Source: Allomyces arbusculus
Taxonomy: Eukaryota; Blastocladiomycota; Blastocladiomycetes; Blastocladiales; Blastocladiaceae
Direction of reading: 5' to 3'
Assembly (NCBI GenBank): GCA_027604705.1
Contig: JADHYV010000010.1
Location: 62,001 to 126,000, forward strand
DNA: 64,000 bases
Shown here: piece by piece, positions 1 through 64,000 of the stretch
How positions within the stretch are numbered: position 1 is the stretch's first letter
How the letters are laid out: the number at the start of each line of letters is the position of its first letter
Program-made: the position numbers and the translations under genes
The notes under the pieces: generated by a model
Seen by the model: only the letters and a program-made list of their open reading frames with translations
What the model was told of the DNA's origin: nothing
The model's database searches: none

Positions 1-46
1 GGCGGCAACGGGGGAACGACCGCTGGGTCCAATGAAGCACCACGTA

Positions 47-88
47 CATGCAAGCCGAAGCATGCAAGCTGAAGCATGCAAAGCGAAG
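47..88. repeat. 14-bp tandem repeat, 3 copies
   Basis: Three adjacent 14-base units starting at 47, 61 and 75 follow the pattern CATGCAAGCYGAAG, with small changes in the third. The array lies downstream of the minus-strand gene that ends at 369. No gene is visible in 1-368; the open frames there are short and look like noise. Confidence 0.8.
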
Positions 89-368
89 CAAGGACAAACT
101 CCAGCGCAGCAAGCAAGTGCCAAAATGACCGAGAAAAGATAAAAATGGACTGGTGGCGACCGGCGCCGAAAACTATGGACAAACTGGGTAACTCAAACAC
201 AACCATCCAACCAGAAAACCAAGACTCAGTTGCAAGAGTGAGGGGTGGGATCGAAGTTACGAAAGCGGCTCGAGAAGTTGAGAGAAGGGGATTGAGAACC
301 AGAAAAAACGGTTTCACAACAAACGGGGAATTTCTCGCACAGTCGAGCATCTTGATCGCGCTGCCGAT

Positions 369-3300
369 TTACCCTTGGCGCCGTTTCCACATCATGAACC
401 CGGCACCGCCGCCAACCACGGCCAGCCCGCCAACTACGCCACCCGCGATGGCGCCTGCGTTCGACCCGGCACCCGGCACCGTTGTGGGCGTCGGCGTCGA
501 CGAAGTCGGTTGCGGCGACGCGTTCACTTGTGCCTGCACCGAGAAGTCCGAGTACATGGGGCAGTTGCACGAGACTTGCGAGCTCGATGTGACTGTCGTC
601 GTGCACCCGGTCGACGTCCACGATGTGCCCGACCAGTAGACACACACGGGCGACGAACCCGAGGGAACCGGAGCGACATTGGCCGTGTACCCGACGTTCA
701 GCGACTGCGTGTTGAGCGCCGTCGTCGTGCCGTTGTTGAACGCCTGCACCGTCAGAACATTAGCCACCATGTTCTGGCTCGGGTTCGCCGACCCGCGCAG
801 CGACTGCCAGTTGATCGCCTGGATGTCCAAGCACCCGGCGGGCAGCGTGCTCGGCAGCGTCAGCGAAAAGTTGCCGACTGTCCGTGCCGAATCCCCAGAG
901 TCGGTGCCCGTGGCCACGACACGGCGCCCCGAGGCGACAAACGTGCCGGCATCAATGAGCGTCGGCGCCGACGAAACCGAGCACGTTGCGCCCGCAATCG
1001 AACCGAGAACGAGCGCCTGCACCTGCGCGCGCGCACGGGCCTGCTGCGTCGTGGTAATGGTCTGCCGGCGGCGGAGAGACCCACCGCTCGCGGCAATCAG
1101 GTTCGAAATCAGGTTGTTGAGCGCACGGCCAATCGACTGCGCCTGCCGTGGCTCAATCGACTTCTTCACCCCACCGACCGCCACCGAGACACCGTTCAAA
1201 GTCGAGTCGACGAGCGACATGACCGAGTCGTACGAGCTCGACGACGCGCCCGACAGGTTGATGGTCGCAAGCACGTTGAGCGCGCGCACGGCCGTCTGCG
1301 GACTCGGGAGCAAGTTGCCCATGGCAATTGTCGAGATCGAAATGACCGAGGCCGAAATCGAGGCCACTTGCGTGCGGTCCGAGGCCGTGAGAGCCGCGGG
1401 CAGAGCGGTCGTAATCGATGTGACCGTGTTGAGTGTCGTTAGGGCCAGCGCCGGGTTCGTCACGGCGAGCGTCTGTGCCTGCGAGACGAGTGTCGAGGCC
1501 GTGCCGAGCAGAACCGCGTTCGTCGCGCCCGACGCCTGGACAATACTCACCGATTGCGTGACGAGCACAGACGACCCGAGTGCGTCCGTGACCACGGCAT
1601 AGACGCTTGCAGCGCCCACGGGCAACGTAATCGACTCCACCGCCGGCAAGTTCGTCAGGTACATGTCGTTCTGCACTTGAATCGAGCCTTGCAGCATGAC
1701 GTAGCCGAACGTGTAGGTAAACGGTGCGACACCGCCCGTCCAGCCAGTCGTCGCGATCCGGAACGTGTCCGAGAACCCAACGCCCGACGCTGGGTTGCTG
1801 TTAACCATGTTGGCCGGGTTCTCGTTCACGAGAGCGACCGACCCGCCCGAGGGCACGGAGGCCACTTCCACGGACAAGTCGGCCCACGACGTGACGCCGT
1901 TGGCGAGCGTGACAGTGACGCGGAACGTGATCGACTGGCCCTGCGGCAGCACATTGCTGCCAAACACGAGGTAGTTGCGCTTGGTGCCCGTCAAAGCCAC
2001 TGTTGACGCCGAGTTGGGCGAAATCGACCACAGGTACGACGATGGGTAAATTACGGCATTTGTGTCCGGGTCAAAGACTTGCGCCCACGTCGACATGCCC
2101 TGCGACGCCGAGACTTGGCCCGACGCGGGCCACCGGTAGAGTACAATCTTGGGCACGAGCGCCGTCGTGGTCGTCGCCTTGGTTGTGGCGAGCGCCGTGC
2201 GCGCCGGACTGATCGACGAGTCCGAAACTTGGCACACAAACGTGTAGGTCGTGCTCGGCGTCAGCGTGTTGGCCGGGATCACGACCGACTGCGCCGCCCC
2301 GATCGAATGGCAGTTGGCGCCATTCGCATCGCACGCCATCCAAATGTAGGAATACGTCTTGGAACCGTCCATGTTGTCGTCGTCTTGGATCCCGACCGAG
2401 AGCGTATTGGGGCGGCTCGTCGACAGCTGCTGCGCGGAACCCGACGTGACATAGGCGACGAGTGGCGTCGAAACCACCGTGAACGGCGCCGAAATCGTGT
2501 AGGTCACGCCATTGTAGACGGTCGAGCCCGTGATCGTGTAGGTGCCGTAGCTCAGCTTGTTGAACGGCAGGTAAAGGTTCGCGCCCGATACGGACCCACC
2601 CATATTGGCGATGTTCACGGCCGCGCTGCTCGCGTCCGTCACCGCCCACGTGTAGTTGAACTGTACCGTCGTCGCGTCGATCCCAGCACACCCAGGGAAG
2701 CTGACGGCCAGATACTGCGCAATCCCATCGACCAGTCGCCCTTGGAACGTTGGGTTCGTGAGCGTCAATTGCGGAATCGCCGACGACGTCGACCGCGTCA
2801 CCGTGATCGTCTGCACGCTCGTGTAGGACGTGCCGAACGCCGTTGTCGTCACCGACACGGCCACGCCCACCCTCAGTCGCGTGCTCGCCGTCACGGCCGT
2901 CGCGGGCAAAATCACATAGCTCTGCGTCAGGTTGGCCGCGGCAAACGCCGTCGCGGCGGCCGTGTTGTTGCCTGAGTAGTAGTAGAGGTACCGGATCGTG
3001 CCGCCGCCCGAACTTGACGACTTGGAGAGGTCAATTGTGAACCCACTCGTGTCGCAGCCGCCAAGGAGCGTCGGCGCCGTCACGACCAGGGTCGGGGTCG
3101 GTGCAGGCGCAGCGGTCGTCGAGGCCGACGGGTTGTAGGCAAACGTAGTCGCCGGCGGTGTTGCGGACGTGGTCGTGGTGGTGTGGGTGGAAGTGGCCGT
3201 GCTTGCGGAGCCCGAGGAGCTCGAAGAGCGCGAAGAGCCCGAGGAGCCCGAAGAGCCGCTTGAGGCCGTCGTCGTGCTCGCGACAAAGAAGCTCGACGAA

Positions 3301-6300
3301 ACGGTGGTCGTGCCCGTGGGTGCGGCCGTGCTGGTTGAGCCCCCCGTCGATGCCGTGGTCGTCGTGGTCCCTGCTTGAGAAGATGCGCCGGTCGTCGTCG
3401 AGCTCCCGCCAAACCAGAAGGTTGAGTCCGTCGTCGAGCCCGTGGAACCAGTAAAACTGGTCGATCCAGGGGCCGTAGAGGTACTCGACCCGAGCCACGA
3501 GGCCGAATCCGTAGTGGTGCTCGAACCGAGCCACGAGGCCGAATCCGTAGTGGTGCTCGAACCGAGCCACGAGGCCGAATCCGTAGTGGTGCTCGAACCG
3601 AGCCACGAGGCCGAATCCGTAGTGGTGCTCGAACCGAGCCACGAGGCCGAATCCGTAGTGGTGCTCGAACCNNNNNNNNNNNNNNNNNNNNNNNNNNNNN
3701 NNNNNNNNNNNNNNNNNNNNNNNNNNNNNNNNNNNNNNNNNNNNNNNNNNNNNNNNNNNNNNNNNNNNNNNGAACCGAGCCACGAGGCCGAATCCGTAGT
3801 GGTGCTCGAACCGAGCCACGAGGCCGAATCCGTAGTGGTGCTCGAACCAAGCCACGAGGCCGAATCCGTAGTGGTGCTCGAACCGAGCCACGAAGCCGAA
3901 TCCGTGGTGGTACTCGACGCAAGCGACGAGCCCGAATCCGTCGTGGAACTCGACGCGAGCCACGACGCCGAATCCGTTGTCGTCGTGGTAGCCGTGGACC
4001 CGCCCGCTGTTGTGGTCGTCGTATCCGTTGTCGTCGTGGTAGCCGTGGACCCGCCCGCTGTTGTGGTCGTCGTATCCGTTGTCGTTGTCGTCTGCGCCGT
4101 GCCCGTGCCCGGATCCGTCGTTGTCGCCGTTGTCGTCGATTCCGTGTCTGTCCACGTATCCGACTCGAGCGTCTGCGAGTCTGTGTCGGTTGCCGTCGAA
4201 TCGAGCGTGATCGTACTCAATTCCGTGAGCGTGTTGGTATCGGTCGTGTCGGTTGTCGTATCCGTGGCCGTACTCGTATCCGTCGTCGAATCCGTCGACG
4301 AATCCGTCGACGAATCCGTCGACGCGACCTGACGCCGCGCCAGGACTGCACGTCGCTTCATCACCACTTTCTTGATGGCCGCGCGCTCGTGCGCGGGCGC
4401 CTCGTTCACGTGCTCGCCCATGTACTGGAGCGCATCGAGCGGCTTGCCGGGTGCGACAAACGCGCGCTCGGCACCGAGGAACGCAACGACTTCGGGCAGC
4501 GCGTAGATGCGCTTGTGCTGCAGTGTCGCCTTGGCGAGGAGACCGCGAATGTCCGACGAGTACCCGCCCAAGTCGGCCAGCGTGCGCGCGCGGATCATGG
4601 CCACGCCGTTCCAGGCACTGCGCGTGCCAAACACGGTCAGCATCCCAGCACCGAGCGGTAATGTCCGGTGGTGCGTCGTCGTCGAGTCGACGCCCGCCAG
4701 GACCACGTCGGCCTTCGTCAGTGCCGCGCCGCGCGAGAGGAGCGTGATCATGTTGGCCTTGGCGAGCATGGCCGGAGTCATGGGCACGACGTACTCGCTC
4801 GACGCGTCACGGATCGCCAACCGCATCAAGTCGTCAAACGCGAGCGCCTTGGCGGATCGGGACTCGGGCACGGCCAGCTTCCACCCGCGCATCTCCCACG
4901 CGTCGCCCGTGAGCGCGAGCAGCTGGTTCATGTCGTTGTCGTTGGCCGGGTCTGCGGCCAGCACGACCTCGAGCGCCGGGTAGTGCTGGTCCTCGAGCGC
5001 CTTGATCGCCTTCTGCAGCCCCGAGAACTTGGCCCCACGTGGGTGCGCGAGTACCACGGCAATCGTCTCGAGCGTCGGCGCCGTCTTCATTGCGCACGCG
5101 GCCGGCGCCGCGGCCAGGGCCACAATCTCGTCGACGAAATTGCGCTGCGCGTCCTCTTGGTCGCGCGACAATCTCGCGACATTCACGCCGTGGTCGACGG
5201 CGCGCGCCATTTGCGCAAACAAGTCGTCGACCGTCGCCATCACGTCGTTGGCGCCATCGGCCTTGCCGAGAATCACAGGCGTGCCCGTCATAATCAACTC
5301 CTGCGCGAGCGGCGCGTGGGCGACCGCCGCCGGGATCACGGCCGCACGCTGGTGTCCAGGCTCGGTAAGGAAAGCCAGGACCGAGAGCGGCTTCAGCGAG
5401 GCCTCGCGAATCTCGAGCGCGTACTTGGGCCACAGAATCGACCGCGCGCGGACAAAATCGACGGCTGAAGTGCCTTCAATGTCGCCGACGGGACCGAAAA
5501 AGGTGACGTGGACCGGCGCCGCCGACGTCGCGTGCAGCCGGTCGAGCGCCTCGACAAAGGCCACGAGCCCGCCCTCGACCGACATGTCCCCGACAAAGAC
5601 GAGGTCGTGGATCGGCTGCGGGCCACTGGCCGAGGCGGACCGCTTGGCGAGCGGGTGCGTGATCTTGCGGTGCGCGCCCGACGTGAGCAGCGGGTGCACG
5701 GCCGACTTGCGCGCCTCGATGTGCGGCAATTCCAATTCGCGCAACGCGCTATTCGCAAAGACCACCTGGTCGGCCAGCTCGATCGTACGCTGCCGCATGT
5801 AGTCTCCGGCCACTTGGTCGCCGTGCATGTCGGCGCCTGCAATCGACGCCGCCGGCGGCTGCGTGACGCCGACGAGAATGTGCGCGCCCGTGCACCGCGA
5901 CCCGAGCGCCTTGGCTGAGACCGTGTGGAACCCAACGTGCGCGTTCGCGTCAAAGTAGACCGCGTCGAAGGGGTGTGAGGCCAGGTACTGGTAGACGGCG
6001 ACGGACGCGGTCACGGGGGAGACGGTGCCTTCCGTCGACCGCGCCATGGTCGGCATCGGCGAGACGGTGATGTGCTTGTCGGCAAACCCAAGCGGCGTGT
6101 TCGTGAAGACGGTAACGTCGAGGCCCGACCGCGCCAGTGCCTTGGCCAGGTAGACGTTGTTGTCGCGCTCAATGCCCTTGGGCGTCACGGCGTCGACAAA
6201 CATGGCGATCGTGCGGCGGCGGTCCGGGTCATCTGAGAATGGTGTGGAAGAGTGGGATGTCAGTTGGAGGGTTCTTTTAATCAGCGGCTTCAACTGGTGA

Positions 6301-6874
6301 GAAAAGACCCAAACGCGTACCCTTGGTCTTTTGGTCGAGTTGTGCCGAGGGTTGGTCGAGCGGGACGCGGGAAGAGCAGTCGCGGCCCCCGAACCCGGCG
6401 TCGCAGAAGCAGGCGCGGTTGGCCATCAAGAGGCCGTGGCCAGAGCACTCGAGCGGACTGAACGCGGCCACGGGCGCCGAGTGCACGGGCACATCGTCGG
6501 ATCGGATCTGGAAGGGAGGGAGGGAGACGAGGTGAGTGTCGAGTTCCGCGAGAGATCGAGAGATGAAAACAGAAATGCGCGCGTACCAAACTCGAGGTCG
6601 GTCCGCGCATCGCGAAAAAGGCCACGGCTGCGAGTAACGGGAGAGCAAACAAGAGCACGAGCTTGTCGGTCGTGATCAACTAGTTGAAAGGAGGAGAACG
6701 CGTCAATTACCAAAATAACACTAAGAGCGATGATACGTGCGATCACGCGAACCGTACCTCGCGCCACGTCTTGGCGGCAATGCGGCGACCACCACCAGTC
6801 GCCGAGTTGCTCGGCAGCTCATCGTCGAGCAGGGGCCGCTTCTCGGCGGCCCCCGCGGCTGGAGACGGCGCCAT
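369..6874 (-). CDS. Membrane glycosyltransferase-like protein fused to mucin-like, REJ/PKD-like and GPS regions
   Basis: Four exons (6874-6758, 6679-6587, 6507-6321, 6232-369) join in frame to 2,086 residues, with 34 unknown across a gap. Order seen: a 39-residue tail with the acidic dileucine EKRPLL; a hydrophobic anchor (VLLFALPLLAAVAFFA); an EGF-like motif (CxCxxGFGGRDC); a GT-B-like region (IAMFVDAVTPKG near the start, DLVFVGDMSVEGG later); a second, GT2-like region (ALEDQHYPALEVVLA); a dibasic stretch LARRQ near 4330-4350; a Ser/Thr region with 12-residue repeats; a REJ/PKD-like beta-rich ectodomain; a GPS-like Cys motif near 500-620; and a Gly-rich membrane helix ending KRRQG. The likely site is Golgi or cell surface. 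The glycosyltransferase assignments rest on fold-level motifs only. The ATG at 6874 follows an in-frame stop. The fusion is unusual; exon 4 is open for 5.8 kb, so it is not a prediction artefact unless the gap hides a break. Confidence 0.8.
3491..3955. repeat. 36-bp coding minisatellite (SSTTTDSASWLG)
   Basis: Units of 36 bases encode the 12-residue peptide SSTTTDSASWLG on the minus strand. Five full copies lie before the assembly gap (3491-3670) and four after it (3776-3919), followed by one or two degraded copies up to the Thr-rich stretch. The peptide is Ser/Thr-rich and probably O-glycosylated, forming a stalk between the glycosyltransferase and REJ regions. Nearby, 3978-4085 holds a second tandem duplication of about 51 bases (AGGSTATTTTTDTTTTT). 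Confidence 0.95.
3672..3771. other. Assembly gap of 100 N inside the minisatellite
   Basis: Exactly 100 N, a conventional placeholder. The repeat phase on either side requires a missing length of 31, 67, 103 or another 36k-5 bases, so 100 is not the true size. The reading frame is kept for all such lengths, so the gene is probably intact across the gap with an unknown number of repeats. Confidence 0.95.
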
Positions 6875-7581
6875 GGCTGTGGGTGGAAGAAGTACGGCGC
6901 GGTACTCCTCGTCGTAGAGATCGTGAGAGCGGCCAGGTGTCGTTGGTCGGTCGAGGAGGAGCGTCGGTGGTCGCGGTCGCGGCGGCCAGCGAGGTGGCAG
7001 CGACTCGCGCTCGGGCTCGGCTCGTCGTGGAAGTCGGGCTGCGCGACGCGGGACGTGTCAGTCGGGGAGCGTGGGGCCGTAGCGGGGGTGGCGCGTCGTT
7101 TTATAGGGAGGAACGCGCGCGCAAGCTCGCGGTCGTGTCGCGCGGCCGACGCGGGCGGCATGCGGGCGCGGGCCTTGGACGGGGATGGGCGTGAAAGGTG
7201 CGCGGTGCCGTTCCCACGTCGAGCACGGTTCTTTGACGAGGCGAGCGTTCGCATCTTGGAGCGCACAGGCGCCGAACGCGTCTCGCACTCCGGCAGCGTG
7301 AGATCAGTTGTCAGGTGTGGGAGACATTATCGCAGCGCTGCCGCTCTTCACCAGGCGTCTCCTGCCACACGTGCACCGTCGCCACGAGCGCCGCGCCGCT
7401 CCTCCGCCGCGACCCACGACCCGCCGCGGCCATTCGCGACGCGCTGGCGACCCACCGCGACCACGACGACCACGACGACCACCGGCAGAAGCATCGAAGA
7501 CGACACCTGCAGCATCGGCCAAGGGGGAAGACTCGCGAGGAGCGAGCAACGTTCAGCAGCGCCACAACAGCAACGACGACC
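6875..7581. promoter_or_regulatory. Shared divergent promoter region of the membrane-protein gene and NBAS
   Basis: This 707-base segment separates two divergent start codons (6874 minus, 7582 plus). A TATA-like CCTATAAAAC reads on the minus strand at about 7098-7107, roughly 225 bases before the minus-strand ATG. No comparable element was seen for the plus-strand gene. Open frames across the region are GC-driven and have no recognisable content. Confidence 0.4.
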
Positions 7582-10500
7582 ATGACCAGCGCTGCGGCGC
7601 TCGGCATGCTGCAGTACCACGGCGCCCACGGCCGCGCCGACAAGCCCATCGCCAATGTCCTCGACACGCTCAGCGTACTTTCAAACGACACCGCGCCCGA
7701 CCAGGCCGATGCGTTGGCGCGCGACGCGGCCTCGCCGCCGCCTCCCCCGCCGTTGCTCTACGACCTGATCCGCGTGCAAGAATGGGTTCCGGGCCCTACC
7801 TCAGCAGCAACCCTGGCCACGCCCGCGCCGTGGCTCCCCGTCTGGTGCCCGTCGACGGCGTCCGTCGCCGTCCTCGCCGACGATTCCATTGAACTCGTGC
7901 GCGTTTGGGACCACGCGCAGGATACAAATGCGGCCGCCGCCACCCCGCAGCCCGATCCGTGGGTGTCCCCCGCAGCATCGCCATTCCGCCACGCGCCCCT
8001 CGACCGCCGCGGTGCGTGGTCGCGCGATGGCCATGTTCTCGCCGTCGCGCTTGCCACGGGCACGGTGCTCCTGTTCGCCGATGTCGGCAGCACGCTCGTG
8101 CAAGTGCTCGAACTGTGTCCCGCCAAAATAACCCCGTCGCTCGACCCGCTCGCATTTGTGCACGTCGCGCGCGCATCCGACGATGCGCGCGCGCCGTTTC
8201 ATGTCCTGACCGTATCCCGCGCGGGCCGCGTGCGCCTCGTCGCGGTCGACGTGCCCGCACGCATCCTGGCATCTTTAGTCAGCGATGAGACGCCCTTGTG
8301 GAGCCCCGACGACACCATGTCGAGTCTGCCTGATGGCATGTCCGTCTCTGTCGCTGCGCAATGGGACGCGGCGCCGTATCTCGCCACCGTGCACGACGCG
8401 GCCTGGCACGCTCACGCAAGCATGCTCTACTTGACCGGGAGACTGCACGACGATGACCAATCGACGCGCGCACCGGTCCCGTTGCTTGCTCTGCGCCTCG
8501 AGCTCGACCGCGGCTGCTTTGACGTGCACCCGGATGTGCCAACCCCGACCGCACCGCGCACCGCGGGCCAGAACCGCCTACTCCGCGCCGTCTCGTCGCT
8601 GGCCACAGGACTCGTCGGCCGCTCGGCGCCGCAGGCACCACCAGGATCTGAAAACTCGCGCGAAGGCGTGCAAATCTCGCTGTGGTCAACTCCTGGCGAT
8701 GCTGCGACTTTGGAAGATGCACGCATTCTGCTACGCGACTCGCACGGCCACCTGCGCATCGTCGACGGCCACGGCACGCACATTGACCGGTACGACGCCG
8801 GGTTCCTCAAGCTGGTTCACCACGGCCACCCAGTTGCGCACGCTGCGTGGTGGGACCGACCGACGGCGCCGAGCGCCGACGACGACGAGGACGATCTCTC
8901 CCCAAGAACACGCGGACCGTCGATTGTGACCGTGTCCACGGCCGGGCTCGTCATGGTCCACTCGTTCCCGGAATGGACGCCCGTCTCGGACGCCGAACAG
9001 TTCAACGTGCCCGTCTTACTCTCGCACGTGGCCGGTGGCCGGTCGTGCCTGCTCGACTGCGAGCTGACGTGGCCGCGCACCGCGATCGCGACCCGCGCAG
9101 CGCCGCCACAGCGGAGTTTGGTCACCCGCGCGCTGCGGTCCGTGACGAACACGTTCCTGTGGCATTTCGACGACGATGACGAAGTGCAGGCCGCGCAGCA
9201 GGGGCCCGTGGGTCCGAACCGCAAATGGACGCTGTGGGATTGGCGTCCACTGACGGCCGCGGAAATGCTCGTACGCAAACTCACGGTCGACCGCGACTAC
9301 CAGGGCGCGCTCGACATGGCGCGCGCACACGGGATGGCGACGGACGTCGTCTACCAGACGCAGTGGCTGCACTTGCAGGAGCGCGAGCAGCAGCAGCAGG
9401 GGGACCATGCCGCAGCGATCACGCCCGCGTCGGTGACCGCCATCTTGGGGCAAGTCACGGATACGATCTGGGTCCTTCGTGCGTGCGCCGAAACGGTCCC
9501 GCGCGACCCGACCGCCGCGCGCGCACTGCTCGTGCACGGCCTGCAACTGACCGAGTCGATGGCCGACGCCGTGCGCCGCGCCGCGGCCGAATCCGCGACC
9601 GAGCCCGACTTGGCTGTCCTGGTCGAGTTCCGACTCACGCTCCTGCGCTTACTCGACCGGCTCGAGCTTTTCACGCGCATCCACTTACCGTCCACGACCG
9701 ACCGGCACCTGCACCACCCGGCGTACATCCGGCTCCGGTCGCAGAACCTTGTGCACGTCGCAATCGAGTACGCGCGCGCCGGCCACGTGGCCGCGGTCGG
9801 GACCCTGCTCGCCGTCCTGACCCCGCTCGCCGCGTTCCGGCTCCGCCTGTGCGCAGAGTTGCCCGCGTTCCTTGACCCAGACCTGTATGCGTCGCTGCTC
9901 CCGGGCCAGTCGGCCGCCGCAAAAGTGCACCACTGGAGGTCGAACGACTGGTGCGAGGCGGCCGAAATCACGCGGTGGGTCGGGTGGATGCACGATTGGG
10001 ACGCCGCCGCGAGTCTGCGTGACCCGCCGGCGGCGTCTCTTGCCGACTGGTTTGCCCAACGCGCGAGGCGGATTGAGGCCGAGACCGGTTGTGCGGATAC
10101 GGCGCTACGCGTGCTCGATTTGGCGGTGGACCGCGGAATCGCTGAGGTCGAGGCGCTGCGGGTCACGATGCGGCAGTTTGCCTGGCTCGTCTACGCGTGC
10201 GGGACGGCTGACTGGAGCTCGTTTTCGTTGGCAGAGTTTGAGTCGGCCGCGCCGGAACATGTGCTCAAGCGGGTAATTGATCGCGCGGTGGCGGTCGTGA
10301 GTGTGGACGGCGCGGAGGTCGGTGAGAACGCGTGGTTGCTGGCATGCATTAACGAGTTTCTCGTGCCGTTTGTCGATGCCCGTCGCGCGCATGTCGCGCT
10401 GTTGAGTGTGCTCGCGCCGTGGTTTGAATCCCGGCCGCAGCTCGTGCTCGCGGTCCTCGCCGCGGACGATATCTGGTGGGGTAACAACGGACTCGCGGCG

Positions 10501-13500
10501 AAGGGCGGGGATGAGGAGACGGATGACCTCGACGTGCAGTTCGCGCACAAGGTGCTCGGCATGGCCTACGCGGTCGCGGCCGTTGACGACGCGTGGATCG
10601 ACTTGCTCGGGCAACTGTTCGAGCAATTACCCAATCTGAACGACGACGAGGATGAGAAAGTGCCGCCGACCCCGACGCCCAAACTGCACCGCCGCCGCGC
10701 AGCGTGGCACGCGATCCAGACGTTCGAGGCTTACATCACTGCCGCCGAGACGTTTGCACACGTCGGACTGTACCTGTCCCCGAGCGCGTTCGATGCGATT
10801 TCTCGTGGCACGGCGGCCGCAGAACCGCGCGACCAGCGCGCGCTCCTGCGCGAACTGTTTCGTCGGGCGCCAGCGACGGCGCCGGCCACAGTCGAGTGGG
10901 TGTTTGATGCGATTCATGATTTGCTGGAAATGCGGTTTTTCCATATGCCGAAAGAGGACGTGTATGCGGCGGCGTTGCGGTACGCGCTCGGCGGGCTGAA
11001 TGCGAAATTTGCAGTCATGGCGGCGGATATGGTCGGGAGGGGGGAGGTGGTGACGAGGGCGGTGGCGGAAGTCGCGGGGGAGATGGCGGATCAGGGCAAA
11101 TTTGGGGATGCGGTCGAGTGGTACGTTTCTTGTGCGAGCTGTCGGTGAGGGCAGTGGACTGATACTTCTTTGAAAATTGTTTAGCTTGTCGCTGATCCCG
11201 TTCGTCAACGTCGACGCCGACCTAGCGCACTATTCCGCGCTCAAACTCCTGCACGCGCACCGGGTCCCGAACCTTTCGCGGCACCTCACGCGCGACGAGC
11301 TTCTTGCCCGCGCCGTCGCCGCCGACGTCTCGCGCGACGTGCTCGTCGCTGCTGGGTGCCACTTCGGGTACTCGCCGATCAAGGTTTCTTGCGTGCTTTT
11401 ACAACACACACCGAATTCGCGGGCCGCTGCCACACTCGCCGACAGCCTGATTCGACAAGTCACAACCGCGGCCGAACTCGTCGACCCGGCCACGCTCGCG
11501 CTCGTGTGCACGACGCTCATGGACGCGGCGCGTCGCGTCCCAGACCAAGCGGCATCGCTCGTGCGGTTCTGTGTCGACCACGCGCCCGCCGACCAGCTAC
11601 CCGCCGTGCTCGACCGGTGGCGCGAGATGCAGCGCGACACTCGCCCTCCACCGCCGGCAGCGGCGCACGACGCAGTGATTGTCGAGAAACGCGTCGCGCC
11701 CATTTATGTGGACCTGGCGCGCGCGACGCGCGCCGACATGGACGCGTGGCTCACGACGCCGCCGATCACCCCCATCCCCGCCTCGACCCCGGAGGCCCAA
11801 TTCCGCACCGCGCGGTCGCTGCACGCAGCGCTTGCCGTCGTTCCGCAGTGCGACCCGGCGCGAGTCGACGCGCAGTTTCACGCACTCGTGTTGTACGCGG
11901 TGGGCAAACAGGCGCTGCGCGGTGCGGTTCCCACCGATGTGAAGGCCACCGATATTGTGGATTCCGGGATGCCCGTTGCGGACGAGTTGGCGGTACTGGC
12001 GGGACGGGTGCCGGACCATGCGGTCGCGATCGCGCGCGAAATGGAGGCGCTCGAGCACCAGGCCGTAAGACATAGGTTGGCGCAAATTCCCAGTGTGGAT
12101 GTGGAGCGGTTCTTGGGGTCGAAAGAGTATCAGGGGAGGGTGGTCGGGGAGTTGATGCGCAACGGGGAGTGGGAGCTGGTGCAGGTGTTGGCAGAGCATG
12201 TGCAGTTGGGGAGCGCCGAGTTGGTGGGTACGTGGGTGCGCGCGAATGCCGAGGCCGGGGAGGCGGTGCACGATCGTCCGCGCGCGGTGGCGACGTGGGT
12301 GGGGAAAGTGAAGGAGGGAGGGGAGGAGAGGGTGGCCGAGGTGGTCAGGGAAATGGCGAGGGTGTTGGAACAAGTACGGACACGGATGCCACATGGGGAT
12401 TGGGTTCGCAAAACTGTGGGCTAACCATTTTCCGCACGCATACAAACCAGGACTCGACCACGGTTTATGGCCACGCGCTCGTCTACGACCTGTACGCGCA
12501 ACTGTGCCCGGCCCACGTCGAACAGTGCCGCGTACGGCAAAAAGTCATTGCCACGTTCTTGCCGCTGCAGCTGCCCGGCTGGTCGACACCCGCCGCAATT
12601 CACCGGTACCTTGCCGGGTCCATGGAGTACTTCCGCGCGTTCTTCCAGCTCGCCGTCACGTCACAGACCACGTACACGTCGCTCCGCGGCGCGATTGCGT
12701 CGCTGCAGGATCTCGAAGTTTTGCCGGACTTGGACCGTGTTGCTCCCGGGTCCACGCTAGTCCAGATGCACCGGCTTGTGTCGTGCCTCTCGGCCGTGCG
12801 CGTGCACGCAGTCATCAAGGAAGACGCGGCGCTCGCAACGCCATTGCCGCGCAGCCGTGTTGCGACGGGCCACGGGTCGCCAACACAGGCCGAGGGGTCG
12901 CCACGGCTGCGGTCGTTTTTCGGGCTCGGATCGCCGACGCTACCGTTTGCGTCGTTACATTCGACCGCGCCCGCGCCTGCCGACCCGCTACTGCAGATTG
13001 TCACACTCCTGCGCGACGTGGATCTGTCGGACCTCGCCCTGTTCCACGACGACCTCGTGGCGCACCTGTGCCGTCGCCTCACCGTCGCGCGGCTTGACAC
13101 GATCGAATCCGCCGTGCGCGCCATGGACGCGGCGTTCCCGGCCCGACAATCTAACTGGTCTTTCCTGTGGCGTGCGGCCGGAATCCTACGCTCCGTGCAG
13201 TCACTGGGCGTGCGTTCATGCTCGTTCATGGACCACGTCACGACGGACCCGCCGACTCTCGCCGTCCAGCAACTCCTGTTGCAGGGCGTCGCCGTCGCGA
13301 GCATCGAGTGTACCTACGCCGACCTCGTGACCGTCTACACTGCCGCGACCCCGTACGTTGCGCCACGCGCCGCCGACGCGCGCCCGCCGCCACCACCATT
13401 CGCCGCCGCGCTCGAGGCGAGTCTGCGCACGATTCTCATGTCCGGGTCGGACGTGGCGCCACTCGTCGCGGCCATGACCCGCGCGCCGGCATCGGCGACA

Positions 13501-14366
13501 CGATTGTTCATGCACGTCGTTGCCGAGGTCGCGCCACAAATGGCCGCGCCGCTGGCGGATATGCTCGATGACACGAAACTCAAGTGCCAGGTGCTTGCGG
13601 CCGCGGCGCTTACGGGGATCGGGACGGCCGCGTTTGATTTGGATTTGGATGCGATTCATGAGCGGTGGGTCGCGCAGTGTGCCGAGGCGCGGTCGCCGGG
13701 GCCACACGAGGAACGGGTTGCGTGTGTGTGCGCGTGGCATGCGGTCACGGAAGTGCCGGTGAACGTGTGGGTCCGCGAGGCCGAGTGGGTGCAGAGCGTG
13801 CCGGTGCCGTGGGTTGTCGCGTTCCGCGCGCAGGTGGGGGAGCTGTCGCTCGAGGTACGCAATCTTCATTTTTGGACCACATCGTTTTTGCGTGCTTGTC
13901 GGTGACTGAGTGCCTTTTTTATTTCCAGACTGAGGAAGCAATGCTCACCCACCTCGACTCGACACCGCACCGTGTCGCGTTCTGCCTCGCGTCAACGCAC
14001 CTCGAGATCCTGCACCACGGAATCAGTCTACTCACGCCGCTCCCACGCGACGACGACGATGGCGACAGCTATGTCGATGTGGTCGACCTGTCCCCGTTCG
14101 TGGCGGCCCTACCGCTCGTCCGCGCGCGCCGCGACCTGGCTTCGCTCGCCGCCCGTTGGCCGACATGGAACGTACACGTACCGTCGGCGCCGCTCGTCAC
14201 GGAACACCTGCAGCTGCACCCGCTCCTGCTCGCGCAGGCGCTTGTCGGGCAGATCCGACTCGACCGCTGCGCAAGGCCGCCACGGCCGGCATGGTCAAGG
14301 TTGCGGCTGCAAATGAGCGACGGCGATTTGTGTGCGCTGGTGGAGAGCCGGTATGGGTCGCGGTGA
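7582..14366 (+). CDS. NBAS: NBAS-like protein (Sec39 family, Golgi-to-ER tether)
   Basis: Four exons (7582-11120, 11185-12373, 12451-13854, 13929-14366) give 2,189 residues, close to animal NBAS (about 2,370) and far longer than yeast Sec39 (about 700). NBAS belongs to the NRZ/Dsl1 complex, which tethers COPI vesicles at the ER with the SNARE Use1/syntaxin 18. The N-terminal part looks like the NBAS beta-propeller (RGAWSRDGHVLAVALATGTV). The Sec39 region begins near LTVDRDYQGALDMARAHG and contains typical stretches such as ATDVVYQTQW, WVLRACAETVPRDPTAAR, LLDRLELFTRIH and NDWCEAAEITRWV. The C-terminal third is helical solenoid without a motif I know. ATG at 7582 is the first in frame; open frame upstream starts only with GTG. 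Introns are 64, 77 and 74 nt with GTACG donors, and all phases fit. Confidence 0.9.
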
Positions 14367-15250
14367 GCTGAGTGCTCATTTTGTATCTAGAATGCATTAG
14401 TTTTGGCTTGATGTTGACTTGGAGGGCGGTATCTCGTTCCTGCTGTTCCGACCTGGTATGGTTTGCGCTGCAGATCGCGGAGAGCTGGCCACAGCACACG
14501 CACCCGAACCGGCTCCATATCACCTTCTCTATTTGAACTCTCGCACGCACTCGTAGCAATGCTGTGCGCATCGAAAGTCGGCAAGGGCAAACTATGCTTG
14601 GCTTGGAGAAGAGCATTGCGTTCCATTCTAGTATCGGTTGGAATGGGAGCGCCGTTGTGGACGGCCAGTACACGTTGGACGAGGTCCGTTGAAGGCGATG
14701 CGCAGGCCCGCGCGCGAGGATTGGAGCAAACGGGCGAGCTGGGACATGCTGGCGGTGGTGGTGGTCGGTCGGCAAGGAGGTGGAGGTTGATGAAAGAGGA
14801 CGCTTCGAGTCGAGCTTCGAGTTGCGCGGAACTTGATGGTGGGAGAAGAGCGGGAGGGTAGCAGGTCGACGATGAGAGGACGATGGGGAGGAATTGGAAC
14901 AAAGGCAGTGCTGTTGTGTTCGGCCATTTTGCGATGGTCAACCTCGTTTGAAGCACTGGACCAGAGTGACCACCACCACGCACTGAGATCATGGTTTGAT
15001 CAAACGAATTCCATCCACAAGCGATCTGACCTGCGAAGCCCTCCTCCCCGGCGCCGTGGTCCAAATAATTTTCCCTGACCATGTTGGAGGAGCTGGGCGG
15101 GCCTCGTCCCAAGCCAATGTCTTTCCATCCTGTTCAAACGAGGGGGGCAGCCGGAAATTTGTCGTGCAAAGAGCCCACACAGGCCGACTAGTCTTTGCGG
15201 CCGCACAACGGAAACCAACACTAAATAAGTAATCACCATCGTCATTTTAT
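14367..15250. other. Intergenic region between convergent NBAS and TPR genes
   Basis: 884 bases between two convergent gene ends. A minus-strand frame from the ATG at 14747 begins MSQLARLLQSSRAGLRIAFN, which resembles a mitochondrial presequence, but it stops after about 40 residues and I could not join it to a convincing second exon. I therefore call no gene here. An AATAAA on the minus strand (15246-15251) overlaps the stop codon of the TPR gene and may be its poly-A signal. Confidence 0.5.
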
Positions 15251-18200
15251 TCAAGTCGGCCGTTCAAGGTCGGAGTCCAGCGTAATCGCATGCGCATAGT
15301 CCTGCAACGCGCCCGTCATATTCCCGAGCCGGCCGCGACTAGACGGACGGACATCAACTGTGGTTAGTATTCTGGCCGTGTGGGGGCGAGAACCACCCAC
15401 CAAACACGTACATTTCCGCACGCTTGATCCAGGCGTCCGTGAACTGCGGCAACAAGATCAACGCCTGTGTGAAGAGCCGCTCGGCATCGGCAAATTTGCC
15501 CTGCCGCTGCGCGAGACACGCTGCGTGATACTCGACCTTGGCGCGGTCCTTTTTGGTGCGCACAAGCGCGCGCGCCGCGTCAATGTCCTTGCGCGCCTGG
15601 TCGTAATCTACACGCGAACCATCGGCGGTCAGTTATCCGGACGCATTCCCGGCATTCGCCAATCGGCACGAACCACCGAGCTCAAAGCACGTCAACGTGC
15701 GATTAATCCGCGCATGCCAATCATCCGGCTCCGCGTGCAACGCCAGATCATAAAACTCCCTCGCCGTTTCCCAGCTCTGCTGCGCGTAGTACAAATTCGC
15801 CGCATTGAACGCGGCCAGCGCATTGCCCGGGTCCAGCACGAGCGCGCGCTTGTAATCGTGCATGGCCGCGGCCACGTCCCCCAAGCACTGTGCAATCACA
15901 CCGCGGTTGATGAGCACGTTCGCGTCGTTCGGCCGCACACGCGCGGCCTGCTCGATATCGGCCATGGCTGCGACCGGGTTACCTTTGGCCAAGTGAATTG
16001 ACGCGCGCGCTTCGAGCGCGGCCGTGCATTCCGGGTCAAGCGCGATTGCGGAGGAAAACCGCGCCCAGGCGCGCCGGTGGTGTTGCTGCCGGTACGCGAC
16101 GTATCCGAGGTTCACGTGCACGTCGACGGTGCGCGGAGCAATGTGCAGGCACCGCGCGTAGTCGCGGCTACATAAGATCGGAAATGGCGCGGTGAGTTTG
16201 TTGCTCCACCACCACACCATGCGGGGAGAGGGCCAAGTCGATGGACGTACATGGCCTCCTGCACGCGCCCCGTCTGCGCAAACACATTCGCGCGCGCGAG
16301 ATACCCCGTCACCAATTCCGGGTGCGCCATAACGATCTTGGAAAACACGCCGACCGCATCGTCCACCTTCCCGACCTTCGCCAACGCGTTGCCCAGTAAC
16401 TCGAACAAATCCGGTTCCACGTCCGCCGAATACTGGGCCGCGGCCATCAAGTCGGCGACCGCCGCGTCCCACTGGCCCAACTGCCAATACAAGAACCCGC
16501 GCCCTCGCCTCGCTCTTGCATCCGCCCCGGCCATCAACAACACCGTCGAGTAATCCCGCAACGCCAATTCCGCGTGACCCGCAACGTGCGCCGTGGCCGC
16601 ACGATTAAAGTATGCCGTGACACAATCCCGATCAATTTCCGTGACCCGCGTGAAATCCGCAACTGCGGCGGTATGCTGCCCCAACCGGCACCGCAGGAGC
16701 CCACGCTGCAGGTACCCGCGAACGGACGCCGGCTCGAGCCTTATCGCCGTCGCGCAGTCCTCGATCCCGTCAGCAAACTGCTCGAGCCGTGCGTAATGCG
16801 CGGCGCGGGTCAAGTAGGCCTCGAACATTTTCGGGTCCTGGCGCACGGCCTCGTTGATATCCTCCAGCCCACCGGCCGCGTCGTTGGCGGCGAGCCGGCA
16901 CAGGCCGCGGTGGTAGTAGGCTTTCGCGAATTTGGGCGCGAGGTCGACGCACTTGGTGAATTCGGCGCCGGCATTGGCGTACCGGTGCAGCGTCTGGTAG
17001 CAGAGCCCCTTGTGCAGGTGGATTTGCGGTTCCGCCGCAAGCCCCGGTTCGGACAGGACGGCGAGAGCGCCCTCCGGGTCCCCCGTGCGCATTTTGGCCT
17101 TGGCCACGAGCACAATCAGGTTCGCGTCGAACCGCGCCCCAAGTTGCTGCTGATCGCGGAATTCCTGGATGATTTGGTGGTACTTACCTTGGAACGAGAG
17201 GATCAAAGAGCGTTGCAGGAAGGTTTGCGCGATGCCCGAGTTGAGCTCGAAGGCCGTGTGGAAGTCGTGCATGGCGAGACCCGTTTTCCTGGACATTCAG
17301 CGCCAAGGGTCAGTTTGGCCGGTGAGATGCGCTAGCAGAAGAACGAGCGAGAAAAGCGCACTTTTGCCGTAGCAACAGCCGCCCACGGTACAAGTACAAG
17401 ATATAATCGCGCGGAAACATGCGAATCGCGCGACTGTACTCGCGCGTCGCCCGCTCCAAGAACGACACCTCGCCGGCATTCCGCCGCCGAAGTTTCCGAA
17501 TAATCGTGCCCGACACGAGAAACGACTCTTGGTGCAGCAACTGGTAGAGCTCTGCACGGGCCAGATACGCCTTGAGCAACAACGGGTCCTGGTCGACCGC
17601 CGTATCCAAAAACTGCATCGCCTGCACGTAATCATCGAGGTGCAGCATGGCCAAAATTCCGAGATTCAGGTTCAGGTGCGCGTTCGAATTGAGTTCGGAC
17701 ACGCGGATCCAATCCAATTGCGCGAGCTCGTACTTTTCCAGCTGATAGTAGACGTGGCCGCGGAACAAAAGTGCGTCGACGGTCGCCTGCGAGTCGTCGA
17801 GCAATAACGCGACCGAGAAATCCTCGAGGGCCTTGGCCGGGTGACAGTCACGCAATAGGCACGCGCGATGGACGTAGTACTCGGCGCAGTACGGGTCGAG
17901 CCTGATCGCCGCGTCCATGTCCTCGAGCGCGCGCGCGAAATTCTGCAATTGCGCCATGGCGTTGCCGCGCAAGAACACGGCCGCGGCATCGTCCGGGTGC
18001 CGGTCGAGAATGACCTGCACGGTCCGAGCCGCGTCCTCGTAGAGCTCCTTGTCGAGGTAATAATGCACGTGGCGCCAAACCGCGTCGACGCACTCGGGCT
18101 GCAGCGCACGCACTTGTTTAAAATCCTCAAACGCGTACATGACTTCCTTGACGTTTTCGTGCTGCAGCCCGCGCTCGTAGTAGAACCGCCACAGTTTCGG

Positions 18201-20617
18201 GAAATGTTTCAGGACGTGCGTGTAGGCGTTGATGCACAGTTTCGCCGGGCCCATCAGGTGGTGCAGCCGTGCCTTGAGCGACCAGGCCATGGCGCAGCTA
18301 CGGTCCCGCGCAAGCACGTCTTCGAGGTCACGCACGGCGTCATCGAGATGACCCAGCTGCACGCGCAGCTGCGCCTGTAAGAACAGCAGCGACGCGGGCG
18401 TCGACGACAGCAACTCTTGCCCGATCTTGGCGAGCACCTCGTCGGTGCGGCCGGCTTTCGCGAGCCAGAAGAGCGTCACGGGACGCGCCGCGCGTTTCGA
18501 CTCCAATAAACTCCAAATATCGAGCGCGATATCCTCGTCACTCGGCAACGCCGGGTCCGTGAGCATGACCCACTCGACGTCGTGGAATGCCGGATGGTCC
18601 TTGATATGCCCCGTATCCAGATCATACAAGTCCGTCTCGCTCGGGAATCCGGCAACACTGATGAGATCAAAGTGCCCGGGCCAGGCGAGAACCACCTCGT
18701 GGATTTCGTCGATCGGGAACGCGTGGGCGTAGTGCGCGAGGTCGGTCTCGGCCTCGGACGTGTCCTCGATCATGTTATAGTCGCGCTCGGACGCACCGCT
18801 GTCCATCGACAGCGACGACGACGACACGTCGAGCCCGGCGGCTGCCGACTTGGAGACCAGCCGGCGCGTCAGGGGTGTAGTATCCGCCGCAGCACCGCGT
18901 TTCGTCCCGGGCGTCCCGAGCCGCGTGCCCGGTGGGTCGGTGCCCGTGCGCGACACACGCGCCCTCGCCGGCATACTCTTCGTGGAACTATCGGTTCGGC
19001 TGGGCGCCGCCGACGGGAACGTGGGCGTCGACGCGGGCGCCGAACTGGGTGCTGGGGTCGGGGAAGCGGGCGGCGACGACGACACGGGCCTCCTGGGCGC
19101 GAGCGCAGCGAGCGTCACATTGACCGGGCTCACGGCCGTCGTCGTCGGCTCCGAACTGTGCCTGGCCGGGGACGGGACCGACGAGACGCCGCCACGGGTC
19201 ATCCCGTGCGCGCGCTCGAACCGCCGAATAATTAGGCTCGGCGTGAGCCGCGGCGCGTCCGGCTCGTCTGCGGGTGCTGGGTCGGCGACCAGCGACGAGC
19301 ATCTGCTGTGCAGCGGTGTCGCGTGGCCGATATTGACGGAGACGAGCGGGTGCGAGAAGGCGCCGTCGAGGAGACTCAGTTCGAGCGGGTCGTCGGGGAC
19401 GGGTGAGACAGTGCCAGTATCAGCAACAGCAGCGGGATCATCGAGGAGGCCCGCGGCAAACTCGCGCGACCTTACGGCGTCGAGCGTGGGCGCCTCGTAG
19501 GTGGGCTCACGCAGGACAAACCGCGCAGGGGAAATGGTCCAGTGGAACGGCGACGTTGGGCGATCGGACGAAAGCGCGGCGGACGTGACGCGGAGCAAGG
19601 GGGGATCGGGTGGGTCGGCGAGGGATCGTGCAGATGGCCAGGGGTCCGCAACAGCGGGTAAGGCATCGTCGTCCAGATCGCTGTTGGCCATGGTAGAGTG
19701 ATCGAGCCGTGCGGCACGCTTGTGCGCCTGGCGCTTGAGAAACTCGACAAAGTCGGCAGGTGAGAGCGATGTGGGCAGGACCAGCTCGAGCGGTTCAAAG
19801 TGCGGGTTGATCACAGCGACAAAGGCCTTGGATGGTTTTGGCGCCTCGGTTGCGGGCTTTTCGACGGGCTTCATGGACGAGACGACCATGCCGCCACTAT
19901 CGGTCTCTGGGTGGAGGAGGGCGAGCACGGATCAGCATTCGAGATGCACTGGTTCAGTGTCCAGCTCCAAGCTCACGAACCACCGTCGCCGTCGAGCCCC
20001 TCCTCCCAGGACGATCCGGACACCTGCTGCTCAATGAAGCGCGAGATGCTCATGCCGAGCCGCTTCACCTCGAACCGCTTTTCGGGTCGCGGCGGCTTCT
20101 TGGTGCGCAGGTACGGGATGGGCGGCGGTGGGTCCGGACCGGGCGTCGTATCATGCGCAGCAGGTGCGGCACCGATCCCGAGTCGCTTGGTGAGCTTGAC
20201 GCGAACGGGTGCGCCGGCAGCGGGACGTGCTACGGGTGCTGGTCCTGGGTTGTTGGCGGCCGTCGAGTTGCTTGGCGCGGCCTCGTCTTCGCTGGGCGCC
20301 TCCGGTGCGCTGTCGGCGAGTTTGTCCACCGGCTCCACATCCATTCGGGCGACAGGAGCAGCTTCTGCGTGCGCTGCTGCCGTGGCGGGCGGGCCGAGCG
20401 GTGGGAGCCGCACGGCCGCCGTACCGGTGGGCGGCGGTGGCGACTGCGCAGCGGGTACAACAGCATGGTTGCGGCCCTTGGCAACCTGTGCGAGGTCCTT
20501 GTCGAGTGCGAGGATTTCAGCCTCGCGATGGATCAGGGCGCGGTAGTGGCGCACGAGCCGGTCGACGTCGGCGGCCGACCGCACGGCCGGTCCAGGGCCG
20601 GGTGCTGGTGCGGCCAT
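15251..20617 (-). CDS. Large tetratricopeptide-repeat protein (TTC6-like)
   Basis: Six exons are proposed: 20617-19984, 19906-17362, 17288-16251, 16167-15677, 15607-15412 and 15338-15251, giving 1,663 residues with every phase consistent. The first 700 or so residues are disordered, rich in Pro, Ala and Ser, with one short helix (VDRLVRHYRALIHREAEILA). The rest is a run of TPR units, for example ARALEDMDAAIRLDPYCAEY, AFNAANLYYAQQSWETAREF and MTGALQDYAHAITLDSDLER at the end. TPR solenoids bind proteins; long ones like this occur in ciliary and scaffold proteins such as TTC6. It diverges from IFT88 over 364 bases, which hints at a ciliary role. The first junction is the weakest: the donor could be GTGGTT or GTTCGT, three bases apart, and translation might instead begin at the ATG at 19889, leaving 19973-20617 as a separate 214-codon frame. 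Confidence 0.75.
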
Positions 20618-20981
20618 GACGGGTGGACAGGCGCGAGGAATGGCTGCAGCAAGTTGCGTGGCGCGGATCAGCAACGTCACCACCGCCGGCGTCGTCCGAC
20701 TCGACGTGGACGACGTTGGCGGCGGCGGTCGTGATCAGCGCGATCGCGTGTGCCGCGTGAGATGCGCGTGCGGTACCGCGAGACACCGCCACAGATCGCG
20801 TGCACTTCCACCGCCGCAGATGCTGCGACGGGCCGCCGTCGTGCGCGACGGTCTCCCGCCCTCCCTGCTGCCGCGCCGCTGCGCGACTTGCCGCACGCTG
20901 CGTCCCACGCCTGGCCCGCACCACTCCACCCGGCCCGCGCTCGCTGCAACCCTGTTTCGACCTCAATCCGCCACCAACACC
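20618..20981. promoter_or_regulatory. Divergent promoter region between TPR gene and IFT88
   Basis: 364 bases between divergent start codons at 20617 (minus) and 20982 (plus). The region is GC-rich and has no clear TATA box. A search by eye for an RFX X-box (two GTTGCC-type half-sites 1-3 bases apart) found only widely spaced, imperfect half-sites. Its interest lies in the possible joint control of two ciliary genes. Confidence 0.4.
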
Positions 20982-23522
20982 ATGCCCGGCGCGCCCTACA
21001 TTCCCGGCGCCTACCCGACGACCGCCGCCGGCCGTTCTGCCGCCCCGCCACGGTCGCAATGGGGCCCAGCGCCCGGCACCGCCGCGGGCGGATCTGCGAC
21101 CCGTGCCGGTGCGACCGCGACCGCATCTGGCGGTGCAGGCGGACAACGACCCATTACGCGTAACCGCGCTGCCGGGTTTTCGAGCCGCGGCCGCCCGACG
21201 ACAGGCACGATGGCGGCGTTTGATCCGTTTCGCGCGACGGGTATGATCGTCTGCCCTTTTGCGAACCGACGATATTACAGAATGCTTACGACTGCCCGCC
21301 AAACAGCACGAGCCGGTGCACCGACTGACGCCAAGTCCGAGCCGACCAAGGAAGACCAAGTGCGCGACCTGGAGCGCGCCATCTCGGCCCTGCTCCACGA
21401 ATCGGCTGCTGCCGCCGCCGACGGCCGCGACGCCCTCGCCCTGGCCAAAGCCAAGGAGGCGAGCAAGCGCGAGCGGCACCTGCTCAAGCAGCGCGAGGCG
21501 TTTGCGCTCATGGACCAGGCCAATCTCGACCTGACTTACTGCGTGCAAGTGAATCTCGCGCACATGTACCACAAGAACAAGATGCCCCACGAGGCCATCA
21601 ACACGTATCTGCTGGTCGTGAAAAACAAGACGTTCAACCAGGCAGGCCGACTGCGCGTGAACATGGGCAACATCTACCTCGAGCTGCGCATGCTGCCGCA
21701 GGCGGTCAAGATGTACCGGATGGCGCTCGACCAGGTGTCGCAGGCGACCAACAAGGAGCTGCGGTATTGCCGTGACTCTTTCTCCCCCTCGTCGTCAGCT
21801 CAACTCACGCTTCCTTCCCTTCTCTTTACTGCAGCATGAAAATCCTACGGAACATGGGCTCGGCGTTCATCCTACAATCCCAATTCCAAGACGCCGTCAC
21901 CTCGTTCGAGACCATTATGGAAACCGTGCCCGACCACCAAGCGGCATTCAACCTGGTTCTCTGCTACTACGCGCTCGGCGACAAGGACAAGCAGCGGCGC
22001 GCGTTTCAGCGGCTCGTCGCGATCCCGCCGCCCCAACTCGAACTCACCGACGACGACATTCCCGTCGACCCGACGCTCTTCACGGGCGACGACCCGTTGA
22101 AACTGCTCGCGCGCAACGCGCGGCGCACAGCGCTACGGCAAGTCCTGCTCGCGGCCAAACTGATCGCCAACTCGGTCGCGCCCGCCGCCAACAATGGCCC
22201 CAGTGGGTGGGACTGGCTGATCGAGACGACCAAGTCCTCGGCCATGGCCGACGCCGTCGGCGAGCTCGAGCTCGCGAAAGCCTCGTCCTACTTACACGCG
22301 CGTGAGTACCCCGCGGCGGTGGCCGCACTCAAGGCGTTTGAGCGCAAGGAAGCGCCACACGCCGCGTGCGCCGCACAGACCAACCTGGCCGCGCTCGCGT
22401 ACCTCGAGGGCGACCTGGACGCGGCGGAAGCGCACGCCGACGCGGCGCTGTTGCTCGACCGGTACAATGCGCGTGCATTGACGAATGCGGGCAACGTCGC
22501 GCTCGCGCGGGGCGACATGCCGCGCGCGCGAGAGTTGTACCGGACGGCGATGGACGCGGACGCGGCGTGCACCGAGGCCGCGTACAATCTCGGGCTCGCC
22601 TACAAAAAGTCCGCGCAGTGGGTCGAGGCCGCGAAAGTGTACGAGCGGCTGCACGCGGTGTTACGCACGGCGCCCGACGTTGTCTGGCACTTGGGCGACG
22701 TGGCTGAGCGCGCCGGGGACGTGGCACGCGCGAAAGAGTGGTACTCGGTCTTGGTCTCGCTGGTCCCGACCGACCCGAAAGTGCTCGCGAAACTCGGCGA
22801 TTTACACGTGCGCGACGGGGATACGGCGCAGGCGTTCCACTACTATGCCGAGTCGTTCCGGTTCCATCCGTGCGATATTGATGTAATTGCGTGGCTGGGC
22901 GCGTACTATGTCGACTGCGACGTCTACGAGCAGGCGCTTGAGTACTTTGACCGCGCGGCCAAAGTCGACCCGAGTGAAGTGAAATGGCCACTGTTGGCCG
23001 CGTCCTGTTTGCGCAGGTGCGGGAATTACGCGGCGGCGATGGAGGCGTACCAGCGAATTCACGCCAAGTGGCCCGGGAACGTCGAGTGCGTGCGGTTCTT
23101 GGTGCGGATTGCCTCGGATATTGGCGCCAAGGAGCTGCCGGACTGGCAGGAGAAGTTGGCGAGGCTCGAGGCGCGCGCGCAGAGTGGCGGTGGAGTGGGG
23201 TCGGCGGGGACAGACGCGCCAGGGATGGGTGGGGCGCATGCGGCGGCAATGCGGCGGTCGGCGAGTATGGTGGCGGCGAAGAGCGACGAGGCCGTGGCGG
23301 TTCCGTTCTCGGGGGCGGGGAGGAAGATGACGGCGGGCCTGTGTACGTTTTCGTGTGCTGCTCGGGTCTCGTGGTGGAGTGGACGATTGACGCTGGACTT
23401 TGTTCGTAGTTGGCCCGGCCGCGCCCGTGTCGCCGCGCGCATCGGCCGCGCCTACAGCGCGCGCTGCCGCCGTGAACGACGACGACCACGACGACCACAA
23501 CGTCGTCGACATGCTGCCGTGA
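20982..23522 (+). CDS. IFT88: Intraflagellar transport protein 88 (IFT-B, TPR)
   Basis: Four exons (20982-21240, 21307-21763, 21835-23342, 23410-23522) encode 778 residues. IFT88 is a TPR core subunit of IFT complex B, needed to build the cilium or flagellum; here it implies motile zoospores. Family features appear along the whole length: AAGFSSRGRPTTG and FDPF near the N-terminus, NLDLTYCVQVNLAHMY, FNQAGRLRVNMGNIYLELR, MKILRNMGSAFILQSQFQD, DRYNARALTNAGNVA, YNLGLAYKKSAQWVEA, PTDPKVLAKLGDLHVRDGD and VECVRFLVRIASDIG. The last exon adds the usual acidic tail (NDDDHDDHN). Removing the 66-nt first intron restores the spacing of the animal protein between FDP and the coiled segment. Introns are 66, 71 and 67 nt. 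Confidence 0.95.
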
Positions 23523-23629
23523 TCCAAGCTTGACGACGACGACGACTGCGTGAGGAACGGAGGGACTGACAATGGCACTGTTTTCTATTCTGGAAATATA
23601 CATTCACGCATCCTCCACCCTCTCCACCA

Positions 23630-24723
23630 TCACTCGATACAATAACTCGCCTCGATCCCAATCGCATTCTGTGCCCCACTCGCGAGCAATCCCAACCTGA
23701 CATGCAATGCGTGCCACTGTTGCTGATACACAAGCGCAAGCCCACGCGCGATGCCGTACCGCACGCGCAACCACGTCCCCGCACCGTCAACGCCCAGCTC
23801 GTCCTCGTCGTTGGGCGCATCGCGGCGGAACGCGACGCCCACGGCCAAATCCGACTCGAACGAGTGAATATTGTAGTCGTACCGGCACCCGGCAGAGAGC
23901 CCGCGCGTGATATGCGACGAGTAGGTGGCGGCGACGTGGCCCATGATCGGGTTCAGCGTCAGGGTCGCGGTGTCGGCGGTGCCGCGGTACTTCGTGCCGA
24001 ACGAGACTAGTGTGGAGACGGCATTAGCGTGGCGATCGAGCATGGAGAAGGTGGAGGAGAGCGGACATACGCCCGCCGGAAACCTCGTTGGCGAGGTAGT
24101 AGAGTTCCCCGCCGACATCGATGCGCGACGATAGTTGCTGAAGCCAGCGGAAGCCAAAGACGGCGTCGTGCGAGGCAAAGCAGAATTCGTGGCCGCCGTT
24201 GGCACGATTCGTGGAGACAACGTAGTTGACCTACGTCATTGTGAACGTGAGTGCGTGGTTCATCTCACTCTTTGACCTCAGCAACACATACAAACGACGC
24301 CCCGGGCCGCCACGAGCTCGCGCCCGACACGGTGAGCAATGTCCTCGGAGACAACCTGCGCGCCGCGAGGTACTCGAGCCTGGCATCCCGAAACAGTCGG
24401 CCATACAGCAGATAACTGCCCACAACCCGATCATCATCTACGTCGTGTACGACGCGCATGGCCTGGTCGGCAAGAACGGGTGCCGTATCGGGTAGGGGAA
24501 CGGACGTGAACAAAAACCCGACGGCGCCTGTGGCGGGAAGGCCAAGCGTGTAGGCGGCATGCAGCGAGTGGGTCACGGGCTTGGCGAGTGCAAACGCGAA
24601 TCCGGCGGGCGTGGCAAAGTCGAGCAGCGCGCGCGACTCGTGCAAGAGCGCGGCGTATTGCCGGCGCGGACGCCAGCGCGTGTGCGCGAAATAGGCGTGC
24701 ACGCAGGACTGCAGGTAGTCCAT
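23630..24723 (-). CDS. MDM10: Mdm10, mitochondrial outer-membrane beta-barrel protein (ERMES/SAM)
   Basis: Three exons (24723-24292, 24230-24071, 24006-23630) encode 322 residues. Mdm10 is a 19-strand beta-barrel of the mitochondrial outer membrane. It anchors the ERMES ER-mitochondria tether and also works with the SAM complex in assembling the TOM channel. Signs of the family: an N-terminal MDYLQ with LLDFATPAGF, GSYLLYGRLF followed by RRLSPRTLL, VGGELYYLANEVSGG, then LTLNPIMGHVAATYSSHITR and CRYDYNIHSFESDLAVG. Introns of 61 and 64 nt both start GTATGT and end TAG. The gene converges on IFT88 with 107 bases between stop codons. It is shorter than many ascomycete Mdm10 proteins, mainly in the loops. 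Confidence 0.9.
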
Positions 24724-25167
24724 GGCGGGTGGGGGCTGAGCAGCGTGCAGGTGAGAGTGGTGTGGGTGGGCAAGGCATGCGTGTCGCGAGCGTCAGTAAG
24801 CAAGTGCGCTCCGAGACATCAGCAGCGGTTGTCCCGCGGCTGTCCCGCAGATCGACGTGCGTGGAACACGTGGATGGCACGCCGGCCGACTCGCCTTGCG
24901 AGACGCGTTCCTGTTCTCATTTTGCCTGTTATGGCTCATCGTGCAAGCACGATCAGCAGCTCTCGGCCAACCAGCGCCGTCCCCAACGATGCTTCGATGC
25001 AAGTCTTCCACACCGATCTCATGACGACAACAGCCCACGATCACGCAGCACCATTCGACCCACTCCGCTTGAAGCTGGATCAAGAGCGACAATGATGACG
25101 TTCACGCCAACGAGTCGAGACCAATTCGGAAGCGGTCGAGAGCGCAACAACGACCCAAATCCCCGCT

Positions 25168-25185
25168 CCCCCCCCCCCCCCCCCC
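25168..25185. repeat. Homopolymer run of 18 C
   Basis: Eighteen consecutive C residues in non-coding DNA. The length is probably variable between isolates and is hard to sequence accurately. Confidence 0.9.
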
Positions 25186-27680
25186 ATTGACTCCACCAAT
25201 CTGCGCCCGCCTCATCATCGTGCACATCGGCCAGCTTCGCCTCGCATGCCCACCATGCTCGACCGCGACACGCTCCCCACTCCTGCTCGCACATTTTAAT
25301 TGGCGGACAGCTCCGGGTCTCCTATCAACGTGCCAGGGCACCATGACTGGGCGGAGAACCGGCATTTCGACCCTTTCGACGTTGGGTTGCATTGATTGGT
25401 CCCAACTATGCTGGCGGAATGAATATATTGGGCTCCTTAGCCTCTGAATCACCCACCGCTTGGCGCTCGCGAAGAAGGGGCCCTACTCGTATGCCAGAGC
25501 CACCGCTGACAGGTGGAGAGAAGTCGGCAGTGAGCAGAAGCCCAATGGTGCCAGTCGGGTGACATGAACGTACGTTTGCGAAACGGAATGAACGACGAGA
25601 ACCTTGAAAAGGATCAAATTAGGACGCCAGGAATGAGATGACCGCTGCTAAATGAGAATCCGTCGAGTGAAGGAGACAAGACGCACCACAACCGTCGACT
25701 GCTGAGACCCAATCGACCTTTTGCGTTCACCGATTTTTGATGAGTTCCTACAGCTCGGCCTCAAGCTTGCGCTTTTTGGCAGCCACCTCCTTTTTCTTCC
25801 GTGCAGCCGCTGGCAGCTACATCAGAGCAATATCGATCATGACTTGGTCATTCTTTGTTGTGATTGCCTCGTCGATTGTAACCTTGGCGGAATACTGGGC
25901 AGAAGAGCAAGAGCAGCTATTAGGGGTGGCCATGCAGAGGCAGGCGAGAATCCACTGGTGCACCACGCCAATCCCCACGCCCAAGAACCCGAGCACAAGA
26001 GTCGCCTTCTCGTCTGCCCAATCGGATTCATTGGTTAGCATCTCAACGACAGGATGCCACCCAAGCTCAAAACTTATCCCATGATCTAGTGGACATCCAT
26101 TCCAAAATTGCGGTGCTGCTTCGTTTTATGATGTGGCGAGGCTGGTTTCATGATCAGATCAGGCATGCTGCCCTGGTTCATTGACGACGATCGAAGGCCG
26201 CGCGTCGTGGAAAGCACAAGACGGAGATTACAGAACATCGTATCGAATGCTGGCGGTTGTGGTGCGTTAAGTGCACAGGACGAAGCCGCACAGAACCAGT
26301 TGCAGTGGCAGTCATGAGTCATAATTGTTGTGTTAGAAGTCAGCACGAACGATACTGGATTTGGTTTGTAAGACCCGCCACACCCATATCGCGGCGCGCA
26401 TCGGCCGCACCCTCTGCTGCACGCGTCACGGCCAAGAAAAAAAGGAAAAACATCATAACCGCGTTCTTGTCACCTGCACGGCCAGATGACAGGGTCAGCA
26501 TTTCAACTAGCAGTGACAGCGTGTCATACCAGCCCAGACTCGGACCAAAATCGCCAAGGCTTCACACGCATCGTTCCCGCTTGGCCAACTGCAACGCGAG
26601 CGCGCGGTTCGAGAGGATTCAACGTCGCAGGTCGACCGGTTATTGCCATGCCTGTGCGTGCTGGCAATCGCACAGAGCCATTTCTCACCAGCATGTAATC
26701 ATATGGTCGGTCTTGGTTGCAATCAACATCGAACGTCTCCTTTCGTAACAATCATACCACTGCCAATGCCTACCGCTACCGCGCATGTTGAAATAACCTT
26801 GACTTGCGTCTGTGAGGACTCGCCGTGTCTGCGTTGAGAGCGATGCGCGCGTAAACTCGACGCTTGCGTGTTTGAAGCGGCTGAATTGTAGACGCACAGT
26901 GCTGCAGCAGACAGATCGACACCGGGCATGGGCAGGTGGAGAAGATGGCGACACTGCCCCTCAGATGGTATGTCGCCCATCTACTCCCCTCGTTCTCTTC
27001 CGTGTGTACGGTTTTGTGCGGTTTCCGCCGTCACAGGCACGTCCACGATGGTCGCTGCGCTGCTATCTCCACCCCACAAATTGGTCGGTCGCCTCCACGG
27101 CCGTGTACCAGAGCGCGTGGTCCTAATTGGATTTGGAGAAGCTGGCAGACGCTGGCACGTGGGTCAGGCACGCCGTGCGTGTCTACGTGCCGCACCAAGC
27201 TCAGGTGCGTGTTTGTCGCGTTGAACCAGGCGAATTGAGCGTGGGCGCGAGCCCGCTGTGGTCGGGTGAGAAACTGCAGGCACTGCATGTCACCCAGTAA
27301 GTTGCGCCTCTGCACTTCTTATCTTCGTCCATTCTCGTGAGCGATGCGTCTCGATAAGCAGGAGGTTCTGCGTATCCTCGTGCGCTGTGGGTATGCGCTG
27401 CTGTTTTCTCTCTGGTTCCTCTTCTGATTTCTGACGCGCTGAGAGCGGCCATTTCGACAGTTGCTGAAATGACATGTGAATGTGTCGTCGTTGTCCGCTA
27501 CAGATCCCGCCACTCTTGAGCAAGCGAGATGCAATCGCAGATTTGCCAGAGATTTTGATGTTTCTAGCGTAGCCTCTGACTTCCCCACCCAGTGTGTGCG
27601 CCTGCGCCATCCAAACTGCAGTCGCACAGCTTCATGTTGTCACATCCATAAGGAGTACCAAGGTGACAGTTTAATCGAAA

Positions 27681-27800
27681 GCAGTTTCGATTCGGAAATC
27701 TATCTCTAGATTGATTTTTTGATTGATTTCTTGGCCGGTGGGGCCCCAAACTGCATGCAGTCCAGAAATCAATTTCAAAATCAATTGAATTTCGACTGCA
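27681..27800. repeat. Imperfect AT-rich inverted repeat with GC-rich loop
   Basis: The left arm (27681-27734) and the right arm (27762-27800) are imperfect reverse complements: ATTGATTTYTTGG on the left matches CCAGAAATCAAT on the right, and GCAGTTTCGA matches TTCGACTGC at the outer ends. Between them lie two small perfect palindromes, GGGGCCCC and ACTGCATGCAGT. A long hairpin could form. No transposase or clear target-site duplication is seen, so it may be a MITE-like remnant or simply a hairpin. Confidence 0.55.
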
Positions 27801-28463
27801 CCTGGTATGGTACAAGTCAAGAACAAATCGCGGCCACAATTCGAGCTGTCCACGATATCGTTGGCCACTGCTTTCGTCAAAAGGGACGGTAAGTGAGCAA
27901 AGCACGACGTGAATTTTCGGACGTGTCCAACCCATGCAGCAAGCCGTGAACGTGCCATCGCTGATACCGAGATGAGCACTCCCCAGCTTGGATAACTGAT
28001 GCGGCGCATTCATGTCAAGCATGAGCATGCTACGTTCAGCTTCATAATGGCGCATGGGAACAGGATCAGGTGCACGACAGAACGTGTCGTCAACTTTGAC
28101 GTGGGGAAGGGCGGGGTGGGGGCAGAAGGGCAGAGCCTTGCGCGGTTGCCACCCGAAGGGTGCGTGTCCACGACCAGGGGAACCACATCCTCGTCAAGCA
28201 GCTGCAGGTGAACAGGTCGCGCGTGGCGCACGTGCGATGCACGGGGCACTAGCGGAGGCGGCTGAGAGACGCGTTGTTTCGAATGTGTCGCAGCTTGCGT
28301 CTGTCTCGCGCATCCATTGGTGCTGGCCGCCTGCCCGCCGACCACCACCACCACCGCCAGCGTGCCCTGGGCAGCCGTGAAACTGCGCAACCCGCCGCAC
28401 TCGACGCTGTTCAGCACGACGCCTACACCGAGCTGCACTGCCCGCAATCAGCTGCAAGCGATC

Positions 28464-30562
28464 ATGGACGCGGACCCCGCCGCGCATCGGCCGGCAAACG
28501 GCCCTGCCGGCGCGGCTGCATGCACTTCGGGCCCGCTGCCACCACCACCACGGCCATCGACCATCATGACCATGAATGCCGACCAGGATTGGCCCGCGCG
28601 CAGCCACCATCCCGCCTCGACGCTGCCGCCGCGCGTGGCCGCTCCGGAGAGTATGTGCATGCATGCTTGCAGTTGCGGTTCGGGCATGATGACTGACGGC
28701 ACGGCTGATCATCGTCGTGGCCCACGACTGATCCCTAGGCTTCGCCGAGCACCACGCCGGCGCTGATCTGCTCGCGGTGCCGCCGTCCTCTGCAATTGGC
28801 ACCGCTGTGCAAGCCGACCGCGACCACGCCATGGCCGAGGCCACGGTGCATGCCGACCAGGGCGGCGACCACAAGGCCGCCACCGATGTCGATATGCACC
28901 TCTTCCACGACGACCAGGCTGACGACCACGCGTCGCCACTCGCCGCGCTCGACTTTGCCGCCGCATTTGCCGCGTTCGACCGCGAGGCTGCGGCCGCTCC
29001 TGTCCCCGGGCCCGATCGCGACACGACGCGCTCCGCCGACCACGCCGGCATGATCGAGGGGCCGTCGTCGCATGAGCCCATGCCCACCGATCCGCCCCCA
29101 AACCAGCAACCGCCCCCAAGCAGTATCTGCCCGGCCCAGCTGTCCATGGTGCCCGCGGCCCCGACCATGACCACAACGACCACGACAGCCCCACCCGCTC
29201 AGCTCGGCTCAGTCGACGACGTCAACCTACGCATTCTGGCCTTGGTCGCCGTCTTTTGCGACCAAGTCGCGTACCCGACGCGCGCCATCTACTCGCGCGC
29301 GCAATCGCTCCCTTTGTCCCCAACCACCGCAACCACGCTCGCGTCGCACCTGGCCACCTTGATCACCACCCCCACCGCACTCGCACGCCGTTTACGCGTC
29401 TTTGCGCACTCGCACCACATTCTGCATGCTGCACCGACCACCAAGGCCGACGCGCGCGCCGTGCTCGGCGCCGCAACCACCGCCACGACCTTGACCGCGC
29501 GCCTCCGCCCACTCCTCGAGTCGGCATTCACGACCGCGTTCCCGATCACCGTCGCCGGCGGACGCATCGCGTGCCCGGTCGATGCGATCCCGCCGCTGTT
29601 TGAGCGCTCGGCCGACGGGACGATGCTCCAGTGGATCGACGTGCCCACCCGCCACGCGGCCGCCGTCTGGTGGCTCTACCCGGACTTAGACGACGAGATT
29701 CCGCCGCCGTCAATGAATTCGACATCACCAAGAAGTGCAGCCATGGCGCCGGCGGTCGCGGCGCTGCGCGCCGAGGGGACAACGAGTCCGTTGTCGAGCG
29801 TGCACCCGGATGACGAGGACGATGATGAGCATGCCGACAACGAGTCGGAACCCGAATCCGACTCGGAGACCGAAGGCGATGACGACGACCGCCCGTCAAA
29901 GCGCCGCAAACTCGTCCCGCCCACCGCCGCCGCACCACCCGCACCCGCAACCTCGTCCAAGTACCCCACCTGCCCGCAATGCGGCACGTCCCCACGCTCC
30001 CCACTGCGCCGCGACCGCGACGGGAACCTCGTCTGCAACGGGTGCCGCTTACGAGCCGTGCGCCGGCGAGAGCGCGAAGCCGCCTCGGACGCGCACGCGA
30101 CCCCGCCACCCCCAGTGGCAGCCCCTGCCGCCGCGACGAGTCCGCGCCGGTGCACGACGTGCGGTACGGCCACGACCTCGTCGTGGCGCCGCAGCGATGC
30201 GGGACGGAGGATCTGTAACGCGTGCCGGCTGCGCGAGAATCGGCGACGGCGGGCCGCGGAAAAGGCCGCGGAAAAGGCCGCGGCGGGTGGAAGTGGAGGA
30301 GACGGAGCGAATGCTGCGACGGCGGTAGGGGTGGGGATGGGCACGCCGCGGCGCGCGGCGGCCGCGCGGGCGGCGGCGCGCGTGCACGCGGCCGTCTCGA
30401 CGGCGTCAACGTTAAGGGCCGACGACGACCTGACCGACGCTGCTGCTGGTGGTGGCGGCGGTGCAGTGTCCGACACCTCGTCGCTCTCGGCGCCGCCCGA
30501 TGAGGAGGAGGTCGAGTCGGGTTCCGAACACGGCGAGCGCGCCCCCGCCCCCGCACTCGCGC

Positions 30563-30596
<34 letters not shown>

Positions 30597-33500
30597 AGCA
30601 CAATCGTCGACGACGCCCATCTCGTGCGCCGACTGCGGCGCGACCTCGTCGTCGACCAAGTGGCGCAAACACCCGGTGATGGGGCTCACGCAGTGCAACA
30701 AATGCTATCACCGGTCGCGCCGCCGCCGGCTCAAGGAACTCGCGTCGTCGCCGACCCCGCCCGTTCCCGGCCCAACCTCGCGCGCGAGTGGGGCGCTGGC
30801 GGCGGGGGCACGCCGGGCCGCGGCCGATCGTGCCACTGCGCGCCTCGCGCCCCCGGTGACGACGAGCGATGCCGACGCGGCACCGTCGTCGGACGACGAC
30901 GACGACGACGACGATGGCGGTGGCGGACGGCGGCGCAAGTCCGGCCGCCGCAGCGCGCGACTGCAGAATCAGTGCGTCGTTTGCCGCACGTTCTCGGCCG
31001 CCGAAGTGTGTACGCCCTGCGCGCTCGGGATCCCGAAGGGAAAGGCGCGCGACGCGTGGCGGCTCGAGCAGCAGCAGATCCAGCAGCAACAACAACAGAA
31101 AATGCATCAGCCGCCGAGTGCGGCGGTGGACCCGCCCATGGACATGGAGATGGACAAGGAAGAGGTCGCGCCCGAGGCCGGGACAGCTGGCGAACGCGTG
31201 TCGTCGTCTCTATCAAGCGCGGCCGCGCCGACCACGTCGGCGGGACCGGCGGCACCGGCGGCGGCGTTGGCGAGACGCTGTGCGCAGTGTGGAGTCGCGC
31301 GCACGTCGTCGTGGCGCAAGGGCAACAGCGGGAACTCGATTATTTGTAACAAGTGTTACTGCGAGGCGCGGCGGCATGCGGCGCGGGCGAATGCGACCTC
31401 GTCCGAGTCCGACGACCACCATTTCCACGCGCCGTCGCGGGTTCCGGCCGCGCAGGAGCATGAGGTCCCGGACGTGGTTGTCACGGGCCCTGAACAGCAA
31501 CCGCCGCCAGATTCGCATCCACACGAACGAACGCCCGTGCCCGGCAACCAGGCGCAGCAGCTCTCGACTGCGTCCTCATCGGCCTCGCTCCCCGGCATGG
31601 TCGACTCTGCGCTCGGCACCCCCGCCCGGAACCGGTCGCTCGCCGACCTGCCTGTGTCTTCGTCGTCGTCATTGACCCCGACCCCATCGACGAAAGGCCG
31701 GTCGTGCTGCGAGTGCGGCGCGACGCGGTCGTCGAGCCGGTGGCGGAAACACCCGTCCGGGCACGGTCTCATGTGCAACAAGTGCCACCACCAGTCGCGG
31801 CGTGCCGCACGCGCCGCGTCGGTCGCGTCGTCGGTCGCGAGCGACGCGCCGGCCACGGCGGCCGTGGCGGCCGAGGATATGCCGATGCCGCCGCCACCGG
31901 CTGGTGAAGGGATTGATCAGCTCGTCGCGGCATTGCACCATGCGATGGACGAACCCGCCGCGATCCCGCAGCCAAGCGCGACGGCGTTTACGCACGCCTA
32001 CCCGCACCTTCACCACCTTGCGCATGAGACACGCACGCCGTCCCCGCTCCGCGGCCCTCCGGTCGTGGTCGCCGACGTCCCCGGCCCGCTACGGCGCACG
32101 CACCTCAACTTTGCCATGATCGTGTGGTCGGCGATCGCCGCCGACCACGCACAGCACCCGCGGCGCGTCATCTACAGCAAGAAATTCGCGCTCGACGAGT
32201 CGTTCCACCTAACGCCGGCCGACCAGGCGGCCCTCGTGCACCACGGCGTGCAGTGCATTGCCGCGTGCTTGCACCGGCCCGTCTGGCAGCAGGCCGCGCA
32301 CGCGCCGAGTTTGGTGGCCGCCGCGAATGTCGAGCAGGCGCTGTTTGAGATTCGCAATCCGGTGGCCACACATGGACGGCCAAAGGACGTGCATGTGCCG
32401 GCGATGATGCAGCGGTATTTGGCAAATTTGATGGCGACGTGGGGCGAGGAGGAGGAGGTAGGGTGGGTTACGCGGTGCGGTCGCGTCGTGCCGCCGATTT
32501 TGGCGAAGCCGGTCGTGCGTGGCCGCGTCGCGCGCGCAGGGTGGACGACGATGGCGGGCGCTGAGGTGTTTTGGGCTCCTGAGACCCAAGCTGTGGCCGT
32601 GGCGCCAGGTGGGATGCAGCCGGAAGTGCATCACGGCGATGCGGAGGCGATGCAGGTGGACCGTCACTGCGATGGGGAGCGTGATGCCCACGAACTGCCA
32701 CAGCAACAACCACAACAACAAGAGGTACGCGTCTGGCCGAATCGGACCGCGACATGTTTTCCGACATGGACTGACTACTGCACGCTATGACCGCTAGTTT
32801 CCCGTCCACTTGCCGCCCGTCGCGACGACCGATACCCCGACCAATGTCGCGCCGGCGTGGATGCACGCCCTCAACTTCAAGCAACCCGTTTTCGACCAAA
32901 GCCATTCATTGAACTTGATTTCAGACAACCACAACAACAACAACAACAATTCCAACTACCCGATTCCCGGCCTCGCGCCACCACCACCACCACCACCACC
33001 ACCACTTCCAGCTCCGGCCGACCCGCCGCTCATGGTCACGCTACGTCGCGCGGGCCCCGCCGTCCCGGGCACCGCGCCCGCGGCGCACACTGAACCCGTT
33101 CTCGATACCCTCGACGCGCTGGCCGCGTCGGCCGCACTCCATCACCGTCATCATCCGCAACCCGTTGACTTCCCGCCGCATTCTCGGCAAGGCACCTTCG
33201 CTGCATCTGTGCCCGCGTCGCCGCTCATGATGGACCCGCGCCTCGCCGCCGCCGGCAGCACGAGCTACTATGCGCCGCATCCCCAGCACGACCCGTACGC
33301 CGCCGCCGCTCCGGGCCACGACGACGATAATGACGACGGCATGGACCTCGACGACCACGACACCTACTATGACTACGGCTCCCCACAACCGACCCCCGGC
33401 ATCCTGTCCCCCTTGGGCCTGCAATCGCCGCTCATGTCGCCGCACTTTGGCGGCGCACACCACCGGCAACGCACGCACACGGCCTACCCGCAAATCATCT

Positions 33501-33895
33501 ACCCGGCGTTCCCGTTCCTCTCCTCCTCGTCTTCCACCGCCCGCGCCCCTCCCGCCGCATCCATGTCCGTGAATTCGAATGCGCCGCGGTGCGCGACCTG
33601 CCACACGACTTCGGCCAGTTCGTGGCGCACCGACCCGTTTTCCAACACCGTGCACTGCCGCCGGTGCTACCGGTCAGTCATGGCCGCGCGCGTTTGTGTC
33701 ACGTGCGCGTCGTCGACGGCGAGTTCATGGCGACGGGATGCCGAGGGGCGCACGCAGTGTAACCGGTGTAATTTGCGCGCGCGTCGGGCGGCTGCCGCGG
33801 CAGCGACGAGCTCGGCGGGGCAGAGGAGTAGTACGCCGGATGCGCCGGCAGGGGGGCGGAGGGGGAGTAGTGGGACGTCGCGCGGGTCGCGGTAG
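28464..33895 (+). CDS. GATA-like multi-zinc-finger protein with two D domains
   Basis: Three exons (28464-28650, 28739-32724, 32798-33895) encode 1,756 residues with matching phases. A D domain near the N-terminus (29209-29700) is followed by an acidic patch and RPSKRRKL, a likely nuclear signal. GATA-like fingers (CxxC, 17-18 residues, CxxC) begin at 29971, 30151, 30624, 31279, 31705, 33590 and 33695; a degraded one starts at 30973. Typical finger core: SSWRR or SSRWRKHP, then CNKC or CNAC. A second D domain of the C-terminal type lies at 32089-32600, between fingers 6 and 7, and is followed by poly-Asn and poly-Pro. Classic GATA factors keep a basic GLYYKLH-like tail after the last Cys; here it is RLRENRRRR or similar, so GATA-site binding is not assured. 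The likely role is nuclear DNA or chromatin binding. The start is the ATG that splices in phase to exon 2. Confidence 0.8.
29209..32600 (+). repeat. Two D-domain copies in the zinc-finger gene
   Basis: Copy 1 at 29209-29700 keeps the opening pattern (LVAVFCDQ, PTRAIY, LPLSP) and the closing one (IPPLFE, LQWIDVP). The last copy at 32089-32600 is of the divergent type found tenth in genes A and B (NFAMIVWSAIAADH, IYSKKF, VFWAPE). Their presence in a gene with GATA-like fingers links this gene to the array genes downstream. Confidence 0.75.
32925..33005 (+). repeat. Trinucleotide repeats coding poly-Asn and poly-Pro
   Basis: An AAC/CAA run (about 32925-32950) encodes Asn and a CCA run (about 32988-33005) encodes Pro, inside exon 3 of the zinc-finger gene. 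Both are likely to vary in length. Confidence 0.85.
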
Positions 33896-34473
33896 TTCGA
33901 AGTGGAGGGGGGAGACTTGAGATGTGCGGGAGAGAGGAGCGAAGTTGGCACGGCATGACAAGAGTACGATACCGCGCCGCACGACATGACATACGACACA
34001 CGACACACGACACACGGCACGACGCGCGGCGCGTGGAACTGGGAGAGAGCGGCGGGGGACGCCAATACAAGTTCACCGTTCATAATCAGCCATCACCACA
34101 CTGATCAGTTGCGTGAGGTTGCCGCGCGGCCAAACCGCTCAATCACGCTGCAGTCGGGACAGTGTCGTTGTCGCTGTCCTGCGAGGCCAGTCGCGAGCCC
34201 AGGCGGTGCCACGGCGCGGCGCCACGTCACTCCAGCCTTACCCCTCTCAGCAGTGCCGCGCCGCCTGCTCCAACTCGCTTCGGCTCGCTCCAACTCGCTC
34301 AACTCGACTGGGGCGACCGGACCAGCTCTTGTCGGACACGGCCGACGCCGGACGCGCAACCGGCCGCACTTCTTTTGCCACCGCGCATTGCCTGCTCCTG
34401 CGCCGAACCGACCACCCATCCCAGCTCAACGAACCAGCATCTGGGCTTCGCGCCCCCCGCACGGCCGCCAACC
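33896..34473. other. Intergenic region upstream of gene A
   Basis: 578 bases between the zinc-finger gene and gene A. An ACACGAC-type heptamer repeat occupies roughly 33981-34025. The frame of gene A is open upstream to about 34162 but lacks an ATG there, so I treat this as leader and promoter. No separate gene is visible. Confidence 0.6.
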
Positions 34474-37400
34474 ATGCCGCCCAAAAGGCGCGGCACTGCG
34501 CCAGTCACGCGCCGCAAGAGCGCGCGCCTGGCCGTCACCAACGGCGATCACGGCGGCGGCAGAGAAGCGGATGCGATTCGCGCGCTCGACGGCAACCATT
34601 CTGACACGCAAAGGCACTACGTTGAAACGAACAGCGATGTGACGCGCGCAGGCCCGGGTCCAGGCAATGGTATCCTCCAATTTCACGCCATGTTGGCGGT
34701 GACTGGACAAGGGTCGAGTTCCAACGCTGACTCTGGCCGTGGTTTGGACCTAGTGCCCGCGGAAACGGCCTCCGTGCCCACCACGCTCGCTCGCTTGCCG
34801 CCGTCCACTGCCACGAGCGCGCTCGATGCGGACCGGATCGTGCGAATGGACGTCGGTGCCGACCACGGCGCGAGCACCGCCGTGATCCTGCCAACGCATC
34901 CCGCTCCGGCCCTCCCACAGCCGGCACCAGAGCCCGATGCGCACGCCTCGCTCGGCGACTTGACCCTGGCCGACGGCAACCTCTGCACCATCCTGTTTGT
35001 CGCGGCCTACTGCGACTTTCTGCGGCACCCGGACCGCCCGCTCTACCGGCAGACCTACCCGCTGCCGCTGCCCGACCACGTCGTCGCCGACCTCGCCGAG
35101 GCCCTCGTCGACATGCTCTCGGCCAAACCCAACCAGCCGGACCGCGCCGTGCGCCTGCTCGCACCCTCCAAATGGACCACCGACGCGTCCGTGGCGGTCC
35201 CGCGTGCCGTCGACGCCATGATCCGGTCCAAGAAACTGGTGCGCATCCATCTGCTCGATATGGCGGTATCGCCCACGACCAGCAAGGCGAAACGGACCCG
35301 CCGCGCCCTGCCGAATCCCGAACAGTCGAGCGCCGTCGTCGACGCGATCAAGCGGTACTTGACGACCTGGGTGCCCGTTCTCGTCAGCGCGGGCGGCGGG
35401 TTGCCGTTTGCCGAGGTCGCAGCGAGCGCGAGAAAGTTTCAAATGGGGGTCACGGCGATCCCGTGTATTTTGGACGCGGTCGAGATGGGCGAGGACGGCG
35501 ACGGGACGCGCCACGTGCAATGGACCGTGGCACGGCCCGAGGCCGCGGCTGCGGCGCGGTTCCTGTGTCCGGGTCTGAGCGGCGAGATGCCGGCGGCGGC
35601 GACGGCGGCGGCGGCGACCGCGAACGACGAGGTTGCTGCGGAAGTGGCCACCCCGAACGGCGGGTTTGCAGTGGGCGCGGCGGCCTTGAACGGCGAGATC
35701 ACGGCAGAGGCGACGACCACCGACGGGGATAACACGGTAGCAGCCACTTTGAAGGACGGGGTCGCGGCGGACATGGCCAACTCGAACGACGACATTGCGG
35801 CGGCCGAGCACTTGGGCGCTGATTCGTCGCTGGGCAGGGACTCGGCCCCTGCTGCGGCTCCGACAAACGCGTCACCGCGCGCAAGTTCCCCCACGGGTCG
35901 AGACAGTGGTGACCCAGAAGTGGTTGCCGCGCTGCCGCATTCACACACGCTCGAACCGCGACGGCCGCAAGTTGCGGCTGCAGTCCCTACGACTCTCGAC
36001 GTGCACGTCCAGCAACCGTCGTGGTCTTTACCACCACCGCCACAGTCCGACGTGCCGGCTCCAGTGCAACCGCAAGATGCTGCTCTCACCGAAATCGTCA
36101 CGCCGAATCCGGTTGAAGAGCCGGTTCCGGCGCCACCACAACCTGTCGTTGCTCCCGTCGTGCCTGTCAAGTCATCGCTGCCCGAAGCGCCGGTCCCGAC
36201 GCTCCCGCAAACTACTGCTGATTCTGCCGTGCCCACCGCGTCACCGCTGCCCGACGTGCCGTCACTCCTGCAGCCGCAAGCCGCGGCGGCCCCCGTCATG
36301 CTCGATCCACCACCGGCGCTGCGGACATCTGAAGCTGCCGCGGCCCAGACACCGCCGCCACTGCCGCCCGTCGCAGACCTTCTCGCCACGCTGACCCCCG
36401 CCGACGGCAACCTGTGCGTCGCGCTCTTTGTCGCCGTGCACGCTGACCGGCGGCGCAATCCGGGACGGCCCATCTACCAGCGCACCTTCCCGGTCCCGCT
36501 CGCGCCCTCTGATCTCCATGACCTCGTCGAGGTCCTCGGCGACCTTCTCGGCAGCGGGCTCGACCGGCGGCTGCGGTCCTTTGCCGGCTCCGACACGGCG
36601 CGCGCCGTCCAGACGCAGCTGCGCGTGCGCAAGACCGTGCGCGTCGCTCTCGTCGAACACGTTCCAGGGTCCGCAGCACTACCGATTTCGGCGCGCAAGA
36701 AATTGGCCGAGCAGGACCCGCACCGTGCGCCCGCTGTGGTCGCCAAGATTCGCGAGTATGTGACAACGTGGGCTCCGGCCATGCTCGCCGCGCCCGCGCA
36801 GGGTCTGCCATTCCTGATTTCTGACACGGTTGGCGTTATCAAGTACCCGATTACCGCGATCCCGTGCGCGTTTGACCTCGGTGAGGACGACGCGGAGGGT
36901 CGGCGCGTCGTGCGCTGGCATGCACGCACCAGGGATGCCGTGCGCGCGGCCGAGTTCTTGTACCCGGGGTACGCAGACGAGTTGGGCGCGGTGGAGGCGG
37001 GCGAGGAGGCGGCGCAAGAAGAGCAGCGGCAGGATGTGGAGATGGGTGAGGGGCACGGGCAAGACGTGGGTGTGGTCGATGGCCAACAGCAACAGGACGC
37101 GCACGTACCACAGGACCAGCAGGAGGCCATGGACGTGGACCCTCCCGAAGCCCCCAACGTCGTCGCCCACCAGGACCCGAACCCGTGCCAAACCCGAGCC
37201 CAGCTGACACCGGCTCCCGGCCCGGCCGTACCACCAGCCAACGCGCCGAACCCGACCGCCATGCTGACGCCGACGCTCACGCCGATCCAGCAGAACGTGC
37301 TCGCCACCATGTTCCCTGCCGACGGCAACCTATGCATCCTGCTCTTCATCGCCGCCTACATGGACCTCGCCGCCGGCACCGACCAGCCCTTCCACGCGAC

Positions 37401-40400
37401 CACGTTCCCGTTGCCCCTATCGGACACGGACATCACCGTCCTGACCATGGCACTAACCCGCGCGCTGACCGCCGGCGCCGGCCTCGACCGGCCCGTGCGC
37501 GCGTTCCCCGACGCGCCCGTCGCCGCAGGCCCAAGCGCGCACAAACTCGCGCGCACTATTCTCGCCGAAATCATTGCCCCACACGAAATGGCCGTTGGCG
37601 CGATGCGGCTGCAGGACGCCGACGTGCGCGCGTCACCCGCGCTCGCAACGCTGGTGCGGAAGTACTTGACCGAGTGGGTCCCGGCGGCGCTGGGACTCGG
37701 CGGGATTCCCGTCGCTGGGGGGGCGATGGTGCCGCTCGCGCTGGAGACCGTCGTCGGAACGGACGGACGGCGTGCGGTGCGGTGGGTCGCAGACACGCCG
37801 CAGGCGGCGCAAGCCGCCAACTGGCTGTACCCCGGTCTCAGCGAGGAAGTCGTCATGCTGCGCCGTGCGGCCGAGGAGGCAGCCGAGCCGGCGCGCGTCC
37901 AGCAAATGGCCGCGGCCGTGCCTGACGACGCGCCGTCGCCGCAGTCCCGCGGCACCGACACGAACGGCGGCGCGCCCACGACCGCGATCGACGGTGACGT
38001 CCTCGCGGAACTATCGACCATCGCGAACCGCAACCTGTGCATGGCCCTCTTCGCCGCGGCCTACACCGACCACCGCGCGCACCCAACGCGCGCAATTTAC
38101 CATTCCGACTTCCCGCTGCCGCTCAGCCCCACGCACCAGGCACAGATCGTCGACCACCTCGTCTCCACCCTCGGCGACCACCTGAGTCTCCGGCTGCCGT
38201 TCCTCATCGAGTCCAAGTCGACCACGACACAGGTCGTGATCGACCGCCGCCGCACGATCCGACTCGTCTTGTCGGACCTCGGCACGTCGGGGACGCGCGG
38301 GCGCGCGTTGCTGAGCAAGACCCCGCACATGCACCCGTCCGTACGGCAGGCCGTGGAGCGGTACGTGACCGCGTGGATCCCTGCGGTCACAGAGTTCCCG
38401 GTGTTGGCAGACGCCGTGGGGGGTGTCGCCGCGGTCCCGCCCGCGCTCGAGGTGTGTGAGAGTGAGGATGGGGCCCGGGTGTTGCGCTGGACGGGCGCGA
38501 CGCAGCGGGCGGCGGTCGCGGCGAGTGGGTTGTTTGCGGAGAAGGGCAGGAAGCCGCGGGGTTTGGCCCACCCGACGGCCGATGTAGAGCCGAGCACACC
38601 ATTCCCGTACGTTGGTTCGACTGGGGCTGTGCGGAGAGGTCAGTTTCTCACCTGCTGTTGGATTGGTTCTAGGCCGCCGCTCGCAAGTCGGTCGAGTAAG
38701 GGCACGGACGGCGCCGATGCCGGTCCCGGATTCGAAGCGGAGGATGCGGTCCACGACCGGAACGAACTGATGCGCGAGGTCGACGCGAGGCGCGCAGTGC
38801 CCGACCAAGATGGAAGGATGCATGACCGCGAGGATGCGCAGCGCGACCAGGATGAGCCGATGCGCGAGGTCGATGCGGTGCCCGTCGAGTTCGACGCGGA
38901 TCGCGCCCAGAACGACGCGAATCGTGCCGAGGCTGACGCGAATCGCAGCGATGACGACGCACATCGCGACCATGAGACTGTTGTGCGCGCCCCCGCCAAC
39001 GCATCCCCCAGCCATACCGACGCAGCTCACGTCGAGACTGGCGCACTTGCTAGCTCCGTCGATGCCGCCGCCGCCGCGGCCTCCATCGACCCGGCGACCG
39101 AGTACTCGTCCGTCCGCATGCGCAACGCGTGCATCGCCCTCTTCTCTGCCGTCTATGACGACCAGCGCACGAACCCTACGCGCGCCATTTACCAGACCAC
39201 CTACCCGCTGCCGCTCATCGACCACCACCGCGCGCAACTCGTCGACCACCTGGCCACCCTTCTCGGCGCCCGCCTGAACCAGCGGCTCGCCTTTTTCGTC
39301 GAGTCCAAGACCACCGTCGCGATCGACCGGCGCCGCACGATTCGCTTAGTTCTCGCCGAACTGATTGTCGGCAAATGCTTTACCACAGGGTCAAGACCGT
39401 CGCTTAGCAAAGTCCCGCACCGCCACCTGCTTGTCACGCAGTATCTCGAGCGGTACTTGACCGCGTGGATTCCGGCGGTCGTGGGGAAGGCGGGGTTCCC
39501 GGTCCCGGCGGGCCTACTTCCCGTGGACGCAATTCCGGGCGTGCTGGACGTGGACGTGGGCGAGGACGGGCAGCAAGTGATGCGCTGGGCTAATTTGCCG
39601 GAGCGGGGCGCGGCGGCGGCAAGTGCGTTGTTGGCGGAAACGGCCAAGCAGTCGCGGGATTCAAGTCGCACGCCGCAACGGTCGCGGGAGTCGAGCAGTG
39701 CCGCAGAGCGGGCCGACGCGCAGGCGAGCGCACCGCACACGCCAACGGAACCGTACGTCTTTCGACTGCCATCTTTGTCTCCCGCATTTCAACGGTGTTG
39801 ACCATTTGCACTTTGTCTAGCCCGCAACCGGCCGCCGCCCTGCCGGGTCTGGGCACGGCGCTCAGAACCAGCGCCCCGCACGAAAACCCTGTCGTCGAGG
39901 AGGATCATCATCTGACGGTGGGGCCGACGGCAGGCGACGTCGACGAAGCCCACGGCCAGGACAACGCAGTTCGTGGCCAAGAGGATGCCGTCAATCGCCA
40001 GAACGGCGCGGTTCGTGACCAGGACAATGCCGTCGAGGGCCAGGACGACGAAATCCGCTCCCTAGTCAATGCGCTCCACGGCTGCGTCGACGCGGTAGGC
40101 GACCGGGACGACGCAGTTGGCGACCAGGACATGGCCGAAGACTACGAGCCCGGCGAGATCTGCGACTATATTGATTCTGCTCGTGACAATGTCGGCGTGG
40201 TTGGCGAGCGCGTCGATGCGGTGCACGGTCGAGAAGAGCCGATTGACGGCCAGGAGAAGGCCGAAGCTGAGAAACCCGGCGAGATTCGCGACCAAGTTGA
40301 CCCTGTTCACGACGAGGTCGGTGTGATGGGCGAGCATGCTGACCCTGTGCACGACCGTCATGAGGCGAACGGTGACAAGGATACCGCTGAGGCCGATGAG

Positions 40401-43400
40401 CCCAGCGAGATCCGCGGCCACACCAGCCCTGCTCGTGCGCAAATTAGTGCGGGACGCAAACAAGACGACGTGGTGCATGACCCAGAAACCCCAGTGCACG
40501 ACCAGTGCGACGCCGCCCAGCACCCGGCGGAAGCGGCTCACGACCAAGTTGGTGAGTTTGCCGGTCAGGAAGATACTGTTAATCAAGAGGCCACCGTCAG
40601 ACCAGCCATCGAGTTCACCTGGACTGCCAACTGCAACCTGTGCATTGCCCTGTTTGCCGCCGCCTACGACGATCAGTGCGCCAACCCGACGCGGTCGATT
40701 TACCAGGCCGAGTACTCATTCCCGCTCAGCGAAGCCGACACGACGCTGCTCGTCGACCATTTCTCGTTCATTCTCGGCGCCCGGCTCAGTGCGCGCCTGT
40801 CAGCGTTCACCAGCCCTACCACCCTCAACTGGCGCCGCACAATCCGCGTCGTCTTGGCGGACCTGATTGCTGAAACCGTGGCCTCACCCGCCTCAATCCC
40901 AACACTCGGCAAGTCCCCTCACCAGCACCCGGCCGTGCTGCACGCGATCAAGCAGTACCTGACCGCGTGGATCCCGGCAATCGCGGGCCAAGCTGAGTTC
41001 GCGATCCAGCCGGGCGTGGCCACCGTCAATGCCATTCCCGGCGTCCTCGAAGTGCAAGACCGCGACGACGGGCACCGTGTCTTGCAGTGGAAGAACTTGC
41101 CTGCGCAGTGCAGCGACGCCGCCAGGGCCTTTTTGCGAAGCACGGTCAGGCGGTCGAAAGATTCGAGCCGCACACCGCAGCGGCCCGTGTCGCTGCCGAG
41201 CAGGCCGTACCAGCCGGAGGGCTCGAGTCCCGCGAGCGCAGTGCCTGCGGTCGAGATTCACGCTGATGTCGCGCACGGGCTCGCCGACGCAGCACACGAT
41301 CGGGACGACGCGATTGTGGGTCAGGACGCGGCTGGCCGCGACGAGTCCGATGGTGCGGCCCACGACCACGGTGGTCCCGCTCGTGACGTGCAGGCCACCC
41401 GTATCGTCCGCGAGCACGCTGACGACGAGGATCGCCGTCAAGACCCGGTGGTTTACGATACCGCGGCCCTCGACCAAGACGGTGTGGCTCGCGACCAGGA
41501 TCGCACCAATGGTGGGGCAAGTGGCACGGCCCACTCGGGCTCCGCGGCGAGCGAAGCCCTAGCGATTGGCAACTATAACGTGTGCATTGCTCTCTTTGCC
41601 GCCGCGTACGACGACCAGAGCACCAACCCAACAAACGCAATTTACCAGACCGAGTTCCCGCAGCCGCTCACCGATGAGCACCGTGCTCTGCTGGTTCAAC
41701 ACTTCACGTCGATTCTCGGCGACCGGCTGAACATGCGCATGACCGCGTTTACCAGCACCGGCGCGATCAGCAAAAAGCGCACCATTCGCGCCGTCTTGAC
41801 GGAACTGTATACCGACGCGAGCCTGGGCCGCGGCGCGTTCCAGGCGCTCGGCAAGTCGCCACACACGCACCCGGCCGTGCAGCAGCAGTTGAATCGGTAC
41901 ATAACGGCGTGGATTCCAGCTGCAGTAGGGTCGCCGGGGTTCCCAATTCAGACCAACGAACTGACCGTTGCGGCGATTCCGAGCGTGCTGGAAGTGCATG
42001 ATTGCGACGATGGGCAGCACATCCTCCGCTGGGTCAATGTGTTCGAGCGCTGTGGTGCCACTGCCAATGTGTTTTTTGCGAACACAGTAAAGCGGTCCAG
42101 ACGCTCGAGCCTGATGCCGCAACAGGTTGACGTGCAGCCAGGCGCGCCGCAGCAGACCGATCTGCCGCCGAGCACGCCGCGTCCTTCGGAGTCGTACGTC
42201 GTTTGGCTGGAACCTCTTCATGTATTTGGTGTGAACGATCTAACCCACATTGTCGCGTCTTCTCTTTGCTGCGTAGACCAGAACCGGCAGTGCGAACGGA
42301 TCCGGGCACCTCTGGGCCAAACGATGACCACAACACGGTGGAGCAGAGCGTAAACGACGTTCACATGGTCCACGACGTGGGCGCGACACGTGGCATGGCC
42401 TACGTGACCGAGGGCCATATCGATGCAACCCACCGCCAGGTCGTCGAGACCGAGGCCCATGTCGACGCGGGTCAGATGCCGGTCGATTCCGTCGACGACG
42501 AGGTCAACGTGGACCTGGCCACCGAGCTCACGACGACGAGCAACTGCAACGTGTGCATTGCCTTGTTTGCAGCTGCCTACGACGACCAGCGCAACAACCC
42601 GGCGCGACCGATTTACCAGTCCGAGTATTCGCTGCCGCTCACCGATTCGGATACGGCGCAACTCGTTGACCATTTCATGACAATTCTTGGCGAAAAGGCC
42701 GACTTGCCACTGGCGGCGTTTACCACTGAGGCCACCACCCACAGGCGACGCACGATCCGCGTGATTTTGGCCGAACTGGCCAGGGGCGGCGTGACTCGTG
42801 GCGCGTTCCAACATCTCAGCAAGACGGCTCAATTGCACCGTATCGTGCGGCAAGCGATTGAGCGGTACTTGACGACGTGGATTCCCGCCGTCAAAGACTT
42901 GCCTGGGTTCCCGATCCAGGCTGGCATCATGCCCGTCGACGTTATCCCGAACGTGCTCGAGTGCGGCGTGCGTGATGATGGGCAGCAAGTGCTGCGATGG
43001 GTGAGTCTCCCGGATCGGTGTGGCGCAACGGCTAGCGCCGTCATTTGTGCACTCGCCAAGCAATCACCAGACTCGCGCACCACCGCGCTGGCGCAGTCTA
43101 CTTACGACGCGAGTGCACAGCGCTTTCCAACTCAGTACGTGTTCGGTATTGATGATTGCTTTTGGGTAGAAGCGATGTTCACACGCATTGTTCTTGTCTC
43201 TAGACGGCCGCCGACTGCACCGAGTTCGCGACCGTCAAGCTCCGACGCTCACGATGATAATCTCGTGCGCAACGCAGCCAAAGCTGTGGGTGACGAGAAC
43301 CCTACAGCGACTGAGCCGGATCCCGTGCCGCTCAACGGTAACCCAGCCCCCGTGTCTTTTGCATCAGGCAATGGCATTGCAGTTGATGCACGGCCGGCTC

Positions 43401-46400
43401 TCGACCAAGACTCGGATGCCAATCTTTCTTCCCTTGACGATGCTTTCGAGGACAACAAGACCAATGGCGTGAAGGACGAGCCACTAACGCCCGAACTGAT
43501 GCCAATCGACAAGGACAACCTGTGCATTGCCCTATTTGCCGCCACGCACGACGATCAGCGCATGAACCCGACGCGCGTCATTTACCAGGACGAATACCCG
43601 TTGCCGCTCTCCGACCAGCACCTCGCGCTGCTCGCCGACCACTTGGCGCTGGTTCTCGGCGATCGGCTGAACATTCAACTCGCCTTTTTTGTCAAGTCCA
43701 AGACGGACGGATCGATTGACCGGCGCCGCACGATTCGCATGGTCTTGATGCAACTCATTGCCGGGCCACGCGCGCGCGTCGTTCGCAAAACCACTCATGG
43801 CGCGGCGCCGCACCTCAACCCGGCCGTCCGGCAGCAGATTGAGCGGTATCTGACAACGTGGATTCCTGCCATTGAGGTCTCACCGGGGTTCCCGATCCAG
43901 ACCGTGGCCTTTCCCGTTGCAGCCATTCCAGGCGTCCTCGAACGGTATGACCGCGACGATGGTAACTCGGTTTTGCGCTGGGTCAACCTGCCCGACCGGT
44001 GCAGCACCGCGGCGGAAGCGTTTTCGTGCGACATGGGCACCCAGCGCTCTCAAGCGGTGCTGCCCTGCGCCAAGCCGAGCGCACCACTGCCTGGTGAGGT
44101 GAGTCCTCCTTACCAGGTCGAAAACGGGCCCGCCGAGCTGGACTTTGCCTTGGCCTCGACCCGTGATTCGTTATTGGCGTCGGACTGGGCACTCGGCAAT
44201 TTCGGGATGCTCGTTTGGTCAGCCGTCGCCGACGACCGGCGGCGCGACTCGACTCGCGCGATCTACGGCAAGTCTTTCGCGCCCACTGCGAACAAGGGGC
44301 TGAACCAGAAGCAACGCGACGAGCTTGTTGCTCACATTGTACAATGCTGCGAGGCCGCTCACGCACAGGTCGTTTGGCAAGTACCGCCGCCTGGCTCTGA
44401 GCAGCAAATTCTCGTTGCCATGACCGTGCCAGACGCGCTGCTGCTGCTCGTGAACCCGGTCCGCAAAATGGGTCCCCCACGGTCCGCCCGGCTTCACACG
44501 TTTGCGACCGAATACCTGGCGGCAGTTTTGGGCCCGCGCTCCGCTTCGGCCTGGATTACCCCTTCTGGTCGTGCAATTCCGCGCATTCTCGCCCACGACC
44601 CGGCCACCCTTGGCGGGCCCTTGGCGTGGAGTGCGCAACTCGCGTCGTCGACAGTCTCGTTTTGGGCTCCTGAAGGAACTGCGCCAGTCGAGCTCAAGCA
44701 GGTCCAGTTGCTGCGGCCCAAGGCGGCTAGGTCGGCAAGTACCCCCCGCGCATCGACGTCAACGTCCGCGGCTGCAAGTTTAAGTACTGTTCACGGAACG
44801 CGTCCGGTCCGTCCAATCCTCATTTCTCTTGGTCACCCTTGTCTCGTTTCTCATTTATTCTGTCCTGCCAAACAGACTCGTCAAGTCACGACGGACAGTG
44901 TCGCTGCACCCGGCTTCACAGCCACCAAGCAGCTTCCGGCAGCCGGTTTCACAGCAACCGTGCTTCCACCAGCCGAACTCACGGCATTGGGCAATTCGTG
45001 CTATGCAAGACTTTGCGAATTGGTCGCACAGCTCGAAGAACATATGCTCGTGACGCTCCGCCTGCCGGCGAACCGCGACAACACGGACGCGATCATGACC
45101 GCGTGGGAGTCGCACGTGAAGCGCGTCGCCCACGCCGAAACTCACACCGTGGACGCTGCATCGCTGTCGCTGGCCCCAAGCGCTGACGTGACCGTGCACG
45201 ACGTGGCGCGGTTCCTGGCAGCGTTCCTTGCCTCGCAGCTCGCCACCAAGTTTTTGGATGACTTTTGGCCGTTTGCTGGCGTTGATTTCGAGTCGATCTG
45301 CGACACGGTGCACGACGTGATTCAATCCATTTACGAGCTGGCCGAGAACCCGCACGACGAGCTCGTCTACGTGTCTGACTTGTACGATAATCGCGCGCCG
45401 TGGGCGCAGGTCATGCATGCTGCGCTAGACGCGACGTGGGACCTGCTCCGCACACTGCATGTGCACCGCGCGCCGGGATTGGCGGTCGATGTCGTGCGTG
45501 ATGCGATGCTCGAATTCGTCATGGTTCTCGCGACACTCGCGCGCGTCGGTATTCGTGTCGATTTCCCAGCGCTCGGGTGCATTTTCGACGAGAAGAGCAT
45601 GGTCAAGTTCAGGTCGCCGTTGTTCGTGACCACCCCCAGTTGCGACCAGGGCGAACAGCTGTTTGTCGTGGCCGCGGTCGCGCCGTGGCTCACGCACGAT
45701 GGCGAGCACGTCGTCCCGCGCGGCGCCGAAGTCGTTTGCTGGCGGTCGCGGAGGTTTGACGACGCTGAACGCGTGTGGGCCGCGCAGTTGGGCGGCTCGG
45801 AGGGCTGGACGCTGCCCGCAGCCGTGCCGGAAATGATGGACTTTGATCAGTGGCTGTTCACGGATCCAGTGGAGACGCCGAGTTCTCTCAAGGCGCCCGA
45901 TTTCGTTCGAAGCCCGAAGCTGCCGCTGACCTTGCCGACGCCCCCACATCGGCCAACCGGGCTCGACGCGCCGGCCAATTTCGTTGGCGCGCGGGGCGAC
46001 GTGGGCAATGCTGCTCGGACCAGAAAGCGGTCACGGTCAGCGACGCCTGTGCGCACTACAGGAGAAGTCTGTGTTGACTGTGGCGAGTCGGAGGCGTACC
46101 AATGGCGGGAGGATCCGACCAGTGGCAACTGGGCGTGCAACGCCTGTCGGCTCCGGCGCCTGCGCGCGGCCAGGTTTGTGCCGTCAGCGCCTCGATCTCG
46201 CAATGCACCGAGCCCGATGCCACGTGCGTCAAGCGGGTCGCACCGAAGACGTGACGACGCCTATGGCGCGGATTCAAGTCGAGGTGCGCCCGAGTACGCC
46301 CTTCGTCTGGGCGAGGACGGGTTGGACGGACTCAGTAAGCGACGCCGCACTTGTTCGCCGGTGCCGCCGCCGCCGCCACCACCGCGCTCTTCGAGTCAGA

Positions 46401-47185
46401 CTAGCCGCCAACTTCGGCCGTCGCCCACGGGAAGGCCATGTGTTGGCTGCCAAGTGGCGGCCAGCAAGCTGTTGTACGAAGAGGACCGGTATTGCGCAAG
46501 CTGCGGGAACAAGCGGATTCACGAGCGCAGGCACTCGCTATTGCTCGATGGCCGCGGCCGCAGCCGAACTGGCACTTCACCGTCGCGATCGAGCGTGCCG
46601 CACCGTCGAGATCGCGCGCGCGACGAGGCCCACCCCTCAGGCAGCAATGGCGCTGGCGCTGCCTGCGATCGCCGCCGCGTTTCCGAGCACCGGCTTGCCG
46701 ATGCGTGCTCGCCCAAGCGGCGGCGCACGTCGACGCTGCGCTGCGCCTGTGGCGTTACCGGTGCGGCCGACGACGCGACTTGGTTCCGCGACGCGGCGGG
46801 CAACCCCGCATGCCGCGCGTGCCATGACCGGACTCGGGCGCGCCCGCTGGTGGCGACGATGCTGTACACTGTGCCCATGACGCCGCAGCCGAGTCCAGCC
46901 TCGGTGTCGGTCACGGCCACCAGTATATTGCTGCCGGGCACGCCGTCGCAGACGCAGCCGGGCTCCGTGACGTGGCCAATTTCGGCTACCGCAACACCTG
47001 CCGACTCGAATGCGGGCGCTGGTCGTGGTGGTGGTAGTGCAGGCGCGAGTGCGGGGCTCTCCCCATCGATGCTGGCCCACTCACTGATTGCGCGTATGTT
47101 TGCGAATGGGATGAGAACACTGGCACGCGCGCTGAGCGGGAGGGATGCGCCGGGGAACCCGGAGCCGCCGAATCCGGAGGCGTGA
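34474..47185 (+). CDS. Gene A: giant protein with ten D domains, helical domain and zinc fingers
   Basis: Seven exons (34474-34669, 34754-38606, 38673-39752, 39821-42193, 42277-43134, 43204-44788, 44876-47185) encode 4,084 residues. I do not recognise the family. The N-terminus is basic (MPPKRRGTAPVTRRKSARLA), a likely nuclear signal. Ten D domains follow, joined by Pro-rich or charged Asp/His/Val linkers. Then comes a helical domain (44977-45620; LCELVAQLEEHMLVTLRLPA, RAPGLAVDVVRDAMLEF). Three fingers end the protein: a GATA-like one (46070), a short-loop CxxC-14-CxxC one (46439) and a CxC-type one (46742). Four introns between D domains are all phase 2 and mostly start GTACGT; the one before the helical domain is phase 0. 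The first intron (34670-34753) is supported by the matching position in genes B and C but is also open in frame. The function is unknown; a nuclear scaffold is a guess. Confidence 0.8.
34951..44690 (+). repeat. Ten D-domain copies of gene A
   Basis: Approximate copies: 34951-35595, 36379-36990, 37300-37850, 38002-38550, 39086-39640, 40606-41145, 41548-42090, 42520-43060, 43489-44040 and the divergent 44173-44690. The common pattern is NxCIALFxAAYDDQ, then NPTRxIYQ and YPLPL, then DRRRTIRxVLxEL, then HPAVRQxIERYLTxWIPA, then GFPI, AIPxVLE and DDGQxVLRW. Copies 1-3 open with ADGNLC. Copies 4-9 are shorter and closer to one another. Copy 10 opens NFGMLVWSAVADD and ends VSFWAPE. Confidence 0.9.
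39954..40508 (+). repeat. 7-residue and 42-residue nested coding repeat in gene A linker
   Basis: Seven-residue units (21 bases) run from 39954: GQDNAVR, GQEDAVN, RQNGAVR, DQDNAVE, GQDDEIR and weaker ones. From 40131 the register becomes three 42-residue units (126 bases each: 40131-40256, 40257-40382, 40383-40508) marked by EPGEI or EPSEI. Forty-two is six times seven, so the long unit seems to have grown from the short one. The linker is acidic and hydrophilic. Confidence 0.85.
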
Positions 47186-47633
47186 TTCGACCGGCAAGGG
47201 CGGGATGCTGGTGCAGCGGGGCTTGGCGGGATGGTGCAGGCCGCGGACGTACGGCCTGCCGTGGTGCGCCGCAGGTCGCGGGCAGGAAGTTTTTGTGTGT
47301 ACACTGTTTTTTGGAAAAAGGCGAGCCGTCTTCGGCCATGGTCGTTATTTCACGAGGCAAGGCGCAGGGCACCGGCAGGACAAGGTCCGGCGAACCACAA
47401 TGTGACAAACGGTGATGTGACTTGAGAGGGGACAGCAGTCCAAGTCCAGGCCCTGGTCCAAATCTGTGTGAGCAAAAAGTCAGCAAAAAGTCACGAAGCC
47501 AAGTCCATTCTTTCTTTGCATTTCTTTTTGGAAACAACGTTTTGGACGCACCATTGCCCAACTAACTACTCGCGTCGCCGCTTTCTCCCCGCGACGGTCA
47601 AGAAAGACGAGCAAACTCACCAGCCGATTCGAC
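47186..47633. other. Spacer between genes A and B
   Basis: 448 bases hold the 3' end of gene A and the promoter of gene B. A 12-base direct repeat (GCAAAAAGTCA-type) lies near 47476-47500. Bases just before the gene B start correspond to the segment before gene C. No TATA box or separate gene is evident. Confidence 0.55.
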
Positions 47634-50600
47634 ATGAACTCACCAGCGCGCACGGCACTCGCCGCCGTGCGTGAAGGCCATCGAGCCGACGACCAGGGCG
47701 ACCAGGGCGACGACGCCTTCGCCCATGTCCAACCTGAGCACGACCACGACGACGACGGCCCGGCCAGCAACCGACCGCCCACGACTCAGAACCCGCTGCC
47801 GCCGCAATCTATGGTATCAACGACCGACGGAATGATGGCGCGGGCCGCAGGCATGCAATACAGCGGTGACCGCGAAGCGGCACCACAAGCTGAACGGTGG
47901 GCGGCAGCACGCAGCCACAACACTGCAGAGGTTGCAACTACCACAACATCCGTTTTGCACGTTCAAGGAAGTAACAGCATTGGAAGCGATGGTATTATCG
48001 CACCGCCTTGAAGAACGATTGTCACTGGTGTGGTGCTCCTGATGCTCGTTTGACAGATGTAGCCCGCAGTCCATTTGACGTTGCGACGTGGCGGCAAGAA
48101 GCAGGCACGATTGCACGCACGGAAGGTATTTTACTATTTAACCGTCATCTCTCGCTATCTGGTGCAGAGGGTCAATGATTCGAATCGCGTCCCAACCACT
48201 TTAGCCAGCGAGAGCGGTCGCCCCAAACTCGCCGAGGGCATCATGCCAGTACCCACGTCTGTGACCCATGCCCTGGCGGGCGAGCGTCCTTCGCTGGCGC
48301 CAGGACCCGACGCGCGCACATCGCTCTCGGACTTGACCCAGACGGACGGCAACCTGTGCATTGCCCTGTTTGTCGCCACGTACCTTCATTTTTCGCGGCA
48401 TGCGGACCGACCCATTTTCCAGGAGTCGTACCCGCTGCCGCTGCCGGAAACGGTCGTGTCGGACTTGGTCGCGGCCTTGGTCGAGATGTTGTCGGTCAAG
48501 CACAGCCATCCCGACTGCGTGTTGCGCGTGCTCGAGGCCGTGCCGCGCGCCTTCGACAGCACGATCCGCTCGGCCAAAACCATGCGCAATGTTGTCCTCG
48601 ACGTTGCAATCCCGCCCACGACCAACAATTGGGCGCGGAACCGGCGCGCGCTGCAGAATCCGGAGCGCTCGATTGCCGTCGTCAATGCGATTCGGCGGTA
48701 CTTGACGGAGTGGCTGCCCACTTTGGTCGCGGCCGGCGGTATCCCGTGTCGCGTGGCCGCAAGCACTGCCAAGGAGCCAGTGATTTCCGCGATCCCGTGT
48801 ATTTTCAGTGCCGTGGAGGTCGGAGAGCACGGGTCACGGCGCGTCCGGTGGAATTTGGCGCGACCCGAGGCGAGTGTCGCGGCGCGCTACTTGTGTCCCA
48901 GTTTGAACGGCGAGAATGTGGCCGTTAGGGACCCGGAAATGGACGTGATGTTGGACGAGAGCGACGACGACGACGTCGGTCTGGACGTGGTTCCGCAACC
49001 GTCGCACTCTTCTCCTTTCGCAGCCAACACGCTGGCCCCGCCGCGACCGAAGACGGCTGTTGCTACCGCCGCTCTCGCCGCGCAAGCACCGCCGCCGCCT
49101 GCTGCGTCGGGACGCGACCCGCTCGCCAATTTGACGCCCGCCGACGGCAATTTGTGCGTCGCGCTCTTTGTCGCTATCCACACGGACCGGCGGCGTAACC
49201 CGGCGCGGCTCATTTACCAGCGCTCGTTCCCGCTCCCGATTCCGGCTGACGACGTGACCGACTTGGTCGAGGCGCTGTGCGACATTTTGAACCTGGGCAC
49301 GGGTCTCGACCGGCGCCTGCGCTCTTTTCCAGTCTCCGACACTGCGCATGGCCAAGGCGCACGCGCGATCCACGCGCAGCTGCGCGTGCGCAAGACCGTG
49401 CGCATCGCCCTGATCGAACACGTGCCGGGGTCCGCGGCACTCAACATTTCGGCGCGCCGGAAACTGGCCGATCAGGACCCGCACCGCACGCCTGTTGTGG
49501 TCGCCAAGATTCGCGAGTATGTGACGACGTGGGCCCCGGCCATGCTCGCCGCGCCCGCGCAGGGCCTGCCGTTCCTGATTTCTGACACGGTTGGCGTTAT
49601 AAAGTACCCGATTACCGCGATCCCGTGCGTGTTTGCGCTCGGTGAAGTGGATGGTGAAGGGCGGCGCACCGTGCGCTGGAATCAAGATGGCGCAGACGCG
49701 GCCCTGTTCTTGTACCCGGGGCTCGTGGACGAGTTGGGCTCGGCGGCGGCGGCCGCAGCGGGTGGTGAGAACGGCAGCGAGGCGAGCGGGGAGCCTGACG
49801 TGGGCATGCGCCATCAGCAGATCATGGATGGGGACCTGCTCCAGGGCGCAGCCTTCCTCCACCAGTACCCGCCAACGCCGACGCGCGCGCTGAACCGGCA
49901 CGACGTGCCCATGTCCATGACGCCCGCTGACGGCAATCTGTGCATTCTGCTGTTCGTCGCCGCTTACATGGACCGGCTCGCAGGCGCCGACCGGCCCTTC
50001 CACGGCAAACCGTTCCCGCTGCCCTTATCGGACGCCGACGTGTCCGTCTTGACCATGGCCCTGACGCGTGCGCTGACCTCTGGCGTCGGCCTCGACCGTG
50101 AATTACGCGCGTTCCCCGACGGGACCGCCACGTCATTGAGCATCCAGGCGCTCAGTACGCGGAAACCCGTCCGCACTCTTCTCGCAGTCGCCACAGGACC
50201 AACTGAAGCCACGCTCCAGGCTGTGGACGTGCACCGGTCAGTCACGCTCGCCGCGCGCATTCGCCGGTACCTGACCGAGTGGTTGCCTGTCTTGATCGAC
50301 TTCGGCGGCGTCCCATTCATCGGCTCGGAATCGACGGCCTCAGTGGCTAACATCCCGCTCGCGTTCGAGTTGGTTGTGGATGCCAATGGCCACCGCGCGA
50401 TGCGGTGGGTTACGACCATGCCAGTGACGGCGCACGCCGCGGAGGTTCTCTACATTGGCATGCGCGACGAAGTGGCTGCTTTGCGCCGTGCCGGCGCCCC
50501 GCGGGTCCCGGGCCCGATTGGTACGGCGCAGCCGGTCCAGCACGAGGCACTCGTGCCCTTGGCCAGCGACGCACCGAACTCGGACAGCAGAGATTGGTCG

Positions 50601-53600
50601 GTGGACGACGACCCGGGTCATGATGCGGCCGACCATGACGCGCAAGCTGTCGTGGCGGCGCCCGCAGCCTGGTCGCCACGCGACTGCAACCTATGCATTG
50701 CTCTCTTTGCCGCCGCGTACGACGACCAGCGCACGCACCCGAAGCGCGCGATTTACCAGTCCGAGTACTCGCTGCCGCTCACGGCTCCCGAGACGGCGTT
50801 GCTCATCGACCATTTCGTCGCTCTCCTTGGTGACCGGCTGAACTTGCAACTTGCCTTCTTCAACCCACCCAAGCCTGACGCGCCCGACGACGGCACCATG
50901 AACAGGCGGCGCACGATCCGGACCATCTTGACGGAACTGCACGCTGACGCCAACGTGATTGGCCGCGCTGCGTTCAAGGCGATTGGCCGGAACGCACATA
51001 TGCACCCGGCCGTGCGGCTCGCGATTGCGCGGTACCTGACGTCCTGGATTCCGTCGGTCATGGATAGCGCGGGGTTCCCGATCGCGGCGAAGGGCGTCGT
51101 GGCTGTGGACGCTGTGCCGGCCGTGCTGGAAAGGCACGTGCGCGGCGATGGGCATCAGGTGCTGCAGTGGGCCAAGTTGCCGGAATACGCTGAGCACGTG
51201 GCGAATGCGCTGTTTTCCGAAATGGTCAAGCGGTCGAGGTTTTCGGCAAGCCAGGCGGTTGGCTGGGAACCGGCCGCGACTCACGGCGACGACCATGCTG
51301 GCGCGGCCAATAATGACGGTGGCGCAGCTCGTTACCAAAGCGACGCGGTTCTTGGTCAAGTCGATGCGCCCCGTGACGTTGCGGGCAGCGAGATGCGCAA
51401 TCAGGCCAACGTGGCTCGTGGCCTGGCCGATACGGCCGGCAAGCACGTCGTGGTGCACGGCCAAGTTGCCGAGGGCCAAATGGGCCTGGCCGACGCGCGA
51501 CGCGATTACGGCGACTACGACGTCACGATGCACGATCAGGATGATGCGATGCGTGACCATCCGATACGCGACCACGATGTTCCGATGCACGAGGTTGACG
51601 CCGTGCGCACCCCCGCCAACGCATCCCCCGGCCACGCCGACGCAGCTGACGTAGAGCCCGGTGCACTTGCCCGCCCTGTCGATGCCGCCGCCGCTGCGGC
51701 CTCCATCGATCCTGTGACCGAGTACTTGGCGATCCGCAACTGCAACGCGTGCATTGCCATCTTTGCCGCCGTCTACGACGATCAGCGAACCAATCCAACT
51801 CGGCCGATTTATCAAGACGTCTACGCGCTCCCGCTCACCGACCAGCACCGCACCCAGCTCGTCGACCACTTGGTGTCGATCCTCGGCGAAAGGTTAAACC
51901 ACCAGCTGGCCTTTTTTGTCGAGTCCAGGACGGCCATCACAATCGACCGGCGGCGCACGATTCGCTTGATTTTGTCGGAAGTCGTGTTGGGGACCCGTGT
52001 CACGCCAAGCGCTCGTCAGTCGCTCAGCAGGACCCCGCATAGCCACCCGGCCGTGCGGCAGTGGATAGAGCGGTATTTGACCGTGTGGATCCCGGCCATG
52101 GCGCAGACACCCGGGTTCGCCGTCCCGTCGGGCATTCTTCCGGTCAACGCCGTTCCCGGCGTATTTGAGATGCAATATGGCGAGGACGGGAAACAATTGC
52201 TCCGCTGGCCCAACCTTTCGACTCGAGATTCCGCTGCGGCCGACGCCTTCTTTGCCGCGACAGTCAAGAAGTCCAGGGATTCTAACCGGACGTTGCAGCA
52301 GGCCATTCTCGCTCTAGGCACGCCGCACACGCCTGAACCGTACGTCCCTTGCTTGTCACTTTGTCTCGCGCATTCCACGTGCCTGACCGTCTTTTCCGTG
52401 TGATCTTGATAGGCTGCAACCAGCGGGTCCGTCGAGTGTGGGCACTGAACTTGACCTGGGTGCTGCTCTCGAATTGCCTGTGATCGATGCTAATCGCGCG
52501 GCGGCAAGCAGTGCGGTCGACCGCATTGAGCTCGGCGGTGCGACCCGCGAATCGTTCGACCTCGCTCACGACCCGGCCGTCACTATCGTCCGCGTTCACG
52601 ACGATGCGGTGCACGGCCAAGACGTTCCTGTGCATGACCAGGCCGACACAACGCGTGTCCAGGACGAGACCGTGCATGACTATCCCGAAGCGGCCGTACA
52701 TGACCGTCACGACGGCCCCCCCGCTCCAGTCGGCGCGATTGTCAACCAGCAAAATGTCGCCGCCAGCCAAGACGTCCAAGTGGACCCAGCCACCGAGTTC
52801 ACGTCGACCAGCAACTGCAACTTGTGCATTGCCTTGTTTGCCGCCGCCTACGACGACCAGTGCAACAACCCGACGCGCGCAATTTACCAAGACGAGTACG
52901 CGCTCCCGCTCACCGACGTGGATACCGTCCACCTCGTCGATCATTTCGTCGCGTTGCTTGGCGACCGGCTGAACCTGCGCTTGTCGGCATTCACGAGCCC
53001 CAGCGAAATCAACTGGCGCCGCACGATCCGTGTTGTCTTGATCAACCTGATTGTTGGTGGAGCGGATACCGCCCGCGCCGTTCATATGTTTGGCAAGACC
53101 GCGCATTTGCATCCGGCCGTGCGCCAAGCGATCACGCAGTATTTGGTGTCGTGGATCCCGGCGATTGCGGGCAAGCCAGGTTTCCCGATCCAACCGGGCG
53201 TCGCGGCCGTCAACGATATTCCTGCTGTGCTCGAGCAGATCGACCGCGACAACGGGCAGCGCGTTTTGCGCTGGAAGAACCTGCCAGAGTGGTGCGGTCT
53301 CGCAGCCACTGCGCTTTTTGCGGGCACGGTCAAGCGCTCGAAAAGCTCAATCTCCACGCCTCAGTGGGCCGATGTACAGCCGAGTACGCCGTCGCGGTTG
53401 GAAGAAGCGGGTGCCGCGCGCGCTTCATCTGCAGTTGAGCGCCCCGCTGATGTCGCGCACAAGCGAGTCGACGCTGCAGGTGATCAGGACGGCGGGATAC
53501 TCGACCAGGACATGGCCGACCGTGGCGTGCCCCGTGCCATGACCCACGACCACGTTGGCCCTGCTCGTGACCAGCAGGCCGCCGGGGTCGTCCACGAGCG

Positions 53601-56600
53601 TGCCGACGACGGGAATCCCGGGCCGGACACGGCCGTCGGCGATGAGGCCACCGTGGCCCAGGGCTTGGCCAGCGCGGCCCACAACCACGAGGACGCGGCC
53701 CGCACCGAGGTCGTTACGGCTCCCAACCAGGGTAGTCCTGCTGATGCACCCCAGCCCAGCATCGCCGGCGTCGCGGTCCCTGCAAGTCCAGCGGCCGGCG
53801 AGGCCCTGACAATCGGCAACTACAACTTGTGCATTGCTCTCTTTGCCGCCGCGTACGAAGACCAGTGCACCAACCCGACGCAGCTGATCTACCAGACCGA
53901 GTTCCCGCTGCCGCTCACTGACGAGCATCGCACGCTGATCCTCCATCACTTGACGACAATTCTCGGCGACCGGCTCAGTTTGCGCATGACGGCGTTTGCC
54001 AGCACGGGCGCCATTTGCAAGAAGCGCACGATTCGCGCGGTTTTGACAGAACTGTATGCAGACGCGAACCTGGGCCGCGGGGCACTCCAAGCACTCGGGA
54101 AGGCGGCGCATGTGCACCCGGCTGTGCAGGAACAGTTGAAGCAGTACCTGACGGCGTGGATTCCGGCCGTCGCTGGGTCGCCGGGGTTCATGATCCGGAC
54201 GAGCGAAATTGCTGTCCGGGCTGTTCCAGGTGTGCTCGAGCAGATCAACCGTGACGACGGGCAGAGCATCCTACGCTGGCTAAACCTTTCGGAGCGCTGC
54301 GGCGCTGCTGCCAGCGCGTTTTTTGCGGGCACGGTTAAGCGGTCGAGGGACTCGAGCCACACGCCGCAGCGTCCCGCGTCGCAGCCGAGCACGCCGCAAC
54401 AACCGGCCGTACCGTACGCAGTCCGACTGAAGCTTTGCCACTGAAATCGCTGAGAACTCAAACTAACCTATTTTTGCGTTTCGTTTATTTCAGGCTGCAC
54501 CAAGCGACGCCATCAGCTTTGCATTCCGATGTCAACTCACCTGGCAACTCGGGTCGCACGGTTCGCGATCAGGACGAGGATATAGTCGATCATGAAGGTG
54601 ACGCACCCGTGGACCACGTCGAGGTGGTCGGCGACTCGAACGTGGGCGCGGTCGCCGATTTCACGACGACCGACAACGTCAACGTTTGCATTGCTCTGTT
54701 CGGTGCTGTATACGACGACCAGCGCAAAAACCCGGCGCGGTCGATTTACCAGGCCGAGTACGCGCTGCCGCTGACGGCCCCCGAGACGGCGAGACTCGTT
54801 GACCATTTCGTGACGATTCTTGGCGAGAAGGCCGATTTGCGACTGGCGGCGTTTACCACCGAGGGCACGATCAACAGGCGGCGCACGATCCGCGTGGTCT
54901 TGGCCGAACTGATTACCGGAGGCAAAGAGATGACTCGCGGCGCGTTCCAATATCTCAGCAAGACGGCGCATTCGCACCGTTTCGTACGGCAAGCGATCGA
55001 GCGGTACCTGACGACCTGGATTCCCGCTGTGTCGGGCTCCCTCGGGTTCCCAATCCAGACCGGCGTCGCACCCATCAACTTTATTCCATGCGTGCTCGAG
55101 CAGGGCGCTCGTGACGATGGACAACACGTGCTGCGCTGGGTGAATCTCCCGGATCGGTGCGGCGCAACTGCGAATGCCGTCCTTTTCGAACTGGCCAAGC
55201 AGACGCTGGCTCAGTCCAATCCTGCCCTGAGAGCGCAAGACTCGCCATCATCGTACGTGATCTCTCATGTGTATCTCTCTTGGATGAAACCCGATCTCAC
55301 TCGTGAGCGTTTTGCTCGTCTTGCTTCAAGACGGCCATCGACTGCCTCAAGTTCCCGCTCATTTCACTCCAGCCTTATCGTCACGTCCGGGTCCGCTCAA
55401 GTCGACGGTGACGCTGCAGCCGAGCCAGTTCTGGCCCAGCCCAACGGGATCCCGGCTCTCGAATCCGTGGCTGCAAGCAACGATCTTGCCATGGATGCGC
55501 AGCCAGTCCCCGACCAACAATCAGACAGCGATCTCTCGTCGCTCGACGAGACCGGCGATCGCTCTTTGTTTGACGAGGACGACGAGATTGATGGCGCGAT
55601 GGACGAGCGACCAGAGCCCAACTTGGCGGCAGTCGACAAGAATAACGTGTGCATTGCCCTGTTCGCCGCCGTGTACGACGACCAGCGCTCGAATCCGACG
55701 CGTGCGATCTACCAAGACGAGTACCCGCTGCCGCTCTCCAACGAGCACCGCGACCTGCTCGTCGACCACTTGGCGTCGGTTCTTGGTGAGCGGCTGAACG
55801 TCCGACTCGCCCTCTTCATCAAGACCCGGACCGACGGGTCGATTGACCGGCGGCACACGATTCGCATGTTCTTGATGGAACTGTTTGCCGGGCCGCGCGC
55901 GCGCGTCGTTCGCCAGTCGCCACTCGGCATTGCGCCCCATCTCAACCCGATCGTGCGGCACCATCTCGAGCAGTACCTGATGACATGGATTCCGGACCTT
56001 GCGGCCGGCTCGCCGGGGTTCTCGATCCAATCCAGCGCCTTGGCCACCGATTTCATTCCGTGCGCGCTCGAGCAGTACAGCCGCGACGACGGCCAGCGCG
56101 CTTTGCGCTGGATTAAGCTTCCCGACCAGTACAGCGCAATGGCGCAAGCCTTCTCCTCGGATCCCGTCAACCGATCGCGCGACTCACGCTCTCGTGATAC
56201 GGATCCGAGCGCGCAGTATCCTGTCGAGGAGGGTGTTGCGGCTCGTGTTGATGACGAAACCGCCGACGGATTGACCCCGACCGGTGACCGTTCGTTGGCT
56301 TCGCAGTGGGCGCTGGCCAATTTTGGCATGATCGTCTGGTCGGCCGTCGTCGACGACCAGCGGCGTGACTCGACGAACCCGATTTACGGCAAGTCGTTTA
56401 ACCTTTTGGCGAACAAGGAGCTGGACCGGCCACAGCGCCATGAGATCATTGCGCACCTTGTGCAGTGCTGCGCAGCCGCTAATTTAAAGACTGTATGGCA
56501 AGTACCGCCGCACGGGGCAGAGCAGCAGCAACAGCAAGAGCTCGTCCCGATGACCGTGTCACACGCGATGCGGTTGATTGTGAATCCGGTCCGCAAGCGC

Positions 56601-59224
56601 GGCCCTCCACGGTCTGCCCGGCTCACGACGTTTGTGACCGAATACCTGGACGCGCTTTGCGGCCAGATTGACCCCGCACCGACTTGGACGACGCCTGCTG
56701 GCCAAGCGATTCCGCGTGTTCTCGACCACGGCCCAGTCGCGCCCGACGGGACCGGAACTTTGACGTGGAGCGCTCAACTCGCGTCATCAACGGTCTTGTT
56801 TTGGGCGCCCGACAGGATCACGCCGGTCGATTACAAGGAGGTCCGGTTGCGGCGGCTCAAGTCGGCAAGCTCGAAAACGCCCTCGCGACCAACAATGGTG
56901 GCCCCAGTGTCGTCGAGCGCAAGTATCCTGCGCCCCCTTTCAACGGTTCGATAGCTTTTTTTCACTCGCATTTTCTCCACCCATTGTCCTCATCTATTCT
57001 TTCACCTGCCCACCAGAGCCGTCCCGCCGGCCATGAACGCGCAGCAGCCGAACTCGCGGCGTTCACCAATCGGTGCCAAGTGCGACTCTGCCGTCTTGTC
57101 GGACGACTCGAGCAGCACATGCTTGCGACACTTCATCTGCCGGCCAATCGTGACAACATGGGCGAGGTGCTGACCGCGTGGTCGTTGCACGTCAAGAACA
57201 CGGCGCACATGCAGGGTCCGGCTACCGCTGCCGGGTCGACCCTGTCTCTGGCCCCGACCACGGTTGAGGACGACTTGGCACCGTACTTGGCCTCGTCCCT
57301 CGCGTCGAGACTCGCCACCGAGTTTTCAACCCGGGTCGGGTCGCTCACGGATGCCGAAGCCGAGGCAATGTGCCGTGCAGTGCGCGACGTGATTGAGCGC
57401 ATCCATGAGCTCGCCGACGACTCGTCCGCGCAAGCCGACTACCTGTCGCAGTTATACGAGAATGGTGCACCGTGGGCGCAGGCCATGCACGCTGCACTTG
57501 ACGCAACGTGGGACCTGTTCGGCACGCTCAACGTGCAACGCACGCCGGCGCTCGCCGTCAACGTGGTGCGCGATGCCGTTCTTGAAATGGTCACGGGTCT
57601 CGCCGCGCTCGCGCGCGTCGGTGTCCGTGCTGAGTTCCCGGCGCTCGGGTGCGGGTACGATGCGCCGCGGATGGTGGCGATGGGCCCGCCGGTCGCCACG
57701 CCTGCCGCCCATCAAGAGCGGTTCCCGGAACCGGCGACGCCGCAGCTGCAAAGTCCTTCGGATGCGTGGTCGCCGCTGCTGTTGACGAGTCACCCGGCAA
57801 TGCCGCCGCCGGCCACGCCCTCGCCACGACCACCACCTCCCGCATTCGGTTCCTCTGCTTCCTCCGATACAAATTATGGCCAAGCCAGGAAGCGGCCCCG
57901 TCCCGTCGAATCGGAACGCGTTGCGGTGGAGCCTCGGTCCTGTGTCGATTGCGGCGACACGGAAGCGTTTGAGTGGAGCCAAGATCCGATCAGTGGGTGC
58001 TGGATGTGCAACACTTGTCGGCGCCGGCGCCAGCTCTCGGCCAACACGGCACCGCCGACGGCGTCAACATCGGCGTCCGGCTCGCACCCGAACTCGTCTC
58101 GTGCGCCAAGTGCGGCCGATTCGAGACCCGAGGGCGTTCCGCTCGGCTCAGGACGTGTCGAGCCCGCACAAGGCGCGGGTCATGTCGCCCTGAACGAAAC
58201 GCCCGCGCCCAGTAAGCGGCCCCGCACGGAGCCGCCAGCGCCGCTTCCCTCGCCAGGCCATTCTGGTCGATTGCCTCGGCCGTCGCCCACGGGATTGCCG
58301 TGTGCGGGCTGCCAAGTGACGGCCAGCAAGCTGTGGCATGAGGCCGGTCGGTATTGCGCAAGCTGCGGTCTCAAGCGGATCCACGCCGCGCGCAAGCAAG
58401 CGACTGCTGACTCATCATTGAGCCCCAGTGTGCCTCCTCGTATCGAGCTGCCGCGCGACTTCGCCGGGCCTCGCAGCGGCGGCGGCGCTGGTGCAGGCGA
58501 TGGTCGCGATCCTGCCATCAACAACGAGCCAGCCGATGTGCACTCACTCAAGCGGCGCCACATCTCGCTCGAAGCGCCTCAGGCGCTAGGCCAGAGTCCA
58601 CGCATGCCTCGGCCGTCGCCCACGGGCATGCCGTGTGCCGACTGCCAGGCGACCACGAGCCTGATTTGGTTCGAAGCAGGGCGGTACTGCGGTAGTTGCG
58701 GCCGGCGGCGGGTCCGTGCCGCGGCCACGACGGCCAAACAATCGCCGGCGACCCCGTTGTCGGGGTCGAGCGTGTCGGATCGTCCTGACACGGCTCGCGG
58801 CGAGGCTCGGCCCGTGAGCGGCGATGGCATTGGTGCTGCCAATGATCGCCGCCGCGCGTCCGAGCAGGAGCCCGCCGACGCGCCCTCGCCCAAGCGGCGG
58901 CACGTCGAGACGCTGCAGTGCGCGTGCGGTGCCGCTGGGCCTGCGGACGCGACATGGTCGCGCGATATGCACCGCAACCCCGTGTGCGCCGCATGCCAAA
59001 AGCGGACGCGGACCCACGCGGCGCCGATTGCGGCGGTACCCATGCCGCCGCAACCACAGACATCCACGTTGCCTGCGGGTGCAAGCAGCTCGCTGACGGG
59101 CACGCCCTCCCATGCGCAGCTAGGCGCAGCGGTTTCGTCAGTCGAGGCGCCTGGGGGATCGAATGCAAGCGCAAATCTCGAGCGGCCCGAGGGTGTTGCC
59201 GAGTCTCAGCACGAGACGGGATGA
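47634..59224 (+). CDS. Gene B: tandem paralogue of gene A with ten D domains
   Basis: Seven exons (47634-47991, 48057-48125, 48205-52339, 52413-54413, 54494-55252, 55331-56945, 57017-59224) encode 3,714 residues with all phases matching. A short low-complexity N-terminal exon and a 69-nt microexon precede ten D domains in the same order as gene A. The helical domain (57040-57670; RLCRLVGRLEQHMLATLHLP) follows. Four zinc fingers start at 57941 (GATA-like, CxxC-17-CxxC), 58301 and 58633 (short-loop CxxC-14-CxxC) and 58919 (CxC type). The extra short-loop finger is an internal duplication absent from gene A, including its leader PRPSPTG. The intron between copies 4 and 5 of gene A is absent here. 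The role is unknown; likely nuclear. Confidence 0.8.
48328..56815 (+). repeat. Ten D-domain copies of gene B
   Basis: Approximate copies: 48328-48905, 49120-49735, 49914-50470, 50667-51230, 51713-52260, 52787-53330, 53797-54335, 54649-55195, 55623-56165 and the divergent 56296-56815. Each is most like the copy at the same rank in gene A: for example copy 3 shares CILLFVAAYMD, copy 7 IGNYN, copy 8 the GEKADL and LSKTAH stretches, and copy 10 NFGM. Confidence 0.9.
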
Positions 59225-59614
59225 ATTGCGTTAAGATACGTTTGACGTTGTCTGTGCCGGCCGGTGCCGCCCGAGGGCGGGTCGCACATGACGGCCGGTG
59301 ACGCGTGTGGAGTTTTGTTTGTATTGTTTTGGAATATTTATCGATTACTGGTTTCGTTGAGCTACGTTGGACTTGAGATGTCTGGAGATGTCGCGGGACG
59401 GACGGGTTGGAGGATGGAGCTGATGGCGAGCGTCAAAGCAAGGCGAAGGCGAGGCAAGCCTACACTATGACTGTCTGGTCCACGTCAAACCCACGTCACT
59501 CTCTGGTGACTTTGACTTGGTGTCCTGGACAAGCTCACGGCGTCGCCTGGTCAAGCGGAGCTGGCAACGCTATTGCGCGATGTTGCTTCTGCCGCGAACC
59601 ACAGCCAATCCTCC
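59225..59614. other. Spacer between genes B and C
   Basis: 390 bases between the stop of gene B and the start of gene C. It presumably holds the terminator of B and the promoter of C. I see no gene and no clear promoter element. Confidence 0.5.
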
Positions 59615-62600
59615 ATGAATTCATCAGCAGGCATGGCACTCGCCGCCGTGAGTGGAAGCGTTCATGCTCATGAGCATGGCGACGCCGACACCGCACGGGA
59701 CGACAATGGTCCTGCCACCATCCAACCGTTGGCGCAAGTAATACCGCTACCGCTGGTTCCACCATCGATGCCAATAACGACCAAAAGAACAGAGTCGTCG
59801 AATTTTGGCGCATCATGCAGCAGCGAATGCGTTCCGGCACCTCATCCTCAACAGACAATGGCGATGGGCGAACACAGCTTGGCCGTCGAAACCGAATTTG
59901 CGCCTGTCCCGCTCGTTCAACGGCACGGCATCATTGAGAGTGATGGTATTAACGTGACGCCTTGATGAAAGCGTTGTCGCTTGTGTTCCTGACGCTCATT
60001 GATGGCGTCCCCAGCTGAGCCAACGGCTGCATTGGGCAGTTCAGCAGGGTCAAGGACGGGGAGCCCGAATGCGCACGCCGATGGTAACTTATCTCCAAGT
60101 GGAACTGTTGCACTTTTTCGGTGTGAGAAGCAGTTCTAATCAGAGATCAACGGCCATGTGTAGCCACGACCAGCACCAGGACCAATGGTCACGGTGAGCT
60201 GCCCCAACTGCTATTCCCCGCATCGACCCCCGCGTCGCCACCGCGAACGCCCAAACCGAGCGACCCGACGCTCGACAAAGTCCCGTACAAAGACCGCAAC
60301 TTGGTCATTGTCCTGTTCCTCGCCGTCTACCTCGATCAGGCGCGAAACCCGAACCGCGCCATCTACCAGCAGTCCTACCCGCTGCCGCTCAGTGATGAGG
60401 ACGTGACCACGATCACGACGCAGTTGATTCACGTCCTGACCGCCAGCGCCGAGCTCGACCACACGATTCGTGTCTATAGCTCGCTGTGCGGTGATGGGAT
60501 CAGGGTTGCGCCGCTCGCCAGAGGGCTTGGGGACAACCCACCACGCTCGCTCGAAAAGGTTCGCATTATTCTCGCCGACGTATTTTCCAGCAACCTGGAC
60601 TCGGACACGAATGGGATCGTGCACACCGAGCCATTGGTGGTGCACAACTTGCACGCCGATTCTCGCATTGCTCGTCGTGTGCGTGGGTATGTCGACCTGG
60701 CCAGTCGACTTGTTTTGTCTCGCAACGAGCTCCAGTTTGGCGTTTCTACGGCTGCGGCTCCTGTCGATTGTCCCGTGCGTTCATTGCCTGTCGTGCTCGT
60801 CGAGGCCAGCGATGCCGATGCGCATACCGCGTGCCGGTGGACCAATTTCGTGAGCAATGCAGATGCCGTCGTGGCCGCGCGCTGGTTCTACCTGGACCTG
60901 GACCGCGTCCACATTGTCGATGGCAACGCGCTTCCCATCGATAGGATGCCGACCGAATCGCGCGAGGAGGAGGGCCCGGCCGCTGTGCCTGACCAGTCCG
61001 TCCCACCCGAACCTGATTTGCCGGCCCCGCTCGCCGAGCTGACCTGGATTGACGGCAATTTGTGCATTGTGCTTTTTGTTGCCGTGTACTGCGACATGCG
61101 CTCGAACCCAACGCGACCTATCTACCAGCAAGCGCTCTCGCTCCCGCTCTCCGATCAGGCCGTGACCGACTTGACCGACGTTCTGCTCGACATCCTGACG
61201 ACCGGATCTGGTCTTGACCGGAATTTACGCTCGTTCGCGGCTTCATCGACCCCTGTGCGACATCTCCCGCCGTCGCTTCTTAACCATGCGCGCAACACGA
61301 TGGTCCATTGCGCTCAGCACCCACGGAAAATGCGGCCCAAGGAATTGGCAACTCTGGCCCGAAACAACCCGCACCGCGTGCAAAAAGTGATTGAGCGGAT
61401 TCGAGCATACTTGACGATCTGGGTACCCGCCATGTTGGCCGCTGAGGGGCGCTGTGGGCTGCCGTTTGCCGCCCCGGGACCACGCTCGACGCTTGAACCC
61501 CCGAACAACGTTATTCCGTGCATTTTTGAGCTCGCCGCTGGCGCTGACCGTGCATCGTCGCACCCGCTTCCACTCCAATGGGCGGTGACCAAGCCGGACG
61601 CTACTGCTGCCGCGCAATTTCTGTTTCCCGACCTGTCGCGCGAGTTTCCACCGCATCCTGAATCTCGCTCGGCGTCACGCTCGTCCACCCGCGTGGCTTC
61701 ACACTCGCCAGCTCGCTCGGCGTCATCTCGCCCATCCTCCTCGCTTTCTACGCTGTCAACTCCTAGCTCTCGGATAGTTGGCGTCGATGGGGACACGGAA
61801 ATGGATGGCAACATGCCACCCAGCGGCGGTTCTGGCCCGGATCGCTCACGGGGTCGTCTTGACAATTTTACGGTACTCGACGGCAATTTCTGCATTGTCC
61901 TCTTTGTCGCCGTGTATGTGGACCGACTCCACCACCCGGAGCGCGCAATCTACGAAAAGTCGTTCTCGTTGCCGATTTCCAGCGAACACGTCACCGAGCT
62001 GGTCGGAGTGTTGTGCAACGCGTTGACGACCGGCCTCGGCACTGACCGCCAACTGGTCGGGTTCCATTTTGTGCGGTCTGCGCGTCAACCCCCAGCAGCG
62101 AGTGTCGCCAACCAGCGAATCAGGCATGAACGCAAGGCGAAATCGATGCTCCTCGATTGCTTAGCCTTCGACCCACAAAGCAGTGTGCACGAGCGCCGGC
62201 TTATCCAAAATCGGGTGAAGGTCCCAGTACTGCACCGCTCGCCAGTCGTACTCGCCAAGATTCGGCAGTATCTGACGACGTGGGTCCCTGCCCTGCTCGA
62301 CGACGGCGGGCTCCCGTTTTGCAGCACGCCCTCGTCGAGTACTGCCACTGGACCTCCGTTCTCGGCAATTCCGTGCATTTTTACCGATGCCGGTGGTGCA
62401 AGCGCCGACGCGGCCGAGCACCGGTCGGTACGATGGGCCACAATGACGGACGACGTGCTGAGCGCCGCTCGCTTTCTCTGCCCGGGACTTGACGGCGAGA
62501 TTGCGATCATGCCCGACGCCGACTCAGGCGTGCTCGATTCGACGGCAAGCTTGCTCGTCCCGCTGCCGCCCCCGCTGCTGCCGCCGGTTCTCTCCGACTT

Positions 62601-64000
62601 GACCACGGTCGACGGCAACGTGTGCATTGCGTTGTTTGTCGCCACGCACATGAATCGGCTCTTGTGTCCGGACCATCCGATCTTCCGCGAGTGCTACACG
62701 CTGCCCCTGACCGACGACACAGTTGCTAAGTTGACCAAGGTCTTGATGCACGCTCTGACCACTGGCGCCGGCCTCGGCCGCGTCCTGCGCACGTTCCAGG
62801 GTCTGAAGCCGAACACGTCTGATCCGGACAGTACCGTCATAGTCCAAACCCTCTCCAAGCGCGTTTCGGCGCGAAATGCCCTGGTCGATTGCATTGTGGT
62901 GCACGAGGCCACACCCATTGACAGGAGTGCTCGCTTGCGTATTTCAAGCGACGATGTGCGTGCCTCGCCCGCAATTGCCGAACAGACTCGACGCTACTTG
63001 ACCGAGTGGCTGCCGGCCTTGCTCGAGTCCGGTGGTCTGCCGTTCTCCGTGCCCGGCAGCAATGCATTTGGAACCATTTTCCCTGTCTTTGACCGCGTCT
63101 CCGACGATGGTGGACAAGTCTCGATCCAGTGGGCGCAGGCGACGGCCGAGCGATCAGACGCTGTCCGGCTGTTGAATTTGAAATATGACGAGGAAACGAA
63201 GCACGCGCAGCTGCCCGTACTGTCGACGCTGTCGACGCCCGAGTTGCCGGCCGTTCTCCAAGACTTGCGCCCGATTGACGGCAATCTCTGCACCGCGCTC
63301 TTCGTGGCCGTGACCTGCGACGCGCGCATGCACCCGGACCGCGCCATCTACCAACAATCCTACCCGCTACCGATGTCCGCCGACGTGGCCGCGACCGTGA
63401 CAGAGGCGCTGCTCGGCACGCTGACCGCTGGCGCCGGAATGAAGCGCACGATTCGTGCGTTCCCGATGCGGCGCACCGGGCAGGATCTGGATTCGCTGCG
63501 CGCGACGGCCGAGATCCCGCAATCCTCCAAGATTGTGCGACTGCTGCTCGCGCAACTCGCACGACCCGCACTTCGTACCTACAAGCTTGCAGAGGTCCCG
63601 AACCCGCACCGCAGCCCCACCGTCGCCGACCATATTCGCCGGTACCTCGTTGAGTGGACCCCAGCACTCATCACCGCGGGCGGCCTCCCGTTCCGTGCCA
63701 AGGCGGGCAAGACCTCCATCGAGTCCTCTATATGCGCTGTCCCTTGCGTCTTTGATACGGCTGTCGACGAGGCGTCGGGTGATCGCGTGCTCAAGTGGGC
63801 CGTCGAGGCGCCGCACAAACTCGCGGCCGCGCGGTACTTGTACCCGGAATTTGACAAGGAGCTGGAAAAGTATGCCGTGGCCGACCTCGACGGCGGCGAC
63901 ACGCCCGACGACGACAAGTTAGGGTTGACGACAGTCAACTGCAACGTGTGCATTGCCCTGTTTGTCGCCGCCGCATTCGACGACCAGGGCCAGAACCCGG
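59615..64000 (+). CDS. Gene C: third D-domain gene, cut by the window end
   Basis: Exons 59615-59945, 60015-60083 and 60164 to beyond 64000 give an open protein of more than 1,400 residues. The first exon (MNSSAGMALAAVSG) and a 69-nt microexon match gene B in length, phase and donor (GATG followed by GTATTA). Six D copies are visible: 60271-60930, 61030-61655, 61858-62510, 62590-63190, 63256-63865 and one starting at 63922. All but the last are of the long DGNLC type, so the order differs from genes A and B. Copies have longer inserts between the IYQ and RYLT motifs. A Ser/Arg-rich linker sits near 61660-61740. No zinc finger is visible yet; any would lie past the window. The final exon stays open to base 64000. 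Confidence 0.75.

Follow-up and report, generated by a model that had tools for sequence, protein, structure and literature searches.

What kind of protein is encoded by a locus of Allomyces arbusculus at which a single domain, here termed D, recurs again and again in adjacent, very large genes? The window, i.e. the whole stretch of 64,000 nucleotides that was analysed, comprises bases 62001-126000 of contig C10, and the entire genome (25.9 Mb, 197 contigs) was searched as well. In the window, a six-frame HMM search seeded by one copy detected 28 D copies, all 28 on the + strand and with the same count in five of five rounds, which agrees with the number of repeats given in the earlier note. 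Copies 1 to 27 are whole (29224-63831) and the 28th is cut by the window end, its first 18 residues lying at 63943-63999. Once flanking DNA is added, D28 spans positions 1-160 of the 166 in the profile, which makes it almost whole, and is followed by four further copies, bringing the array to 32 copies from 29224 to 71068 (window numbering), distributed over five gene models of a single locus. The four adjacent genes named in the earlier note are thus those in or entering the window, whereas the locus as a whole holds five. Domain E-values of the 32 copies range from 3.5e-25 to 3.8e-66 and are partly circular, since the copies trained that profile; in the negative controls, made from array-region fragments, reversed sequences gave a best E of just 0.1 and shuffled ones of 0.57.

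Single copies were also used as queries against the whole genome. With one D copy, 28 of the 32 were recovered at E-values no higher than 8.6e-4, those missed being exactly the four of class III, and a lone class III copy matched all four members of its class and two others at just E 0.04 and 0.13. Matches of both queries were confined to contig C10, these counts being lower bounds. According to the HMM envelopes, D has a length of 148-195 residues, so that the repeat itself stands and its previously proposed size of about 175-200 residues does not. Likewise, the sequence motifs quoted earlier as fixed points of the domain apply mainly to class I and not to all copies: just N1, A9 and W155 are identical throughout the 27 whole copies of the window, and residues D13 and P138 are conserved in at least 90% of them. 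The gene models and domains of the window are as follows, with D coordinates taken from the HMM search and D classes from the tree of copies.

28831..33895 (+) gene A model, 1,663 aa; open model, intron candidate and Pfam GATA
29224..29667 (+) D1, divergent, unplaced
32107..32568 (+) D2, class III
34474..47185 (+) gene B model (4,141 aa), encoding D3-D12 (ten copies), one domain H and GATA-like fingers
34978..35556 (+) D3, class II
36409..36951 (+) D4, class II
37327..37818 (+) D5, class II
38032..38523 (+) D6, class I
39124..39621 (+) D7, class I, copy used for structure prediction
40635..41123 (+) D8, class I
41577..42065 (+) D9, class I
42548..43033 (+) D10, class I
43517..44014 (+) D11, class I
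44198..44656 (+) D12, class III
44993..45853 (+) domain H of gene B, profile match
46070..46504 (+) two GATA-like fingers of gene B, by pattern; the first 17.6 bits, the second with 14-residue spacing
48243..59224 (+) gene C model, encoding D13-D22 (ten copies), one domain H and GATA-like fingers
48351..48884 (+) D13, class II
49149..49706 (+) D14, class II
49935..50441 (+) D15, class II
50688..51203 (+) D16, class I
51744..52241 (+) D17, class I
52819..53307 (+) D18, class I
53824..54312 (+) D19, class I
54681..55172 (+) D20, class I
55644..56144 (+) D21, class I
56319..56795 (+) D22, class III
57068..57751 (+) domain H of gene C, covering 1-219 of the 285 profile positions
57941..58699 (+) three GATA-like fingers of gene C, by pattern; 18, 14 and 14 residues between cysteine pairs
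60127..64000 (+) gene D, open frame truncated at the end of the window; D23-D27 whole, D28 start
60298..60873 (+) D23, divergent, unplaced
61057..61614 (+) D24, class II
61885..62469 (+) D25, class II
62617..63165 (+) D26, class II
63283..63831 (+) D27, class II
63943..64000 (+) start of D28, class I, which runs to 64467 outside the window

Raw frames of the array are apparently joined by short introns, some of which lack stops, so that the raw frames run through them as if they were coding; introns were predicted by a consensus scan (GTACGT...YAG), not from transcripts. Gene A, with one candidate intron at 32725-32797 (phase 0), encodes D1, five GATA fingers, D2 and two more GATA-like fingers, and H was not found in it. 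For gene B, four candidate introns, all of phase 2, are predicted (38607-38672, 39753-39820, 42194-42276 and 43135-43203), and after their removal the joined model is free of internal stops over its 4,141 residues, in line with the very large proteins proposed earlier. Gene C has two phase 2 candidates (52340-52412 and 54414-54493), and the join between its D22 exon and its H exon lies somewhere near 56800-57070. Outside the window, gene D goes on through D28 and D29 to H and a pair of GATA-like fingers, and gene E, which lies entirely beyond it, carries three D copies and H. A GTACG[TC] donor with an in-phase acceptor follows 8 of the 13 class I copies. These introns are of phase 2 after D6, D7, D9, D10, D17, D19 and D20 (the last with a donor present and an acceptor that is only tentative) and of phase 1 after D18; the same scan gave no such intron after D8, D11, D16, D21 and D28. 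As a model, growth of the genes by duplication of symmetric exons would fit these phases.

The window has a GC content of 53-72% (in 2 kb steps), at which long frames commonly arise by chance, and many of its frames overlap. Both points would fit a reading of the array as non-genic, with frames that have decayed or are open by chance in GC-rich DNA. The probability that we assign to it is negligible. Across the ten B/C domain pairs, dN/dS (Nei-Gojobori) amounts to 0.21-0.61 and is below 1 in every case, with pS of up to 0.56, which makes the dS estimates rough. Up to D22, the D residues of genes B and C are 64.4% identical with a dN/dS of 0.34 and 23 B residues unaligned, compared with 43.9% identity, a dN/dS of 0.48 and 621 unaligned B residues in the linkers; the alignment retains the possible intron after D20 in gene C. 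For all 496 copy pairs, pN is smaller than pS in 95%, both being near saturation (medians of 0.53 and 0.62). With the values found in domains and linkers, the substitution pattern speaks for translation of the frames and for constraint on D. Chance or untranslated frames were rejected on account of dN/dS together with the reversed and shuffled controls, and the contrast between domains and linkers, the repeated phase 2 introns and a confident structure model (see below) likewise stand against them.

By sequence, the majority of D copies sort into three classes in a midpoint-rooted maximum likelihood tree. Class III (D2, D12, D22 and D29) is separated by a fully supported branch; class II (D3-5, D13-15, D24-27 and D31) and class I (D6-11, D16-21 and D28) have support values of 92/92 and 94/94, respectively, below those that the program marks with a star, and D1, D23, D30 and D32 are unplaced. 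Profiles of the classes match one another, with E 3.4e-37 for I and II, 1.1e-8 for I and III and 2.4e-8 for II and III. Nine of the ten domains of genes B and C pair by position in the tree, eight of them on starred branches (support for D12/D22 is 94/78), and D6/D16 is the sole positional pair that is not grouped. This pairing makes it most likely that a ten-domain gene was duplicated whole, giving rise to genes B and C. Genes B, C and D have a common build of class II copies, class I copies, one class III copy, H and GATA-like fingers, with gene D displaying one unplaced, four class II, one class I and one class III copy. Gene A, with class III last of its two copies, and gene E, with no class III among its three, depart from that order. 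Tandem genes that differ in copy number (2, 10, 10, 7 and 3 from A to E), the many divergent D copies and the uneven D6/D16 pair, which hints at exchange, would also be expected of a fast-evolving recognition locus (self/non-self or parasite conflict) with D copies as variable receptors. The dN/dS values of the ten B/C pairs, averages that can hide a few diversifying sites, argue against such a locus, as does the finding of no known sensor or effector domain in the Pfam-scanned array frames, and we regard this explanation as quite unlikely.

The description of D as a domain that belongs to no recognisable family was borne out, since profile comparisons with Pfam, NCBIfam, PHROGs and PDB sequences gave nothing convincing. 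When the 27 whole window copies were scanned singly against Pfam, no family was found above cut-off in any of them; weak matches comprised seven families in one copy each, the best being TPR_TTI1_2nd (E 0.0058). The latter is the least random of these matches, since besides the single copy it turned up with 12.6 bits (cut-off 27) in the frame containing that copy and with 11.2 bits in the consensus of class I. Kinship of D with TTI1 TPR, RHH or STAS was nonetheless rejected, all of them being far below the Pfam cut-off. Four D consensus sequences reached a best E of 0.028 in Pfam, and the 27 copies gave best E-values of 0.014 in NCBIfam and 0.088 in PHROGs, with each family in a single copy. 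Against PDB sequences, the profile search yielded no match (best E 0.19 and 0.87). Among the matches listed in the open-access literature (titles and abstract openings, few subscription journals), no paper on D was found.

An AlphaFold2 model of D7, based on an alignment of the 27 window copies, has a pLDDT of 90.8 and a pTM of 0.86 and shows the element order H H E H E E H H H E E H, so that D is probably a compact, independently folding alpha/beta domain. Comparison of this confident model with known structures by Foldseek gave no significant match in PDB or BFVD, which leaves the earlier view of D as unrecognised in place. Nothing was found at E 0.001 or less in 350,542 PDB chains, where the best match was SAMHD1 (E 0.54, TM by query length 0.18) and TM by query length was at most 0.20 among the best 50 of 116; in BFVD, the best E was 0.14, with a TM by query length of at most 0.22 among the best 50 of 247. 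The main rival to a scaffold function, unlikely in our judgement, is that D represents a nucleic-acid-binding module, possibly of two tandem winged-helix-like halves, and that the proteins contact long DNA or RNA. Although the element order of the model may loosely be taken for two successive sets of three helices plus a hairpin, no sequence kinship that would indicate an internal duplication was found between the halves (hhalign E 0.53). Similarly, ESCRT-II, LmrR and LOTUS chains, which we take to be winged-helix folds, are among the non-significant Foldseek matches, but the best of all, SAMHD1, is not a winged helix, and the low TM values apply here too. Class I has an RRRTIR helix start, yet the domains are not strongly basic, with net charges between -6 and +8.

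The co-occurrence of D with GATA-like fingers, proposed earlier, was found in four genes, with genuine fingers in gene A and patterns in genes B, C and D. A script pattern (CxxC, 14 to 22 residues, CxxC) occurs seven times in gene A, twice in B, three times in C and twice in D, and five more matches on the - strand were judged by eye to be Cys-rich chance frames. Five stretches of gene A match PF00320 with 64.8 bits at a cut-off of 26.8, and its last two fingers (23.8 bits) and finger 1 of gene B (17.6 bits) lie under that cut-off. For the finger frame of gene C (P0006), no Pfam family was found at E 0.1, and the list of 28 GATA matches in the genome does not include the fingers of gene D. A 14-residue spacing is present in three of the five fingers of genes B and C. 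Among the frames scanned with Pfam, the first frame of gene A and the frame after gene E are the only ones above the GATA cut-off. D and H were absent from short stretches around the 23 GATA matches outside contig C10. Six GATA-like fingers are located directly after gene E (73565-74960 in window numbering; end of L030 and L031:3-1250); stops separate them from H, and they may belong to gene E as an additional exon or form a finger gene of their own.

Domain H, with a profile of 285 positions, occurs once each in genes B, C, D and E. In a genome search, these four were found together with one short piece on contig C82 (E 2.8e-4), which lies at L074:5733-5852 (G000:C82:20733-20852), is broken by an in-frame TAG and is perhaps a relic of another gene of the array family. 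H had no convincing match in Pfam, where a single one of the four members reached the best E of 0.019, or in PDB sequences (best E 1.1). A structure model from the four sequences was poor (pLDDT 39.7), making 'helical' a weak prediction; hence, the accompanying helical domain of the earlier note is present in four copies and its helical nature is just weakly shown. Capture of D or of a whole gene from a mobile element or virus by the host would account for a domain that has no relatives in the collections searched, was multiplied at one place and is accompanied by a broken H piece elsewhere. We nevertheless deem this very improbable. Pattern scans, which detect close relatives only, revealed no relative of D in IMG/VR viral contigs (two D queries, and likewise one H query), prokaryote genomes or plasmids; D is unmatched in BFVD by fold and in PHROGs, and Pfam detected no transposase or integrase in 19 array and flanking frames.

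Several other genes were observed around the array and elsewhere in the genome. Just downstream of it, a homeodomain gene (L031:3248-5170) and a cyclin gene (L031:6713-8620) lie on the - strand. At 369-6293 of the window, also on the - strand, a 1,974-residue frame starts with a weak resemblance to glycosyltransferases and contains a REJ domain of 78 bits, and four TPR-repeat frames are found at 16112-23533, one of which may resemble ciliary TPR proteins. The genome further holds two type-1 rhodopsin genes, on contigs C7 (L033) and C15 (L034), and the C7 frame continues into a guanylyl cyclase domain. An 80-residue piece of this cyclase matches the PDB entries 6sir ('nucleotide cyclase', E 8.6e-36) and 6ao9 ('bacterio-rhodopsin/guanylyl cyclase 1 fusion protein', E 4.7e-35), which presumably derive from Catenaria and B. 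emersonii, with 56 and 55 of 67 residues identical, respectively, as counted from the alignments. One passage in the literature calls the rhodopsin-cyclase fusion unique in Blastocladiella emersonii (PMC8371127), and a passage in another paper states that certain chytrids also possess rhodopsin cyclases (PMC12264004). The presence of the fusion gene suggests a zoosporic fungus, most probably one close to the blastocladiomycetes.

Returning to the proteins of the array, their long linkers, many weakly charged D copies and GATA fingers suggest DNA-anchored scaffolds. Our preferred, if tentative, reading, a little short of an even chance, is that they act as very large nuclear or DNA-anchored scaffolds with GATA fingers for anchoring and D copies for docking. 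It builds on the repeats, the class order, the confident model, purifying selection and the co-occurrence with GATA fingers, all of which are observed; a nuclear location, DNA anchoring and docking by D are what we infer. The zinc fingers would tether the protein to DNA or to partners in the nucleus, and the D copies on their variable linkers would be arranged like beads on a string, docking several partners or each other, with a multivalent chromatin or transcription scaffold as the outcome. In our judgement, the net charge of D is more in keeping with docking than with direct contact to DNA. For the largest array proteins, DNA binding is putative, the fingers of genes B and C being below the PF00320 cut-off or unmatched. 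A bolder and somewhat unlikely proposal is that D constitutes a new fold that arose or persisted solely in zoosporic (blastocladiomycete-like) fungi and was spread by duplication of exons and genes into DNA-anchored proteins of up to about 4,000 residues, the nuclear scaffold system that they form having no counterpart in other eukaryotes.

With at least 32 copies at one locus, under selection and unmatched in the libraries searched (none of them of eukaryote proteomes), D is a promising candidate for both a novel fold and a novel regulatory system in a lineage that branched early among the fungi. Its novelty holds against these libraries and could be lowered by a eukaryote-wide search. As D is compact, its structure and partners are directly testable.

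Compared with known systems, the helix and hairpin order of the D model is loosely similar to that of winged-helix domains (LOTUS, LmrR, ESCRT-II), but no significant structural match was obtained by Foldseek. The likeness to GATA zinc-finger proteins (PF00320) lies in gene A and the finger frame past the array, both far above the cut-off, and in the other array fingers, which keep CxxC...CxxC and partly the W and CNAC residues; to our knowledge, fungal GATA factors have no repeated domain of 150-195 residues and never reach 4,000 residues. Large modular scaffold proteins consist of tandem folded repeats on flexible linkers. From these, the array differs in that its repeated domain fits no named family tested, and it resembles them in its many copies of one domain, its variable linkers and its tandem duplication of whole genes.
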